Assembly (NCBI RefSeq): GCF_017742835.1
Contig: NZ_CP072392.1
Span: 4,177,695-4,241,694, forward strand
Direction: 5' to 3'
Source of the DNA: Aquabacter sp. L1I39
GTDB lineage: Bacteria; Pseudomonadota; Alphaproteobacteria; Rhizobiales; Xanthobacteraceae
DNA: 64,000 nucleotides
Shown here: one piece after another, positions 1 to 64,000 of the stretch
Position numbering within the stretch: the first letter of the stretch is position 1
Layout of the letters: each line of letters begins with the position of its first letter
Position numbers and translations under genes: made by a program
Notes under the pieces: model-generated
The model's input: the letters and a program-made list of their open reading frames with translations, nothing else
Database searches by the model: none
Told to the model about the DNA's origin: nothing

Positions 1-922
1 TGGAGATCTTCTGGCCCTTCTCGTCCAGGAACAGCTCATAGACGAAATGCTCCGGCGCCACGCCGCCAATGATCTCGCAGATGCGGTCATAGATGGGGGC
101 GTTGGTCTGATGGTCCTTGCCGAACATCTCGAAGTCCACGTCGAGCGCGGCCCAGCGGGCGCCGAAGTCCGGCTTCCACTGCAGCTTCACCTTGCCGCCG
201 GTGACGGGCAGCGTGGTCTCGGTGCCGTCTTCGTCGTCGAAGGTGATGGTGCCCGCCTTGGCGTCCACCGCCTTCAGCGGCACGTAGAGCACCCGGCCCG
301 AGAGGGGAGAGATGGGCAGGAAAGGCGAATAGGTGGCCTGCCGCTCCTCGCCGAGGGTCGGCAGCATCACCTCCATGATGGCCTCGTACTTTTCCGCCGC
401 CTTCAGCAGCACGGGGTCGAGCTTGCCGGAGGCGTAGTATTCCGTAGCGCTGGCGAATTCGTACGCGAAGCCGAACGTGTCCAGAAAGCGCCGCAGCATG
501 GCGTTATTGTGGTCGCCGAAGCTGGCATAGCCGCCGCCGAACGGGTTCGGCACGCGGGTCAGCGGCATCTGGAGATAGGGCTTCAGCGCGGCGGGATCCG
601 GCACATTCTCCGGAATCTTGCGCATGCCGTCCATGTCGTCCGAGAAGCACAGGAGGCGGGTGGGGATCTTGTCCTCGGTGAGGATGCGGAAGGCATGGCG
701 CACCATGGTGGTGCGGGCCACCTCGCCGAAGGTGCCGATATGGGGCAGGCCAGAGGGACCGTAGCCGGTCTCGAACAGCACCTCGTCCTTGGGATGGCGC
801 TTCAGCCGTTCGACGATTTTCCGGGCTTCCTCGAACGGCCAGGCGGCGGCGGTCTCGGCGACCGCCTTCAGCTCGCGGGCGAGATCGGCCGGATCGGCGA
901 GGGCGGACGAGGGTTCGGTCAT
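1..922 (-). CDS. lysK: Lysine--tRNA ligase, class I (3' end outside window)
   Basis: Charges tRNA-Lys in the cytoplasm. The reading frame starts at ATG 922 with GGAG about 8 bases upstream and runs off the window, so about 307 N-terminal residues are present. The class I signature [10 protein letters not shown] (HIGH-type motif) is near residue 50, followed by the family segment [11 protein letters not shown]. The last visible residues, EKGQKIS, are the beginning of the KMSKS-type loop. This is the class I (archaeal-type) LysRS that many alphaproteobacteria use instead of class II LysS. The C-terminal anticodon-binding part is missing only because the window ends. Confidence 0.95.
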
Positions 923-1126
923 GACGGCAAGGCTCCCAAGCGGGCCGCGACGAGAGGCTCCATCCTCCACGCCGAGGCACCGCCTCGATTTAGGTCGTGA
1001 AGGGCTCTCTATCAACGATTTAGAGGCGCAAAGGGCGGGCCGGGGCGATTCGACCCGCATGCCTCAGCCTCTAATCGCCCCCAGGCCGCTCCGTCAACGC
1101 GGCGCGGGGGCCTGGGAACGCGTGCT

Positions 1127-1333
1127 TTACTTGGGGCGGCGGCGGGCCAGCGGGATGACCAGATGCACCATGCCCACCACCATGAACGGCACCGCCAGGA
1201 GCGTCGTGCCCCAATGGGTCCAGCCGGCGGTGAGGGGCGCCAGAAGTTCGAGCAGGAGGTTGATGAGCGTATAGGCCCCCGCCATCAGGATGCCGAGAAA
1301 GCGGATATGGCCGAGAAAAGCGAGCAGCGGCAT
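1127..1333 (-). CDS. Small membrane protein beside a TetR gene
   Basis: Protein of 68 residues with two hydrophobic stretches (about residues 4-28 and 38-60) and a basic tail ending RRRPK, so probably a two-helix inner-membrane protein. I chose ATG 1333. A longer frame reaches 1408, but it would run through the palindromic operator shared with the divergent TetR gene. The family is not recognised. Divergent pairing with a TetR-type repressor over a shared operator suggests that this gene is the repressor's target; that is inference. Confidence 0.6.
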   Translation of the reverse strand: MPLLAFLGHIRFLGILMAGAYTLINLLLELLAPLTAGWTHWGTTLLAVPFMVVGMVHLVIPLARRRPK

Positions 1334-1342
1334 GGCGTGATC

Positions 1343-1411
1343 TCTTGCATAAACGAAACGATCCGTTTCGATTGAGATTTGATATATACGAACCGTTTCG
1401 TTATGCAAGAG
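1343..1411. promoter_or_regulatory. Large inverted-repeat operator between divergent genes
   Basis: Two nested signals are visible. An exact 7-bp palindrome CGAAACG-ATC-CGTTTCG lies at 1354-1370. A larger inverted repeat pairs 1343-1360 (TCTTGCATAAACGAAACG) with 1394-1411 (CGTTTCGTTATGCAAGA), identical except for one inserted base. A second, imperfect copy of the small palindrome sits at 1389-1400. The location between a TetR gene and a divergent membrane gene fits an autoregulatory TetR operator that also controls the neighbour. Confidence 0.7.
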
Positions 1412-1442
1412 GAAAGTGCGCAGCCGCGCCGGGGAGACCAGC

Positions 1443-2054
1443 GTGCCGGAGCATCAGGCCAAGACCGAACGCCGGGCCTCCATTGGCGCCCGCCGTAACC
1501 CCGCCACCGAGGCGGCGATCATCGCGGCGGCGCGCGACTTGCTGGAGGAGCGCGGCTATGCGGGCTTCTCCTTCGACGAGGTGGCGCGCCGGGCCGGTGC
1601 GGGCAAGCCAACCCTCTATCGCTGGTGGCCCACCCGCGCGGACCTTCTGATGGAGGTTTATTCCGCCGAGAAGGCGGCCACCATGACAGCGCCGGACACC
1701 GGCACCTTGCCGGGCGACCTGCTCGCTTACACGCGCGCCCTCTGGACCTTCTGGCGCGACACCCCCACGGGCCGCGCCTTCCGGGGGCTTATCGCGGAAG
1801 CGCAGGCGGGGGAGGCGGCGCAGATCCTCCTGCGGGAAAAATTCCTGCCCGAGCGGCTGAAGGATGTGCGGGCCATGTTCGCGCGCGCAGTGGGACGGGG
1901 AGAGATTGCGGCGGACGCCATCGAGGACCTCGTCGCACTCTATGTGGGCTTCAATTGGTTTCGCCTCACCACCGGACGCATTGGGGATGATGCCCCGGCC
2001 ATCGCGCGCATGGCGCAGCTCCTGACCCGTGGCGGTGCCACGGGCGCACCCTGA
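1443..2054 (+). CDS. TetR/AcrR family transcriptional regulator
   Basis: Repressor of 203 residues. The N-terminal TetR helix-turn-helix is clear: the segment AAARDLLEERGYAGFSFDEV leads into RRAGAGKPTLYRWWPTRADL (about residues 30-70). The C-terminal ligand-binding part has the TetR_C look (FRGLIAEAQ near 125). I chose GTG 1443 because GGGGAG at 1431-1436 sits six bases upstream; GTG 1416 is an in-frame alternative with a poorer site. It lies divergent from the small membrane gene across the inverted-repeat operator and probably binds there. The inducer is unknown. Confidence 0.88.
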   Translation: MPEHQAKTERRASIGARRNPATEAAIIAAARDLLEERGYAGFSFDEVARRAGAGKPTLYRWWPTRADLLMEVYSAEKAATMTAPDTGTLPGDLLAYTRALWTFWRDTPTGRAFRGLIAEAQAGEAAQILLREKFLPERLKDVRAMFARAVGRGEIAADAIEDLVALYVGFNWFRLTTGRIGDDAPAIARMAQLLTRGGATGAP

Positions 2055-2067
2055 CGCCGCGTGCGCC

Positions 2068-2994
2068 TCAGGGGCCGGACGGGGCGGAGAAGGTCGCCGC
2101 CGGCGGGGCTTCGCTCGGGCAAGGTTGCGAGGCCATGAAGGTCAGGACATCGCTGATGGGCGCCCGGGGCACGCGCAACTGCCCGGAAAACGGATCATCC
2201 ATTTCCAGCACCAGATAGATGGCGCTGGCAATGCAGGCGATGGCGGCCAGGAAGCCGAACAGGACCAAGGGCGTGCGAGGCGCGAACACGCCGAGGATTC
2301 CATAGAGCAGCGCCAGCCAGCAGATCACGGCGCCGATGAAGGCGGTGGGTGCGCGGTTGCTGGTGAAATCGCTGATGCGCCACCGATATTCCATCAATTG
2401 GTGACCAAGCGAGATCAGCGTCCGGCGGATGTCGTTCTCCGGTGGCAGGTGCCCCAGCTCGCGGGTCAGGTTGAGAAGCAATGTGGAGGCCGAGCCTTTT
2501 TCCCCGCCCTTGGCCGTGTCGCCGGCGGTCTCTTGAACCGTGCCAGATGGCGTGGGCCGTGCCGGCAGCGCCGGGCCTTGAGGGGTGAGTTGCTCCAGCT
2601 TGCGCGCCAGTTCCGGCAGGGGCGTGGTGGCGTTGGCGGTTCCAGGCATCGGCCAGGTCTGGAGCAGCAACTGTTCGATGAAGGCCCGCAGATTACCTCG
2701 CAGCGCGCAGGCCGGTCCGCCGAAATTGGTCAGCTCAATGTCCATCCGCATGAGCGTGGTGGCGTACATCTGCACGTCCTTCTCCGCATCCGAATATTGA
2801 AAGCGGGAGGAATTGACCATCAGGCCCAGGATGAGGCCCGTCATGGTGGCCACCAGAGCCATGGCAGCCCGCAGGCTCTTGATGGATTCGCCGCCCAGAT
2901 AATCCGGCGGCATCCGGCGCGCCAGCACGCACCCACACGCGGCCGCGCCCGCCATGGCGAGAAAGGCGATGAGGGCCAGGGTCAAGGCATTCAT
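2068..2994 (-). CDS. DUF4239 (bestrophin-like) membrane protein
   Basis: Protein of 308 residues. There is a hydrophobic N-terminal helix (residues 2-25), a second helix after GESIKSLRAAMALV (about 40-60), a large soluble middle and two C-terminal helices (about 215-265). The LEMDDPFSGQLRV segment near the end is the hallmark of the DUF4239 / bestrophin-like family, whose members usually carry a D-x-PF-x-G motif there. The function of the family is not established; an ion-channel role is only suggested by distant similarity. Start ATG 2994 has GGGGA just upstream. It converges with the TetR gene, leaving 13 bases. Confidence 0.8.
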   Translation of the reverse strand: MNALTLALIAFLAMAGAAACGCVLARRMPPDYLGGESIKSLRAAMALVATMTGLILGLMVNSSRFQYSDAEKDVQMYATTLMRMDIELTNFGGPACALRGNLRAFIEQLLLQTWPMPGTANATTPLPELARKLEQLTPQGPALPARPTPSGTVQETAGDTAKGGEKGSASTLLLNLTRELGHLPPENDIRRTLISLGHQLMEYRWRISDFTSNRAPTAFIGAVICWLALLYGILGVFAPRTPLVLFGFLAAIACIASAIYLVLEMDDPFSGQLRVPRAPISDVLTFMASQPCPSEAPPAATFSAPSGP

Positions 2995-3081
2995 GGCATC
3001 CCCGTTCTGTGCGCCGACCGATCCGCCGAGTGGTACCCATTCGCGCCAGCGCCGCCAAGCTCACGCCGCGCGCGCTGGCGG

Positions 3082-3978
3082 TCAGTAGAAGCCCACAGGG
3101 AACCAGCGCAGATAGAGGTCGGCATAGACGCCCTTTTCCCAGATGCGCTGAAGGGCGTAGTCGATGGCGCGCTTCAACTGGTCATTGCCGCTCTTCACCG
3201 CCACCGCGAGGCCGTCCCCGAAATACCGGCTCTCGGTGAAGGGGCCGCCCGCAAAGGCGCAGCAATTCTCCGAGCTCGTTCCGTTGAGCCAGAGGGAGAG
3301 CCCGATGCCATCGCCGAACAGGAGGTCCACCTCGCCCTTCTTCAGCGCCTCCCGCGCCGCCGCCCCGTCCGGATAGGGGCGGATGGCGGCCTCGTTGAAG
3401 AAGGCACGCAGATAGGCCTCGTGGGCCGTGCCCTGCACCACCGCCACGCGCTTGGCCGCCACCGCCTCCGGCGTGACCTGGGAGATGGCGTTGGCCCGGC
3501 GGGCGACGAACCGGGCGGGCGTGCCGAGATAGCGCTCGCTGAAGTCCGCCCGCTGGCGGCTGGCCGGCGTGGAGGCGAGTCCGGCGATCACCGCATCGCC
3601 CCGGTTCTGGTCGAGGCCATCCAGCAGGGTATCGAAGGCGGCGGCCTCGATGGTGCAGGTGAGCGAAAGCTCGGCGCAGATGGCGCGGGCGAGGTCCACG
3701 TTGAAGCCGAGCAGCGCCCCATCCTGGCCGACGAAGTTGAAGGGGGGATAATCGTCGGAGGTCAGGAAGCGAATGGAGGTGGGAAGGCGGGTGGCGTCCG
3801 GTCGCTCCACCCGTCGCTCCACGTTCCAGAAATTGGGCACCACCGCGCCTTGCGCCCATGCCGTAGCGGCACTCGCGCATAAGCCGCCGAGACATGCCGC
3901 ACACGCCAGCATCCCAAAAGCAAGGTTGCACAATCTTGATGCTGTCCGGATCGGTTGCTTCATCTTAGGCTTCGGCAT
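3082..3978 (-). CDS. Periplasmic solute-binding protein, family 3 (amino-acid type)
   Basis: Protein of 298 residues. The N-terminus (KPKMKQPIR followed by a hydrophobic stretch ending ATAWA) is a typical Sec signal peptide. The mature part has the SBP_bac_3 pattern: IRFLTSDDYPPFNF, a FNVDLARAICAELSL segment, GDAVIAGLASTPASRQRADFS, and VDLLFGDGIGLSLWL. The ligand is probably a polar amino acid or small organic acid. No ABC permease or ATPase genes adjoin it, so it may be an orphan receptor. Start ATG 3978 has GGGAG seven bases upstream. The divergent glycosyltransferase begins only 30 bases away. Confidence 0.85.
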   Translation of the reverse strand: MPKPKMKQPIRTASRLCNLAFGMLACAACLGGLCASAATAWAQGAVVPNFWNVERRVERPDATRLPTSIRFLTSDDYPPFNFVGQDGALLGFNVDLARAICAELSLTCTIEAAAFDTLLDGLDQNRGDAVIAGLASTPASRQRADFSERYLGTPARFVARRANAISQVTPEAVAAKRVAVVQGTAHEAYLRAFFNEAAIRPYPDGAAAREALKKGEVDLLFGDGIGLSLWLNGTSSENCCAFAGGPFTESRYFGDGLAVAVKSGNDQLKRAIDYALQRIWEKGVYADLYLRWFPVGFY

Positions 3979-4008
3979 GCTGGGGCTCCCGGGCTGGGAG
4001 GGTGGGGC

Positions 4009-5955
4009 ATGTTGGAAGAGGCAGGCGAGCGCCGCAAGTCGGTGCCGCGCGCGCCACGCATTGCGCGTCATCCGGCTGGCGGGGATGGCGGCGGCGCGGG
4101 GATGCCGCTCGAGGTCAAAGCGCTCGCGCCGCTGGTGGATGCGCCGACGCTGCGCTGGGCCACTGCGCGGGCCAGGGCCCTCGGGGTCAGCGCCGATGAG
4201 GTGCTGGTGGCGCATGGCTTCGTTCATGCCGACACCGCGGCGGCCTGGCAAGGCGCCCATCTGGGGCTCGCCCCGGCGCCCGATGCGCCGCTCGGCCTGT
4301 CCGCCGGGGGCGGACCCGCTGCGCTCGCGCTGGGCTTTGCCCTGGCGCCGCGGGAGGGGACGGACCCGCGCATCGTCCTTGGCGCGCGCGGGCGGGTGCT
4401 GCGGCGGCTGCGCCGCGCCCTCGCGGAGGATCCGAGCCTGCACGCGCGCCTCCATTTGGTTTCGCCGGAGCGTTTCCGGTCCCAGGTGCGGCGCGAATGC
4501 GCGGCGGACTTCGGCGCCCTCGCCGCGTTCGGCCTGCGGGACCGGGCGCCGGACCTGTCCGCGCAGACCTTGCGCCCCGGACGAGTGCTTCTGCGCCTGG
4601 CGCTTGCCCTGGTGCTCCTGTCCGCCCTGCTGGCCCTCCTTGCGCCGGCCCTCGCCGCTGCTGCGCTCCCCGGCGCTTTGTCCGCGCTGTTCCTCGCCAC
4701 CCTCGGGCTGAAGGCGGCGGCGTGCCTGGTGCCCGCGGAAACCGCCGCCTTGCCGGACACGAGGGATGCGGGCGAGGAGGGGCGGCTGCCCGTCTATACC
4801 CTCATCGTTCCCCTCTATCGCGAGGTGGCGGTGCTGCCGCGGCTGCGCGAGGCCTTGCTGGCGCTCGATTATCCGCTGGAGAAGCTGGACATCAAGATGG
4901 TGGTGGAGCCGGACGACCACGACCTACTGCGCGCATTGGTCGCCGCGCCCTTGCCGGCCCATTTCGAGGTGGTGGTGGCCCCGGACATCGGACCACGCAC
5001 CAAGCCGAAGGCGATGAACGCGGCGCTCCCGTTCGCGCGGGGAACCCTGGTGGCCGTCTTCGACGCGGAGGACGTGCCCCATCCCCGCCAATTGCGCGAG
5101 GCGGTGGCCGCCTTTGCCACCGGAGGGCGGCGCCTGGGCTGCGTGCAGGCGCGCCTCGCCATCGACAATGCCGGCGACAGCCTCATCAGCCGCTGCTTCG
5201 CATTGGAATATGCGGTGCAGTTCGACGTGCTGATCCCGGCGCTGGCCGCCTTTGGCCTTCCCGTGCCGCTCGGCGGCACTTCCAACCATTTCCGGCGCGA
5301 CGCGCTGGAGGATGTGGGGGGATGGGATCCGTTCAACGTTACCGAGGACGCCGATCTCGGCCTGCGGCTCGCCCGCATGGGGTGGCGCACCCGCACCATC
5401 GCCTCCACCACCCAGGAGGAAGCCCCGGTCACGGTGGGCGCCTGGCTGCGCCAACGGGGCCGCTGGATGAAGGGCTGGATGCAGACGCTGATGGTTCATG
5501 GCCGCCATCCCGGCCGCCTTTGCCGGGAATTGGGGCCACTGACTGCGCTCGGCTCCGGGCTGGTGATGGCGGCGCCGATTCTGGCCGTGCTGGTGCACCC
5601 GCTGTGCCTGGCGGTGGTGGCTTATGACATGGCCGCCGGGGGCTTCTGGCGGGTGCCCGGCTCGATGGCGCAGGTGCTCACGTCCGCCATGAGCTACACC
5701 AACCTGCTGCTCGGCTATGGGGTGATGGCCGCCTCGACCATCCTCGGCGCCCGGCGCCGCCGGATGGTGGCGCACCTGTGGGTGCTGCCCTTCGTGCCGC
5801 TTTACTGGCTGCTGCAGAGTCTTGCCACCTGGCGGGCGGTCCACGGCCTCGTCACCGCGCCCTATCATTGGGACAAGACCGAGCACGGGCTCTCCAAGCG
5901 CCGCGCCGCCGGCGCGCCTCAGGTGGCCGACCGCCCGTCAAAGATTGCGACGTAG
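4009..5955 (+). CDS. Membrane glycosyltransferase, family 2 (processive type)
   Basis: Protein of 648 residues. An N-terminal cytosolic region (about 45-190) contains a DEVLVAHGFVHADTAAAWQ stretch resembling the GspE/MshE N-terminal fold found in some exopolysaccharide synthases. Two helices follow (about 200-245), then the GT2 domain beginning YTLIVPLYREV, with FDAEDVPHP (DxD-type), TEDADLGLRLA, and the processive-synthase motif QRGRW. Several C-terminal helices end the protein. It probably polymerises or transfers a sugar at the inner membrane; the substrate is unknown. Start ATG 4009 has GGGAGG at 3996-4001. The last 18 bases overlap the convergent SCO1 gene. Confidence 0.85.
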   Translation: MLEEAGERRKSVPRAPRIARHPAGGDGGGAGMPLEVKALAPLVDAPTLRWATARARALGVSADEVLVAHGFVHADTAAAWQGAHLGLAPAPDAPLGLSAGGGPAALALGFALAPREGTDPRIVLGARGRVLRRLRRALAEDPSLHARLHLVSPERFRSQVRRECAADFGALAAFGLRDRAPDLSAQTLRPGRVLLRLALALVLLSALLALLAPALAAAALPGALSALFLATLGLKAAACLVPAETAALPDTRDAGEEGRLPVYTLIVPLYREVAVLPRLREALLALDYPLEKLDIKMVVEPDDHDLLRALVAAPLPAHFEVVVAPDIGPRTKPKAMNAALPFARGTLVAVFDAEDVPHPRQLREAVAAFATGGRRLGCVQARLAIDNAGDSLISRCFALEYAVQFDVLIPALAAFGLPVPLGGTSNHFRRDALEDVGGWDPFNVTEDADLGLRLARMGWRTRTIASTTQEEAPVTVGAWLRQRGRWMKGWMQTLMVHGRHPGRLCRELGPLTALGSGLVMAAPILAVLVHPLCLAVVAYDMAAGGFWRVPGSMAQVLTSAMSYTNLLLGYGVMAASTILGARRRRMVAHLWVLPFVPLYWLLQSLATWRAVHGLVTAPYHWDKTEHGLSKRRAAGAPQVADRPSKIAT

Positions 5956-6537
5956 ATCGGCCGCCGCCTCCGCGGGCGGGCGCTTGGCGTTGAAGGGAGC
6001 CAGGAAGGACCCGGACTTGTCCATGAGATAGATCACCGCCGTATGATCCATGGTGTAGTCGCCTCCATCCAGAGGGACCTTCTTGGAATAAACGCGGTAG
6101 GCCCGCTTGATGGCGTCGATCTGCTCCGGCGTGCCGCTGAGGCCCCGGACCTGCGGATTGAAGGAACTCAGATAGGCCTTCATCACCTCCGGCGTATCCC
6201 GCTCCGGATCCACCGTCACGAACATGGCTTGCACCTTGGATGCGTCGGGGCCGAGGGCGTTCAGGATCTCCGACATCTCGAAGAGCGAGGTGGGGCAGAT
6301 GTCCGGGCAGTGGGTGAAGCCGAAGAAGATCAGCGTCAGTTTGCCCTTGAGGTCCGCTTCGGTGACCGTCGCGCCGGTCTGATCCACGAGGCGGAACGGT
6401 CCGCCCACGCTCGCCGAGCCCGAGCCTCCGGTGCCCGTCTGACGGGACGGCATCAGCGCGGTGGCGGCGATCACCAGCAGGAGGGCGCCGACGGCAAAGG
6501 CCGACAGGGGGATGAGAAGCTTGGAACGGGGGGACAT
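5938..6537 (-). CDS. SCO1/SenC family copper chaperone
   Basis: Protein of 199 residues anchored by one N-terminal helix (LLIPLSAFAVGALLLVIAATAL), with a thioredoxin-like domain outside. The copper ligands are visible: CPDICP (CxxxC) in FFGFTHCPDICPTSLF, and the distal histidine in YTMDHTAVIY. FVTVDPERDTPEVMKAY is the other family hallmark. The role is delivery of copper to the CuA site of cytochrome c oxidase or redox maintenance of that site. Start ATG 6537 has GGAG seven bases upstream. No cytochrome oxidase genes are in the window. It may be co-transcribed with the small membrane gene at 6666-6899. Confidence 0.92.
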   Translation of the reverse strand: MSPRSKLLIPLSAFAVGALLLVIAATALMPSRQTGTGGSGSASVGGPFRLVDQTGATVTEADLKGKLTLIFFGFTHCPDICPTSLFEMSEILNALGPDASKVQAMFVTVDPERDTPEVMKAYLSSFNPQVRGLSGTPEQIDAIKRAYRVYSKKVPLDGGDYTMDHTAVIYLMDKSGSFLAPFNAKRPPAEAAADLRRNL

Positions 6538-6665
6538 GAACAGGCTCCGGGCGGGGCAACGAGCGAACCCGTTACCGGGAACGGACGAACAAGGGGAATC
6601 GGCAGATGGCCGGGAGGCATCCGGGGCAGCGCGGCCGGCGCCCATGTCGATGTGCTTTCACGGCA

Positions 6666-6899
6666 TCACAGGCAGGTGCCCAAGCCAGCAGTGAGGGTGT
6701 CGAAGAAAACCGTCCCGCCGTGACGCGCCCACAGCCAGCCCGTGCCAGCGAGCAGCACGAGGCCCAGCGCGGCAAGGAGGGCCATGCGCAGGGGGCCGAG
6801 TGGACCGCCTGCTTCGACCGCCTCCGCGCCAGGGCACGGCGACGCGGCTGCGGCATCGCTGGCGCGCCCATATCCGTCCTGGCTGGCTACGGTTGACAT
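6666..6899 (-). CDS. Small single-pass membrane protein upstream of SCO1
   Basis: Protein of 77 residues with an Ala/Gly/Pro-rich N-terminal half, one transmembrane helix (MALLAALGLVLLAGTGWLW) and a short tail ending FFDTLTAGLGTCL. Short hypothetical proteins with this tail pattern seem common near respiratory genes in related bacteria, but I cannot name a family. Start ATG 6899 has GGAGAGG eight bases upstream. It is on the same strand as the SCO1 gene, 128 bases before it, so co-expression and a respiratory or copper-related role are possible. Confidence 0.6.
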   Translation of the reverse strand: MSTVASQDGYGRASDAAAASPCPGAEAVEAGGPLGPLRMALLAALGLVLLAGTGWLWARHGGTVFFDTLTAGLGTCL

Positions 6900-7031
6900 C
6901 AAGCACGCCTCTCCTGTGGGTGCGACCCCTCTTTGTCTTTTACCCCCTCATTCCCCTGTGCGCCAAGCGGCCGGCGCCACAGCCGACCGCGCGTCACGCA
7001 CTCTTGTAGCGCCCCCTTACCGGGGTGGCGC

Positions 7032-7280
7032 TCACCGCCGGGCGAGCTGGCCCCAGGCGATCAGGACGATGATGGCGCCGACCACCGCGCCGATGAAGCC
7101 GGCGCCCTGGCCAGCCTCGTACCACCCGATCGCCTGACCGAGATAGGTGGCGACCATGGCGCCTACGATGCCCAGCACCGTCGTGAGAATGAAACCCTGC
7201 GGCTCATTGGGGCCGGAATAGATGAGCTTCGCCACGATGCCCGCCACGAAACCGATGATGATGGTCCACAAGATACCCAT
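7032..7280 (-). CDS. GlsB/YeaQ/YmgE family stress-response membrane protein
   Basis: Protein of 82 residues with three hydrophobic segments and the family pattern MGILWTIIIGFVAGIVAKLI, then GFILTTVLGIVGAMVATYLGQ, then GFIGAVVGAIIVLI. This is the transglycosylase-associated (Transgly_assoc) family of small inner-membrane proteins linked to envelope and general stress; its biochemical function is unknown. Start ATG 7280 is preceded by GGAGGGG, an excellent ribosome site. It stands alone, with no operon partner. Confidence 0.9.
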   Translation of the reverse strand: MGILWTIIIGFVAGIVAKLIYSGPNEPQGFILTTVLGIVGAMVATYLGQAIGWYEAGQGAGFIGAVVGAIIVLIAWGQLARR

Positions 7281-7547
7281 GTGCCCCTCCAAGATGGCCT
7301 GACCCCCAAACGGCAAAGTCCGCGCTGGGTTCCGGCCATCGCATGTCATCTAGGGATTTTCGGCGCGCCCGCAACGGGCCTCTCGGTTGACGCCTTCGGT
7401 GCATGCGCCTAGTTTGCCGGCCATGTGCAGCATGCAGGCAGAGAGGCGGAACGCCATTCCGGCGCAGCGTCGAATTCTCCGCCCGGTCGACCAGGTCGGC
7501 CGGGAGAACTGACGCTTTTCTCTTCCCATCTGCATGTGAGTCCTTCC

Positions 7548-7847
7548 ATGTCCATGTCTTCCGGCACGCCGTCCGGCGTCGCGTCTCATCGTCTCGTGGT
7601 CGAAGCCGAGCCCTGTTCCAATGCGCTGCTGCGTCTCCTGGAGCCGTTCGTGATCCATGATGTTCTCCCCGGCTCGGTGCGGTCCGAGCATGAGAGCGGG
7701 GTTCTGAGCATCGAGATCGCCTTTTCGGCCACCCCCGACCTTGCGGCGCGCCTCCTGGCCCGCATGGAGGCGATGGTGACGGTGCGTGCCGCCGCCCTTG
7801 CCCCCGTCCTTGCCCCCTGCACCGTGACCCTGAGCACGGCGGCCTGA
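7548..7847 (+). CDS. Hypothetical protein upstream of an AEC transporter
   Basis: Protein of 99 residues. It is not a family I recognise. The middle (HRLVVEAEPCSNALLRLLEPFVIHDV) and the LSIEIAFSATPDLAARLLARMEAMVTV segment suggest an alternating beta/alpha fold, loosely like a small ACT-type domain, but this is weak. Only a poor ribosome site (GTGAG) is visible before ATG 7548. The stop at 7847 is 12 bases before the AEC transporter gene, so the two are probably co-transcribed. Confidence 0.55.
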   Translation: MSMSSGTPSGVASHRLVVEAEPCSNALLRLLEPFVIHDVLPGSVRSEHESGVLSIEIAFSATPDLAARLLARMEAMVTVRAAALAPVLAPCTVTLSTAA

Positions 7848-7859
7848 GATCCGATCCAA

Positions 7860-8798
7860 ATGGGTGCCATCCTCGCAGACATCGCCCTCGTGGTGCTTCC
7901 GGTGTTCGGCGTGGTGGCGATGGGTTTCGTCTCTGCCAAGACGCGCCTGATCTCCGACAAGGCGTCGGATGGCTTGGCCGAATATGTGTTCGGCCTCGCC
8001 GTGCCGATTCTCATCTTCAAGACCTTGAGCGAATCCCGCCTGCCCGAGGCGCAGCCCTGGGGGTATTGGATCGCCTATTTCACCGGCGCGTTCGCGGTGT
8101 TCGGCATTGCCATGGTGCTGGCCATCAAGGTCTTCCACCGCAGCCGGACGGAAGCGGTGGTGCACGGCTTTTCCGCCGGGCAGGCCAATACGGTCTTCCT
8201 GGGCGTGCCGCTCATTCTCAAGGCCTATGGCGAGGAAGGGGCGGTGCCCTTGTTCCTGCTCATCGCCATCCACCTGCCGGTGATGCTGGTGGCGGCCACC
8301 GTGCTGGTGGAGGGCAGCGCGGGCCTGTCGCTGGCCACCGCCCGCAAGCTCTTCCGAACGCTTGCCCTCAATCCCATCCTGCTCGGCATCTATGCGGGCG
8401 GCATCGCCAAGCTGCTGGGGGTGCAGGCGGCGGGGGTGCCCAAGCAGATCCTCGATCTGATTTCCGCCTCGGCCTCGCCCTGCGCCCTCATTTCGCTCGG
8501 CCTTGCGCTCAACCGCTACGGCATGTCGGGCGACCTGAAGGCCACCGCCATCATTTCGGCGCTGAAGCTCATCGTGCATCCGGCCCTCGTGCTGCTGCTG
8601 ACGCTGCTTCTGCCCATGCCGCCGGTCTGGGCCGGGGTGGCCGTGCTGTTTGCGGCCATGCCGTGCGGCATCAATGCCTATCTGCTGGCCCAGCGCTACG
8701 GGGCGGGCGTGCAGACCAGCGCCAGCGCCGTCTCCCTGTCCACGGCCCTGGGCCTCGTGACCATCGCCTTCTGGCTGTACATCCTGGGCGTCGGCTGA
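7860..8798 (+). CDS. AEC (auxin efflux carrier) family transporter
   Basis: Protein of 312 residues with about ten hydrophobic segments in two five-helix halves. Family signs are the opening DIALVVLPVFGVVAMGFVS, the mid-protein FSAGQANTVFLGVPLILKAYG stretch with the typical NTxFLGxP pattern, and LIVHPALVLLLT in the second half. Bacterial members export or exchange dicarboxylates such as malate or malonate, but the substrate cannot be read from sequence. Start ATG 7860 lacks a strong ribosome site and may be translationally coupled to the gene ending 12 bases upstream. Confidence 0.9.
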   Translation: MGAILADIALVVLPVFGVVAMGFVSAKTRLISDKASDGLAEYVFGLAVPILIFKTLSESRLPEAQPWGYWIAYFTGAFAVFGIAMVLAIKVFHRSRTEAVVHGFSAGQANTVFLGVPLILKAYGEEGAVPLFLLIAIHLPVMLVAATVLVEGSAGLSLATARKLFRTLALNPILLGIYAGGIAKLLGVQAAGVPKQILDLISASASPCALISLGLALNRYGMSGDLKATAIISALKLIVHPALVLLLTLLLPMPPVWAGVAVLFAAMPCGINAYLLAQRYGAGVQTSASAVSLSTALGLVTIAFWLYILGVG

Positions 8799-8807
8799 AC
8801 GCGCCCT

Positions 8808-9680
8808 TCAGGCGAAGCCGAGGCGGGCGCGGACCGTGCCGGGCGTGGCGCCGGATTGCCGCAGTTCCGCAAGGCTCGTGGAGCCGGCGCTCTTGGAGAG
8901 CTTGCGGCCATCCGCGTCCAGGATCAGCCCATGATGATGGTAGATGGGCGCGGGCAGGCCAAGGAGGCGCTGGAGCAGCCGGTGCACGGCGGTGGCCGGC
9001 TTCAGATCCGCTCCGCGGATCACATGGCTGATCTCCTGCTGCGCATCGTCGATGACCACGCACAGATGATAGCTGCCCGGCACGTCGCGGCGGGCGAGAA
9101 TGACATCCCCCCAAGCCGCTGGATCTGCACGCACTGCCTCCGGCGGGGCGAGGGCATCGCCCGGCGCCTCCTGCCAGGAGAGGCCGTCGCCTGCGGCTTC
9201 AAGGGCGGCGTCCATATGGAGGCGCAGCACGTGGGGCGCGCCCTCCGCCAGGCGTCTCTGCCGCGCGCTGTCCGGGAGGCTGGTGCGCGAGAAGGGATAG
9301 AGCGGCGCACCGTCCGGATCCCGCGGCCAGGGGGCTGTGAGGTCGCGACGGCGCACCTCCGCGGCGATCTCTGCCCGGCTCTCGAAGGCGGGATAGAGGA
9401 GGCCAGCCTTCCGAAGGCGCGCCAGCGCGTCCGCATAAGCGGGCAGATGGCCGCTCTGGTGGCGGGGCGGCTCTTGGGGCAGGACGCCCAGCCATTGGAG
9501 GTCCTCGCGGATGCCGGCGACAAATTCCGGTCGGGACCGGGTGGCGTCGATGTCCTCGATGCGCAGCAGGAAGCGCCCTGCGGAACGCTGCGCGGCATCA
9601 TGATTCACGAGGGCGGAATAAGCATGGCCCAGGTGCAGGCGGCCATTGGGACTGGGAGCGAACCGGCAGCGGAACGTCAT
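8808..9680 (-). CDS. gluQ: Glutamyl-Q tRNA(Asp) synthetase
   Basis: Protein of 290 residues: a truncated GluRS paralogue that attaches glutamate to the queuosine base at position 34 of tRNA-Asp. The N-terminus RCRFAPSPNGRLHLGHAYSA carries the HIGH motif (HLGH), LLRIEDIDATRSRPEF follows, and the KMSKS equivalent is RKLSKSAGS near residue 255. There is no anticodon-binding domain, as expected for GluQ. I chose ATG 9680, the position conserved in the family; an upstream in-frame ATG at 9761 would add a poorly conserved extension. The stop is ten bases from the convergent AEC gene. Confidence 0.93.
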   Translation of the reverse strand: MTFRCRFAPSPNGRLHLGHAYSALVNHDAAQRSAGRFLLRIEDIDATRSRPEFVAGIREDLQWLGVLPQEPPRHQSGHLPAYADALARLRKAGLLYPAFESRAEIAAEVRRRDLTAPWPRDPDGAPLYPFSRTSLPDSARQRRLAEGAPHVLRLHMDAALEAAGDGLSWQEAPGDALAPPEAVRADPAAWGDVILARRDVPGSYHLCVVIDDAQQEISHVIRGADLKPATAVHRLLQRLLGLPAPIYHHHGLILDADGRKLSKSAGSTSLAELRQSGATPGTVRARLGFA

Positions 9681-10085
9681 GGGCGCGCGCCCGCGCGGGT
9701 CTGCGGTTGGCCGCTGCCGGGGCGTGGGACCCAGGCAGGGTGTCGTATCCTGCCAGGCCATGAGACCCAATTCCGATGTTGGGCCCCGCGCGGGAGGGGC
9801 GCGCCGTCATGGGCGGCCATGGGCTTCGCCTCCTCCCGGCGGTTTGGCTTGTGGATCCCGGACACACTTTCCTTGCCCACGGCGCTCCGGCCCATCTTGT
9901 CCAACCGTGGGCCGCGGAAGGTCGCTGCGCCGCAGGTGCGACCGTTCATTTGAACGGGGCCAGTGCCGCCAGGCCTCCCCGGGGTGCGAGGTTCGCCTGG
10001 CATGCCTCCAGGCCATCGCGGCTGGACCAGATCCTTGCGGACCTGGCCCGGCCGCCACGGGCAGGACCTTTTTGAATGGACTGCC
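9681..10085. other. Gene-poor stretch of about 400 bp
   Basis: Open frames exist on both strands because of the high GC content, but none has a recognisable protein family or a convincing ribosome site. The region lies upstream of gluQ and downstream of the aminotransferase, so it should hold the gluQ promoter. No terminator-like hairpin with a T-run was noticed. Confidence 0.4.
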
Positions 10086-11438
10086 TCAGGCGGTGGCGGT
10101 GATCGCCGCGCCCACCTTCTCGATCAGTTCGCCCACCTGCGCCTCGGAAATGATGAGAGGCGGGGTGAGGGCGATGGTATCGCCGGTGGAGCGCACCATG
10201 ATGCCCTGGTCATGGAAGGCGGTTTCCAGCGTGGAATAGCCGCGCAGGCCCGGTGTGCCCGTCTTGGGGGCAAGGTCGATGCCGGCGGTGATGCCCACGG
10301 TGCGGATGTCCACCACCCCGGGCTTGTCGCGTAGACTCATCACCGCATCCGCCCACAGCGGCTCCAGGCGCTTGGCGCGGGCGAAGAGATCCTCGCGGGC
10401 ATAGAGGTCCAGCGTCGCCAGCGAGGCGGCACAGGCCAGCGGGTGGGCCGAATAAGTATAGCCGTGGAACATCTCGATGACGTGTTCCGGCCCCTTCATG
10501 AAGGCCTCATAGATCTTGCCGCGGACAATGGCGCCGCCCATGGGCACCGCGCCGGCGGTGACACCCTTGGCGAAGGTGATGATGTCCGGCACCACGCCAT
10601 AGCGCTCGGCCGCAAAGGCATGGCCCAGGCGCCCGAAGCCGGTGATGACCTCGTCGAAGATCAGCAGGATGCCGTGCTTGTCGCAGATCTCGCGCAGGCG
10701 CTGGAGATAGCCCTTGGGTGCGGGAATGACGCCCGTGGAGCCGGCCATGGGCTCCACGATCACCGCCGCGATGGTGGACGCGTCGTGCAGGGCGACGATG
10801 CGCTCCAGTTCGTCGGCAAAATGCGCGCCATAGTCCGGCTCGCCCTTGGTGAAGGCCTGGTGGGCGCGGTCATAGGTGGTGGGCAGGTGGTCGACGCCGG
10901 TCAGGAGGGTGCCAAAGGCCTTGCGGTTGGGCACGATGCCGCCCACGGAAATGCCGCCGAAGCCCACTCCGTGATAGCCACGCTCACGGCCGATCAGGCG
11001 GGTCCGCGAGCCCTGGCCGGTCACATTCTGGTAGGCGAGCGCGATCTTCAGCGCGGTATCCACCGCCTCCGAACCGGAATTGCAGAAGAAGACGTGGTCG
11101 AGGTCGGCGGGCGCCAGCGCGGCGATGCGGCTCGCCACCGTGAAGGCGGCGGGATGGCCGAACTGAAAGGTGGGGGCGAAGTCCAGCTCGGAGGCGGAGG
11201 CGCGGATGGCCTCGACGATCTCATCGCGATTATGGCCGGGATTGGTGCACCAAAGCCCGGCGACGCCGTCCAGAATGGGTTTCCCCTCCGGCGTGTAATA
11301 GTGCATACCCTTGGCGCGGGCGATCAGGCGCGGACGCTTCTTGAAAGCCCGGTTAGCAGTGAACGGCATCCAGAAGGCTTCCAGATCGTTCGGCACGACA
11401 CCCGTCACCATCCGGTCCGTCACGTCATCCAAAGCCAT
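10086..11438 (-). CDS. Class III omega-amino acid:pyruvate aminotransferase
   Basis: PLP enzyme of 450 residues of the omega-transaminase / beta-alanine:pyruvate aminotransferase group, which moves the amino group of beta-alanine or other omega-amines to pyruvate. The N-terminus (EAFWMPFTANRAFKK) is characteristic of the subgroup. Also visible are FCNSGSEAVDTALKIA (phosphate binding), HGILLIFDEVITGFGR (pyridine-N aspartate), and ITFAKGVTAGAVPMGG with Schiff-base Lys291. Start ATG 11438 has a textbook AAGGAGA site. It is transcribed alone. The physiological substrate is uncertain because this subfamily is broad. Confidence 0.92.
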   Translation of the reverse strand: MALDDVTDRMVTGVVPNDLEAFWMPFTANRAFKKRPRLIARAKGMHYYTPEGKPILDGVAGLWCTNPGHNRDEIVEAIRASASELDFAPTFQFGHPAAFTVASRIAALAPADLDHVFFCNSGSEAVDTALKIALAYQNVTGQGSRTRLIGRERGYHGVGFGGISVGGIVPNRKAFGTLLTGVDHLPTTYDRAHQAFTKGEPDYGAHFADELERIVALHDASTIAAVIVEPMAGSTGVIPAPKGYLQRLREICDKHGILLIFDEVITGFGRLGHAFAAERYGVVPDIITFAKGVTAGAVPMGGAIVRGKIYEAFMKGPEHVIEMFHGYTYSAHPLACAASLATLDLYAREDLFARAKRLEPLWADAVMSLRDKPGVVDIRTVGITAGIDLAPKTGTPGLRGYSTLETAFHDQGIMVRSTGDTIALTPPLIISEAQVGELIEKVGAAITATA

Positions 11439-11646
11439 GATTGTCTCCTTGCCGCCCGCAGGGCGGATCCACCGGCCTCATAATCGCCGCGGTGCTGGGA
11501 AGCTATCAGGGCGCGCGGCGGGAGGGAACACGTCACGCAGGACCGGGCCGGCCGCGCGACGGACGGGCTCGAAAAATGCCATGAACTGACTTAAGGTCAG
11601 GTATCGCATCCCGGCCACCGTTCCGGATGGCCCGTTCAGACATCGT

Positions 11647-13461
11647 GTGAAGAACAACGTGACGACCACGTCCCTAAGCTCAGATCTGCCCGAGGAACAG
11701 GCTACCTCACCCAACGAGGCGCGGGCGGCATTGGCACGGGTTCTGAGCTCGGAGGAGTTCGTCTCGTCCCCCCGGCTGGCGGATTTCCTGCGCTATGTGG
11801 TTGAAACCACGCTGGCGGGGCGGGCGGACGAGATCAAGGGCTACACCATCGCAGTTGAAGCCCTCGGCCGCCCCACCTCCTTCGATCCCCAGTCCGACCC
11901 CATCGTGCGGGTGGAGGCGACCCGGCTGCGGCGGTCACTTGAGCGTTACTATTCCGGGGCCGGGACCGGTGACGCCATCGAGATCGTCATCCCCAAGGGC
12001 GCCTATGTCCCCTTGTTCCGCAACCGCGCCGCCCGCCCCGATCTGCCGCCCGAAATCGCGCTACCTCTTTCTCCACAAGAGCTTCCGGCTCCGCAGCGCA
12101 GGGGGCGCGCGCGACTTTGGCCCTACCTCGTCGGCGCCTGCGCCCTGGCTGTGGCCGGGGCCGTCTATCTCCTGTCGCCCACCCTTGAGAGCGGGCCGTC
12201 CTCGGTCACCATCGCCTTCGGCAACCGGGCCCTCAGCCCCGCAGACCTCGCCGACCGGATGGGCATGCCCATCCTGGAGGTTCGGCCCTTCGAGCTTTCC
12301 GGCAACCCGGCGCCGCCATCGGACGACATCCATGCGCTCGAGGCCCGCATGCGCGACGCCTTCGCCCGCTTCGATTTCGTGGATGTGGTGACTCCCGGGT
12401 CCGAAGCGGCCGCCGCCGAATGCCGCGGCGTTCCGCCCCGGTCGGTCTTCTCCCTCGGCGGCCTTGTCGAGGGCCATGAGAACGGGACCCAGTCCCTTCT
12501 CTTCCGGCTGACAGACCGTTGCAGCGGCGTCATTGTCTGGTCTACCGAGATGGATGGACTGAAGCGGAGCGCCGACTTGGAGCAGCGGGTGGTCCGCGAC
12601 GTGGCCACAGCCGTGATGCAGTTTCACGGCGTTCTACCCACCCGTGCCCGCGCCCAGGCCAAGATCGACGCGCCCGGATCCGGCTTCTCCTGCATCGCCC
12701 AGACCTTCGCCGTCATCAAGGGGGAGGATGCCGCGCAGAAGCAGGGGGCGCATGCCTGCATCGACCGGCTGGTGGGTCACGACAACGGCTATGGCGTTGT
12801 CCACTCGCTCAAGGCCTTCCTGCTGCTGAACGACCTCCGGGCCGACGTGGAGCACGACCCCGACCCGGCGGTGCTTGCGGCCATTGAAGCGGAGGCAGAG
12901 ACCGGTGCGGACCTGGCGCCGAACAGTGCCTTCGCCGCGCGTATCCTCGCAGCCTCGGCCTTCGCCCGGGGCGACGCGGATGAGGCCTTGGCCTCCGCCG
13001 ACAAGGCACTGACGCTCAACCCGCTGGACTACGACACCATGGCATCGGCGGGAGCGATCCTCGTCGGCCTCGGGCAGCCGGAACGGGGAGAAGCCATGCT
13101 GCTGGCCGCCCGTGAGCACGGTGCGTCGCGGTCGGCCACGCAGGACGCCTATCTCGCCATTGGCGCATTCCTGACCTCCGACGCGAAGATGGCAAATACC
13201 GTCCTGCCGTTGATCGCCGCCAAGCCTGGCCTCGTCAGTCGCATCGGCCAGGCCCTCGCCTTGCGCACGCTGGGGCGGACCGAAGAGGAAGAGCAGGTGG
13301 TGGCCGCCATGGTCCGCGACGCCCCCGGCGGCTTCGCCGGTGTGCGCCGGGCCATCCATCATCTGCTGCCAGTGCCGCAGACAGCGGCCCGGGTGATCGG
13401 CGAGATCGAGGCCGCCGGGCACGTGCAGAGCGACATTCCGCCGAGCACCTCGCGCGGCTGA
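11647..13461 (+). CDS. Predicted membrane regulatory protein with repeat-like C-terminus
   Basis: Protein of 604 residues. The N-terminal 100 residues (LSSEEFVSSPRLADFLRYVV, then IKGYTIAVEALGR and FDPQSDPIVRVEATRLRRSL) match a conserved module at the start of many alphaproteobacterial adenylate-cyclase-like or TPR proteins; its function is unknown and it may bind DNA. One transmembrane helix follows (about 155-175). The C-terminal half contains helix-turn-helix repeats (for example ALASADKALTLNPLDYDTMA) typical of TPR-like folds. The layout resembles a membrane-anchored ToxR/CadC-style regulator, but that is inference. Start GTG 11647 has no clear ribosome site. Confidence 0.7.
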   Translation: MKNNVTTTSLSSDLPEEQATSPNEARAALARVLSSEEFVSSPRLADFLRYVVETTLAGRADEIKGYTIAVEALGRPTSFDPQSDPIVRVEATRLRRSLERYYSGAGTGDAIEIVIPKGAYVPLFRNRAARPDLPPEIALPLSPQELPAPQRRGRARLWPYLVGACALAVAGAVYLLSPTLESGPSSVTIAFGNRALSPADLADRMGMPILEVRPFELSGNPAPPSDDIHALEARMRDAFARFDFVDVVTPGSEAAAAECRGVPPRSVFSLGGLVEGHENGTQSLLFRLTDRCSGVIVWSTEMDGLKRSADLEQRVVRDVATAVMQFHGVLPTRARAQAKIDAPGSGFSCIAQTFAVIKGEDAAQKQGAHACIDRLVGHDNGYGVVHSLKAFLLLNDLRADVEHDPDPAVLAAIEAEAETGADLAPNSAFAARILAASAFARGDADEALASADKALTLNPLDYDTMASAGAILVGLGQPERGEAMLLAAREHGASRSATQDAYLAIGAFLTSDAKMANTVLPLIAAKPGLVSRIGQALALRTLGRTEEEEQVVAAMVRDAPGGFAGVRRAIHHLLPVPQTAARVIGEIEAAGHVQSDIPPSTSRG

Positions 13462-13521
13462 AATCCGGGCGAGGCGCCGGGTCACCCGAATGGGGCCCGG
13501 TATCGGATCAATTGCAGCCGC

Positions 13522-14829
13522 TCACAGGATGAAGCGGCTGAGATCGGCGTTCTTGGCGAGATCGCTGACCCGCTGGCGCACATAGTCCGCATCGATCACC
13601 ACCCGCTCGCCCGACCGGTCGGGAGCGGTGAAGGACAGATCGTCCAGCACCCGCTCCATCACCGTCTGGAGCCGGCGGGCGCCGATGTTTTCCACGCTCG
13701 AATTCACCTCGACCGCAGCATCCGCAATGGCTTCCACCGCCTCGGGGGTGATGTCGAGTGTCACGCCCTCGGTGGCCATGAGTGCCACCTGCTGCTTGAC
13801 GAGGCTCGCCTCCGTCTCGGTGAGGATGCGTACGAAGTCGGCGCGGGTCAGGGCCTCCAGTTCCACCCGGATGGGCAGGCGGCCCTGCAATTCCGGCAGC
13901 AGGTCGGAGGGCTTCGACACATGGAAGGCGCCGGAGGCGATGAAGAGGATATGATCGGTCTTCACCGGTCCGTGCTTGGTGGAGACCGTCGTCCCCTCGA
14001 TAAGGGGCAGGAGATCCCGCTGCACGCCCTCACGGGAGACATCGGCACCGGAGCGGCCTTCCCGGCCGGCGATCTTGTCGATCTCATCCAGGAAGACGAT
14101 GCCGTTATTCTCCACCGCATGGATGGCCTCCTGGGTGGTGGCCTCCTGGTCGATGAGCTTGTCCGCTTCCTCGGTCAGGAGCAGCGGATGGGCGTCCTTC
14201 ACCAGCACGCGGCGGGTGCGGGTGCGGCCACCAAAGGCCTTGCCGAGCATGTCGCCCAAGGAGACCGCGCCCATCTGGGCGCCGGGCATGCCGGGGATCT
14301 CGAACATGGGCATGCCCTGACCGCCCGCCTGGACCTCGATCTCCACTTCCTTGTCGTCCAGTTCACCGGCACGCAGGCGCTTGCGGAAGGCTTCGCGGGT
14401 GGCGGATGAGGAGTTGGCGCCCACCAAGGCGTCCAGGACGCGCTCCTCGGCGGCCAGGTGCGCGCGGGCCTGCACGTCCTTGCGCTTGGCATCGCGTACC
14501 AGGCCGATGCCCACCTCCACGAGGTCGCGCACGATCTGCTCCACGTCGCGACCCACATAGCCCACTTCCGTGAACTTGGTGGCCTCCACCTTCAGGAAGG
14601 GCGCGCCGGCGAGGCGCGCAAGGCGGCGGGAAATCTCGGTCTTGCCGACGCCGGTGGGGCCGATCATCAGGATGTTCTTGGGTAGCACTTCCTCGCGCAT
14701 ATGGCCTTCGAGCTGCTGCCGGCGCCAGCGGTTGCGCAAGGCGATGGCCACCGCGCGCTTGGCCTTGCCCTGGCCGACAATATGGCGATCGAGCTCGGAG
14801 ACGATCTCGCGGGGGGAAAAGTCGCTCAT
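13522..14829 (-). CDS. hslU: ATP-dependent protease ATPase subunit HslU
   Basis: AAA+ unfoldase of 435 residues that feeds proteins into the HslV peptidase. Visible features are the N-terminal [23 protein letters not shown], Walker [10 protein letters not shown] near residue 60, the pore-loop region [15 protein letters not shown], an inserted I domain (about 110-230), Walker [15 protein letters not shown], the sensor segment [12 protein letters not shown], and the C-terminal LSRFIL tail that docks into HslV. Length is normal for the family. It follows hslV by 48 bases on the same strand. Confidence 0.98.
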
Positions 14830-14877
14830 GGGTCTTCTTTCGTAACGCGACAGGCTGTAGGCGGAGGCGGGAGAGGC

Positions 14878-15423
14878 TCAGGCGCCGATGGTCTCGATGA
14901 CGATGTTGCGATTGGTGTAGACGCAGATGTCCGCGGCGATCTCCAGGGAGCGGCGCACGATCGCCTCCGGATCCTCCTCCCGGTCCAGCAGCGCCCGGGC
15001 CGCCGCCAGCGCGAACGAGCCACCCGAGCCGATGCCGGCCACCCCGGCCTCGGGCTCCAGCACGTCGCCCGTGCCGGTGAGCACCAGCGTGATATTGGCG
15101 TCAGCCACGATCATCATGGCCTCCAGGCGCCGCAGATAGCGATCCGTGCGCCAGTCCTTGGCGAGTTCCACCGCCGCGCGCTGCAACTGCCCGGGATACT
15201 GCTCCAGCTTGGCTTCCAGGCGCTCGAACAACGTGAAGGCGTCGGCAGTGGCCCCCGCAAAGCCGCCGATCACATCGCCCTTGCCGAGCCGGCGCACCTT
15301 GCGGGCATTGGCCTTGAGCACCGTCTGGCCAAGGGTGACCTGGCCGTCGCCAGCAATGGCGACCCGATTGCCCTTGCGCACGGATACGATGGTGGTGCCG
15401 TAGATGGTGTCGGGAGAATGCAT
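14878..15423 (-). CDS. hslV: ATP-dependent protease peptidase subunit HslV
   Basis: Threonine peptidase of the HslUV protease, 181 residues including a short leader. The catalytic threonine is expected at Thr10, in [20 protein letters not shown], so nine residues would be removed on maturation. [18 protein letters not shown] and [16 protein letters not shown] are the other family blocks. It is first of the hslV-hslU pair, and expression is usually heat-inducible, but I could not pick a convincing heat-shock promoter in the 81 bases upstream. Confidence 0.97.
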
Positions 15424-15504
15424 TTGGGGCTCCGATTGCGCCTCTTACTTAAGGCGTTCCCGCGCCGGCGCAATGTCCCGTCCCCCGCCGGGGAGGCGAC
15501 AGCG

Positions 15505-16296
15505 TCAGTCCAGGAGGAAGCCGCGCACGGCAGCGGCGAACACCTCGGGGGCTTCCACCATGGGGCAATGGCCTGTCTGCGGCACCTCGACGCCCTTGGC
15601 CCCGGGAATGGCGGCGATGAGCGCGTCGGAAAAGGACTGGGCGAAGAAGCGGTCATCGGGGCTCGACAGGACGAGGGTCGGCGCCCGGATGGCGCCGATG
15701 CGGTCGAGCGTGTCCGCATCGGCGCACGCCTGCGCCTGGCGGGTGAAGCCCGCCACCGGCTGGAGCGGACCGGCATCCACCGTCGCCTTGGCGATGGCGC
15801 CCAGCGGCACATTGGCGAGGGTGTGGCGGCCGAGGGTGAAGGTGGCTAGCGTCGAGACGTAAAGGATGGGATCGGCGATTTCCGTGCGCAGGCGCACCAG
15901 GAGGGCGAGGAGATCGCGGGTGTAGAGGTTCTGCCGCCCCAGCGTGTTGCACAGCACCAGCCGGTCCACCCGCTCCGGGGCCATGAGCGCCAGTTCCTGG
16001 GCGATCAGCCCACCCATGGAATGGCCGAGCACATGGGCTCGCTCAAGCCCCGCCGCATCGAGCACGGCCAAGGCATCGCGTGCCATGTCGGCAACCCGAT
16101 AGCTCGCCGGGGCCTGCGAACTGGCGCCAATGTCCCGGTTATCGAAGGCAACGGAGCGCAGTCCGGTCAGATGGGGCCGGGCGAAGGACCAGAAGGCGCG
16201 GTCCGCCGACAGGCCGGAAATGATGAGCAGCGGCGCCCCCTCCCCAGCGACGTCATAGGCCAGCATCAGGCCGTCATTGGTGGCGAACTCGGACAT
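15505..16296 (-). CDS. Alpha/beta-fold hydrolase
   Basis: Protein of 263 residues of the alpha/beta hydrolase (3-oxoadipate enol-lactonase-like) type. The nucleophile elbow is GHSMGG (Ser about 98), the acid is in SSPDDRFF and the catalytic histidine in QTGHCPMVEAPE. The oxyanion region is ISGLSADRAFW. No pathway genes adjoin it, so the substrate is unknown. Start ATG 16296 has GGGGAGG seven bases upstream. The gene before it (16311-16892) is on the same strand, 14 bases away, so the two probably form an operon. Confidence 0.88.
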   Translation of the reverse strand: MSEFATNDGLMLAYDVAGEGAPLLIISGLSADRAFWSFARPHLTGLRSVAFDNRDIGASSQAPASYRVADMARDALAVLDAAGLERAHVLGHSMGGLIAQELALMAPERVDRLVLCNTLGRQNLYTRDLLALLVRLRTEIADPILYVSTLATFTLGRHTLANVPLGAIAKATVDAGPLQPVAGFTRQAQACADADTLDRIGAIRAPTLVLSSPDDRFFAQSFSDALIAAIPGAKGVEVPQTGHCPMVEAPEVFAAAVRGFLLD

Positions 16297-16310
16297 CAGC
16301 GGGCCTCCCC

Positions 16311-16892
16311 TCACAGGGTGTAGAGTTGCTGGGCGATGAGCAGGATCTGGCAGCCAAGGGCCACCACCAGGAAAGCGGCATGAAACCGCGGATTCTTGGT
16401 ACGCATGGCGATAAGGCAGCCCGCGATGAGAAGGACCGAAACGCAAGCCTGCAAGGCGCCCACCATGCGCACATACTCCATGCCCTTCAGAGAGGTGTCG
16501 ACCATGTCGAGCATGTGGGACAAGGCGAGAATGCCGAAGAACCAGCGGCGTTTGGCATAAAAGTAGGAACTATAGCTGCCATATTCCCCGAGATGGTCAG
16601 GGAAGAGAAGAACGCACATGAAATAGAAGGCACTGGCATAGACCAGGACGAAGAAATAGATGGCAAAGTTCCACTCGATCCAGGATAGTCGATATTCCCA
16701 CCACCAGAACATCACTGCGCTTAAAAGCGTCACCACGGCCCATCCCAGATGGATGCGGCTGATCTGATGCTCGTGCGGGTGCTGGATGAACTTGGCAATG
16801 CCGCTCAGGATGCGCGTCACCGACAGGCCAAGGATCATGCCCATGACCACTCGGACATGGACATAGAGTTGAGGATCCGTGGCGAGGGCCAT
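16311..16892 (-). CDS. Multi-pass membrane protein of unknown function
   Basis: Protein of 193 residues with five to six hydrophobic helices, rich in aromatic residues (for example VMFWWWEYRLSWIEWNFAIYFF). Conserved-looking features are RILSGIAKFIQHP near the N-terminus and YAKRRWFFGILALSHMLDMVD in the middle. I do not recognise a named family. It lies 14 bases upstream of the alpha/beta hydrolase and is probably co-transcribed with it. Confidence 0.7.
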   Translation of the reverse strand: MALATDPQLYVHVRVVMGMILGLSVTRILSGIAKFIQHPHEHQISRIHLGWAVVTLLSAVMFWWWEYRLSWIEWNFAIYFFVLVYASAFYFMCVLLFPDHLGEYGSYSSYFYAKRRWFFGILALSHMLDMVDTSLKGMEYVRMVGALQACVSVLLIAGCLIAMRTKNPRFHAAFLVVALGCQILLIAQQLYTL

Positions 16893-17103
16893 TCTTTGTC
16901 CTTTTCTCGGCGCAGGGGGGCATAGAAGAGGAGCGGATGCTAGGACTCAAGGGGAATGGTACGCTCGTCCAAAGAACGGTAAGAGCCGAGGCTGCGGGCG
17001 CGGCCACGTATTTTCCCCTGCACACCCGCGCGCGGCGTCATGCAATCGCCATATGGCGTTGCAGCACCCAAGCTGCTAGAAGGCGCGGCCTTGGAGGAGT
17101 TCC

Positions 17104-17697
17104 ATGCGTAAGGCCGAGATCGTCCGCGAGACGAAGGAAACGAAGGTGCGCCTGTCCGTCGACCTCGACGGGACGGGCCGCAATCATGTGGCCACGGGCA
17201 TCGGCTTCCTGGACCATATGCTCGACCTCCTCGCCCGCCATGCCCGGTTTGACCTGGACATCGTGGCCGAAGGCGACCTGCATGTGGACTTCCACCACAC
17301 CACGGAAGACGTGGGCATCGTGCTCGGCCAGGCGGTGCGGCGCGCGCTCGGCGACATGCGCGGCATCACGCGCTATGCCGATCTGCACCTGCCCATGGAC
17401 GAGACGCTGACGCGCGTGGCGCTGGACATTTCCGGCCGGCCCTATCTCGTGTTCCGCACGTCCTTCAGCGCGCCCAAGATCGGGGAATTCGACACCGAGC
17501 TGGTGCGCGAATTCTTCCAGGCGTTCGCCTCCAATGCCGGCGTGACGCTGCATGTGGAGACGCTTTACGGCGATAATAACCACCATATCGCCGAAAGCTG
17601 CTTCAAGGGCCTCGCCCGCGCTTTGCGCGCGGCGGTGGCCATCGATCCGGCCGCGGCCGGCGAAATTCCCTCCACCAAGGGCGCGCTCGGCATCTGA
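17104..17697 (+). CDS. hisB: Imidazoleglycerol-phosphate dehydratase
   Basis: Protein of 197 residues catalysing the dehydration of imidazole glycerol phosphate in histidine synthesis. The two manganese-binding repeats are clear: [17 protein letters not shown] with [11 protein letters not shown] in the first half, and [31 protein letters not shown] in the second. It is the monofunctional form, without the phosphatase domain found in enterobacterial HisB. ATG 17104 follows GGAGGAG. It heads the hisB-DUF2628-hisH-hisA-hisF-hisE-coaA run. Confidence 0.98.
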
Positions 17698-17719
17698 GCG
17701 CGCGCGTCCGGAGAGCGAC

Positions 17720-18190
17720 ATGGCCGTCTGGAGCGTCCTGACCCTGGACCAGGTGAACGACACGCCGATGCGCAGTGCCGAGCGTGTGGTGATGGTGCGC
17801 GACAAGGTGTCGGTCCTCGCCTTTCTGTTCGCCCCACTGGCGCTTCTGCGCTACCGGCTGTGGCTGGCTTTTGCCGCCTATCTGGTGGTGAGCGCGGTGC
17901 TGGCGGTCAGCGAGGTGGTCTTGGGGCTGCCGGAGATCATCGGGGGCGCGGTGACGCTCGGACTGCATCTTCTCGTCGCGCTGGAACTGTCTGACCTGCG
18001 CGTCCAGAAGTTGCGCCGGCGCGGCTATGAGGAAGCCGGCGTGGTGGTTGGCCGCGACCGCGATGAAGCCGAGCGCCGCTTCTTCAAGAACTGGACGCCT
18101 CGCAGCCTGCGTCCCAACGTCATCCCGCCCCGCCCCAGCCGGCCGGGCGCCTCCATCATCGGATCCTTCCCGGAGCCGCGCGCATCATGA
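17720..18190 (+). CDS. DUF2628 membrane protein in the his operon
   Basis: Protein of 156 residues with three hydrophobic helices (about 30-95) and a soluble basic C-terminus ([21 protein letters not shown]). The opening [11 protein letters not shown] and the helix pattern fit the DUF2628 family often embedded between hisB and hisH in Rhizobiales. No function is known. Start ATG 17720 has GGAGAG upstream. Its stop overlaps the hisH start by four bases (ATGA), indicating translational coupling with the histidine genes. Confidence 0.8.
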
Positions 18191-18834
18191 CCGTCGCCAT
18201 CGTCGATTACGGATCGGGCAACCTGCACTCTGCCGCGAAAGCGCTGGAGCGGGCCGCGCTCGACCTCGGCGCGCCGCGGATTGCCGTCACCAGCGACCCT
18301 GAAGTGGTACGCACCGCTGACCGGGTGGTGCTGCCCGGCGTCGGCGCCTTCGCCGATTGCCGCCGCGGGCTTGATGCCGTTCCCGGCATGGTGGAAGCGC
18401 TGGAAGAGGCCGTGCACCAGCGCGGCCGCCCCTTCCTCGGCATCTGCGTCGGCCTTCAATTGCTGGCAGAGCGCGGTCTCGAGCATGGCGAGACGGCGGG
18501 CCTTGGCTGGATCAAGGGCGAGGTGGTGCGCATCGAGCCCACCGACCCCACCCTGAAGATCCCCCACATGGGCTGGAACACGCTCACTCTTGACCGCGTG
18601 CACCCCCTCTTCGACGGCATCCCCACGGGCCGCGATGGCCTGCATGCCTATTTCGTCCACTCCTACCACATGCAGGTGGCTGACCCCGCCGACCGGCTGG
18701 CGACCACCGAATATGGCGGCACCGTCACGGCGGCGGTCGCGCGCGGCAATGTGGCCGGCACCCAGTTCCATCCCGAGAAGAGCCAGAAGCTGGGCTTGGC
18801 TCTCCTCGCCAATTTCCTGAAGTGGCACCCGTGA
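18187..18834 (+). CDS. hisH: Imidazole glycerol phosphate synthase, glutaminase subunit
   Basis: Protein of 215 residues that releases ammonia from glutamine and channels it to HisF. The glutamine amidotransferase triad is visible: Cys in [11 protein letters not shown] and His-x-Glu in [10 protein letters not shown]. The N-terminus [13 protein letters not shown] is characteristic, with the oxyanion-strand motif VLPGVGAF. It overlaps DUF2628 upstream (ATGA) and hisA downstream (GTGA) by four bases each. Confidence 0.98.
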
Positions 18835-19562
18835 TCCTGTTTCCTGCAATCGACCTCAAGGACGGCCTCGCCGTGCGCCTGGAACAGGGCGACATGGCAC
18901 GGGCCACCGTGTTCAATCGCGACCCCGCCGCCCAGGCGGGCGAGTTCGAGGCCATCGGCTTCCGCTATCTCCATCTCGTGGACCTCGACGGCGCCTTTGC
19001 TGGTCGCCCGGTGAACGGGGCGGCGGTGGACCGCATCCTGGAGACCGTCTCCATCCCCGTGCAGCTCGGCGGCGGCATTCGCGACATGAAGACCGTCGAG
19101 GGCTGGCTCGGCAAGGGCGTGAACCGCGTCATCCTCGGCACCGCCGCCGTGCGCGACCCCGACTTCGTCAAGGAAGCCGCCCGCACCCATCCTGGCCGCG
19201 TGGCGGTCGGCCTTGATGCCCGCGACGGCCGGGTGGCGGTGGAAGGCTGGGCGGAGACCTCCGACCTGCCGGCGGAAGACATTGCCCGCCGCTTCGAGGA
19301 TGCTGGCGTTGCCGCCATCATCTATACGGACATCGCCCGCGACGGCCTGCTGAAGGGCCTAAACATGGACGCCACCATCGCGCTGGCGGACGCGGTCAGC
19401 ATCCCCGTCATCGCATCCGGGGGCCTTGCCTCGCTGGCGGACGTGGAAGCCCTGATCGAGCCCCGCGCCGCGAAGCTTGCCGGCGCCATCACCGGCCGCG
19501 CGCTTTATGACGGCCGCCTCGACCCCGGTGCCGCCTTGGCGCTGGTGGCGGGCCGGCGCTGA
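18831..19562 (+). CDS. hisA: ProFAR isomerase (phosphoribosylformimino-AICAR-P isomerase)
   Basis: TIM-barrel enzyme of 243 residues. The catalytic aspartate is in [10 protein letters not shown] at the N-terminus, the second in [17 protein letters not shown], and phosphate loops are LGGGIRDM and [13 protein letters not shown] chose GTG 18831, which overlaps the hisH stop as GTGA; a GTG nine bases earlier is also in frame but less family-like. It is followed by hisF after eight bases. Confidence 0.97.
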
Positions 19563-19570
19563 GGACCGCC

Positions 19571-20347
19571 ATGCTGAAAGTCCGCGTCATTCCCTGCCTG
19601 GACGTGAAGGACGGGCGCGTGGTCAAGGGCGTGCAGTTCGTCGACCTGCGCGATGCCGGCGATCCGGTGGAGGCCGCCCGCGCCTATGACGCGGCCGGCG
19701 CCGACGAACTCACCTTCCTGGACATCACCGCCAGCCACGAAAATCGCGGCACCATCCTGGACGTGGTGCAGCGCACGGCCGAACAATGCTTCATGCCGCT
19801 CACCGTGGGCGGGGGCGTGCGCACCGTGGATGATGTGCGCACCCTCCTGCATGCGGGGGCCGACAAGGTGTCTATCAACACCGCCGCCGTGAACCGCCGT
19901 GCCTTCGTGGGCGAGGCGGCCGAGAAATTTGGCGAGCAGTGCATCGTGGTGGCCATCGACGCCAAGAAGGTCTCGGCGCCCGGCGAGCCGGACCGCTGGG
20001 AAATCTTCACCCATGGCGGGCGCAAGCCTACGGGCCTGGAAGCGGTCGCCTATGCCCGCGAGGTGGTGGACCTCGGGGCCGGCGAAATCCTCTTGACCTC
20101 CATGGACCGGGACGGCACCGGCCTCGGCTTCGACGTGGCGCTCACCCGCGCCATCTCGGATGCCGTGCATGTGCCGGTGATCGCCTCGGGCGGCGTGGGC
20201 ACTCTCGACCATCTGGTGGAGGGCGTGCGCGAAGGCGGCGCCTCCGCGGTGCTCGCCGCCTCCATCTTCCATTTCGGCACCTTCACGGTGCGCCAGGCCA
20301 AGGACCGGCTCGCCGCCGCCGGCCTGCCCGTGCGCCTCGACGGCTGA
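19571..20347 (+). CDS. hisF: Imidazole glycerol phosphate synthase, cyclase subunit
   Basis: TIM-barrel partner of HisH, 258 residues, which forms imidazole glycerol phosphate and AICAR. The catalytic Asp residues are in [16 protein letters not shown] (near 11) and in [14 protein letters not shown] (near 135). The phosphate-binding loops [10 protein letters not shown] and [11 protein letters not shown] are intact. Length is typical. It lies between hisA and hisE in the same operon. Confidence 0.98.
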
Positions 20348-20365
20348 GGCAGGGAGCCACAAGCC

Positions 20366-20695
20366 ATGTCCGACGACCGCGTGACGCTTCTTGATCTCGA
20401 ACGCATCGTCGCGGCGCGCGCCTCGGCGGAAGCGGGCAGTTCCTATACCCGCAGCCTCCTGGACAAGGGCGTCGCCAAGTGCGCCCAGAAGCTGGGCGAG
20501 GAGGGCGTTGAAACGGTGATCGCCGCCTTGTCCGGCACCCATCAGGAGCTGATCGGCGAAAGCGCAGATCTTCTGTATCATCTTGCCGTCCTGCTCCATG
20601 CCCGCGGCGTGGCGCTGGATGAGGTCCATGCCGAACTGGCGCGGCGCACCGGACAGTCCGGGCTCGCGGAAAAGGCGTCGAGAAAGCAGGGCTGA
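20366..20695 (+). CDS. hisE: Phosphoribosyl-ATP pyrophosphatase
   Basis: Protein of 109 residues for the second step of histidine synthesis, the stand-alone form not fused to HisI. The MazG-like motifs are [24 protein letters not shown] and [16 protein letters not shown] 20366 follows GGGAG. The usual distant location of hisI/hisG/hisD is consistent with their absence here. Confidence 0.97.
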
Positions 20696-20720
20696 GGCGG
20701 GCATGGGGGAGAAACGCAGC

Positions 20721-21683
20721 ATGGACCAGCGGCTGGACCTTCGTCTTTCACCCTATCGCACCTTCACCCGCGCCGATTGGGCCGAGTTGCGGCGCGACAC
20801 GCCCATGCCCCTGCGCACCGAGGAGATCCTGCGTCTGCAGGGTCTGAACGACCGCCTGTCGCTGAATGAGGTGGAAGAGATCTACCTGCCCCTCTCGCGC
20901 CTTCTGTCGCTATACGTCGGCGCGACGCAGAAGCTGTTCCGGGCCATGAGCGACTTCCTCGACCATGGCGCGCGGGGCGAGGGCAAGATGCCCTATATCA
21001 TCGGGGTGGCCGGCTCGGTGGCGGTGGGCAAGTCGACCACCGCCCGCGTGCTCCAGGCGCTGCTCGCCCGCTGGCCCAACACCCCGAAGGTGGATCTCGT
21101 CACCACCGACGGCTTCCTCCTGCCCAATGCGGTGCTGGAGAAGGAAGGCCTGATGGAGAAGAAGGGCTTTCCGGAGAGCTACGACCTGCCACTCCTCCTG
21201 TCCTTCCTCACCGACATCAAGGCCGGCCGCCGCCCCGTGCGGGCGCCGCTCTACAGCCACTTCTTCTATGACGTCATGCCCGACCAGACGGTGGAGGTGG
21301 ACCGCCCGGACATCCTGATCGTTGAGGGTCTGAACGTTCTCCAGACCGGCCGCCTGCCCCGCGACGGGACCGGCATTCCCTTCGTCTCCGACTTCTTCGA
21401 CTTCTCGGTCTATATCGATGCCGACGAGGACATCCTTGAGCACTGGTACGTGCAGCGCTTCATGCGGCTGCGGGAAACCGCCTTCAAGGACCCCCTGTCC
21501 TATTTCCACCGCTATTCAAAGCTGACGGAAGAAGAGGCCCGCCAGACGGCCCTGTCCATCTGGAACCGCATCAATCTGCCCAATCTGCAGGAGAACATAC
21601 TGCCCACCCGCCAGCGCGCCGACCTCATCCTGCGCAAGGCGGGCGACCACGAGATCGCCGAGGTGAGCCTGCGCAAGCTGTGA
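20721..21683 (+). CDS. coaA: Type I pantothenate kinase
   Basis: Protein of 320 residues that phosphorylates pantothenate, the first committed step to coenzyme A. The P-loop is [21 protein letters not shown] (near residue 95); the segment [15 protein letters not shown] and the stretch from KKGFPESYD are characteristic of the prokaryotic CoaA family, and [13 protein letters not shown] is conserved. I chose ATG 20721, nine bases after GGGGGAG; ATG 20703 in frame is possible. The gene closes the his operon, a common arrangement in Rhizobiales. Confidence 0.97.
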
Positions 21684-21772
21684 CGGGCGGGGGTGGGCTT
21701 TATCGGCGACGCAGGCCCATGCCACCCCCAAAGGATAAACGATCAAACGCGCAGGGTTGCTTCTAGAGCTAT

Positions 21773-22324
21773 CTAACTGGGCGAGACATCATCAATAGCC
21801 TTTGCATCGCGCCATGACGGATCGCCCGCTTTCCAGAGCGCTCGGTCCAACTCACGCAATGTTACTCCCAGCCGGCGAGCCTCTTTCAAACAATAAGAAA
21901 GGTACGACGGGTAGACGGCTTTGAAATCTGGATTGCGCACACCCAATGCATCAAGGATCCGCACATCTATGACAGTGTATTTCTCTGGATCTATGCATGT
22001 CAGGATGGCAGAAGAAACGGCAGTACTCACTCCATGCAGCTCGGAGAGGGCAGAAATTTTCCGATCGACATTACAATCACCCACAGCAATTGCTAGTGCA
22101 CTACTGATATCGTCGTCGGTATTTTTTTCGAGGTGACGGGTAACACGCGGTGATTTCCAATTTACAATTGTCCGCAGGTGAATGAGACTTCCTTTACCCA
22201 CAGCTATTTCGCTTCCCGCGAGCAAAGCCTTGCGTTCTTTGTGGGCCTCCGATTGATTGCGCATAACCGCAGCATTCAACGCGCGCACGCACTCAGCACA
22301 GTACGGGTTTCGGAAGTCCAGCAT
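21773..22324 (-). CDS. HhH-type hypothetical protein, AT-rich, probably acquired
   Basis: Protein of 183 residues. The centre (SALSELHGVSTAVSSAILTCIDPEKYTVIDVRILDALG, residues about 95-132 seen in shorter pieces) has the look of a helix-hairpin-helix DNA-glycosylase-like core: a hairpin with GVSTAVSSAIL followed by an aspartate-containing YTVIDVRIL strand. Such proteins are usually annotated hypothetical or OGG-fold, and the catalytic lysine is not evident, so I infer only a possible DNA-binding role. The N-terminal YCAEC is a single CxxC. Base composition is clearly lower in GC than all neighbours, suggesting recent transfer. Start ATG 22324 follows GGGGGAAG. Confidence 0.6.
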   Translation of the reverse strand: MLDFRNPYCAECVRALNAAVMRNQSEAHKERKALLAGSEIAVGKGSLIHLRTIVNWKSPRVTRHLEKNTDDDISSALAIAVGDCNVDRKISALSELHGVSTAVSSAILTCIDPEKYTVIDVRILDALGVRNPDFKAVYPSYLSYCLKEARRLGVTLRELDRALWKAGDPSWRDAKAIDDVSPS

Positions 22325-22407
22325 TTCTTCCCCCAAAGCGCTACTGATCTTATAGACCCAGTAATTCTGCGTTCAAAGCCAGTTCACCATGGACCAGTTG
22401 CCTCCGC

Positions 22408-24267
22408 TCACGGCCTCCGTGGCGGCTTGCCCTTGGGCTTTCCTTCCGCGTTGGAGCGCCGGCCCTTCTTCGCGCCGCCTTTGCTCTCGCCCCAGGGCTT
22501 CACGCCGTGGGGTTTCTCGACCGGAGGCCGGCTATGCTCGCCGCGCCCCTCGGCGGACTTGCCGGGGGCCGGACCGTCGCGGAACCGCTTGGCACGCGCG
22601 GGCTTCTCGGCCGGCGGCAGATCGCGCATGGACCCGCCGCGACCGGCCGGCCTCCCGGAGCCGGAGGGCGGGCCGGACAAGGGCTCAATGACGATCCCGT
22701 CGCTGTCCGCCTTGCCCGCCATCTTGCTGAAGCGGTCGGCGGCGGCGAGGGTCACCTCGAAGGCGGTTTCCTCGTCGGAAATGCGGATGACGCCGATCTC
22801 CTTGCGCGTCACGTTTCCGCGCCGGCAAATCATCGGCAGCAGCCATTTGGGGTCGGCATTGGTGCGCCGGCCCACATTCAGGCGGAACCAGGCGCCGCCG
22901 CCCGTCCCGCCACCGAAATCGCGCCCCGCCCCACGGTCGCGCGCGGCGCGGGCGTCACCGGGATCGGCAACCTCCTCCGGGGCCGGCAGGCCGGCCCGAT
23001 AAAGGCGCGCCAGCGCGGCAGCCAGGTGCTCGGGGGAATGAACCGCCAGCAGCGCAAGGCCGGCGCTGGCATCCTCCTCATTGGGTTCGTCGGTGATCAG
23101 CGCATCGCGCAGCATACGCTCATGGTCGAGCTTGCGGATATCCTCGGAGGTGGGCGGCCCTGACCATTCCGGCTGCATGCCCAGCCCGCGCATGAGATCC
23201 TCCGTGCGGCGCCGGCGAAACGGCGGCACGAGCAGGACGCTCACCCCCTTGCGACCGGCCCGCCCGGTGCGGCCGGAGCGGTGCTGGAGGCTTTCGGCAT
23301 CGTTGGGCAGTTCGGCATGGATGACGAGGCCGAGATTCGGCAGGTCGATGCCGCGCGCGGCAACGTCGGTGGCCACGCAAACCCGCGCCCGCCCGTCCCG
23401 CAGCGCCTGGAGGGCATGGTTGCGCTCGTTCTGGCTCAGCTCGCCCGAAAGCGCCACGGCGGAGAATTGCCGCTCCTGAAGCATGGCGTGCAAGCGACGT
23501 ACCGATTCGCGCGTGTTGCAGAACACAATGGCGCTGGGGGTGTCGTAAAAGCGCAGCACATTGACCACCGCGTGCTCCACCTCGGTGGGCGCCACGCGCA
23601 TGGCGCGATACTCGATGTCGGCGTGGCCGCCTTCGGCGCTCGCCACCTCGATCCGCAGCGCATCGCGCTGGTAGCGCTTGGCGAGCGCCGTGATGCCACG
23701 CGGCATGGTGGCCGAGAACAGCAGGCTGCGCCGCTCCGGCGGGGTGGCCTCGAGGATGAATTCCAGGTCCTCGCGGAAGCCGAGGTCCAGCATCTCGTCG
23801 GCCTCGTCGAGCACCGCGACCTGGAGCGCGGACAGGTCGAGCCGGCCGCGCTCCAGATGATCGCGCAGGCGGCCGGGCGTGCCGACGACGATATGGCATC
23901 CTTGGTCGAGCCGCCGCTGCTCCTGGCGCGGGTCCATGCCGCCGACGCAGGAGACGATGCGCGCGCCGGTGGCCCCATAGAGCCAGGCGAACTCGCGCTG
24001 GACCTGCAGTGCCAGCTCGCGGGTGGGGGCTACAACCAATGCCAGTGGCGCGGTGGCGGCTCCAAAGCGTTCGGCCATGCCCAAGAGCGTTTCGGCCATG
24101 GCCAGTCCATAGGCGACGGTCTTGCCGGAACCCGTCTGGGCCGACACAAGGAGGTCGCGTTCTTCGGCCTCCGGCGCCAGCACGGCAAGCTGCACCGGCG
24201 TCGGCGTATCATAGTCTCGTTCAGCCAGGGCGCGGGCGAGCGCCGGATTGGTCGTCATGAAAGGCAC
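22408..24267 (-). CDS. DEAD-box RNA helicase with DbpA-type RNA-binding domain
   Basis: Protein of 619 residues. All DEAD-box motifs are present: AQTGSGKT (I), PTRELALQV (Ia), TPGRLRDHL (Ib), DEAD in VLDEADEMLDLG (II), FSATMP (III), ATDVAARGIDLP (V) and HRSGRTGRAGRKG (VI). After the helicase core a DbpA-like RNA-binding domain is visible (WFRLNVGRRTNADPKWLLP, about 455-530). The last 90 residues are a basic, low-complexity Lys/Arg/Gly/Pro tail. It probably acts in ribosome assembly or cold adaptation, like DeaD/CsdA. Start GTG 24267 is taken; ATG 24258 is an alternative. Confidence 0.93.
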   Translation of the reverse strand: MPFMTTNPALARALAERDYDTPTPVQLAVLAPEAEERDLLVSAQTGSGKTVAYGLAMAETLLGMAERFGAATAPLALVVAPTRELALQVQREFAWLYGATGARIVSCVGGMDPRQEQRRLDQGCHIVVGTPGRLRDHLERGRLDLSALQVAVLDEADEMLDLGFREDLEFILEATPPERRSLLFSATMPRGITALAKRYQRDALRIEVASAEGGHADIEYRAMRVAPTEVEHAVVNVLRFYDTPSAIVFCNTRESVRRLHAMLQERQFSAVALSGELSQNERNHALQALRDGRARVCVATDVAARGIDLPNLGLVIHAELPNDAESLQHRSGRTGRAGRKGVSVLLVPPFRRRRTEDLMRGLGMQPEWSGPPTSEDIRKLDHERMLRDALITDEPNEEDASAGLALLAVHSPEHLAAALARLYRAGLPAPEEVADPGDARAARDRGAGRDFGGGTGGGAWFRLNVGRRTNADPKWLLPMICRRGNVTRKEIGVIRISDEETAFEVTLAAADRFSKMAGKADSDGIVIEPLSGPPSGSGRPAGRGGSMRDLPPAEKPARAKRFRDGPAPGKSAEGRGEHSRPPVEKPHGVKPWGESKGGAKKGRRSNAEGKPKGKPPRRP

Positions 24268-24613
24268 GGCTGGGTCCGCCTCTGTCGCAGTATCGTCAGG
24301 CGTCGAAGGGGAGCCGTCGGAAAGGATAAGGAGCGCCTTTTTAATCGGCTCGCTGGCCAGATGCCACAGCTGCCTGAGCTTCCAGGACTGATCAGAATGG
24401 CGCTCTCCCCTGCGCGCACCGCATTCTGGGGCTTTTCGAGCTAATTCCTCGCAGGAAGGCCTCCCGCCGGAGCGGTCACGCTTGGCCAGGGTCTTCGGCG
24501 GGCACAGCGGTCCGGTGCCGCGCAGCTTTCAGGTCAGGAAGCCAGAGCCCTTTCGGCAGGCGCCCGCCCGTGCGCGCGCGGCACGGCAACCGACAAATCA
24601 GCAGAGATGAAAT
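24268..24613. other. Intergenic stretch between helicase gene and tRNA-Gly
   Basis: About 345 bases that should hold the helicase promoter and 5' leader and the 3' trailer of tRNA-Gly. I see no convincing open frame and no strong terminator hairpin. Confidence 0.4.
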
Positions 24614-24688
24614 TGGAGCGGGCGATGGGAATCGAACCCACGACATACAGCTTGGGAAGCTGTCGTTCTACCACTGAACTACGCCCGC
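24614..24688 (-). tRNA. tRNA-Gly (anticodon CCC)
   Basis: Read on the minus strand the acceptor arm pairs GCGGGCG with CGCCCGC, followed by T and an encoded CCA. The D arm contains AGTTCAGTGGTAGAAC, the anticodon stem ACAGC/GCTGT encloses TTCCCAA (anticodon CCC), and the T arm contains GGTTCGATTCC. All arms of a normal 75-nucleotide tRNA, including CCA, are present. Confidence 0.95.
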
Positions 24689-24953
24689 AATGACGCCACC
24701 ATAGACGGCGGTGGGGCCGGCCAGCAAGGGGGATGAACCGCAATCCCCATCCACCGAGGGCGCGAGGATGCGGCGGAGACAATGGCGCCCGTCTTCGGCA
24801 TCTTGTGCGGCCGGGCGTTCGCCGCTTTCCCGCCGCGGGTTCGCGCTCTATTCATGAATCACTCGCGGTGTCCTCCGTGCCGTCACGATCCGATGCACGG
24901 CACGGAACCCGCACAGGGACGTCCCTTCGGTTCGACCAGATCAGGCCTGTTTC

Positions 24954-26819
24954 ATGTCCTCTCCCGTGGCCGCACACCCATCGCCCGCTGCTCCCTTCCA
25001 GGCGATCTTCCAGTCCTTCATCTCCACTGCCGACGGGTCCGCCGGCCCGGCGCGGCTCGCGGCCCTGCGCGCGGTCATGGCCGAGCGGGGTCTGGCGGGC
25101 TACATCATCCCGCGGGCGGATGCGCACCAGAACGAATATGTACCCGCCCGCGAGGAGCGGCTGGCCTGGCTGACCGGCTTCACCGGATCCGCGGGTACCT
25201 GCGTGATCCTGGAGGACAATGCGGCGCTGTTCGTGGACGGGCGCTATGTCCTCCAGGCGCCAGCCCAGGTGGATACGGCCGCCTTCACCGTGGTGCCTCT
25301 GGTGCAGATGAGCCCGGAAGCCTGGCTTGAGGAAAACCTGCCCCGGGGAACCTCCCTCGGCTTCGACGCTTGGCGCACGACGCTTGACGGCCGCGAGCGG
25401 CTCAGCCGTGCCGTGGCAGCTGTGGGCGGCATCCTGGTGGCGGTGGAGCAGGATCTTCTCGACCCCATCTGGCCCGACCGGCCCGCCGCGCCTTCCGCGC
25501 CCGTGCGGCAGCTCGACATGGCCTTCGCCGGAGCTGATCCGGCGGCCAAGCTGGCGCAAGTGCAAGAGGAGCTCGCCAAGGACCGCGAGGGCCTCGACGG
25601 TCTGCTCATCTCGGATCCGCACAACACTGCGTGGCTGTTCAATGTCCGTGGCGCCGACGTCAACCACACGCCGCTCCCACTCGCATGGTGCCTTGTTCCC
25701 GCCCAGGGTCGACCGAGCCTTTTCATCGACCAAGGCAAACTCGGCGGCCCGGTGCGATCCGCCCTGGCAGAGGTGGCGGACATTGCCCCCGTAGCGGCGC
25801 TGGAGCCGACGCTCGCAACTTATGCCCAGGGCCGGACGGTCCGTCTCGACCAGGCCACGGCGCCGGTTCATCTGGGGAGCGTGGTGGAGCGGGGCGGCGG
25901 GCGAGTCTCCAAGGGCGCGGATCCGGTGACCCTGCTGAAAGCCTCTAAGAACGAGGCGGAAATTGCCGGCATGCGCAGCGCACATGTCCGCGACGGGGTG
26001 GCTCTCGCGCGGTTCCTCCATTGGTTTGCGGAGACCGCTCCCAAGGGCGGGCTGACGGAGATCGACGCCGTCGAGGCGCTGGAGACCTTCCGGCGTGAGA
26101 CCGGCGAACTTCAGGACGTGTCCTTCCCCACCATATCGGGAGCAGGTCCCAACGGCGCCATCGTGCACTATCGGGTAACGCAAGACACCAACCGCGCCAT
26201 CGCCACGGGGGAACTGTTCCTCATCGATTCCGGCGCCCAGTATCCGGACGGGACCACGGACGTCACCCGCACCCTCGCCGTGGGGACACCGACGGCGGAG
26301 ATGCGCACCCGCTACACCCAGGTGCTGAAGGGCCACATCGCCATTTCCCGGGCCGTGTTTCCGGAAGGTACCAGCGGATCACAGCTTGATCCTCTTGCGC
26401 GTCAGTTCCTCTGGGCGTCGGGTCTCGATTTCGAGCACGGCACTGGCCATGGCGTGGGCGCGGGATTGTCGGTGCATGAAGGCCCGGCGCGCATTTCCAA
26501 GCTTGGCTACGTGCCGCTCAAGGCGGGCATGATCTTGTCCAATGAGCCCGGTTATTACAAAGCCGGCGCCTTCGGCATCCGCATCGAGAACCTCGTCCTG
26601 GTGGAGCCGCGCAAGCCGGAAGGTGCGGAGCGGCCGTCTCTGGGGTTTGAAGTGCTGACCCTTGCCCCATATGACCGCACGCTGATCGATACTGCTCTCC
26701 TCTCGCCCGAAGAGCGGACCTTCATCGACTTCTATCATCGACGCGTGCTGGAGGAGATCGGCCCGCGCGTGCCGCCAGCGACCCGCGCCTTTCTCGAGCA
26801 AGCAACTGCACCGCTTTGA
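24954..26819 (+). CDS. Aminopeptidase P family metallopeptidase (Xaa-Pro)
   Basis: Cytosolic enzyme of 621 residues that removes N-terminal residues before proline. Two creatinase-type N-terminal domains (about 25-330; SGLxGYI-like start at GLAGYIIPRADAHQNEYVP) precede the pita-bread catalytic domain. Metal ligands are visible: Asp in LIDSGAQYPDGTTDVTRT, His in FEHGTGHGVGAGLSVHEG, Glu in LSNEPGYYKAG and Glu in FGIRIENLVLVE. The long three-domain form is common in alphaproteobacteria. ATG 24954 has only a weak AGG ribosome site. Confidence 0.94.
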   Translation: MSSPVAAHPSPAAPFQAIFQSFISTADGSAGPARLAALRAVMAERGLAGYIIPRADAHQNEYVPAREERLAWLTGFTGSAGTCVILEDNAALFVDGRYVLQAPAQVDTAAFTVVPLVQMSPEAWLEENLPRGTSLGFDAWRTTLDGRERLSRAVAAVGGILVAVEQDLLDPIWPDRPAAPSAPVRQLDMAFAGADPAAKLAQVQEELAKDREGLDGLLISDPHNTAWLFNVRGADVNHTPLPLAWCLVPAQGRPSLFIDQGKLGGPVRSALAEVADIAPVAALEPTLATYAQGRTVRLDQATAPVHLGSVVERGGGRVSKGADPVTLLKASKNEAEIAGMRSAHVRDGVALARFLHWFAETAPKGGLTEIDAVEALETFRRETGELQDVSFPTISGAGPNGAIVHYRVTQDTNRAIATGELFLIDSGAQYPDGTTDVTRTLAVGTPTAEMRTRYTQVLKGHIAISRAVFPEGTSGSQLDPLARQFLWASGLDFEHGTGHGVGAGLSVHEGPARISKLGYVPLKAGMILSNEPGYYKAGAFGIRIENLVLVEPRKPEGAERPSLGFEVLTLAPYDRTLIDTALLSPEERTFIDFYHRRVLEEIGPRVPPATRAFLEQATAPL

Positions 26820-26887
26820 GCGGCGGAACCTTCACGGCGCACGCCTCGTTATCCCGGCAGATCTTCTTTCGTCGGGAGGACGCTTAC

Positions 26888-27040
26888 ATGTATACGATTT
26901 TGATCGTGATCCTGGTCCTGCTCCTTATCGGAGCCCTGCCCACCTGGGGCTATAGCCGCGGCTGGGGATATGCCCCCGGCGGCCTCGTCGGCGTGCTGCT
27001 GATCGTGGTGATCGTGCTTGCGCTGACAGGCCGGGTGTAA
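26888..27040 (+). CDS. DUF3309 small membrane protein
   Basis: Protein of 50 residues: a first helix TILIVILVLLLIGALP, a WGYSRGWGYAPGGLVG turn and a second helix LLIVVIVLALTG. This pattern is the DUF3309 family of tiny two-helix proteins, frequent in alphaproteobacteria, with no known function. Start ATG 26888 follows GGGAGGA, and a strong hairpin terminator lies 80 bases downstream, so it is a single-gene unit. Confidence 0.88.
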   Translation: MYTILIVILVLLLIGALPTWGYSRGWGYAPGGLVGVLLIVVIVLALTGRV

Positions 27041-27120
27041 CCCGGCCTGCTCGCCGAAAGGCGGCGAACTTGCGTCAAAGGCCCGGTGATCTCGGCTTAA
27101 GTCATCGTGTTCAGAAGTGA

Positions 27121-27155
27121 AAAACCGCGCATATCGGGCTGATATGCGCGGTTTT
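27121..27155. terminator. Bidirectional intrinsic terminator
   Basis: A perfect 15-bp stem (27121-27135 with 27141-27155) closes a five-base loop. Each side carries an A-run or T-run (AAAAACC before, GGTTTTC after), so it can stop transcripts from the DUF3309 gene on plus and from the DUF4167 gene on minus. Confidence 0.92.
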
Positions 27156-27161
27156 CTTTGC

Positions 27162-28256
27162 TCAGGAATCGGCCCCGCTCGTCTCGGCCGGGGCTGCGGA
27201 TCCCTCCTCGGCCCGCTCGGCGCGGGATCGGTAGCGACGGCGGCGACGGCCATTGGGGTAGCGATCGGGATCCTCTCCCGCTTCGGGCGCGGGCGCCTCA
27301 GCCGGGGAGGCCGGAGCGGCGTCCAGGGGCAGCGCCGGCTCGGCTTCAGGCAGGGGGGCGGCCGCAGGCGCTGCGGCCTCTTCCTCCTTGGCCGCCTTGG
27401 CGCGTGCTTCGGCGGAGCGGGAACGGGTCGGCTTTTCCTTGGTCTCGGTCCGCTCCTTCACCGGCACCGGCACGGGGGCGGTGATGAAAGAGGGCAGGCC
27501 CAGGCTGGGCTGCTCGTCTTCCTGCGGGGCGGGGCGCTCTTCGCGGGGGGGGCGGGCGGCGCGCGGCGCGTATCCGCCGGCCTCCTCGTCCCGCTGGCGG
27601 CCGCGATACTCACGGGGGGCGTAGCCCTCGCCAGCGTCCTCGTCGCGGTTGCGCCGCTGGAAGTTGCCTTGGCGGTTGTCGCGCGGCTGGCGGTCATCAC
27701 GGGGCTGGCGCTCTTCCCGCGGCACACGGTCCTCGCGGGGGCCGCGGTCGTCCCGGAACTGGCGCTCTTCCCGGGGCTGGCGGTCGTCGCGGTACTGGCG
27801 CTCCTCGCGATAAGGGCGCTCGTCGCGCGGCTGGCGTTCCTCGCGGGAGGGACGATCCTCGCGGGAGGGACGATCGTCCCGGCCCTGCCGCTGTTCGCGC
27901 TGGGAATAGGGCTCGCGCAGGAACGGCTGCGGCGCATCGAGGGCGCCCACATCGTCCATGTCGTCCTCGTCCATCTCATCATCCGCCCGGCCGAAGCCGG
28001 CCTGGGGCGCATACTGGCCCTGGAGCGAGGCGATCAGGCGCAGATAATGCTCGGCGTGCTGGAAGAAGTTCTCCGCCGCCACATGGTCGCCGGACGCCTG
28101 GGCGTCGCGGGCGAGCTGCTGGTACTTTTCCGTAATGTGATGGGCGGTGCCGCGCACCTTTCCGTCGGGTCCGTTCGACTCATAGACCCGAGTCGCCGGG
28201 TTGGAACTGCGGCGATTGTTTCGGCCGCGCATGCGCTTCTGCTGACCATTTCTCAT
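27162..28256 (-). CDS. DUF4167 protein with Arg/Asp/Glu-rich repeat region
   Basis: Protein of 364 residues. Residues 1-90 are the DUF4167 domain (RMRGRNNRRSSNPATRVYES, then HITEKYQQLARDAQASGD and the segment around FFQHAEHYLRLI). Residues about 120-205 are low-complexity repeats of the kind REERQPRDDRQ, and the C-terminus is Ala/Glu/Pro rich, ending with a basic RRRRRYRSRAE patch. The family is nearly confined to Rhizobiales and often lies beside prmC-prfA, suggesting a translation or RNA link; direct function is unknown. It ends at the bidirectional terminator. Confidence 0.85.
   Translation of the reverse strand: MRNGQQKRMRGRNNRRSSNPATRVYESNGPDGKVRGTAHHITEKYQQLARDAQASGDHVAAENFFQHAEHYLRLIASLQGQYAPQAGFGRADDEMDEDDMDDVGALDAPQPFLREPYSQREQRQGRDDRPSREDRPSREERQPRDERPYREERQYRDDRQPREERQFRDDRGPREDRVPREERQPRDDRQPRDNRQGNFQRRNRDEDAGEGYAPREYRGRQRDEEAGGYAPRAARPPREERPAPQEDEQPSLGLPSFITAPVPVPVKERTETKEKPTRSRSAEARAKAAKEEEAAAPAAAPLPEAEPALPLDAAPASPAEAPAPEAGEDPDRYPNGRRRRRYRSRAERAEEGSAAPAETSGADS
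27841..27876. repeat. 18-bp tandem duplication inside the DUF4167 gene
   Basis: The 18-base unit at 27841-27858 is repeated at 27859-27876 with one final-base difference. It encodes a repeated hexapeptide (RPSRED/E) in the charged region and is the clearest case of the many degenerate repeats between about 27660 and 27880. Confidence 0.85.
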
Positions 28257-28816
28257 CTGGATCGATCTCTACTCGCTCGGCGAACCCGCCGTTCTTCATC
28301 CCAGCCCGCTTGCGGCGGACAGGACCGCACCCCGTTTTCCCTCCAACGCGCCGTCTGCACGGACCACGCCGGAAGGCCCCTCGCCACGGCTGCGCAGCGC
28401 CGCGACGACATTTCTATGGGCTCTGACAAAGACCCGAAGGCCATGGCTCCATCGCTGTCCTTCGACCGGCGCGTCATTGCGCGCCGAGGTCTCCGCACCG
28501 CCGAGCACAAAGCTTGATCAGGATCAGTTCGACCATGAGCCCCGCTCCGCGCTCACGCGCGGTCAGCACGCCCGATCATCACGCTTCCGTGTCCGAGCCG
28601 GTCGCGTGAGACAGTGGCAAAATGAACGAACCGTGGAGACCCGCAATGGCGCCTCGCCCCAGCGCCTTCACGACACCGTCTCCGACCACGCCCGAACCCA
28701 TATGGATATTTCGGGAGCGCGCTTCAGCCATCCCGGCCAACGCTTCGGTTCGACTCCTGAAACCGAGACTAGCCAGTTCACCGCGCGTGTCCAAGGACTT
28801 TTTTGCGCGGCCCGCC
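28257..28816. other. 560-bp gap between DUF4167 and prmC genes
   Basis: This should contain the DUF4167 promoter and the end of the ptsP-prfA-prmC transcript. Short open frames occur on both strands but none resembles a known family or has a good ribosome site. I see no clear hairpin terminator here. Confidence 0.4.
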
Positions 28817-29695
28817 TCACATTTGCGGTGCCGCAACGCCAGCTGGCGCCCGCAGCGCCAGCGCCCGGGGGATACCGCCCAGGTCGCGCCGCGCCGGACC
28901 GGGGATGTCCAGCCCCGCCGCGCGCGCCAGCGCCGCCACGTCCGCTTCCTGGCCGATGCCCAGTTCGAGCACCGCGCTGCCGCGCGGCTTCAGGAGACCG
29001 GGAAGGGCGACGAGGATCCGGCGATAAGCGTCGAGCCCGTCCGGCCCGCCATCGAGCGCGGCCCGCGGATCATGGGCGCGCACATCCAGATCGAGCGTCC
29101 CGATGTCGGCCCCGGGAATATAAGGCGGGTTGGACACGATGAGATCGAAGCGGGCCTTCAGCGCCTCGGCCCAGTCCCCAACCATCACGGCGGATCGATC
29201 CGCAAGGCCCAGTCGCGCCAGATTGTCGCGGGCGGTGCGCGCCGCCGCCGGGCTGAAATCGACCGCGATGCCATACCCGTCGGGGCGCTCGGACAAGAGC
29301 GCCGCCAGGATCGCGCCGGTGCCGGTTCCCAGATCGAGGATCCGGGGCGCCGAAAGCCCGGCCATCAGGTCCAGCGCCACCGCGACGACCGTTTCCGTAT
29401 CGGGGCGTGGCACGAGCGTCTCGGGGGAGAGGTCGAAGCTGAGGCTCCAGAATTCCCGCCGCCCCAGAATGCGGGCAACCGGTTCCCCCGCAAGGCGTCG
29501 CGCCAGCAGCGCCTCAATGCGCGCCACGTCCGCCGCGTCAACCGAGGCCTGCCCGTCGGTGACGATCTCGGTCGGATCGAGGCGAAGCGCCTCCGCCATC
29601 AGGACCCGGGCGTCGAGATCTGGCCTGTCGACGCCCGCTTCCGCGAGCCGGGTCGCCATCTGACGGCGCAGGACGTTGCGGGTGGGCGCGGACAC
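28817..29695 (-). CDS. prmC: Peptide chain release factor N5-glutamine methyltransferase
   Basis: Protein of 292 residues that methylates the glutamine of the GGQ motif in release factors. The N-terminal helical domain precedes the SAM-binding Rossmann domain: ETLVPRPDTETVV, ILDLGTGTGAILAALLSE (motif I) and the catalytic NPPY in DLIVSNPPYIPG. Start GTG 29695 lies five bases after the prfA stop, with GGAGGGG inside the end of prfA, so the methyltransferase is coupled to its substrate's gene. Confidence 0.95.
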   Translation of the reverse strand: MSAPTRNVLRRQMATRLAEAGVDRPDLDARVLMAEALRLDPTEIVTDGQASVDAADVARIEALLARRLAGEPVARILGRREFWSLSFDLSPETLVPRPDTETVVAVALDLMAGLSAPRILDLGTGTGAILAALLSERPDGYGIAVDFSPAAARTARDNLARLGLADRSAVMVGDWAEALKARFDLIVSNPPYIPGADIGTLDLDVRAHDPRAALDGGPDGLDAYRRILVALPGLLKPRGSAVLELGIGQEADVAALARAAGLDIPGPARRDLGGIPRALALRAPAGVAAPQM

Positions 29696-29700
29696 CGGCG

Positions 29701-30801
29701 TCAGGTCCCCTCCGCCGACGCCATCAGCTCTGCCTGATGTTCGGTGATGAGCGGATCGATGATCTCGTCCAACGCAGTGCCGGCCACCACTTCCTCCAGC
29801 TTGTAGAGGGTCAGGTTGATCCGGTGGTCGGTGACACGACCCTGGGGGAAATTATAGGTACGGATGCGCTCCGAGCGATCGCCCGAACCCACCTGGCCGC
29901 GGCGGTCGGCGGCACGGTTCGCCTCGCTGCGCTGGCGCTCCTCGTCCAGCATGCGGGACCGCAGCAAAGCCATGGCGCGGGCCTTGTTGCGGTGCTGCGA
30001 GCGCTCGTCCTGCACCGCCACCACGATGCCGGTGGGCAAGTGAGTGATGCGCACCGCGCTTTCCGTCTTGTTCACATGCTGGCCGCCGGCACCCTGGGCG
30101 CGAAACACATCGATGCGCAGGTCCGCGTCATTGATGGCCACATCCACCTCTTCCGCCTCGGGCAGGACGGCGACGGTGGCGGCGGAGGTGTGGATGCGGC
30201 CCGACGCCTCCGTCTGCGGCACGCGCTGGACGCGATGAACGCCGGATTCGAACTTCAATCGCGCGAACGCGCCCTTGCCATGCAGCGCGGCGACCACTTC
30301 CTTGTAGCCGCCCATGGTGCCCTCGCTTTCGGAGAGCACCTCCACGGTCCAGCCCTTGTCGGCCGCATAGCGCGCATACATGCGGAAGAGATCGCCGGCG
30401 AACAAGGCCGCCTCGTCTCCGCCCGTGCCGGCCCGCACTTCCAGGATGACGCCGCGCTCATCCATGGCATCCTTGGGCAAAAGGGCGATGCGCACCGCCT
30501 GGGTCAGGCGCTCCACCTCGGCGAGGAGACGCTCCTCCTCGCTTTGGGCGAGCGCCTTCATGTCGGCGTCGGAGGCGGAGTCTGCCATCAGTTCGCGCGC
30601 ATCGGCGAGGTCCCGCACGGCGGCGCGCAGCGCCCGCACTTCGTCCACCACCGGCGTCAGGTCGGAGAATTCGCGCCCCAGGCGCACATATTCATCGCCC
30701 TCCGCGCCGGCGGATAGCAATGCCTCCACCTCCGCATGGCGGGCGACCAGCGCATCGAGCTTGGCGATGGGGAGGCCAGTCTGCTGGAGATCGGTGCTCA
30801 T
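29701..30801 (-). CDS. prfA: Peptide chain release factor 1
   Basis: Protein of 366 residues that terminates translation at UAA and UAG. The GGQ motif is in [20 protein letters not shown]. The codon-recognition tripeptide region is [18 protein letters not shown], giving P-Q-T where E. coli RF1 has P-A-T, still within the PxT pattern. Other family blocks are [20 protein letters not shown] and [24 protein letters not shown] residues near 300. It lies between ptsP and prmC on the same strand. Confidence 0.98.
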
Positions 30802-30841
30802 GGCCGCCTCTGGCCCAGGGCAGGCACCGGGAAAAACACGG

Positions 30842-33109
30842 TCAAAGGGACATTCCGCTCAGTTCGGCAAAGGCCCGCAAGGTGGCGCGCACGTCCACAT
30901 GGCCGGAGGTTTCATCCAGCAATGGCAGGAGCACGGAGCGGGCCGCCGCCACGTCCAGCTGAAGCAGTGTCGCCTTCACCGGGCCGACCGCCGCCGGGGA
31001 CAGGGACAGGGAACGATAGCCGAGTGCCGCCAAGGCGATGGCCTCCAGCGGCCGGGAGGCCAGCTCGCCGCACAAGGTCACCGGCTTGCCATGCCGCGCG
31101 CCGGCTTCCGCCACCATGCGAAAGGCGCGCAAGGCTGGCGGCGAGAGCGGGTCGAACCGATCGGCGACGCGCATGTTCGCGCGGTCGACGGCGAACAGGA
31201 ACTGCACCAGATCGTTGGAGCCGACCGACAGGAAGTCCACCCGCGAGAGCATCTCGTCCAGTTGGAACAGCAAGGAGGGCACCTCGACCATGGCGCCCAC
31301 GAACACCCGTTCCGGCAGGCCGTGGCCGTGGCGGCGCAGATGGGTCATCTCCCGCTCCAGGATCGCCTTGGCCTGATCGAACTCGGAGGCGGCGGCCACC
31401 ATGGGGAACATGATGCGCACCTCGCGCCCCGCTCCCGCCCGCAGGAGCGCGCGCAACTGGCTGCGCAGCAGGCCCGGTCGGTCGAGGCCGAGGCGGATGG
31501 CGCGCCAGCCCAGCGCCGGATTTTCCTCCTCCACCATGCGCATATAAGGCAGCACCTTGTCGCCGCCGATATCGAGGGTGCGGAAGGTAACCGGCCGGCT
31601 GCCCGCCGCATCCAGCACCGCGCGATAGAGCTTCAACTGCTCCGAAATGCGCGGAAAGGTGGAGGCGATCATGAACTGCAATTCGGTGCGGAACAGCCCG
31701 ATGCCCGAGGCGCCGGTCTCCGCGATGTGCGGCAGGTCCACCAAGAGGCCGGCATTCAGGTTCAGATCGATGGCTACCCCGTCCTTGGTGACGGTGGGCT
31801 TGTCGCGCAGGGCGGCATATTGAGCCTGCCGACGGGCGCGAAACCGCGCCTTTTCCGCATAGGCGGCTTCCACGTCGCCAGGGGGGCGCAGATGCACCTC
31901 GCCGGCCTGGCCGTCGACGATCACCGGGTCGCCGGGATCGGCAAGGCCGGCCGCATTCTCCACCTGCCCCACGGCGGCAATGCCGAGCGCGCGGGCGACG
32001 ATGGTCACATGGCTGGTGGTGCCGCCCTCTTCGAGGACCAGGCCGCGAATGCGGGTGCGGTCATAGTCCAGCAGCGCCGCCGGGCTCATGTTGCGGGCGA
32101 CGAGGATGGCGTTTTCCGGCAGGTCCGTGCGGTCCGAGGCGCGCCCGCGCCCGGTCAGTTCCCGCAGCAGCCGGTTGGCCAGGTCGTCCAGATCGTGCAG
32201 GCGCTCGCGCAGATAGGGGTCGGAGGCGCGCATGATGCGGGCCCGGGTGTCGGACTGAACCCGCTCCACGGCGCCTTCCGCTGTCAGGCCGGAGAGCACG
32301 GCCTCGCGCATCTTGTGCATCCAGCCCCGGTCATGGGCGAACATGCGGTAGGCTTCCAGGATTTCCCGGTGCTCGCCGGCCTTGGAGAGGCCGTCATCCT
32401 CCAGCAGCAAATCGATGGAGGCGCGCAGCTTGCCGATAGCGGCATCGAGCCGGGCGGCCTCCCGCTGCACGTCGTCGGCGATGACGTTTGTCACCACCAC
32501 GCGCGGCTCGTGCAGCACCACATGGCCAAGGCCCAGGCCATCGGCCAGGGCGGTGCCCTTCAGATGGAGGGAGCGGCGCACGGCGGGCTCTGCGCCCGGC
32601 TTGGCGAGGGAGGTCAGCTCACCCGAGGCGATCATCTCCGCCAGCACCATGGCGGTGGTCTGGAGTGCCTCGATCTCCTCCTCGGCATAGGTGCGCCGGG
32701 CGCGGTTCTGCACCACCAGCACGCCCAGCGTGTTGCCGCCCCGCAGGATCGGCACGCCGAGGAAGGAATTATAGATCTCCTCGCCCGTTTCCGGGCGGTA
32801 GGAATATTCGGGATGGTTCTGGGCGTCGGAAATGGCCAGCGATTCGGCCTCGCGGGCCACATGGCCGACGAGGCCCTCGCGCACGTCCATGACCGTCTGG
32901 TGCACGGCGTCCCGGTTCAGGCCCTCGGTGGCATAGAGCTCAAGGGTCTGGTCGACGCGCAGCACATAGACCGAGCAGACTTCCGCCACCATATTGGCAG
33001 CGATCAGAACCACGATCTTGTCCAGGCGGTCCTGCGCGCTGACCGGCTCCGCCATCACCTCGCGGAGCCGTCTCAAGAGCACGCGGGGGCCGCCGAGCGC
33101 GCCACGCAT
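30842..33109 (-). CDS. ptsP: Phosphoenolpyruvate--protein phosphotransferase, nitrogen type (EI-Ntr)
   Basis: Protein of 755 residues, first component of the nitrogen-related PTS, passing phosphate from PEP to NPr. An N-terminal GAF domain (about 25-165) senses a nitrogen signal, probably glutamine. The phosphohistidine domain has [16 protein letters not shown] with active His367, and the C-terminal PEP-binding TIM barrel has [34 protein letters not shown] and the active Cys in [11 protein letters not shown]. The start [22 protein letters not shown] is the form usual in rhizobia. It is between lysC and prfA, a conserved order. Confidence 0.96.
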
Positions 33110-33200
33110 CGGCCGATCCTCAAAGAGTAAACCGGGGACCGCGTACCCGGATGGGTTGCAGGTGGCGCCCCCCGCGCCGGGTCATGCGCCCAGTCTGACG

Positions 33201-34460
33201 TCAGCTATCGAGTCCGTATAGCGAATGCAGAGTCCGTACCGCAAGCTCGGTATATGCCGCATCGATCAGGATCGAGATCTTGATCTCGGACGTGGTGATG
33301 GCGCGGATGTTGATGCCCTTGGCGGCGAGCGCCCGGAACGCATCCGCTGCAACGCCAGCGTGCGAGCGCATGCCGATGCCGATCACCGACACCTTCACCA
33401 CGTCCGTCTCGCCTTCCAGCGTCTGGTAGCCGATGGCGTCCCGCGCCGTGCTGAGCGCCGCCTTGGCGCGCTCGAAGTCGGCGGTGGGGACGGTGAAGGT
33501 GATGTCGGTGAAGCCATCCGCCGACACGTTCTGGACGATCATGTCCACATTGATGTGGGCCTCGGCCAGCGGGCCGAACACCGCCGCGGCGATGCCCGGC
33601 TTGTCGGCGACGCGGCGGATCGACACCTGGGCCTCGTCGCGGGCAAAGGCGATGCCGGTGACGACCTGGGATTCCATCTGCTTGGCCACGATTTCCTCCT
33701 CGTCGCAGATCAGCGTGCCGGCCGCTTCCACCGTCTTCATGTGGGGGGCGTCAGGGTCCTCGAAGCTGGAGCGCACGAAGGTGCGCACCTTGTGCACCAT
33801 GGCCAGCTCCACCGAGCGCACCTGGAGCACCTTGGCGCCCAGGGACGCCATTTCCAGCATCTCCTCGAAGGCGATGGAGCTGAGCCGGCGGGCCTTGGGC
33901 ACCACCCGCGGATCGGTGGTGTAGACCCCGTCCACGTCCGTATAGATGTCGCACCGCTCGGCGCCCAGCGCCGCCGCCACCGCCACCGCGCTGGTGTCGG
34001 AGCCGCCGCGCCCCAGCGTGGTGATGCGGCCCGACGGCAGGTGGATGCCCTGGAAGCCGGCGATCACCGCCACCTCGCCCCCGTCGATCTGCTCGCCGAG
34101 CGCCTGGCCGTCAATGTCCAGGATGCGGGCGGAGCCGTGGGCATCGTCGGTGGAGATGGGGATTTGCCAGCCCTGCCAGGAGCGGGCATTCAGGCCCATA
34201 TTCTGGAGGGTGATGGCCAGGAGGCCCGACGTCACCTGCTCGCCCGAGGCGACCACGGCGTCATATTCGCGGGCATCGTGGAGGGGGGCCGCCTCGCGGC
34301 ACCAGCCCACCAGCTCGTTGGTCTTGCCGGACATGGCGGAGACCACGACGGCGACGCAATAGCCCGCCTCCACTTCGCGCTTCACGTGGCGCGCCACATT
34401 GCGGATGCGATCGATGGTGGCGACCGAGGTGCCGCCGAACTTCATCACCAGCCGAGCCAT
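33201..34460 (-). CDS. lysC: Aspartate kinase
   Basis: Protein of 419 residues, first step of the lysine/threonine/methionine pathway. The kinase domain starts VMKFGGTSVATIDRI, has VVVSAMSGKTNELV, and TLGRGGSDTSAVAVAAAL near 160. Two ACT domains at the C-terminus (about 265-415) allow feedback control by lysine and/or threonine. I chose ATG 34460; an upstream TTG would add 13 unconserved residues. It is followed by ptsP after 91 bases. Confidence 0.96.
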   Translation of the reverse strand: MARLVMKFGGTSVATIDRIRNVARHVKREVEAGYCVAVVVSAMSGKTNELVGWCREAAPLHDAREYDAVVASGEQVTSGLLAITLQNMGLNARSWQGWQIPISTDDAHGSARILDIDGQALGEQIDGGEVAVIAGFQGIHLPSGRITTLGRGGSDTSAVAVAAALGAERCDIYTDVDGVYTTDPRVVPKARRLSSIAFEEMLEMASLGAKVLQVRSVELAMVHKVRTFVRSSFEDPDAPHMKTVEAAGTLICDEEEIVAKQMESQVVTGIAFARDEAQVSIRRVADKPGIAAAVFGPLAEAHINVDMIVQNVSADGFTDITFTVPTADFERAKAALSTARDAIGYQTLEGETDVVKVSVIGIGMRSHAGVAADAFRALAAKGINIRAITTSEIKISILIDAAYTELAVRTLHSLYGLDS

Positions 34461-34766
34461 GGCTCGTGTCTTTCTTTTCTGATCAGGGAGCAAGGACAAA
34501 CGGGCGCGGTTTCGCGGCGCGCCGGGCCGCCGTCATTTTCGGGCGGTGCGCCCGGTTCGACGGCCTACGGTGCGGGAGACGGCTCCTGCGATCTCCAACC
34601 GGTCCAACATGACCCTCTTCCTCCCGGCGCCGGCTTGAACCGGCCCGACGGCATGGCGTCCACCCGCCGGCCTTATGGCTGGCGGATCGCCGTGATGCGA
34701 ATTGGTCGCCTAAATAACGGCCCCGGCAGCGGTCGGCAACCGGGGGAATCGCGGCGGCGCCCGCTC
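34461..34766. other. 306-bp gap upstream of lysC
   Basis: This holds the lysC promoter region and the end of the hydroxyacid dehydrogenase transcript. No family-like open frame or clear riboswitch fold could be identified by eye. I specifically looked for a lysine-type leader and saw no recognisable one. Confidence 0.4.
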
Positions 34767-35768
34767 TCAGAGCATGGAGGGCAGCACGCGGTCCGGCGGA
34801 CGATGGCCATCCATGAAGGTCTTGATGTTGACGATGACCTTCTCGCCCATGTCCACGCGCCCTTCCAGGGTCGCGGAGCCCAGATGCGGCAGCAGCACCA
34901 CTTTGCCCTGCTTGGCAAGGCGCACCAGCTTGGGATTGACCGCCGGCTCGTGCTCGAACACGTCGAGGCCGGCCCCTGCGATCTCGCCGGCTTCCAGCAT
35001 GCGGGTCAGGGCATTCTCGTCGATCACCTCGCCGCGCGCCGTGTTCACCACATAGGCATCCGGCTTCAGGAGCTTGAGGCGGCGGGCGGAGAGCAGGTGA
35101 TAGGTGGCCGGCGTGTGCGGGCAGTTCACCGACACGATGTCCATGCGGGCCAGCATCTGGTCGAGGCTGTCCCAATAGGTGGCTTCCAGCGATTCCTCGA
35201 TGGCAGCCGGCAAATGGCGGCGATTGTGATAGTGGATCTGCAGGCCGAAGGCCTTGGCGCGGCGCGCCACCGCCTGACCGATGCGGCCCATGCCGATGAT
35301 GCCGAGGCGCTTGCCCCAAATCCGCCGGCCGAGCATCCAGGTGGGCGACCAGCCGGACCATTCCTCGCGCTCGGACGTCATCAGCTGCGCGCCCTCGGCG
35401 AGGCGGCGCGGCACGGACAGGATGAGCGCCATGGTCATGTCGGCCGTGTCCTCGGTGAGGACGCCGGGCGTGTTGGTGACCGTGATGCCGCGATTGAGCG
35501 CGCTCGCCACGTCAATATGGTCGACACCGTTCGAGAACGAGGCGATGAGGCGCAGATTGTCGCCGGCATGGGACAGCACGGCCGAATCGATGCGGTCCGT
35601 GACGGTGGGCACCAGAACGTCGGCGGTCTTTACCGCCTCGATGAGCGCCGCCTGGTCCATCGGCGTGTCGTCGATGTTGAGGCGAGCGTCGAACAATTCA
35701 CGCATGCGCGTCTCGACCGTGTCCGGCAGCTTGCGCGTGACGACGACGAGCGGTTTGCGGCGCCCCAT
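34767..35768 (-). CDS. D-2-hydroxyacid dehydrogenase (glyoxylate reductase / D-glycerate dehydrogenase type)
   Basis: NAD(P)H-dependent enzyme of 333 residues. The nucleotide-binding motif is GKRLGIIGMGRIGQAVARRA, and the catalytic residues are Arg in VVNTARGEVIDE, Glu in LDVFEHEPAVNP and His in VLLPHLGSATLE. NTPGVLTEDTADMTMALIL is typical of GyaR-like glyoxylate reductases. It is monocistronic, divergent from the SH3 protein gene. The substrate may be glyoxylate or hydroxypyruvate; this is inferred from subfamily resemblance. Confidence 0.9.
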   Translation of the reverse strand: MGRRKPLVVVTRKLPDTVETRMRELFDARLNIDDTPMDQAALIEAVKTADVLVPTVTDRIDSAVLSHAGDNLRLIASFSNGVDHIDVASALNRGITVTNTPGVLTEDTADMTMALILSVPRRLAEGAQLMTSEREEWSGWSPTWMLGRRIWGKRLGIIGMGRIGQAVARRAKAFGLQIHYHNRRHLPAAIEESLEATYWDSLDQMLARMDIVSVNCPHTPATYHLLSARRLKLLKPDAYVVNTARGEVIDENALTRMLEAGEIAGAGLDVFEHEPAVNPKLVRLAKQGKVVLLPHLGSATLEGRVDMGEKVIVNIKTFMDGHRPPDRVLPSML

Positions 35769-35985
35769 GTGCTTCCCCGTCCCGAATTTTCAACACTTCC
35801 CACCCCCTCTAGCAGACCATCGGGGAAAGACAAAGGGTGTGAAGGGCCGGTGCCTTGACGCAGCCCCCCGACAGGCGCACCTCAAGGGCCGCCCGGAGCG
35901 GTGCGCCGGCGTGAAGATAAGATTCATGTTTCTGTAAGACACATGCAGGGACGACCTGGACACCATTGAAAGGGATCCCCGGACC

Positions 35986-36522
35986 ATGCCGATGTCGGGA
36001 AAAGCCTCCTTCCGGTCAAACACGGCCGCCGCTTTGCTGGCGACGCTGATGCTTGCCACGGCTGGCGGACTGGCGCATGGCGCCGACGAGACCGGCACCG
36101 GCCTGCCGGTTCCCCGCTTCGTCTCGCTCAAGGCCGACAAGGTGAATGTGCGGAACGGCCCGAACAAGAATCAGGACGTGGCCTGGGTGTTCTCCCGCGC
36201 CGGCCTGCCGGTGGAAATCACGGCCGAGTTCGAGACCTGGCGGCGCATCCGCGACGCCGAAGGCTCGGAAGGGTGGGTCTATCATTCCATGCTGTCCGGC
36301 CGTCGCACGGCGCTCGTGGCACCCTGGAACAAGACTGGCACGGTGGCGCTGCGCAGCGATCCCAAGTCCGACGCCAAAGTGGAAGCCCAGCTTGAACATG
36401 GCGTGCTGGGCACGCTGAAGACCTGCGACGGCAAATGGTGCCGCTTCATCGGCCCGGGCTTTGACGGCTATATCGAGCAGAGCCAGCTCTGGGGCGTCTA
36501 TCCCAACGAGAAGGTGGAGTAG
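35986..36522 (+). CDS. Secreted protein with bacterial SH3 domains
   Basis: Protein of 178 residues with a signal peptide (LLATLMLATAGGLAHGADE). Two SH3b-like units follow: FVSLKADKVNVRNGPNKNQD with VAWVFSRAGLPVEITAEF and WRRIRDAEGSEGWVYHSML, then VALRSDPKSDAKVEAQLE ending with a YIEQSQLWGVYP strand. Such periplasmic SH3 proteins bind cell wall or partner proteins, with no enzymatic role evident. It is divergent from the hydroxyacid dehydrogenase gene across 217 bases. Confidence 0.88.
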   Translation: MPMSGKASFRSNTAAALLATLMLATAGGLAHGADETGTGLPVPRFVSLKADKVNVRNGPNKNQDVAWVFSRAGLPVEITAEFETWRRIRDAEGSEGWVYHSMLSGRRTALVAPWNKTGTVALRSDPKSDAKVEAQLEHGVLGTLKTCDGKWCRFIGPGFDGYIEQSQLWGVYPNEKVE

Positions 36523-36570
36523 CGCCTCCCGCCCCGGCCTTGCGGGGCCGTCGGAGGTTCGCTATCTTTG

Positions 36571-36588
36571 TTGCATTGCGGTGCAATG
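36571..36588. promoter_or_regulatory. Possible operator upstream of siderophore-interacting protein
   Basis: Two offset short palindromes (TTGCA/TGCAA and CATTG/CAATG) overlap in TTGCATTGCGGTGCAATG, 117 bases before the siderophore-interacting protein gene. It could be an iron-regulator site, but it does not match a consensus I can state. Confidence 0.3.
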
Positions 36589-36705
36589 TGCGCCGCACGT
36601 AGGCGTTAACGTGAGCCAACGCGCTGAACGAACCTGGAAGCCCAGGCGCGTCGCGCGAAGACATGTCAGGTCACGTGATCCGCCCGGGCTTCCGAAAGGA
36701 AGCCG

Positions 36706-37596
36706 ATGCCTCAGTCCTTATTCCCTTCCCCATTCCCTTCACCGTCCTCTCGCACCTCCTCCGCCCGCCCGTCGGATGCGGCCGGGGAGGAGCAGCGGCA
36801 CGCCGTGCGGCGCGTGCGGCATGAGTTGAAGCGCCGTCGTGTCCGTGTCCAGGCGGTGACGCGGCTGACGCCGCACATGCTGCGCGTCACTTTCCACGGG
36901 CCGGACCTCGCGGGTTTCCCAAGCGTCGGCTTTGATGATCACATCAAGCTGATCCTGCCGCGGATCGAGAATGATATCCCGTCCTTTCCAGACCTCTCCG
37001 CGGACGGCCGCACCCCTTCGGCCGGCGGCGCGCCCGCCATCATGCGCGACTATACGCCCGGGCATTTCGACCCGGACGCCCTGACCCTCGATGTGGACTT
37101 CGCCCTCCACGAAGCCGGGCCTGCCACCGCCTGGGCGCTCCAGGCGCAGCCGGGCCAGGAGATGATGATCGGCGGTCCCAAGGGCTCGTTCCTCATCCCC
37201 GACGATTTCGACTGGTACCTGCTGATGGGGGACGAGACCGCCCTGCCAGCCATTGGCCGGCGCCTCCGCACCCTTCCGCCCCAAGCCACGGCGCTGGTCT
37301 TCGTGGAGGTGGCCTCAAGCGCGGACGAACTGTCCTTTTCCCTGCACCGGCGCACGCAGCTGACCTGGCTGCATCGCGACGGCCGGGCGGCGGGCGAGAC
37401 CGATCTTCTGGAACAGGCCCTGGCGCGCACCGACCTTCCGGAAGGGGAGGGCTATTGCTGGATCGCCGGCGAGACGCTCACCGCCAAGCGCCTGCGCCAC
37501 ATGCTGGTGGCACGGGGACAGTCCGGGCAATGGATTCGCGCGTCGGGCTATTGGAAGAGGGGTGCCGCCGGCTTCCACGACTCCCATGCCGATTGA
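36706..37596 (+). CDS. Siderophore-interacting protein (ViuB-like ferric reductase)
   Basis: Protein of 296 residues that uses FAD and NAD(P)H to reduce and release iron from ferric siderophores in the cytoplasm. The FAD-binding domain includes MLRVTFHGPDLAGFP, the segment DDHIKLILPRIE and MRDYTPGHFDPDALTLDVDF (the RxYTxR/Y-type flavin motif). The SIP C-terminal domain has WYLLMGDETALPAIGRRLRT and the tail WIRASGYWKRG. ATG 36706 follows AAGGAAG. It converges with the iron regulator irr, in line with a role in iron uptake. Confidence 0.92.
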   Translation: MPQSLFPSPFPSPSSRTSSARPSDAAGEEQRHAVRRVRHELKRRRVRVQAVTRLTPHMLRVTFHGPDLAGFPSVGFDDHIKLILPRIENDIPSFPDLSADGRTPSAGGAPAIMRDYTPGHFDPDALTLDVDFALHEAGPATAWALQAQPGQEMMIGGPKGSFLIPDDFDWYLLMGDETALPAIGRRLRTLPPQATALVFVEVASSADELSFSLHRRTQLTWLHRDGRAAGETDLLEQALARTDLPEGEGYCWIAGETLTAKRLRHMLVARGQSGQWIRASGYWKRGAAGFHDSHAD

Positions 37597-37609
37597 GGAG
37601 GCTCGAAAA

Positions 37610-37646
37610 CAGGAAGGGCCGGCATCGGCGATGCAGGCCCTTCCTG
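37610..37646. terminator. Shared hairpin terminator between SIP and irr genes
   Basis: An 11-bp stem (37610-37620 with 37636-37646) extends through one mismatch into a 5-bp inner stem (37622-37626 with 37630-37634) and a three-base loop. On the minus strand it is followed by TTTTC, so it fits as the irr terminator and may also stop the opposing gene. Confidence 0.8.
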
Positions 37647-37713
37647 CAACATCAAGCATCGGGCAGACCGCACATCCGGCGCGGCAAGGGCCCGGTGTGC
37701 CGATTGTGGGCGG

Positions 37714-38259
37714 TCAGGCCTTGCCGGACTTGCGGCGCAGGCGCACCACCACGTCGACGCGGGCCACCTCGAAGCCTTCTGGCGGCTCGGGGAGGCGATC
37801 CACGGCCACTTCGGCGGAGGGGATGTCCACCAACTCGTTATGGCCTTCCACATAGAAGTGGTAATGGTCCGACGCGTTGGTGTCGAAATAGGTCTTGGAC
37901 CCGTCCACCGCCACCTCGCGCAGCAGGCTCACTTCGGTGAACTGGTGCAGCGTGTTGTAGACCGTGGCCAGCGACACCGGGAAGCGCGCGCGGATGGCTT
38001 CCTCGTGCAGCATTTCCGCGGTCACATGCCGGTCGCCCTTGGCGAACAGCAGCCAACCCAAAGCGAGACGCTGACGGGTGGGGCGCAAGCCCACTTCACG
38101 CAGCATTTCGCGCACGTCATGAAAAGGACAGCCGGTGCGCCGGGCGGAGGTCACGTCGCGAAGCTGCGCCACCGGGAGAACCGCGTCCCCGTCGACGGTC
38201 GAGCTGCGGAGCGTCACGCCGTCGCCGATGCTGGCTCTGATACGTGTCATCTCGGTCAT
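37714..38259 (-). CDS. irr: Iron response regulator Irr (Fur family)
   Basis: Protein of 181 residues. It keeps the Fur fold: winged helix (MLREVGLRPTRQRLALGWLL, then HVTAEMLHEEAIRARFPVSLATVYNTL) and the dimerisation part with the histidine run SDHYHFYVEGHNEL. Upstream of the helix is TGCPFHDVREM, a Cys44-Pro45 heme regulatory motif like that of Bradyrhizobium Irr (GCPWH), where heme triggers degradation. This identifies Irr rather than plain Fur or Mur. The N-terminal extension (about 35 residues) is longer than usual and the true start could be downstream. Confidence 0.9.
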   Translation of the reverse strand: MTEMTRIRASIGDGVTLRSSTVDGDAVLPVAQLRDVTSARRTGCPFHDVREMLREVGLRPTRQRLALGWLLFAKGDRHVTAEMLHEEAIRARFPVSLATVYNTLHQFTEVSLLREVAVDGSKTYFDTNASDHYHFYVEGHNELVDIPSAEVAVDRLPEPPEGFEVARVDVVVRLRRKSGKA

Positions 38260-38507
38260 CGTCGTGTCTACAATCTCGAATCTGGCAATCGACCTGCGGA
38301 TCCCGGCACCCCGTTCCCGCGCTCATGAACATACAGATATAACGGATCGGGCCGCGATTTGCTACCGTTATAGATTGTAGTTGCACTAATGTAATTCAAT
38401 GGCAGCAATGCCTTGCTTGTGAATGCGACGGCGGTGGACTTGGGGGACCGCGTCCGCTACTCGACCCTCACTCCCAGCTGCGCCGCAGCTCATTCGAGAC
38501 CGAGCCC

Positions 38508-39002
38508 ATGGACGTGCGAGCACCGAGGACGGCCTGCCTGCTGGTGACGCTGGGCGCCACCTTCGCGCTGGCGGCGGCGTGGTATTTCCAATTGGTGGTG
38601 GGACTTGCCCCATGTCCCCTCTGCCTCACGCAGCGCATTCCCTACTATGTGGCGGTGCCGGTGGCCCTGGCGGTGGCGGTGCTGATCTCCCGCGGCTATG
38701 ACCGAGCTCCGCGCTTCGGCCTGGGGCTCCTGGCGCTGCTCATGCTCGGCAATGCCGGCGTCGCCATCTACCATGCCGGTGTGGAATGGCAGTTCTGGCA
38801 GGGGCCGACCACCTGCAGCGGCACCGCGCCCATGGCGGTGGGGGACATCATGTCGGCGCTGAAGACGGCCCATGTGCCGCGCTGTGACGAAGCCGCGTGG
38901 CGGCTGTTCGGCATTTCCATGGCCGGCTGGAACGCTTTGATCGCTCTGTCGCTGGCGGGCATTGCCGCGCTCGGTGCCATTCCGGCGCGCCGCGCCCGCT
39001 GA
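38508..39002 (+). CDS. Disulfide bond formation protein B-like
   Basis: Inner-membrane quinone-linked oxidoreductase of 164 residues with four helices. Cysteines are in APCPLCLTQRIPYY (CxxC after helix 1, periplasmic), in TTCSG and in PRCDE of the second periplasmic loop, the DsbB arrangement. It would reoxidise a DsbA-type protein. The ribosome site before ATG 38508 is weak. The preceding 250 bases are shared with the irr promoter. Confidence 0.9.
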   Translation: MDVRAPRTACLLVTLGATFALAAAWYFQLVVGLAPCPLCLTQRIPYYVAVPVALAVAVLISRGYDRAPRFGLGLLALLMLGNAGVAIYHAGVEWQFWQGPTTCSGTAPMAVGDIMSALKTAHVPRCDEAAWRLFGISMAGWNALIALSLAGIAALGAIPARRAR

Positions 39003-39011
39003 GGGCGGGGC

Positions 39012-39569
39012 CTACGGGTCCAGCTCGGTGTCCCAGTAGAGATAGTCCAGCCAGCTTTGATGGAGATAATTGGGCGGGAAATGCCGGCCGTTCTGGTGCA
39101 GGTCATGGACCGTGGGCTGAAACGGCATCTGCGCCGGCCACATGTCCGCATCCGCCGGCATGGCAGAGCCTTTGCGCAGATTGCAGGGGGAGCAGGCGGC
39201 CACCACGTTTTCCCAGGTGGTCTGTCCCCCGCGTGAGCGCGGGATCACGTGGTCGAAGGTCAGGTCCTCGCGCGAGCCACAATATTGGCAGGTGAAGCGG
39301 TCGCGCAGGAAGACGTTGAAGCGGGTAAAGGCCGGGTTGCGGGCGGGCCGGACAAAGGTCCGCAGCGAGACGACACTGGGCAGGCGGATCTCGAAGCCCG
39401 GACTTCGTACCGCCTTGTCGTAATATTCAACGATGTTCACGCGATCCAGGAACACAGCCTTGATGGCATCCTGCCAGGACCAGACAGACAGGGGGTAGTA
39501 GCTCAGCGGACGATAGTCCGCATTGAGCACCAAGGCAGGCCAGGATCCAGGCGATACGGCAGCGGTCAA
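39012..39569 (-). CDS. HNH endonuclease family protein
   Basis: Protein of 185 residues. The HNH site is complete: FTCQYCGSREDLTFDHVIPR, then GGQTTWENVVAACSPCNLRKG, giving two CxxC zinc knuckles and the central DH and N residues. The N-terminal part (VLNADYRPLSYYPLSVWSW, then AIKAVFLDRVNIV) is typical of a widespread HNH group, presumably DNA nucleases, of unknown role. I chose TTG 39569 with GGGGAG eight bases upstream. It converges with the dsbB-like gene. Confidence 0.88.
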   Translation of the reverse strand: MTAAVSPGSWPALVLNADYRPLSYYPLSVWSWQDAIKAVFLDRVNIVEYYDKAVRSPGFEIRLPSVVSLRTFVRPARNPAFTRFNVFLRDRFTCQYCGSREDLTFDHVIPRSRGGQTTWENVVAACSPCNLRKGSAMPADADMWPAQMPFQPTVHDLHQNGRHFPPNYLHQSWLDYLYWDTELDP

Positions 39570-39647
39570 GGATAGAACTCCCCGCCCCAAATTCGCCGAA
39601 TCGGGACGCCCCCGACCGGCGCGCCGGCATAGTCTACATGGACCGTG

Positions 39648-40313
39648 TCAGTCTTGTGAAGCGCGGGCGGAGCCGAGGTGATCGGCGAGGAACGCGCCGC
39701 CCATGCCGAGCCCATCCTCATCTATGCCGTGGCCGAGGCCGGGACACAGATGCCATTCCACGGGCACGCCCGCAGCGGCCAGCGCATTTGCGGACGCCAT
39801 CATCAAGGGCGCCGGCACCACGTCGTCGTCGGTGCCGTGAATGAGCAGGATCGGCGGCGGCTCGGAAATGAGCTGCGACCCGGCCGCGACGAAGGCGCCG
39901 GAATAGCCGAGCACGGCGGCAAAGCGCTCCTCCCCCGTCAGCGCCACCTGGAGCGCCATCATGCAGCCCTGGCTGAAGCCCATGAGCGCCACCCGCGAGG
40001 CGGGCAATCCCAAGCGCCGCCGCTCGGCCGCGATGAAGCCGGCAAGGCCGGGCGCCGCCGCCCGGGCGCCCAGGGCCAGTTCACGCGGATCGAGATCCGT
40101 GAGGGCGAACCATTGCCGCCCGATGGGCGCCTGGCCGCAGGGCTCGGGGGCGTGGGGAGAGACGAAGGCCGCTCCCGGCAGCAGGTCTCCCCAGGCGGCT
40201 CCCAGATCAATCAAGTCCCGGCCGTCGGCCCCATAGCCGTGCAGCAGGACCACCAAGGCGTCGGGCGCGCCGCCGGAACGGGGCGGAAGGCGGGGGCCAT
40301 CGATCAGCGGCAT
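39648..40313 (-). CDS. Phospholipase/carboxylesterase family hydrolase
   Basis: Protein of 221 residues of the alpha/beta hydrolase esterase family (YpfH / carboxylesterase type). Motifs are VVLLHGYGADGRDLIDLG, nucleophile GFSQGCMMALQ, Asp in LLIHGTDDDVVP and His in CPGLGHGIDEDG. It likely hydrolyses short esters or lysophospholipids. It starts nine bases after the DNA glycosylase stop, so the two form an operon. Confidence 0.92.
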   Translation of the reverse strand: MPLIDGPRLPPRSGGAPDALVVLLHGYGADGRDLIDLGAAWGDLLPGAAFVSPHAPEPCGQAPIGRQWFALTDLDPRELALGARAAAPGLAGFIAAERRRLGLPASRVALMGFSQGCMMALQVALTGEERFAAVLGYSGAFVAAGSQLISEPPPILLIHGTDDDVVPAPLMMASANALAAAGVPVEWHLCPGLGHGIDEDGLGMGGAFLADHLGSARASQD

Positions 40314-40322
40314 GAAGAACCT

Positions 40323-40985
40323 TCAGGCGGGAGCGCCCAGGCGGGCGCGGCGGGCGCCATAATAGGCCCACAGGAGGTGCGCCGCCACGCCCCGGAAGGG
40401 GCGCCAGTCTTCCGCAATGGCCTGGAGGCCCATCGCCGAGGCCCGGCCGGGCAGGCCGAAAGCATCTCCCGCCGCCACCTGGAGCGCGAGGTCGCCATGG
40501 GGGAAGGCATCGCCTCGCCCGAGGCAGAACAAGAGATAGATGTCCGCCGTCCAGGTGCCGATCCCCGGCAGCCGGGTGAGATAGTCCGCCGCCGCGTCCG
40601 CCTCCATCCCTTCCACATGCCCCAGGTCCACCGTACCGGAGACCAAAGCGGCGGCGATGCCTTTCAGCGTGCGGATCTTGGGCGCGGAAAGGCCGGCCGA
40701 CCGCAGGTGCGCCGCATCGGCGGCGAGCAGGGCGTGCGGCCCCGGCGGTCCGTCAAAGGCGTCTTCCAGCTTCTTCTGGATGGAGCGGGCCGCAGCCACA
40801 GACAATTGCTGGGCCACCACCACGGCGGTGAGCCCCTCAAAGCCCGGTGCGCGGCGGCGCAGGGCGGGTCGGCCGGTGACATCGGCCAATGGCTTCAGGC
40901 GCGGGTCGAGGGTCAGCAGGGCGTCGAAGGCCGCATCGAAGGTCGCCTGGTCCTGGAGCAGCGGCTCCGTGTGCGCCGTCATCAT
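40323..40985 (-). CDS. DNA-3-methyladenine glycosylase (AlkA-like)
   Basis: HhH-GPD base-excision repair enzyme of 220 residues that removes alkylated bases. The helix-hairpin-helix is LPGIGTWTADIYLLFCLG, and the catalytic aspartate is in AFPHGDLALQ. QQLSVAAARSIQKKLE is another family segment. It lacks the N-terminal methyltransferase domain of Ada-AlkA fusions. It is followed by the esterase gene in the same direction. Confidence 0.92.
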   Translation of the reverse strand: MMTAHTEPLLQDQATFDAAFDALLTLDPRLKPLADVTGRPALRRRAPGFEGLTAVVVAQQLSVAAARSIQKKLEDAFDGPPGPHALLAADAAHLRSAGLSAPKIRTLKGIAAALVSGTVDLGHVEGMEADAAADYLTRLPGIGTWTADIYLLFCLGRGDAFPHGDLALQVAAGDAFGLPGRASAMGLQAIAEDWRPFRGVAAHLLWAYYGARRARLGAPA

Positions 40986-41059
40986 CGCGTCCCCTTCTCA
41001 CCGTCCGGCGGGCTTCCATTCGAGAAAGGTGCTGCCATTGTTCGGCGAGCCCCAATGGG

Positions 41060-41515
41060 TTAGCGCAGGCGCTCCAGCAGGGCCAGCAATTGCACCCGCT
41101 CGGCGGGCGCGAGGGGGGAGAGCGTCTCCTCCGTGATGGCCAGCGCGTTGGGGGTCGCCCGCGCCACCACTTCTGCCCCCGCGGGCGTCAGAGCCGCCAC
41201 CAGGCGCCGGCCGTCCTCCGGATCGGGCCGCGTTTCCACCAGCCCGCGCTTCACCAGACGATCCACCACGCCCTTGATGGTGGCGGCGTCCATGGCGGTG
41301 AGGCGGCCCAGCAGGTTCTGGGAACTGGGTCCCTTCTCCTGGAGCTTGGCCAGCGCCGCCCATTGGGTGGGGGTGAGGTCCTCGCCGATGCGGCTGCCGA
41401 AAATGGTGGTGTGCCGCTGGGAGACCTGGCGGAGAAGGAAGCCCACCTGGGCATCGAGATGATAGGAGGGCGCGCCTGTGCGTTTACGCCCGGTGGCCTT
41501 TGGCTTGATGCTCAC
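41060..41515 (-). CDS. MarR family regulator, probable NicR/BpsR-like repressor
   Basis: Protein of 151 residues. The winged helix is visible: TPTQWAALAKLQEKGPSSQN, recognition helix region MDAATIKGVVDRLVKRGLVE and the wing RPDPEDGRRLVAALTPAG. GTG 41515 is chosen with GAGG seven bases upstream. It lies at the 3' end of the nicotinate region in the same direction. The known regulators of nicotinate genes, NicR in Pseudomonas and BpsR in Bordetella, are MarR proteins that respond to 6-hydroxynicotinate, so this is the likely local repressor. The link to the shared 16-bp sites is inferred from position, not shown by the sequence. Confidence 0.85.
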   Translation of the reverse strand: MSIKPKATGRKRTGAPSYHLDAQVGFLLRQVSQRHTTIFGSRIGEDLTPTQWAALAKLQEKGPSSQNLLGRLTAMDAATIKGVVDRLVKRGLVETRPDPEDGRRLVAALTPAGAEVVARATPNALAITEETLSPLAPAERVQLLALLERLR

Positions 41516-41713
41516 TCCCCGGCCTCTTTCTCGACACGCTGGCCACGCAGCGCTGTGTCTGCACGCCGAACGGCAGTCCCCCTGAACGTCTGCGCACCGG
41601 GCGGACCGGGCCGTTCTGCGACCCCGGTGCACCCCGCGCCCCTCTGCCCACGCGCCCCTCAGCCGACGCGAACGTCGCAGGAGGGGCAAAGTCCGGCGGG
41701 GCGGCAGGCGCCC

Positions 41714-42418
41714 TCACACCGCAAGATAGGCGTCGCGGATTTCCGGATTGGCCTCCAGGTCCGCCATGGTTCCGGAAAAGCGCATCCGGCCCTTTTCGAT
41801 GATGTAGGCGCGATCCGAAATCAGCTTCGCAAAATGAAGGTTTTGCTCGGAAATCACAACGCTGATGCCGTCGCGCTTCATGGTCAGGATGGCGTCCGCC
41901 ATCTGCTCCACGATCTTAGGGGCAAGTCCCTCCGACGGCTCGTCCAGCAGCACGAGGGACGGATTGCCCATGAGCGTGCGGCCGATGGTGAGCATCTGCT
42001 GCTCGCCCCCGCTCATATGGCCGCCGGGCCGGCGGCGCATTTCGCCGAGATTGGGGAACAGCTTGTAGATGCGCTCGGGCGTCCAGGCGGCAACCCCTGA
42101 GCGGGGCGGCTGGCGGCCCACTTCGAAATTCTCCTCCACCGTCAGCTCGGTGAAGATGCGCCGGTCCTCGGGAACATAGCCCAGCCCCCGGCGGGCGATC
42201 TCATAGGTGGGCAAGCGGGAGATGTCGGCGCCGTCGAAGCGGATCTGGCCCGAGCGGTCGGCGACCAGCCCCACCACCGAGCGGAACGTGGTGCTCTTTC
42301 CCGCGCCGTTGCGGCCGAGCAGCGCCACCACTTCGCCCGCGCCCACCTCGAAGCTCACGTCGAACAGGATATGGGCCGGGCCGTAATGGCTGTTGAGGCC
42401 GGTGACTTCGAGCTTCAT
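41714..42418 (-). CDS. livF: ABC transporter ATP-binding protein, LivF type
   Basis: Protein of 234 residues. Walker A is LLGRNGAGKST, the Q-loop segment is GLGYVPEDRRIFTELTVEEN, the signature is MSGGEQQMLTIGR, Walker B is LVLLDEPSEGLAP. It belongs to the branched-chain / HAAT class. The start overlaps the livG stop (ATGA). It is the last gene of the transporter, which follows the catabolic genes and is probably for nicotinate or a related ring acid; this substrate is inferred from context. Confidence 0.93.
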   Translation of the reverse strand: MKLEVTGLNSHYGPAHILFDVSFEVGAGEVVALLGRNGAGKSTTFRSVVGLVADRSGQIRFDGADISRLPTYEIARRGLGYVPEDRRIFTELTVEENFEVGRQPPRSGVAAWTPERIYKLFPNLGEMRRRPGGHMSGGEQQMLTIGRTLMGNPSLVLLDEPSEGLAPKIVEQMADAILTMKRDGISVVISEQNLHFAKLISDRAYIIEKGRMRFSGTMADLEANPEIRDAYLAV

Positions 42419-43197
42419 GCGGCGCTCCCCTCGCGGTGGCGGGCGTCATAGAGCAGGCCCTCGCCCAGATAGATGGCGCGCACCTGAGGGTCCTGGCGCA
42501 CCTGTGCGGGGGGTCCGGCGGCGATCAATTCGCCCCGGTTCAGCACCATCACCCGGTCCGCATGCTCGAACACCACGTCCATGTCGTGTTCGGTGAAGAG
42601 GACGCCAATGGATTTCTCCCGCGCGATGGCGGCGGTCAGGCGCATGAGGTCCACACGCTCCTTGGGCGCCATGCCGGCGGTGGGCTCGTCCATGAGCAGG
42701 AGGCCAGGATCGTTGGAGAGGGCCACCGCCAGCTCCAGGCGCTTCAGGTCGCCATAGGCCAGTTCCCCGCAGGGCCGGTCCGCCTGGGCCTCCATGCCCA
42801 CCATGGCGAGCAGCCGGTCGGCCTCGGCCCGATGGGCGGCGCCGGCATAGCCGAGCGGCGACCAGGCCCGCTTATGGAAGGACAACAGCGCCACCTGCAC
42901 GTTTTCCCGCACTGTCATGGAGGGGAAGGTGGCGGTGATCTGGAAGGTGCGCCCCACCCCCCGCCGCCACACCGCGCGGGGCGGCAGGCCGACAATGTTC
43001 TCGCCCTTCAGCCGGATGGCGCCCCCATTGGGGCGGATCTGGCCGTTGAGCATGTTGAAGCAGGTGCTCTTGCCGGCGCCGTTGGGGCCGATGAGGGCGA
43101 GGATCTCCCCTGCCTCAAGCCCGAACGAGACGCCCCGCACCGCATGCACCCCGCCATAGGACTTGGCGAGCTTTTCCACTTCCAGCAGACGGGTCAT
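42415..43197 (-). CDS. livG: ABC transporter ATP-binding protein, LivG type
   Basis: Protein of 260 residues. Walker A is IGPNGAGKSTCFNML, the signature region is LAYGDLKRLELAVAL, Walker B is LLLMDEPTAGMAP, and the H-loop is LFTEHDMDVVFEHADR. The ABC signature reads LAYGD-x rather than LSGGQ, as in many LivG proteins. It overlaps the permease stop and the livF start by four bases each. Confidence 0.93.
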   Translation of the reverse strand: MTRLLEVEKLAKSYGGVHAVRGVSFGLEAGEILALIGPNGAGKSTCFNMLNGQIRPNGGAIRLKGENIVGLPPRAVWRRGVGRTFQITATFPSMTVRENVQVALLSFHKRAWSPLGYAGAAHRAEADRLLAMVGMEAQADRPCGELAYGDLKRLELAVALSNDPGLLLMDEPTAGMAPKERVDLMRLTAAIAREKSIGVLFTEHDMDVVFEHADRVMVLNRGELIAAGPPAQVRQDPQVRAIYLGEGLLYDARHREGSAA

Positions 43198-45098
43198 CGG
43201 GCCGCCTCCGCCTTCTGGGCGCCGAGAGGCGCGGTTTCCGTGCCGGTGCCATCCGGCGCCTTGGGCCGCCCGCGATGGCGCAGGTCTTCCAGGAAGCCCA
43301 CAATGCCTTTGGGGAAGGCGACCACCAGGAGCACGATCACGGAGCCCAGCACCAGCTTGGACAATTCCGTCTTGCTGATGAGCCAGATGGACAGCGCCTT
43401 GTAGACGATGGCGCCCACCACGCCGCCGGACACCGTCTCGATGCCGCCCAAGAGCACCATGACAAGGCCGTCCACCGAGATGGGAATGGCCAGATTGTCG
43501 GGGAAGACGGAGCCCTTCAGGAAGGCGAACAGGGCGCCGGCAATGCCTGCGAAGGTGCCAGCCACGATGAAGGCCACCCATTGCGTGCCGTTGCGGTCGA
43601 GCCCCACCGCCTCGGACCGCAGGGCATTGTCGCGGGCGGCGCGCAACGAGAAGCCGAAGGGCGAGAAGACCAGGAGGCGCAGCACGCCCACCCCCAAGCA
43701 CACCACCGCCAGCACCATCCAGAAGAAGGGGGCGGGGCGGGACGCCCAGCCGGCGGGCCAGATGCCGAGCATGCCGTTGTCGCCGCCGGTCACTTCCACC
43801 CACTGGAACGCCACCGACCAGGTGATTTGGGCGAAGGCGAGCGTCAGCATAGCGAAATAGACGCCCGACAGGCGCACGCAGAACCAGCCGAACAGCACCG
43901 CCCCCACAAGCCCCAGGAACGGGCCGACCAGGAGGGCCACCTCCATGGGCGCGCCCGTGAGCTTGACCATGAAAGCGGCGCCATAGGCGCCGAGGCCGAA
44001 ATAGGCCGCATGGCCGAAGGAGGCGAGGCCGCCCACCGTCATCAGGAAGTGGAGGCTGGCGGCGAAGAGCACGAAGATGAGGATCTCCGAGCCTACGGTC
44101 AGCGCGTAATTGCCGAGGAAGAAGGGCAGGCTTGCCGCCACCAGTACCGCCGCGCCCACCGCCAGGCGCTCGGCTTGCGAAAATGGGCGCCAGGGTCGAA
44201 CGGACAGGCCGATGGCCGAGCGCTGCGGGCCTTCCGCCTTGCCGAACAGGCCATAGGGCCGGATCACCAGCACCACCGCCATCACCAGGAAGACCAGCAC
44301 CAGCGAGATCTTCGGGAAAATGAGGATGCCGAAGGCGTTCAGCTCGGAGACCAGCACCGCCGCGATGAAGGCGCCGGTGACCGAGCCGAGGCCGCCGATC
44401 ACCACCACCACGAATACGTCCACGATGATGCGCAGGTCCATGGAATGGCTGACCGCATCGCGCGGGATCTGAAGCGCGCCGCCCAGCGCCGCCAGGAACA
44501 CGCCAAGCGCGAAGACGCTGGTGAACAGCCATTTCTGATTGACGCCCAGCGCCGCCACCATGTCGCGGTCCTGGGTGGCGGCCCGCACCAGCACGCCCCA
44601 GCGGGTGCGGTGGAAGACGATCCACAACAGGCCAAGAACGGCGGGGCCGAGGCCGATGAGCAGGAGGTCATAGGCCGGCACCATCTGGCCCATGATGTCC
44701 ACGGCGCCACGGAAGCCGGGGGCGCGGCGGCCCATGAGGTCCTCGGGACCCCAGATCAGGATCACGATATCCTGCACCATCAGCGTCACGCCGAAGGTGG
44801 CGAGCAATTGGAACAGTTCCGGCGCCCGATAGATGCGGCGCAGGAGCACGATTTCCAGCAGGGCGCCCAGGACCGCAATCACGAAGGCTGCGATCACGAT
44901 GCCGCCCCAGAAGCCCCATGTTCCGGCCAGTTGTTCGGTGAGCGTATAGGCGAGATACGCCCCCAGCATGTAGAAGGCGCCGTGGGCGAAATTCACGATC
45001 CGCGTCACGCCGAAGATGATCGACAGGCCGGAGGCGACCAGGAACAGCGAGGCTGCGCTGGCAAGACCTGTCAGGGCCTGGACGACGATGAAATCCAC
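43194..45098 (-). CDS. Fused branched-chain-type ABC permease (LivH-LivM)
   Basis: Protein of 634 residues. The N-terminal half is LivH-like (SGLSIIFGVTRIVNFAHGAF near 25, LRRIYRAPELFQLLATFGVT near 80, about eight helices to 290). A linker around residues 300-330 leads into a LivM-like half (FLMTVGGLASFGHAAYFGLG, SVFPDNLAIPISVDGL). Two permeases are normally separate genes; here there is no stop or internal start signal between them. GTG 45098 is chosen, with AAAGG upstream. It translocates the substrate delivered by the LivK protein. Confidence 0.9.
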   Translation of the reverse strand: MDFIVVQALTGLASAASLFLVASGLSIIFGVTRIVNFAHGAFYMLGAYLAYTLTEQLAGTWGFWGGIVIAAFVIAVLGALLEIVLLRRIYRAPELFQLLATFGVTLMVQDIVILIWGPEDLMGRRAPGFRGAVDIMGQMVPAYDLLLIGLGPAVLGLLWIVFHRTRWGVLVRAATQDRDMVAALGVNQKWLFTSVFALGVFLAALGGALQIPRDAVSHSMDLRIIVDVFVVVVIGGLGSVTGAFIAAVLVSELNAFGILIFPKISLVLVFLVMAVVLVIRPYGLFGKAEGPQRSAIGLSVRPWRPFSQAERLAVGAAVLVAASLPFFLGNYALTVGSEILIFVLFAASLHFLMTVGGLASFGHAAYFGLGAYGAAFMVKLTGAPMEVALLVGPFLGLVGAVLFGWFCVRLSGVYFAMLTLAFAQITWSVAFQWVEVTGGDNGMLGIWPAGWASRPAPFFWMVLAVVCLGVGVLRLLVFSPFGFSLRAARDNALRSEAVGLDRNGTQWVAFIVAGTFAGIAGALFAFLKGSVFPDNLAIPISVDGLVMVLLGGIETVSGGVVGAIVYKALSIWLISKTELSKLVLGSVIVLLVVAFPKGIVGFLEDLRHRGRPKAPDGTGTETAPLGAQKAEAAR

Positions 45099-45255
45099 GG
45101 CATGGCCTTTCGTTGTGACGATCGGTTCGGGTCGATGGTCCGTCCGGCAAGGGCCGGCGCGCGGGCGCCAAAAGCGGCGGCGGTCAGTGGCGGGGTCTCC
45201 CGCCTTGGAGGCCGCCAGCCACGCCGGCGTGCCAGGGCATTCGTGCAAGGGCTTT

Positions 45256-45280
45256 CGTGCCCGGGTTTGCCCCGGGCACG
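45256..45280. terminator. Hairpin between livK and the fused permease gene
   Basis: A perfect 10-bp GC-rich stem (45256-45265 with 45271-45280) with a five-base loop, inside the 226-base gap. It lacks a following T-run, so it more likely attenuates or protects the livK message, giving higher binding-protein levels than permease, than terminates fully. Confidence 0.6.
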
Positions 45281-45324
45281 GGCATCGGTGCGTCAGACCG
45301 GGCTGGCTGGCCCGGAATGCCCCG

Positions 45325-46521
45325 TCAGTTCTGCGGGCGCAGCTTCTTCACTTCGTCGTCGGAGGGCAAATAGGCGGCACCGTCGCGATAGACGGAATTG
45401 ACCATCACGCCCTTGCCGTCCTTCACCGCCGTCTTGCCCACGAAGGCGCCGAGCGTCGACTGGTGGTCGATGCCGCGGAAGACGATGGGGCCGAAGGGGG
45501 TGTCCAGCGACAGGCCCTCGGCGGCGGCAATCATCTTGTCGGTGTCGGTGGAGCCGGCCTTGGTGATGATGGCGGCGGCCGCCTTCATGGTCAGGTAGCC
45601 GACGATGGAGCCGAGCCGGGGATAGTCGTTGAACTTGGCCTGATAGGCCTTCAGGAAGGCGTCATGGGCCGGGGTCTTCAGGTCGTACCAAGGATAGCCG
45701 GTGACGATCCAGCCTTCGGGAGTCTCCTCCTTCAGCGGGTCCAGATATTCCGGCTCGCCGGTGAGCAGGCTGACCACCGTGCGGTCCTTGAACAGGCCGC
45801 GCGTATTGCCCTCGCGCACCAGCTTCACGAGGTCGGGGCCGAAGGTGACGTTGAAGATGGCATCGGGCTTGGCCGCCGCCACCGCCTGCACCACCGCGCC
45901 GGCGTCGATCTTGCCCTGCGGGGGCCACTGCTCGCTCACCCACTCGATGTCCGGGCGCTTGGCGGAGAGCAACTGCTTGAACACCGCCACGGCCGACTGG
46001 CCATACTCATAATTGGGCGCGATGGTGGCCCAGCGCTTGGCGGGCAGCTTGGCCGCCTCTTCCGCCAGCATGGCCGCCTGCATGTAGTTGGAGGGCCGCA
46101 GGCGGAAGGTGTATTTGTTGCCCTTCGCCCAGGTCATGGCGTCGGTGAGCGGCTCGGCCGCCAGGAACAGGATCTTCTTCTGGGCCGCATAGTCGGCTAC
46201 GGCCAGGCCGATATGGGAGAAGAAGGTGCCGGTGAGCATCACCACATTGTCGCTGGAGACCAGCTCGTTCGCTGCGGTGACCGCATCGGCAGGCTTGCCG
46301 CCATCATCCTTCGAGATGACCGTGAACTTCTTGCCCAGCACGCCGCCGGAGGCATTGATTTCCTCCACCGCCAGCTGCCAGCCCTTGCGATAGGGCTCGG
46401 TGAAGGCGGGCAGGCCGGAATAGGAGTTGATCTCCCCGACCTTGATCTCCTGCGCCGCCGCCCGGCCGAGGCCGGCCGCAAGCGCAAGGGCCGCCAGTGC
46501 TACTGAAATCGACTTCTTCAT
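45325..46521 (-). CDS. ABC transporter substrate-binding protein, LivK type
   Basis: Periplasmic receptor of 398 residues with a signal peptide (KKSISVALAALALAAGLGRAAAQ). The mature part has the Peripla_BP_6 pattern: IKVGEINSYSGLPAFTEPYR, the segment GWQLAVEEINASGGVLGKK, and the LSLDTPFGPIVFRGIDHQST segment near the end. It is distinct from strict leucine-binding proteins; related receptors in this family bind aromatic and other organic acids. Given its place after two DUF1185 genes and hnr, nicotinate or 6-hydroxynicotinate is a plausible ligand. Confidence 0.9.
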   Translation of the reverse strand: MKKSISVALAALALAAGLGRAAAQEIKVGEINSYSGLPAFTEPYRKGWQLAVEEINASGGVLGKKFTVISKDDGGKPADAVTAANELVSSDNVVMLTGTFFSHIGLAVADYAAQKKILFLAAEPLTDAMTWAKGNKYTFRLRPSNYMQAAMLAEEAAKLPAKRWATIAPNYEYGQSAVAVFKQLLSAKRPDIEWVSEQWPPQGKIDAGAVVQAVAAAKPDAIFNVTFGPDLVKLVREGNTRGLFKDRTVVSLLTGEPEYLDPLKEETPEGWIVTGYPWYDLKTPAHDAFLKAYQAKFNDYPRLGSIVGYLTMKAAAAIITKAGSTDTDKMIAAAEGLSLDTPFGPIVFRGIDHQSTLGAFVGKTAVKDGKGVMVNSVYRDGAAYLPSDDEVKKLRPQN

Positions 46522-46584
46522 GCGATCGTCCCCTCTGGTTATTCGACGTACCGCCGCTACCTTGGCGCCGAACCCGGCACCACT

Positions 46585-47169
46585 TTAACGCAACCCGTCC
46601 TCTCCTTTGATGTCTTCCGCCTTCAATCCCCCAATCCGGGGGAAGGGGCGGCCGGACGTGGTCACGGCGACCGCCACCACGATCTCGTTGGCGCGCGGCG
46701 CATCGGGCACGGTGACCTGCATGCCGTCGAAATGGCTGCGCACATAGGCTGCGTCCTTGTGGCCGAGCGGGATGTCCAGCTCGGCACCGAGCCCGCCCCG
46801 GCGCTTGGAGGAGGGGATCAAAGCCGCCCCCTTGCCCAGCACCTGACGCACCGGCGTGCCCATCTTGGGATGGAGCAGCGCGGCGGCATGCTCCAGTTCG
46901 CCATTCTCGCCCACCAGGGCCGCCTTGCCGTAGGATTGGGCGTCGGGGCCGGAAATGCCCAGCGCCGCCACGGCTTTTTCAGCCAGCAGCCCGCCCAGTT
47001 CCTCGCCGATCGCGATGAGGGGGGAGAGGTCTTCCTCATAGCGGCCGGCAAAGGGGTTCTCGATCACCGCCACCGCCGCCGCCCGCTTGGCGGGCTGGGG
47101 CACGGGGCGGCCCATCTCGGTGAGGGTCTCTTCCACCACCACCAGGATCTTGCGGATCTTCGCGCTCAT
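46585..47169 (-). CDS. DUF1185 (amino acid synthesis family) protein, copy 2
   Basis: Protein of 194 residues of the PF06684 family. Hallmarks are IRKILVVVEETLTEMG, VIENPFAGRYEEDLSPLIAIG, SYGKAALVGENGELEHAAAL, and the tail VVAVAVTTSGRPFPRIGG ending KGEDGLR. It is clearly a paralogue of the next gene. The name 'amino acid synthesis' is a historical guess; no activity is established. Its ATG overlaps the stop of copy 1 (ATGA), so the two are probably made together, perhaps as a hetero-oligomer. A metabolic step in nicotinate breakdown is possible. Confidence 0.85.
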   Translation of the reverse strand: MSAKIRKILVVVEETLTEMGRPVPQPAKRAAAVAVIENPFAGRYEEDLSPLIAIGEELGGLLAEKAVAALGISGPDAQSYGKAALVGENGELEHAAALLHPKMGTPVRQVLGKGAALIPSSKRRGGLGAELDIPLGHKDAAYVRSHFDGMQVTVPDAPRANEIVVAVAVTTSGRPFPRIGGLKAEDIKGEDGLR

Positions 47170-47750
47170 CGCAGGCCGTCCTCCCCCTTGATCTTGTCGG
47201 CGGCGAGACCCCCGACGCGGGCATGGACGCGGGGACCGCAGGTCATCACCAGGACAAGCACGATCTCGTCCGCCTTGGGGCCATCCGGCACGCCCACTTC
47301 CATGGCGTCGAAATGACTGCGCACATAGGAGGCGTTCACATGGGTCACGGGGATGTCGAGCCGGGTGCCCGGGCCGCCCACCTTCTTGGTGGAGGGCACG
47401 ATGGCCTTGGCATCCCCCAGGATCTCGCGCATGGCATAGCCGCCGGGCACGTGCCACAGCGCCCCATGCTCCAGTTCGCCGGCGGCGCCGATGATGGCGC
47501 CCTTGCCGTAGCCGTCCACCGCCGTCTTGTCGCCGCCCAGGGCCTTCAGGAGGTCGCCGGCCATGGCGATGCCCAGCGGAGTGAGGTCATCCATGAAGCC
47601 GGCAATGTCTTCCACATAGCGGCCGGCAAAGGGATTCTCGATCACGGTCAGGATGGCGCCGCGCTTGCGCGGCACGGCGGCCACCGGCCCGCCTTCGTGC
47701 AGGATTTCCTCCAGGATGAGCAGGCGCTTGCGGATCTTCACGTCAGGCAT
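47166..47750 (-). CDS. DUF1185 (amino acid synthesis family) protein, copy 1
   Basis: Protein of 194 residues, paralogue of the downstream gene: IRKRLLILEEILHEGG, VIENPFAGRYVEDIAGFMDD, GYGKGAIIGAAGELEHGAL, THVNASYVRSHFDAMEV, and the same KGEDGLR ending. It overlaps the UPF0280 gene upstream by eight bases and copy 2 downstream by four, so it is deep within one operon. Function is unknown; its position after hnr and before the transporter suggests a role in the pathway or in handling an intermediate. Confidence 0.85.
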   Translation of the reverse strand: MPDVKIRKRLLILEEILHEGGPVAAVPRKRGAILTVIENPFAGRYVEDIAGFMDDLTPLGIAMAGDLLKALGGDKTAVDGYGKGAIIGAAGELEHGALWHVPGGYAMREILGDAKAIVPSTKKVGGPGTRLDIPVTHVNASYVRSHFDAMEVGVPDGPKADEIVLVLVMTCGPRVHARVGGLAADKIKGEDGLR

Positions 47751-48690
47751 GGGACGGCCCTTGTTGTTGGCTGTGCGCGAGGGAATGGCCGGCCAGGGCC
47801 GGGAGAGGGGCGTTCAAATTCAGCTGCGGGCCGGTGCTCGCGGTCTCCCCCTGGAGGTGGAGCGCGGCAGCCTGGATGAGGCCCCGGCGGACGAGATCCT
47901 GCGCGCGGGCAAGACCCGCCTCCAGCGCGCGGGCGCGTTCGGCAGAGGAAAGCTCCGGCACGGCGCGCGTGACGAGGCGGTCGCCCAAGTCGTTGTCGGG
48001 CTGGAGGTGAGACGCGGGCACCCGCAGGATGCCCGGATGGCCCGGCAGGTCCACCGCATTGGCGATGATGGTGGCCGCCGCATCGGCCCTTGAGGCGGTC
48101 GCGGCCAGCACCGTCACCGCATCGGCGATGCCCAGCGAGAAGCTGCGTCCCCGCCAGCCGCTGGTGGCGACGCCCCGCACGGGGTCCCGCGCGTCAAGCA
48201 CAGCGGTGCCCACGATGCGCGGCCGGTCTGGCCGGTCCACGAGGCCGACGGTGAAGGTCGCGCCCGCCTCCAAATGGAGGGCGATGTCGCCGCCATTGTT
48301 CACATAGGCGCGGGTCAGGCCCGACCGCACCAGGGCGGACAGCACCTCTTGTGCCACGGCGCCGGCCACTGCCGCCATGGGGGTGATGAAGTGCGCGCCG
48401 GCAAAGGGCCGCACCGCCTCCCACATGCGCCGGGCGATCGCGCCTTGAAGGGGCGAGGCCTCCGGCGCGGCGGGCGCCCGCAGGGCCGGGAGTTCGGCGC
48501 ACAATTCATCCAGCAGGCCGGCAAAGCGGGCGGCCGCCGCCGCATAGGCCCCGTCCACCACGCCGGTCGGCCCGTCCGCCTCGATCACCAAATCGATGGG
48601 GCCGTCCTGCAGATGCAGGCGCCGCCCATCGGCGAGCCGCGCCACCTGGGGCGCGCGCAGAGCGGGGGGGAGGGGGCGGGCGAGGGCCAT
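47743..48690 (-). CDS. UPF0280 / ApbE-superfamily protein next to Hnr
   Basis: Protein of 315 residues. The ApbE-like core is visible: VAGAVAQEVLSALVR, RAYVNNGGDIALHLEAG, GVATSGWRGRSFSLGIAD and SRADAAATIIANAV. ApbE proteins attach FMN to threonine of target enzymes; UPF0280 members are related but uncharacterised, and the classical ApbE histidine motif is not seen. ATG 48690 lies four bases after the hnr stop, so the two are tightly coupled. The E. barkeri reductase homologue carries covalent flavin, so a flavinylation role is a reasonable guess. Confidence 0.82.
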   Translation of the reverse strand: MALARPLPPALRAPQVARLADGRRLHLQDGPIDLVIEADGPTGVVDGAYAAAAARFAGLLDELCAELPALRAPAAPEASPLQGAIARRMWEAVRPFAGAHFITPMAAVAGAVAQEVLSALVRSGLTRAYVNNGGDIALHLEAGATFTVGLVDRPDRPRIVGTAVLDARDPVRGVATSGWRGRSFSLGIADAVTVLAATASRADAAATIIANAVDLPGHPGILRVPASHLQPDNDLGDRLVTRAVPELSSAERARALEAGLARAQDLVRRGLIQAAALHLQGETASTGPQLNLNAPLPALAGHSLAHSQQQGPSHA

Positions 48691-48694
48691 GGCG

Positions 48695-50188
48695 TCACCC
48701 GTGGGAGCGCTTGGCGCCTTCGGGCGCCAAAGGCCAGGGATTGTCGAGGAGCGGCGCCAGCGGCAGCAGGCCCTCATGGCCGCGCACGCTTTCCACCGGG
48801 CGCACCTCCGCCATATGGCCGCCGAGGGCCTCATAGTCGGAGAGCTTCAGGGTGAATTCGATGGGCGCCACCAGAGCCGGGGTCGGCACATAGCCGAAGG
48901 CGTTTTCCGGCAGGCGCGTCACGTCCACCATGAAGGTGATGCCGCCGCCGGGATAGACATAGACCGGCGCGCCGCCGCTGGTGACATAGGTCAGCGCATC
49001 CTTCACCGACTTGGTGAGGCGCACCGGGTTTTCCGTGACACCGGCCCGCAAGGAACCGCCCGCCCCCGCCATGAACAGCACGGTGGACAGAGCCGGCTCG
49101 CAATTTTCCTTCACCCGCTCGGCGGAGGCGGCCAGATCCGGCGGCAGCGGCTTCTCCACCGGCACCAGGGCCTCGTCCAGCTCGAAATAGGCGCTGTGCT
49201 CGCCGGTGGTGGAGATGAAGAAGAGGCGCAGGCCCGGCCAGGCCACCTTGGGGTCGAACGGGCCGATAATGGCGAGGGGATCGGTGAGGTTGGTGCCGCC
49301 CCAGCCGGTGCCGGGCTCGGCCACCTGGAAATAGCGGCCGGGGGTGGAGCGGCGGCCCTTCATCTTGATGCCGGTGTCGGGAATGTCCAGCAGCTTGCCC
49401 GCCTGGTGCTCGGAGAGGACGCCGGTGATGTGGTCGTCCACCACCACCACCTCATCCACCTTGCCGAGCCATTGCTTGGCGAACATGCCGATGGTGGCCG
49501 AGCCGCAGCCCACCCGCATGCGCTCTTCCACCACCCCATTGACGATGGGCGGTTTACCGGCCTGCACCACCACGGTGGCGCCGCCATCGATGCTGAGTTC
49601 CACCGCCTTGCCGTTGCACAGCTCCACCAGGGCGTCGCAGGTCACGCGGCCTTCCTTCTTGCCGCCGCCGGTGAGGTGATGGACACCGCCCAGCGAGAGC
49701 ATCTGGGAGCCGTATTCGCTGGTGGTCACATGGCCCACCGCCTCGCCCTGGGCGCGCACCGTGGCCTGCTCGGGGCCGAGATAGCGGTCGGTGTCGATTT
49801 TCACCTTCACGCCGCAATAGCTGAAGATGCCCTCGGTGACGACGGTCACCATGTCCACCCCCTCCACCTGGGAGGAGACGATGAAGGGCGCGGGCTTGTA
49901 GTCGGGATAGGTGGTGCCGGCGCCGATGGCGGTGACGAAGGTCTCGGGGCTGGAGAGGATCTTGCCGTCCCAGTCTTCGCCCCGGCTGAACGGCACCACC
50001 GTGCCGCCCTGGGCGAGGGTGCGATCCAGCACCACGTGGGGATCGACGCGCACCAGCTCGCCCGCATGGTTGGCATAGCGATCGCAGGCGCCCGTCATGC
50101 CCGGCTTGATGTAGCACATGACCGGGCACGCATCGCAGCGGATCTTGGCGTCCGCCGGGCTTGGTGCGGGGGCTGTGTCGTCGCGCAT
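48695..50188 (-). CDS. hnr: 6-hydroxynicotinate reductase-like iron-sulfur flavoprotein
   Basis: Protein of 497 residues resembling proteins annotated as 6-hydroxynicotinate reductase, which reduce 6-hydroxynicotinate to 1,4,5,6-tetrahydro-6-oxonicotinate. N-terminal cysteines Cys18, Cys21, Cys25 and Cys35 (CDACPVMCYIKPGMTGAC) form an iron-sulfur site. A run DGGAT at 201-205 is a possible flavin attachment point. The C-terminal half has GYVPTPALVAPIEFTLKLSD. Length and neighbours (enamidase upstream, UPF0280 four bases downstream) support the assignment, made from memory of the family. It has its own promoter with the shared motif. Confidence 0.85.
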   Translation of the reverse strand: MRDDTAPAPSPADAKIRCDACPVMCYIKPGMTGACDRYANHAGELVRVDPHVVLDRTLAQGGTVVPFSRGEDWDGKILSSPETFVTAIGAGTTYPDYKPAPFIVSSQVEGVDMVTVVTEGIFSYCGVKVKIDTDRYLGPEQATVRAQGEAVGHVTTSEYGSQMLSLGGVHHLTGGGKKEGRVTCDALVELCNGKAVELSIDGGATVVVQAGKPPIVNGVVEERMRVGCGSATIGMFAKQWLGKVDEVVVVDDHITGVLSEHQAGKLLDIPDTGIKMKGRRSTPGRYFQVAEPGTGWGGTNLTDPLAIIGPFDPKVAWPGLRLFFISTTGEHSAYFELDEALVPVEKPLPPDLAASAERVKENCEPALSTVLFMAGAGGSLRAGVTENPVRLTKSVKDALTYVTSGGAPVYVYPGGGITFMVDVTRLPENAFGYVPTPALVAPIEFTLKLSDYEALGGHMAEVRPVESVRGHEGLLPLAPLLDNPWPLAPEGAKRSHG

Positions 50189-50239
50189 GGCGGGGCTCCG
50201 GGCATGAAGCTGGCGCAGGCGGGCCTGCGGCTCAGTTCA

Positions 50240-50279
50240 TATGTGTACTAATGAAAATGAAGATGGGCCGCAGTGTCAA
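50240..50279 (-). promoter_or_regulatory. hnr promoter with shared 16-bp operator motif
   Basis: On the minus strand a perfect -35 TTGACA (50274-50279) and -10 TTTCAT (50251-50256) are 17 bases apart. The motif TATGTG-TACT-AATGAA (plus strand, 50240-50255) covers the -10 box, 52 bases before the hnr ATG. The 18 bases at 50242-50259 are identical to those at the fnr promoter. Confidence 0.8.
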
Positions 50280-50367
50280 GCACAAGGAAGAGGCATGCTG
50301 CTATACAGGGCGCTCATCTTGCCGGCAGCGGGCGGAACCGGTCCGCCCGCGCCCGGTGCAGATGCCG

Positions 50368-51567
50368 TCAGGCCTTCACGAGGAAGGGCACGCGGGTCGC
50401 CGGCGGCGTGTTGCGCGAGCGTTCCGTGCGCACGATGCCGTCGATGATGGTCATGCCGATGCCTGGCAGGTCGCCCAGCTGGATGCTCTCCAGCAGGTTG
50501 GTGCCGGCCGAATGCTGGGCCGTGTCCATGATGACGAAGTCGGCCGAGCGGCCCACTTCGATGATGCCGCAATCCAGCGCCCGCATGCGCGCGGTGTTGC
50601 CGGTGGCAAGGCACAGGGCCTGTTCCGCCGGCAGGTCGCCCAGCGAGGAGAGGAGCGAGACCATGCGCAGGATGCCCAGCGGCTGCACGCCGGAGCCGGC
50701 GGGCGCGTCGGTGCCGAGGATCACCCGGTGGAGGTCGCCCATCTCCCGCGCGATGCGCAGGGTATAGAGCGCGGCGCGCTCATTGCCGTTATGCACCAGT
50801 TCCAGGCCGCGCTTGCAGCCCTCGCAGATGCAGCGGATCTGGCCGTCGGGGAGCGCCGTGTGGCCGCCATTGATATGGCCCACCACGTCCGTGTCCGCCT
50901 CCAGCACCACGTCCTTGTCGATGAGGCCGGAGCCGGGAATGGAGGGGCCGCCCGTATGAATGGTGGACTGGATGCCGTATTTGCGGGCCCATCCCACCAT
51001 CTTGCGGGCGGTGGGGCCGTCCTTGACGCCGCCGAGGCCCACTTCGCCAAGCAGCTTCACGCCGGCCGCGGCCAGTTCCTTGAAGTCTTCCTCCACCATC
51101 TCATGCTCGATGACGGGGGCGCCCGCATGGATCTTCACGCCGCCGGGCCGGAAGGCGGTGAAGGTGCGCTGGGCGGTAATGGCCAGGGCCTTCACGCCGA
51201 TCACGTCACGCGGACGGCCGGGATAATGCACCTCGCCCGCCGAGATCATGGTGGTGACGCCGCCATGGAGGAAGCTGTCGATCCAGTTGAGCTGCTGCTG
51301 GCGGGGCGTCCAGTCCCCCGCCACCGGATGCACATGGCTGTCGATGAGGCCGGGGGTCACCGCCGCCCCGTTGGCATCTACCGTGGTGGTGGCGCCCTCG
51401 GTGTCCACGTCCTTCAAGCGCCCGATGGCGGTGATGCGGCCATTCTCGGCGACGATGGTGTCGGCATCGAGGATCGGCTTTTCCAGATCGCCGGACAGCA
51501 GAAGGCCGATATTGCGGATGACGAGCTTGGTGGGGCCGGTGGGACCGCCCGGGGCATCATGGGCCAT
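50368..51567 (-). CDS. ena: Enamidase-like amidohydrolase
   Basis: Metal-dependent amidohydrolase of 399 residues resembling the E. barkeri enamidase, which opens 1,4,5,6-tetrahydro-6-oxonicotinate to 2-formylglutarate and ammonia. Metal-site residues are visible: His78 and His80 (LIDSHVHP), Glu175 (LLGEVGLGG, possible bridging ligand), His204 (STIHTGG), His231 (GHINGGHTALP) and Asp287 (GTDAPAG). ATG 51567 follows AGGA. It lies between hnr and fnr, with its own promoter and operator motif. Dihydroorotase-type cyclic amidase is the main alternative. Confidence 0.85.
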   Translation of the reverse strand: MAHDAPGGPTGPTKLVIRNIGLLLSGDLEKPILDADTIVAENGRITAIGRLKDVDTEGATTTVDANGAAVTPGLIDSHVHPVAGDWTPRQQQLNWIDSFLHGGVTTMISAGEVHYPGRPRDVIGVKALAITAQRTFTAFRPGGVKIHAGAPVIEHEMVEEDFKELAAAGVKLLGEVGLGGVKDGPTARKMVGWARKYGIQSTIHTGGPSIPGSGLIDKDVVLEADTDVVGHINGGHTALPDGQIRCICEGCKRGLELVHNGNERAALYTLRIAREMGDLHRVILGTDAPAGSGVQPLGILRMVSLLSSLGDLPAEQALCLATGNTARMRALDCGIIEVGRSADFVIMDTAQHSAGTNLLESIQLGDLPGIGMTIIDGIVRTERSRNTPPATRVPFLVKA

Positions 51568-51594
51568 ATTCGGGTTCCTGGAAGGCTTGTTTTA

Positions 51595-51628
51595 TTTGTA
51601 AGCATACGAATGTTACGCCCGGTCCCAA
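51595..51628 (-). promoter_or_regulatory. ena promoter with shared 16-bp operator motif
   Basis: The motif TTTGTA-AGCA-TACGAA at 51595-51610 is the most palindromic copy: the arms match at five of six positions. On the minus strand -35 TTGGGA (51623-51628) and -10 TATGCT (51601-51606) are 16 bases apart, so the motif covers the -10 box, 28 bases before ATG 51567. Confidence 0.75.
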
Positions 51629-51668
51629 GACTTGGAAAGCAGCCTTTGGAACCGGGCTGGACAAAAAT

Positions 51669-52442
51669 TCAGCGCTCGGCGAAGGCCTTTTCCAGCACGA
51701 AGTCGCCGGCTTCCCCGTTGCTGCCTTCCTCGAAGCCGCGCGCCTCCATCATGTGACGCAGCTGCACCATCATTTCCGGCGAACCGCACAGCATGACCCG
51801 GTCGGTCGCCTTGTCCAGCATGGGCAGGCCCACATCCTCGAACAGCTTGCCGCTCTCAATCAGATCGGTGATGCGGCCGCGATTGCGGAAGGGCTCGCGG
51901 GTGACGGTGGGGTAATAGATGAGCTTGGCGGAGACTTCCTCGCCGAGCAGCTCGTGCGAGGTCAGGCCGCTGACGATCTCCTCCCCATAGGCCAGCTCCG
52001 CCACCTCCCGGCAGCCATGCACCAGCACGATCTTCTCGAAGCGCTCATAGGTCTCGGGATCGCGGATAAGGGCCAGGAAGGGCGCAAGGCCGGTGCCGGT
52101 GCCCAACAGATAGAGCGTGCGGCCGGGCTTGAGATTGTCCAGCACCAGCGTGCCGGTGGCTTTCCGCCCGATGATGATGGGATCGCCCTCCATTACATGC
52201 TGGAGGCGGGAGGTCAGGGGGCCGTCGGGGACCTTGATGGAGAAGAATTCCAGCGTGTCCTCGTAATTGGGGCTGACCACCGAATAGGCGCGCAGCAGCG
52301 GCCGGCCATCGACCTTCAGGCCGATCATGGTGAACTCGCCATTGCGGAAGCGGAAGCTGGGGTCCCGCGTGGTGGTGAAGCTGAACAGGCGGTCGGTCCA
52401 GTGGCGCACGCTCAGGACGCGCTCTTCCATCAGGTTGCTCAT
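51669..52442 (-). CDS. Ferredoxin--NADP reductase
   Basis: FAD enzyme of 257 residues. FAD binding is seen in LLRAYSVVSPNYEDTLEFFSI, NADP binding in LYLLGTGTGLAPFLALIRDP, with LMLCGSPEMM-like residues VMLCGSPEMMVQLR near the end and a C-terminal VLEKAFAER tail, of bacterial subclass I type. E. barkeri Hnr takes electrons from reduced ferredoxin, so a dedicated reductase here would feed Hnr from NADPH. It has its own promoter carrying the shared operator motif. No ferredoxin gene is present in the cluster. Confidence 0.92.
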   Translation of the reverse strand: MSNLMEERVLSVRHWTDRLFSFTTTRDPSFRFRNGEFTMIGLKVDGRPLLRAYSVVSPNYEDTLEFFSIKVPDGPLTSRLQHVMEGDPIIIGRKATGTLVLDNLKPGRTLYLLGTGTGLAPFLALIRDPETYERFEKIVLVHGCREVAELAYGEEIVSGLTSHELLGEEVSAKLIYYPTVTREPFRNRGRITDLIESGKLFEDVGLPMLDKATDRVMLCGSPEMMVQLRHMMEARGFEEGSNGEAGDFVLEKAFAER

Positions 52443-52490
52443 GGGGCTTCCGGGCAGGTTCGGGGCCGTGGCGGCGGGGGTGAAAATTTG

Positions 52491-52530
52491 TTTGTGTACT
52501 AATGAAAATGGATGCGCGCGGCCTTGTCAA
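52491..52530 (-). promoter_or_regulatory. fnr promoter with shared 16-bp operator motif
   Basis: On the minus strand -35 TTGACA (52525-52530) and -10 TTTCAT (52502-52507) are 17 bases apart, the same arrangement as at hnr. The motif TTTGTG-TACT-AATGAA at 52491-52506 overlaps the -10 box, 49 bases before the ATG. Confidence 0.8.
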
Positions 52531-52584
52531 TTGCCTTGCCGGCCAAAGGCGGGGGCTGACCCTGGGTTTTTTGCGATGCGGGTC

Positions 52585-55500
52585 TCACTGGGCCGCCTTC
52601 ATGGCCCGCACTTCCCCCACCCGTGCCTCCAGGCCTTCCCAGGCGGGCGCCTCGGGGGCGAAGGTGGCGCGGATATAGCGGGCGAGCGCCGCCACCTGGG
52701 TGTCGTCCAGCGCGTCGCGGAAGGCGGGCATGTCGCCCAGATCCCGGGCGGCGGGGGAGGGGATGCCGTCGAGGATCACCCGGATGAGATTGTCCGGCCG
52801 GGCGGCATGCACATTGGTGTTGAGCGCGAGTGCCGGGCGTACGCCGAACAAGGTCGGCCCTTCCTGCGCATGGCAGGCGGCGCAGGCGCCCTCATAGAGC
52901 TTGCCGCCCAGCGTATCGAGGGGGCGAAGACGGGCCTGCGCCTGCGCTTCCAGCTCCGCCGCCCGCGCCGCCGGCTCGGCCACCGGCGGACTGGAGAATG
53001 AGGAAAGATAGGTGGCCATGGCGCGGATATCGGCGTCGGGAAGACCAGCCAGTTCCTGCACCACCGGCGCCATGGGGCCGGCCGCCGTGCCGTGGAAGCG
53101 GGAAAAGCCCGTGCGCAGATAGGAGAAGAGCTCGTCCTCGGTCCAGGGAATGGGCGCGGCGGACAGGCTTGTGAGAGCGGGGGCCTCCCACCCATCCGCC
53201 CAGCCGCCGGACAGGTGCGCGGGGCCCGTCTTCTCGGCGCCGAGCGCATTGCGCGGCGTGTGGCAGGCGCCGCAATGGCCGAGGCCCTCCACCAGATAGC
53301 GCCCGCGATTCCATTGCGGTGGTTGGGCAGGATCGGCCTCCAACTGGCCGGGCTTCAGGAACAGCGCGTTCCATCCGGCCATGAGGGGGCGGATGTTGAG
53401 CGGCGCGGCCATGCGCGCTTCGGGCGTGGCCGCACTCACCGCCGGCTGCGACATGAAATAGGCGTAGAGGGCCTGGAGGTCCGTGTCCGAGGTCTTGGTG
53501 AAGGAGGGGTAGGGGAAGGCGGGGTAGAGATGCCGCCCATCCCGCGAGATCCCCTCCCGCATGGCGCGCTCGAAGGCGGCATAGGACCAGCGGCCGAGGC
53601 CCGTCTCCGGGTCAGGCGTGAGATTGGTGGAATAGACGGTGCCGAATGGCGTCTCCAGCGCCCGCCCGCCGGCATTCGCCACCCCGCCCGGCACGGTGTG
53701 GCACACGGCGCAGGCGCCCACCGCCGCAAGCTGCCGGCCGCGCGCGATCATGTCGGCGGAAAAGGAGGCCGGATCGGGCGGCGCGATGGGGGGAACCGCG
53801 CCGCGCAGGGGCATGGCGATGGCGGCCATGCCGAGCGCGCCCGCGAGCGTCGCGCCGGCCAGCGTGAACCAGTTGCGCTTGGTCTTTTCCGGCCGGGTGG
53901 CCTTGGGGCGCGCCTCGCCCGCAAGCGCGGCGCGCACCTTATCGGGCGTGAAGGGCGGCTCGCGCAGGCGCACGCCCGTGGCGTCGAAAATGGCGTTGGC
54001 GATGGCGGCGGCTGAAGGCACCGAGGCGGATTCGCCACTCCCCAAGGGCGGGTCGTCCGGCCGGGGCATCAGCACCACATTGATGACCGGCACCTCGGGG
54101 AAGGTGAGGATGGGATAGGCGCCCCATTCCCGGCTGGTCACCGCCGTCTCGCCGAAGCCCACCTCTTCCTTCAGCGCCCGGCTTGTGGACTGGATGACAT
54201 TGCCGTGGATCTGGTGCTCGATGCCCGCCGGGTTGATCATCAGCCCGGAATCCTGGCCCACCGTCACCTTGCGCACGGCCACGTCGCCGGTGGTGGTGTT
54301 CACCTCCACATCAGCCACCCAGGCGGACCAGGCGGCGCCATAGCCGGGAAACTTGGAATGCACATAGAGCGCATAGGCAAAGCCCTGCCCGCGCACGATG
54401 TCACCTTCCACGCTCTCGCGCCGCGGCCCGGTGCGATGGACCCAGCCGGCGCGGTCCGCCACTTCCTTCACCAGGTCGACGGCGCGCGGGTCGTGCAGGT
54501 GGCGCAGGCGATAGTCCACCGGGTCGACGCCGGCCTCGGCGGCCAGTTCGTCGATATAGCTTTCATGGGCGAAGGAATTGGGGAGGGCCGACACACCCCG
54601 CAGCCAGGCCGCCCGAACGATGGGCGCCATGTCATGGGCCACCACGCGCATATGGTCGTAGTCATAGGGCGGGATGGCGGTGCGGTCGCCCATCTCGAAG
54701 ACGGGATTTTTCGCGGGGACACGACCGGTGAGCAGGAGCGCCAAAGTGACAGCCGCGTTGGAGGGGTAGCGGGTGGAAAAGTCATAGGCGGCGGGTGTGC
54801 CGTCGGCATTCAGCCCGCCGCTCACCTCCATGAGCTGGGCCGCGCCCTTGGGCTCCCAGGCATGTTCCTGCTCGCGGGTGAGCTGCACCCGCACCGGGCG
54901 TCCCACGGCCCGCGAAAGAAGCGCCGCATCGGCCGCCACGTCATCCGCGCAATTGCGCCCGTAGCAGCCGGCGGCCTCGAAGCGGATGATGTCGATATGG
55001 GTTTCCGGCAGTCCCAGAAGCACCGCGATGTCGGCCCTCAGCGGATAGGGGTTCTGCGTGCCCGCCCAGATGGTCGCGCCGTCCGCGCCCACGTCCGCCA
55101 CGGCGCAGGACGGGCCGATGGAGGCATGCATCTGGTAGGGCCAAGCATAGGTCCGGTCCATGGGGTGGGCGGCGGCGGCGCGGGCCGTGTCCACATCGCC
55201 CCGGTCGAGGAGCAGGCGGGGTGTGCTGGGATTGGCGCGCAGGGCCTGCGCCACGTCGGAGAGATCCGGCAAGGGCGGTGTGGGCTTCCATTGCACCACC
55301 AGCTCGCGCGCGGCTTGGGCGGCCTGCTCTTCCCGCTCGGCCACCACGCCGATGAAGTCGCCCATGGTGACCACAGCCACCACGCCTGGAATATGGGCGA
55401 TGGAGGCTTCGTCCACCTTCAGGAGGCTGGTACCGATGAAGTCGCCCGCATCGATGCCGGCATAAGGCGGGCGCACCACGCGGCCATGGAGCATGCCGGG

Positions 55501-56136
55501 CACCCGCACGTCATGCACATAGGTGAATTGGCCGAGCGCCTTGGCGGGAATGTCCACGCGCGGCACGCGCTGGCCGATGACGCGATGCTCCGACACAGGC
55601 TTCAGCGCCACCGCGTCCGCCAGCATCAGCCGCTCGGTGCGGCCTGAAAGGAGAGCGGCGTAGGAAAGGCCTGCGTTTCCGCCCGCCTTGGGATGGACCA
55701 CGCCCTCGGTGACGGTGAGGTCTTCCGGCGCCACGTCCAGCGCCTGCGCGGCCAGCGCCACCAGATGATGGCGCGCCTGCGCCGCCGCCCGCCGCAGCGG
55801 GGTCGCCGAGACCTGGATGGTGTCGCTGGCAATGGTCGCGCCCTGGTTGGGCGTGCCGCCAGTGTGGCCGAGCACCATGGTGACGCGCTCCAGCGGCACG
55901 TCCAGTTCTTCGGCCACCATTTGGGCGAGCGCGGTGCGGATGCCGGTCCCGAGGTCCACATGGCCGTTGAAGGCGAGGATGCGGCCGGTCTCGTCGAGAA
56001 AGAGGAACAGGTCCAGCGCCCCCTCGGCGGGCGCCGCCGTGCGCACCAGCCCGCCCACCACCTGCGCCGGACGCAGCACGGCGAGGGTGCTGGCGCGCGC
56101 GAGCAGGGCCTTGGGATCGGCGAGAGGCTCGCTCAT
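52585..56136 (-). CDS. nicB: Nicotinate dehydrogenase large subunit: molybdenum domain fused to three cytochrome c domains
   Basis: Protein of 1183 residues converting nicotinate to 6-hydroxynicotinate with NicA, passing electrons to the cytochrome chain. Residues 1-745 are a xanthine-dehydrogenase-type molybdopterin domain with the conserved Glu702 in GSGESASVPSAAAIANAIF. One membrane helix follows (about 755-777), then three c-type heme sites: CAVCH at 809-813, CGACH at 955-959 and CAACH at 1085-1089. This matches the layout of Pseudomonas NicB. The start ATG 56136 overlaps the nicA stop by four bases (ATGA). The alternative is an isoquinoline/aldehyde oxidoreductase, but neighbours favour nicotinate. 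Confidence 0.9.
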   Translation of the reverse strand: MSEPLADPKALLARASTLAVLRPAQVVGGLVRTAAPAEGALDLFLFLDETGRILAFNGHVDLGTGIRTALAQMVAEELDVPLERVTMVLGHTGGTPNQGATIASDTIQVSATPLRRAAAQARHHLVALAAQALDVAPEDLTVTEGVVHPKAGGNAGLSYAALLSGRTERLMLADAVALKPVSEHRVIGQRVPRVDIPAKALGQFTYVHDVRVPGMLHGRVVRPPYAGIDAGDFIGTSLLKVDEASIAHIPGVVAVVTMGDFIGVVAEREEQAAQAARELVVQWKPTPPLPDLSDVAQALRANPSTPRLLLDRGDVDTARAAAAHPMDRTYAWPYQMHASIGPSCAVADVGADGATIWAGTQNPYPLRADIAVLLGLPETHIDIIRFEAAGCYGRNCADDVAADAALLSRAVGRPVRVQLTREQEHAWEPKGAAQLMEVSGGLNADGTPAAYDFSTRYPSNAAVTLALLLTGRVPAKNPVFEMGDRTAIPPYDYDHMRVVAHDMAPIVRAAWLRGVSALPNSFAHESYIDELAAEAGVDPVDYRLRHLHDPRAVDLVKEVADRAGWVHRTGPRRESVEGDIVRGQGFAYALYVHSKFPGYGAAWSAWVADVEVNTTTGDVAVRKVTVGQDSGLMINPAGIEHQIHGNVIQSTSRALKEEVGFGETAVTSREWGAYPILTFPEVPVINVVLMPRPDDPPLGSGESASVPSAAAIANAIFDATGVRLREPPFTPDKVRAALAGEARPKATRPEKTKRNWFTLAGATLAGALGMAAIAMPLRGAVPPIAPPDPASFSADMIARGRQLAAVGACAVCHTVPGGVANAGGRALETPFGTVYSTNLTPDPETGLGRWSYAAFERAMREGISRDGRHLYPAFPYPSFTKTSDTDLQALYAYFMSQPAVSAATPEARMAAPLNIRPLMAGWNALFLKPGQLEADPAQPPQWNRGRYLVEGLGHCGACHTPRNALGAEKTGPAHLSGGWADGWEAPALTSLSAAPIPWTEDELFSYLRTGFSRFHGTAAGPMAPVVQELAGLPDADIRAMATYLSSFSSPPVAEPAARAAELEAQAQARLRPLDTLGGKLYEGACAACHAQEGPTLFGVRPALALNTNVHAARPDNLIRVILDGIPSPAARDLGDMPAFRDALDDTQVAALARYIRATFAPEAPAWEGLEARVGEVRAMKAAQ

Positions 56137-56618
56137 GGCGTGGCCTCGCCGTGCGCGAGGGCTTCCGCCGCCAGGAGCACCGCTTTCAGGATCTCCACAT
56201 GGGTGCCGCACCGGCACAGATTGTGCCGCAGTGCCGCGCGCGCCTGTGCCTCCGTGGGATGGGGCGTGCGCTTGAGAAAGGCCACCGTGGCCATGATCAT
56301 GCCATTGAGGCAATAGCCGCACTGGGCCGCCTGCGCGGCGATGAAGGCCGCCTGGACGGGATGGGGCGCCTCAGGCGTGCCGAGGCCCTCCAGGGTGACG
56401 ATCTGACGGCCTTCCGCACTGGCCAGGCGGGTGACGCAGGCGCGGGTGGCGATGCCATCCATCAGCACCGTGCAGGCCCCGCACTCGCCGAGGCCGCAGC
56501 CGAATTTCGGACCGTTGAGGGCGAGGTCGTTGCGCAGCACATAGAGAAGGGGCGTGTCGCCGGGCAAGGCGAAGGCGTGCGCGATGCCGTTGACCGTCAG
56601 CGTCACGGTCGCGGGCAT
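56133..56618 (-). CDS. nicA: Nicotinate dehydrogenase small [2Fe-2S] subunit
   Basis: Protein of 161 residues with two [2Fe-2S] clusters that carries electrons from the molybdenum centre to the NicB hemes. The plant-ferredoxin-type cysteines are in KFGCGLGECGACTVLMDG and the second cluster is in QAAQCGYCLNGMIM and HNLCRCGTHVEI. ATG 56618 is chosen, with GGAG eight bases upstream; GTG 56657 in frame is less likely. It heads the nicAB operon, 137 bases downstream of a promoter with the shared operator motif. Confidence 0.93.
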   Translation of the reverse strand: MPATVTLTVNGIAHAFALPGDTPLLYVLRNDLALNGPKFGCGLGECGACTVLMDGIATRACVTRLASAEGRQIVTLEGLGTPEAPHPVQAAFIAAQAAQCGYCLNGMIMATVAFLKRTPHPTEAQARAALRHNLCRCGTHVEILKAVLLAAEALAHGEATP

Positions 56619-56754
56619 GTCCCGGCTCCGAACGCGGCACAAAACTGCGAATGCCACGCACGCACATGCGCAGCCCCGTCCCGATGAAAAGACATACTCC
56701 GCCCCTCTGGTTTTCGGCGGCTCGGGAAGTCGCGAAATGCTTCCCGTGATTTAG

Positions 56755-56783
56755 ATTGTTTCTATACGAACGATTCTTGTCAA
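56755..56783 (-). promoter_or_regulatory. nicAB promoter with shared 16-bp operator motif
   Basis: On the minus strand -35 TTGACA (56778-56783) and -10 AACAAT (56755-56760) are 17 bases apart. The motif ATTGTT-TCTA-TACGAA at 56755-56770 covers the -10 box and most of the spacer. The site is farther from its ATG (137 bases) than in the other three copies, implying a longer leader. Confidence 0.75.
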
Positions 56784-56837
56784 GCGCGCCGGGCGGCGGT
56801 TATTGGCGGGGTCGGGGGAGGGGCGGCGCCGTCCGGA

Positions 56838-57782
56838 TCAGGCGGAAGCCTGCGCTTCGGCGGGTGCGCTGGACTGCGCCTGCGCGTTGCGCCACTTGCG
56901 CTCCAGGCGCTGGAGAAAGGCCTTGGGCGTGCGGTGGAAGAGCTTTCCATGGGCCCGCTTTGCCTGCCGCACCAGATGGGCCTGCTGCGCCTTGCCCGCT
57001 TCGGCGAGCCGGGACAGGAGCGCGGGCGGAACGGCGTCGGGGTCGTCCTCCCGGACGCGCTCCATCACGGTGCCGAGCGCCTCGATATCCTGGCAGGTGC
57101 CGAGCACTTCCCGCAGATCCTGCACCTTTTGCGCCCGGTTGAGACCCACGCCGCCATGGAGCTTGGCGAAGAAGGACATCTGGTAGCGGTGCGTGACCAC
57201 GCGCTTGCGCAGATCGTGGATGTGCTCTGGCGTGTCCCAGCGCGCGCCGGCGCGGGCGCGGGCATAGCCGCGACGCAAGCCATGGGCGAGATTGGCCTCC
57301 AGGATCTGCTGGTCAAGCACCCCCGCATGAAGGGCCCGGGCTTCGCCCAGCCATTGGAGGAGGCCCGCGAGGCCCGCCGCGGCGGCGTCGGATCCGGTTT
57401 CGTCATTGCCGATGGCCGGTAGGAGTTGGTCCACTTCCGGCGCGCCGAGGCGCCCGCTTGTGTGCAGAACGCCGAGAGCGTCCCGGGCCGCCTGCCGGTC
57501 GCGCGTCGCCGAGAGGGCGCGGGCGGCGTCGCCAGCGGCGCGCCGGGCTTGCCGGGCCTGCGGGCTGTCCACCAGCCGCAGGAGGGCGCGATACTCCTTC
57601 ACCGCCTTGCGCACGTCATGGATCCCGTCGGCGCTCGCCCCATTCGACAAGGTCCGCTCCAATTTGCGGAAGGTGCGCTCGATCCGCGCCACCAAGGCGA
57701 GGCCGGCATCGGGCGGGGGCGGGATGTCGCCGGCGGCGGAAGGGCCGAGCGAGGCGGGGGCGGGGGAGTGGCTCTGGCTCAT
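56838..57782 (-). CDS. CHAD domain protein
   Basis: Protein of 314 residues. The CHAD fold, two helical bundles with conserved histidines, is seen as ASADGIHDVRKAVKEYRALL in the first half and PEHIHDLRKRVVTHRYQMSF in the second; both HxxRK units are intact. CHAD proteins bind polyphosphate and are associated with storage granules. There is no adjacent CYTH domain gene. I chose ATG 57782. It lies upstream of nicA in the same direction but is probably a separate unit. Confidence 0.85.
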   Translation of the reverse strand: MSQSHSPAPASLGPSAAGDIPPPPDAGLALVARIERTFRKLERTLSNGASADGIHDVRKAVKEYRALLRLVDSPQARQARRAAGDAARALSATRDRQAARDALGVLHTSGRLGAPEVDQLLPAIGNDETGSDAAAAGLAGLLQWLGEARALHAGVLDQQILEANLAHGLRRGYARARAGARWDTPEHIHDLRKRVVTHRYQMSFFAKLHGGVGLNRAQKVQDLREVLGTCQDIEALGTVMERVREDDPDAVPPALLSRLAEAGKAQQAHLVRQAKRAHGKLFHRTPKAFLQRLERKWRNAQAQSSAPAEAQASA

Positions 57783-57947
57783 GGACCGCAGTCTCGCACA
57801 AAACCCCTGGCTCCGTCTGCCTTTCGAGGGTCCGAGGGGATGCATTGGGGATGTCGAGAATGTCAAATTGAAATAACTAAAAACTGGAACCGTCGCTAGT
57901 TTATCATATGTCTAATTCGTATCTTTATGTTGCTTATTGATGTCCGA

Positions 57948-57957
57948 GAAACGTTTC
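57948..57957. promoter_or_regulatory. Palindrome upstream of TonB receptor gene
   Basis: A perfect 10-bp palindrome GAAACGTTTC in a distinctly AT-rich leader (about 57880-58026). A possible promoter TTGATG-17-ATAGAA spans it on the plus strand. It may be an iron- or ligand-responsive site; the regulator is unknown. Confidence 0.35.
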
Positions 57958-58026
57958 GCATAGAAGGGAAATTGGGCGACGTTACGACAAGCCATTCCAT
58001 TTTTCATATTGCGACGGAGTTCGGGG

Positions 58027-60348
58027 ATGGGTTCGGCTGGATTTTCTGGAGGCATTCGCGCCTCCAAGCATGCGGATGCAGGCCGTTTGGGTCTTCTGGG
58101 TCCGCTTCAACTTGGCGTGGGCGTGGCATCCGCAATGGCGGCACCCGCCATGGCCCAGCAGGCCAACACTGCGGGCGAGATCGACCTGCCCACCGTGCAG
58201 GTGCAGACGGACACCGGTGGCTATCTGGCGACCACGACGGGCGTGGCGCGCTTGCCGGTCCCCCTCTTCGACATGCCCCAGCAGGTGAACGTGGTCACCG
58301 AGGAGGTGCTGCGCGAGCAGAACGACACCACCTTGGAGCAGGCGCTGCGCAACGTGTCCGGCATCACCTTCTCGGCGGGCGAGGGCGGCACCCAGGGCGA
58401 TGCGCCCATCATTCGCGGCTTCTCCGCCCGTGGTGACATCTTCCGGGACGGCATCCGCGACACCGGCTGGTACACCCGCGACATGTTCAACATCGAGGCG
58501 GTGGAGGTCTTCATGGGGCCGTCCTCCTTCGCCTTCGGGCGCGGGTCCACGGGCGGCGTCATCAACATGGTGTCCAAGCTGCCCAAGAACGCCACCTTCG
58601 TGGAGGCGGACGTGACCGGTTATTCCAGCTCCGGCTGGCGCGCGACCCTCGATGCCAACGGCAAGGTCAACGACAATGTCTATGCCCGCATCAATCTGAT
58701 GGGCCAGAATGTCGACACCGCCGACCGCAACAATGTGAATGCGGAGCGCTGGGGCGTCGCGCCGTCGGTCACCGTCAACCTCAGTGACAAGACCACCCTT
58801 ACCGCCTCCTATTACTATCAGCACGAGAGCGGCGTCCCCGATTACGGCCACCCCTATCTTCCGGCGCCTACGCTGAGCACATCGCCGGGGAATTTCGGCC
58901 AGCCGGTGGGTGGCTATTACGGCAACGGGACGGCCACCTCGCCCGTGCCGGTGCCCCGTTCCAACTGGTACGGCGTCACCAATGGCCCCTTCAAGGACCA
59001 GGTCAACACCGACACCAACATGGCCACGCTCTATATCGAGCATGAGCTGAACGAGTTCGTCACCATCAGCAACGGCACGCGCTACACCGCCAATGATCGC
59101 AACGTGATCGTCACGGCGCCACGCAGCCTGGGCACCGCCACCAACAACACGACCGCGAGTGCGCTCACCCTCTATCCGGTCCAGGCCATGACCATCGGGA
59201 TGCAGCGCTTCAACACCGTGACCGACAATACCCAGCTTACCAACATCACGGACATGGTGGCCAAGTTCCAGACCGGCATCTTCAAGCACACGCTGAATGC
59301 CGGCATGGAGCTGACCAAGGAGACGCGCGACCAGAACCGCGTGAACCTCTGTAACCCCTCGGCAGCGGCTTGCCGGACCAGCCTCTATTGGCCGAGCAAC
59401 ACGTCGGCCAGCGCGGGCGTTGGCGGCTATTCCAGCTACCTGCCTTCCACCAATAATACCGACATGACCGACGTCGCCTTCTATGCCGGCGACCAGATCG
59501 AGATCGGCCCCAACTGGCAGATCATGGGCGGCGTGCGCTGGGACATCGCCGACACCACCTATAATGCCATCACCAATGCCGGCGTCGCCTCCAGCCTCCA
59601 GAGCAGCGAGAGCCTGTTCAATTATCGTCTCGGCGTGGTCTATTCGCCCATCAAGGCGATCAATTTCTACGTCACCTACGGCACATCCTCGAACCCGTCC
59701 GCCGAATATGGCGTGCTGTCCAACGACACCGTCACCCTGGCGCCCGAGAGCAACAACACCTGGGAAGCCGGTGTGAAGGCGGAAGTGCTGGACGGCAAGA
59801 TGGTGCTCACCGGCGCCGTGTTCCAGACCACAAAGACCAATACCCGCGTGCCCACCGATCCGGTGGCGGGTCTTCCCCCGCAGGTGCTGGGCGGTGAGCA
59901 GCAGGTGCGGGGCATTTCGCTCGGCGCGGCTGGCGCCCTCACCGACAAGTGGGACATGACCGTCAGCTACACCTACATGCAGTCGGAGATCGTGTCCGTC
60001 GGCCCCTCTCCCACGCTGGAGAGCCTGGCGACCGTCGGCAAGGAACTGCCGAACACCCCGCCCAACTCCTTCTCGTTGTGGACCACCTACGACATCACGC
60101 CCCAGCTGACCGTCGGCGGCGGCATCACCTATGCGGACAATACGTTCGCAAACACCAATAATACGGTCTACGTGCCGTCCTATTGGAACTTCGATGCCAT
60201 GGCCAGCTACCAGATCAACAAGAACTTCCAGCTCCAGCTCAACGTCTACAACCTGACCAATGAGCTGTACTACGCGCAATATTATGGTGGTCATGCGGTT
60301 CCGGCGGCGGGGCGCTATGCCTCGCTGACGGCGCGCGCCACCTTCTGA
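58027..60348 (+). CDS. TonB-dependent siderophore receptor, Fiu/PiuA-like
   Basis: Outer-membrane receptor of 773 residues. A signal peptide ends near [10 protein letters not shown], followed by a TonB-box-like IDLPTVQVQ segment. The plug domain is clear ([20 protein letters not shown], then [20 protein letters not shown] and [16 protein letters not shown]). The barrel ends with TARATF, a C-terminal phenylalanine as needed for insertion. Similarity is to catecholate xenosiderophore receptors. ATG 58027 follows GGAG. The next gene is a PiuC dioxygenase, the usual partner of this receptor type. Confidence 0.92.
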
Positions 60349-60368
60349 GCGCCTTTCCTCCACATCGC

Positions 60369-60399
60369 TCCCGCGCCGGTTCCGCCGGCGCGGGATTTT
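60369..60399 (+). terminator. Hairpin with T-run between receptor and piuC genes
   Basis: A perfect 11-bp GC-rich stem (60369-60379 with 60385-60395), five-base loop, then TTTT. It would end most receptor transcripts, with piuC reached by read-through or a separate promoter. Confidence 0.85.
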
Positions 60400-60418
60400 C
60401 CGTTTCGGATGCCGCGCC

Positions 60419-61099
60419 ATGATGATCCACATTCCCAACGTGCTGAGCCGTGAGCAGGTGGCGCGCTGTCGCCAGGTGATGGACCGGGCCGCCTGGGCTG
60501 ATGGCCGCGTGACCGCCGGCTTCCAGTCGAGCGCGGTGAAGCGCAACCTCCAGCTCCCCGATGGCGGGCCGGAGGCGGCGGAACTGGGCGAGATGGTGCT
60601 CTCCGCGCTGGAGCGCTCGCCGCTCTTCATGTCGGCGGTGCTGCCGCGCCGCGTCCTGCCGCCCATGTTCAACCGCTATGAGGAGGGCATGACCTTCGGG
60701 TCCCATGTGGACAATGCCATCCGCACCTTGCGCGGCACCGGCGAGCGCATGCGCACGGATGTCTCCACCACGCTCTTCCTCTCCGACCCGGAGGAGTATG
60801 ACGGCGGCGAACTGGTGGTGGAGGACACCTATGGCACCCATGCGGTGAAGCTGCCGGCGGGGGACGCCATCATCTATCCGGCCACCTCGCTCCACCATGT
60901 GACGCCGGTGACGCGCGGCGCCCGCGTCGCCTCCTTCTTCTGGACCCAGAGCCTGGTGCGGGATGTGACGCGCCGCGCGCTGCTGTTCGACATGGACATG
61001 GCCATCATCCGCTTGAACCATGATGTGCCGAACCATCCCTCCGCCGTGCAATTGACCGGCGTCTATCACAACCTGCTGCGCCAATGGTCGGAGGTTTGA
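60419..61099 (+). CDS. piuC: Fe(II)/2-oxoglutarate dioxygenase, PiuC/YbiX family
   Basis: Protein of 226 residues of the PKHD-type hydroxylase family. The metal triad is His-x-Asp in [10 protein letters not shown] and the distal His in [11 protein letters not shown], with Arg in [12 protein letters not shown] for the co-substrate. The C-terminal half ([14 protein letters not shown]) is typical of PiuC. The gene is classically next to a TonB siderophore receptor, as here, and is thought to act on siderophores or their derivatives; the reaction is not established. Two in-frame ATGs start the frame. Confidence 0.92.
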
Positions 61100-61139
61100 G
61101 GCCGGTTGCTGCCGAGGTGGCATAAGGCTTTTTCGGTGA

Positions 61140-62405
<1,266 letters not shown>

Positions 62406-62410
62406 GGCTT

Positions 62411-62525
62411 AGAGCGCGATCCCATCAGATTGAATCAATCTGATGGGTGAATCGCCCTCTCACTCATTGAGACAGAATGCGTGATCCGATCAGCCTGCGG
62501 TGCAGGCTGATTGGCGCATGCTCTA
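62411..62525. repeat. Intergenic two-hairpin repeat after ccrM
   Basis: Two stem-loops lie in tandem: an 11-bp stem (62421-62431 with 62437-62447) around a GAATC loop, and a perfect 10-bp stem (62489-62498 with 62502-62511) around GGT. The outer ends AGAGC and GCTCT are inverted. This resembles the multi-copy palindromic intergenic elements common in Rhizobiales, and could serve as a transcription end for both flanking genes. Its right end overlaps the stop codon of the outer-membrane protein gene. Confidence 0.75.
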
Positions 62526-63371
62526 GAAGCGATAGTTGAGGCCGGCGCGCACGATGCTGAAGGCGTAGTCCGCGTTGGCATTCAGGGTGTAGCTGGGAAT
62601 GGGGTTGCTTGCAGCCCCATTCAACGTGAAGCTGCTGCTTCCCAGGTTCACATAGAGATATTCGGCCTTCACGGACCAATGCGCGTCGAGACGCGTCTCG
62701 GCGCCACCGCCGAGCGTCCAGCCCCAGCGGGTGCCCGATGTGCTGCCCGTCCAGGCATACCATCCCATGCTGTCCCGGATCGTGACATCGGCGCCCGAGG
62801 ATGCCACGGCGAGGCCCCCGGTCACATAGAATAGCGTCGGCCCTGCGGCATAGCCAAGGCGGGCCCTCGCTGTGCCGAACCAGGAGCCGTCAATGCTGTA
62901 GGACTTGGTGAGGAATTGACCCGGCGTGATCATGGACGCGGTCAAGGCTGTTCCGCTCGTGCCGCTCCCGGCATAGCTCAGGTCCGCCTCGAGGCCAAAC
63001 ACCCAGGCCGCCGCATTTCCCGCAGGGGCCTGCCAGTCGTAGCCGATGGTCCCACCGATGGTGAAGCCGGTCGAGGAACCCCCAAGGGCGTTGTTATATT
63101 GGGCCTGATAGAGGCCGAGATTGGGGTTGGTGAGAAAGTCTCCGGCCACTTGCGGCGTGACGGAGCTGTCGCTGAAGACGGCGCCGGCCACCACACCTAT
63201 GTGAAAGCCCTGCCAGGACAGGGGTGCGGCCGGGAGCGGCGCCTTCACGACGGGCGCAGCCTGCACCGCCAGGTCCGCCCCGTGCCCGTCCGCCACGCCG
63301 ACCATTGCCGTCGTCGCGCAACCCAAAACGACCATGGCGGCGGACCGCCACCGGTTGAAACCGTAGACCAT
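62523..63371 (-). CDS. Outer-membrane beta-barrel protein (Omp25/31-like)
   Basis: Protein of 282 residues. A signal sequence (MVVLGCATTAMVGVADGHGADL) precedes a PVVKAPLPAAPLSWQGFHIG opening that is classic for rhizobial and Brucella Omp25/31-type porins. Alternating hydrophobic strands end with VRAGLNYRF, a C-terminal phenylalanine. Contributes to the outer-membrane surface; pore activity is uncertain. ATG 63371 follows GAGG. Confidence 0.9.
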   Translation of the reverse strand: MVYGFNRWRSAAMVVLGCATTAMVGVADGHGADLAVQAAPVVKAPLPAAPLSWQGFHIGVVAGAVFSDSSVTPQVAGDFLTNPNLGLYQAQYNNALGGSSTGFTIGGTIGYDWQAPAGNAAAWVFGLEADLSYAGSGTSGTALTASMITPGQFLTKSYSIDGSWFGTARARLGYAAGPTLFYVTGGLAVASSGADVTIRDSMGWYAWTGSTSGTRWGWTLGGGAETRLDAHWSVKAEYLYVNLGSSSFTLNGAASNPIPSYTLNANADYAFSIVRAGLNYRF

Positions 63372-63480
63372 GCTGCCCACCTCGCTTGCCCAGCTTGAGC
63401 GGGACCGTAGGGGGGGGCAGGGGCGAGGCGCAATCACGGCAGGTGGGGGCAAATAAAAAATTAACCAATACCGCTCTGGC

Positions 63481-64000
63481 TCATCCCATCTTTTGGGCAA
63501 GCACCTTCTGCATCACCGAAGGCAGGGCCTCCGCCGAGAAGCCCTCCGGGCGCACCCACCGGCACCCGGCGGGCGCGGGCGCGCCAAGGGGAAAGTCGGC
63601 CCGCAGGATCTGCAGCGTCAGGGAAAAGTGCGTGAACACATGGTCCACACGGCCGGGCAGCCGCCGCCATCGTCCTTGCAGCGGCGCATGGACCTCGGGA
63701 TCGGGCACGTCCGCCGCCCAGGGGGTGGAGGGCACCTCGGTCATCTTGGCCAACAGGCCCTTGTCCGGCCGGGTGCGCAGGAGCACGGCGCCATCCGCCC
63801 GCACGGCGAGGAAGGCGATGCCTTGCCGGTGCGGCTTTTCTCCCTTGGGTGCCTTCACCGGATAGCGGGCCGCATCACCCGCCGCGCGCCCGATGCACGG
63901 CTCCATCCAGGGACACAAGCCGCAAGCCGGGGACTTCGGCGTGCAGATGGTGGCACCGAGATCCATCATGGCCTGGGCGAAATCGCCGGGGCGCCGGCGT
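63481..64000 (-). CDS. mutY: A/G-specific adenine glycosylase (C-terminal part)
   Basis: Only the C-terminal 173 residues lie in the window; the gene continues past 64000. The [4Fe-4S] site is complete: ICTPKSPACGLCPWMEPC, C-x6-C-x2-C-x5-C, preceded by FAQAMMDLGA. The C-terminal NUDIX-like 8-oxoG recognition domain is present (IAFLAVRADGAVLLRTRPDKG, then HVFTHFSLTLQILRA). MutY removes adenine opposite 8-oxoguanine. Confidence 0.95.
   Translation of the reverse strand, partial: RRRPGDFAQAMMDLGATICTPKSPACGLCPWMEPCIGRAAGDAARYPVKAPKGEKPHRQGIAFLAVRADGAVLLRTRPDKGLLAKMTEVPSTPWAADVPDPEVHAPLQGRWRRLPGRVDHVFTHFSLTLQILRADFPLGAPAPAGCRWVRPEGFSAEALPSVMQKVLAQKMG

Follow-up and report, generated by a model that had tools for sequence, protein, structure and literature searches.

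The window is a 64,000-nucleotide stretch of the Aquabacter sp. L1I39 genome. Lying wholly within positions 41060-56783 on its minus strand is a run of genes that, read from 56.7 down to 41.1 kb, encodes NicA, NicB, a ferredoxin-NADP reductase-like protein (FNR), an enamidase (Ena), a probable 6-hydroxynicotinate reductase (Hnr), a UPF0280 protein, two AA_synth proteins, a branched-chain-type ABC transporter and a MarR regulator. The original prediction placed nicA, nicB and the FNR, enamidase and Hnr-like genes on one strand, with MarR and ABC transporter genes at one end, and the profile matches and open reading frames bear this out (Pfam for the latter genes, the permease via its frame). 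The genes for UPF0280 (47743-48690) and for the AA_synth pair (47166-47750 and 46585-47169) had not been recognised at that stage.

The nicA gene (56133-56657, with its likely start at the ATG at 56618) encodes the 2x[2Fe-2S] subunit of a nicotinate hydroxylase; it matches profile models of the small subunit of the xanthine dehydrogenase family and has eight cysteines at ORF residues 54-150. The start of nicB (52585-56136) overlaps the nicA stop. Its product combines a molybdopterin subunit and a triheme c-type cytochrome in one polypeptide, and the three c-type hemes predicted for it are accounted for by CxxCH motifs at residues 809, 955 and 1085; a 2x[2Fe-2S] subunit paired with a molybdenum subunit bearing three c-heme sites is the arrangement of NicAB. 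Among the 120 matches listed, some NicB relatives are named "nicotinate dehydrogenase subunit B", including one from Azorhizobium sp. AG788 at 83% identity, and others have general molybdopterin names; the relative in A. caulinodans ORS 571, also 83% identical, is annotated as a PQQ aldehyde dehydrogenase. NicAB would convert nicotinate to 6-hydroxynicotinate and deliver the electrons to the respiratory chain by way of the three c-hemes. According to PMC3357923, A. caulinodans with an insertion in its nicotinate dehydrogenase uses nicotinate for NAD synthesis only, and under microaerobic conditions the wild type shows no measurable nicotinate catabolism, which is what one would expect if the entry step is linked to oxygen.

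The 497 AA protein taken to be Hnr lies at 48695-50188. Among the 120 matches listed, relatives are called either "6-hydroxynicotinate reductase" or "hypothetical protein", with identities of up to 90%; the homolog in the cluster of A. caulinodans and its relatives is given as 42% identical to the Eubacterium barkeri enzyme in PMC3511419. The window protein matched nothing in Pfam at E 0.001, in the PDB at E 1 or in PADLOC at the threshold used; a lax threshold brought up GCV_T_C at 15.8-20 bits (cut-off 25.9) in it and three relatives. Its conserved cysteines are residues 18, 21, 25, 35, 125, 184, 228 and 363. The E. barkeri Hnr has one [2Fe-2S] and two [4Fe-4S] clusters; eight cysteines look too few for such a set, which counts against the explanation preferred here.

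Ena (50368-51567) is an ortholog of the E. barkeri enamidase, 2VUN, which it matches end to end (residues 13-393) at 378 bits. A better match to some other family would have spoken against this; the next PDB chain reaches only 32 bits. The HxH motif, two later histidines and the aspartate of GTDAP, which we take to be ligands, are all aligned. The FNR-like protein (51669-52442), a possible electron supply for Hnr, matches the ferredoxin--NADP(+) reductase model NF008178 at 162 bits, below the curated cut-off of 390. With a ferredoxin it could carry electrons from NADPH to Hnr, an electron path that we infer, and Hnr is predicted to reduce 6-hydroxynicotinate to 1,4,5,6-tetrahydro-6-oxonicotinate. 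Ena would then open this ring hydrolytically, releasing ammonia and giving 2-formylglutarate, from which glutarate and acetyl-CoA would be formed; PMC3511419 likewise places the route through tetrahydro-6-oxonicotinate and glutarate. That no gene was identified for what follows formylglutarate also counts against the full scheme.

The transporter consists of a substrate-binding protein (45325-46521; PF13458, 250 bits), a frame containing two permease parts (43194-45248; true start uncertain, recognised from the ORF and its hydrophobic sequence, with matches in 55 of 80 loci) and two ATPases (42415-43197, PF00005 at 109 bits plus PF12399; 41714-42418, PF00005 at 111 bits). Its substrate is probably nicotinate. 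The MarR regulator at 41060-41515 matches 2NNN at 142 bits and BpsR (6PCP) at 88 bits. Of the four 6-hydroxynicotinate-binding residues of BpsR (Tyr15, His23, Arg26 and His32), three are kept -- the tyrosine, the arginine and one histidine -- with phenylalanine in place of His23; the MarR protein probably senses 6-hydroxynicotinate. A promoter-like site, TTGACA-17-AACAAT, lies upstream of nicA (56755-56783, minus strand) but is not above chance, 2 such sites being observed between 41000 and 57000 against 1.5 expected; the terminator scan gave 7 against 6.7. No RNA element was detected at gathering level between 38 and 60 kb, and base composition gives no sign of a foreign insert (GC 0.63-0.70 over 36-62 kb).

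Distribution of the locus

Hnr was found in 21 of 299 Pseudomonadota genomes, that of the window included. In addition, 80 named Hnr loci, each bounded at 10 kb per side or by the contig end, were searched with tblastn. UPF0280 was present in 78 of them, each AA_synth protein in 72, NicB-like proteins in 72, NicA-like proteins in 69, MarR in 55, the transporter parts in 54-55, Ena in 46 and FNR in 35. These figures put the arrangement beyond chance. Two kinds of entry hydroxylase occur with the one reductive core represented by Hnr, and the Hnr tree requires no fewer than three changes between them. FNR accompanies Ena in only 33 of the 46 Ena-bearing loci, which counts against the preferred explanation; in some of the other 13 the stretch stops at Ena, and in others there is room left. 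A Fuscovulum plasmid with no enamidase or FNR annotated within the 25 kb shown also counts against it. In its favour, the betaproteobacterial plasmid CP099606 has, by annotation, the same enzyme set and transporter, together with a TetR gene. Further neighbours are an NAPRTase-like cluster, assigned by reading the sequence, in 12 Hnr loci and, in five acidobacterial ones, a nicotinamidase-like cluster of the isochorismatase family, for which one representative was scanned.

UPF0280 and the AA_synth pair

A UPF0280 (COG2122) match above the curated cut-off was found in all 21 of the Pseudomonadota genomes with Hnr and in none of the 278 without it, a concordance that rules out a chance neighbour. 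Its predicted structure has the ApbE fold (structures were compared by VIA-align, which re-aligns only the entries of Foldseek's list). UPF0280 is a partner dedicated to Hnr, and most likely it is required for building or loading the redox cofactor of that enzyme; that it matures Hnr is the best new lead from this locus, with the role inferred and the chemistry a prediction. No UPF0280-Hnr link was found in the open-licence papers searched.

Given the fold, UPF0280 might act on Hnr as ApbE acts on other flavoproteins, attaching or inserting the flavin, and this can be entertained tentatively, at somewhat less than even chances. Flavin transfer by ApbE needs a histidine, but no histidine of the window UPF0280 is conserved in at least 90% of 38 relatives, and PF02424 scores 20.7 bits, under its cut-off of 25.6. 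Nor is there conservation of the GGAT stretch in Hnr, which looks like an ApbE target but has been rejected as such a motif.

UPF0280 might instead handle sulfur while Hnr matures, a role like the one proposed for MA1715 alongside the DUF39 enzyme; this is the less likely of the two roles, and we consider it improbable. In published work on COG2122 and L-ASST (PMC5764234, PMC12068725), COG2122/UPF0280 is connected with homocysteine synthesis in Desulfovibrio and with sulfide use in Methanosarcina; the partner there is DUF39, while here it is Hnr. A survey of 199 Acidobacteriota genomes is in keeping with that connection, since its eight clear UPF0280 matches fall in one Hnr genome and in seven others that are exactly the seven with DUF39; the window protein is above the NF003322 cut-off, while these seven matches, though clear, are below it. 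Conserved cysteines of Fe-S type in Hnr would also suit a sulfur role. Against it, the window UPF0280 has no cysteine conserved in at least 90% of the 38 relatives, so that a persulfide on a cysteine of its own is unlikely and a sulfur-carrier cysteine has been rejected, and the Hnr substrate requires no sulfur chemistry. Moreover, Synechococcus elongatus, one of 14 control genomes, matches DUF39 and not UPF0280; either DUF39 may not need UPF0280, or the model misses the UPF0280 of that organism.

A broader possibility is that the UPF0280/COG2122 family, with its ApbE fold, serves solely to mature two enzymes: DUF39, for homocysteine synthesis, and Hnr, for the breakdown of nicotinate. It is held here as a tentative proposal, somewhat under an even chance and slightly lower than it was before the S. 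elongatus result; if true, DUF39 and Hnr both carry a feature made by UPF0280. Sequence comparison lends no support to homology between the two enzymes themselves, hhalign giving a score of 18.1 (P 0.25) against 17.7 for the reversed control. The sole stretch paired in this non-significant comparison, which is no more than a lead, sets Hnr VTVVTEGIFSYC against DUF39 VDVVTTGTFGAMC; judged by its position, the cysteine in the latter appears to correspond to Cys54, which is essential in L-ASST. No solved DUF39 domain was seen among the best 60 of 144 PDB matches, all of which lie in the C-terminal ferredoxin part of the DUF39 profile.

Both AA_synth proteins belong to PF06684/DUF1185 (232 bits for the first, which also matches 3BYQ at 194 bits, and 246 bits for the second). 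Their substrate is probably the aldehyde or enamine left after ring opening. PF06684 is present in 20 of the 21 Hnr genomes against 21 of the 278 others, and in 71 of 78 loci UPF0280 is directly followed by an AA_synth gene, three of the other seven loci having 30 bases or fewer left. Clustering of 20 regions around AA_synth genes away from Hnr gave aldehyde dehydrogenase in 15, a merged alpha/beta hydrolase and flavin reductase group in 13, and a luciferase-type monooxygenase in 10, a layout that we take to resemble the Rut pyrimidine operon. These associations would fit AA_synth supplying the decarboxylation or deamination step that is missing once the ring is open, but such a role is doubtful: one Hnr genome (G139) is without AA_synth, two copies occur in only 29 of 78 loci by the position rule, no reported activity was found for the family, and the E. 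barkeri enamidase has been reported to be bifunctional, which would make a separate deaminase unneeded.

Relation to known nicotinate systems

Taken together, the genes very probably make up an operon-like cluster through which nicotinate is catabolised aerobically along the Azorhizobium route, with the mechanism set out above as the best explanation. That this locus encodes a pathway through tetrahydro-6-oxonicotinate, as the original prediction proposed by analogy with A. caulinodans, is supported, but the pathway is already known, and has long been so for Azorhizobium: Shettigar et al., 2012 (PMC3511419), described the cluster and this same route in A. caulinodans ORS571 and Bradyrhizobiaceae. 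As set out there, the ORS571 cluster, AZC_2804-AZC_2790, is like the window in its genes for the first three steps, a putative nicotinate ABC transporter and conserved proteins of unknown function. The window genome is that of a relative and not of ORS571 itself, as the NicB identity indicates. It is very improbable that the cluster degrades some other N-heterocycle, such as a substituted pyridine, for although nicotinate is assigned as the substrate from homology only and is a putative cargo of the transporter, the close kinship with the A. caulinodans cluster (PMC3511419), the nicotinate-metabolism neighbours in other loci and the BpsR-like regulator all argue against it.

The fermentation cluster of E. 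barkeri has the enamidase ortholog and, probably, an Hnr-type reductase in common with the window. Its nicotinate hydroxylase differs, with the molybdenum-binding part split into two peptides and carrying selenium, whereas the window has NicAB with hemes; no gene for fermentation was recognised among the window genes at 41-57 kb. The nic cluster of Pseudomonas putida shares the NicAB-type entry hydroxylase. In the window cluster the ring is instead predicted to be reduced and, in agreement with the original prediction, the genes scanned in the same 41-57 kb included none recognised as resembling NicC or NicX. One PF02073 protein is encoded elsewhere in the genome (C1:4392925); this family, which we take to hold aminopeptidases, also has matches in B. 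subtilis and other controls.

What is new here is the pairing of UPF0280 with Hnr, the occurrence of two kinds of entry hydroxylase on one reductive core, and the usual position of AA_synth after UPF0280. UPF0280, a family of unknown function, thereby gains, besides DUF39, a partner that works in catabolism in aerobes and has a nicotinate growth phenotype, and the pairing with Hnr would make the function of UPF0280 directly testable in ordinary laboratory strains.

Gene order and the genes added to the cluster

The cluster lies on the minus strand and runs from window position 56657 to 41060 in the order nicA, nicB, fnr, ena, hnr, UPF0280, AA_synth 1, AA_synth 2, substrate-binding protein, fused permease, two ATPases and MarR. 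At the nicA-nicB junction, and at each junction between hnr and AA_synth 2, the stop codon of one gene overlaps or almost abuts the start of the next, an arrangement consistent with a single transcript. The set named in the original prediction (nicA, a triheme nicB, a ferredoxin-NADP reductase, an enamidase-like amidohydrolase, a 6-hydroxynicotinate-reductase-like protein or Hnr, MarR and ABC transporter genes, all on one strand) is confirmed. NicB contains three CxxCH sites. In the comparison that the prediction had proposed with the Eubacterium barkeri enzyme, Ena matches 2VUN with 378 bits over residues 13-393, and no other PDB chain scores above 32 bits. NicB is 83% identical to its Azorhizobium caulinodans ORS 571 counterpart, which sets the window apart from that strain. 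The UPF0280 gene and the AA_synth pair are cluster genes absent from that set.

The closest match to the cluster's MarR is 2NNN, with BpsR second, and three of the four 6-hydroxynicotinate-binding residues of BpsR are kept. The genome has two other regions related to fnr at the DNA level (75% and 70%), so fnr is apparently a duplicated ferredoxin reductase gene; we infer that its product is linked to Hnr. A CHAD-domain protein (PF05235; 56838-57866) adjoins nicA on its strand and is apparently unrelated, a long plus-strand ORF at 58009-60348 reads like a TonB-dependent siderophore receptor, and a tRNA-Gly (CCC) lies at 24614-24688 on the minus strand.

Hnr and the hydroxylase ahead of it

No PDB match to Hnr was found at E values up to 1. 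Among the 120 matches listed, the named relatives are annotated either as 6-hydroxynicotinate reductase or as hypothetical protein; the nearest named ones come from Aquabacter cavernae (90%), Azorhizobium oxalatiphilum (89%) and Xanthobacter sp. AM11 (88%). Eight cysteines are conserved, seven in all 42 aligned rows and Cys125 in 41. Counting the window's own, 21 of the 299 Pseudomonadota genomes have Hnr; among 199 Acidobacteriota, 1 has a full match and one more shows just a 37-residue, 21-bit match. It is also found on 26 of 72,556 plasmid records, 12 of them from Sulfitobacter. Within 25 kb, a Comamonadaceae plasmid carries fnr, hnr, UPF0280, two AA_synth genes and the transporter; an amidohydrolase gene occupies the ena position, and the same stretch has genes whose annotations read [2Fe-2S] protein and molybdopterin oxidoreductase. 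On a Fuscovulum plasmid, 25 kb hold hnr, UPF0280, a single AA_synth gene and a transporter, and neither an enamidase nor an FNR is annotated there.

A profile search with Hnr alignment A1 gave 591 relatives from named genomes, and the best 80 (loci L031-L110) are nearly all from alpha-proteobacteria or Acidobacteria, judged by title. A NicAB-type entry enzyme, called where the best NicB piece was at least 55% identical, is present in 45 of these loci (the cytochrome part being reached in 42), while 23 have instead an FAD-subunit gene of the same enzyme superfamily (L032, L073, L076, L080, L081 and 18 others, including the six Acidobacteria of the Hnr tree). None of the 80 has both; neither type was found in 12, a number of which are short contigs. 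The Hnr tree comprises 55 proteins (the window's and those of the 54 loci giving a complete frame by the rule applied), 47 of them labelled by entry type; it requires four changes of label, and well-supported branches force at least three. This distribution and these changes indicate that the reductive core is the more stable part, the hydroxylase ahead of it having changed.

UPF0280 and its association with Hnr

Matches to the UPF0280 model NF003322 above cut-off were found in all 21 Pseudomonadota genomes with Hnr and in none of the 278 without, though the 21 are not independent (by genus, the Hnr tally is 9/154); one genome without Hnr (G293) has a match of 22 bits against a cut-off of 290. 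By coordinates, the two genes are adjacent on one strand, with less than 500 bases between them, in 21 of 21. Hnr has UPF0280 behind it on the same strand in 76 of the 80 loci, within 400 bases in 71 and with match ends overlapping by 57-63 bases in five. The distance is 1.5 kb in L101 and 8.2 kb in L083; the L077 and L098 stretches lack UPF0280, and a whole-genome search finds it in those two genomes too.

The 199 Acidobacteriota genomes contain nine UPF0280 matches. The single one above cut-off belongs to the genome with Hnr, seven clear matches below it (62-86 bits) coincide one to one with the seven genomes that have DUF39, a homocysteine-synthesis enzyme, and a very weak one (24.5 bits) is in G322, which has neither. 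In 14 control genomes, UPF0280 was found in M. jannaschii and M. acetivorans, and DUF39 in both and in Synechococcus elongatus, so that DUF39 does exist without a recognised UPF0280. According to PMC5764234, homocysteine synthesis in Desulfovibrio vulgaris requires both DUF39 and COG2122 (UPF0280), and MA1715, the Methanosarcina orthologue of UPF0280, is termed a sulfur trafficking protein for L-ASST in PMC12068725. Profile comparison of Hnr with DUF39 was not significant; the sole stretch paired includes Hnr Cys125 and the cysteine in DUF39 VVTTGTFGAMC. On our reading of its position, this DUF39 cysteine seems to correspond to L-ASST Cys54, which is essential (PMC12068725); the pairing is offered as a lead only. 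At E 0.001 no ApbE (PF02424) was found in the window's genome, seven of the 14 controls having one, and the cluster's UPF0280 is the only ApbE-fold protein recognised there.

AA_synth genes and the known pathway

AA_synth (PF06684) is present in 20 of the 21 Pseudomonadota genomes with Hnr versus 21 of 278 others; in 71 of 78 loci it comes directly after UPF0280. Around 20 AA_synth genes away from Hnr, an aldehyde dehydrogenase is found in 15 regions, a luciferase-type monooxygenase in 10 and an alpha/beta hydrolase or flavin reductase (one merged cluster) in 13, a layout which we take to be like that of the Rut operon. A Rut-like run of AA_synth, luciferase-type monooxygenase and aldehyde dehydrogenase recurs in L163, L165-L170, L172, L174 and L175, most of which add an alpha/beta hydrolase or flavin reductase. 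A third AA_synth gene of the window's genome (L159; G000:C1:3963700-3978200) has genes for an ABC transporter, an alpha/beta hydrolase and an aldehyde dehydrogenase as neighbours and probably belongs to a further catabolic operon. Our guess is that AA_synth acts on the ring-opened product.

The combination of aerobic entry and reductive ring opening has already been described: in PMC3511419 the E. barkeri cluster served as query, and the cluster of A. caulinodans and its relatives was found to include an Hnr homologue with 42% identity to the E. barkeri enzyme, and PMC9304392 gives the same account of the ring steps. The original prediction thus read the pathway correctly but had been preceded in print; the new element is the link between UPF0280 and Hnr.
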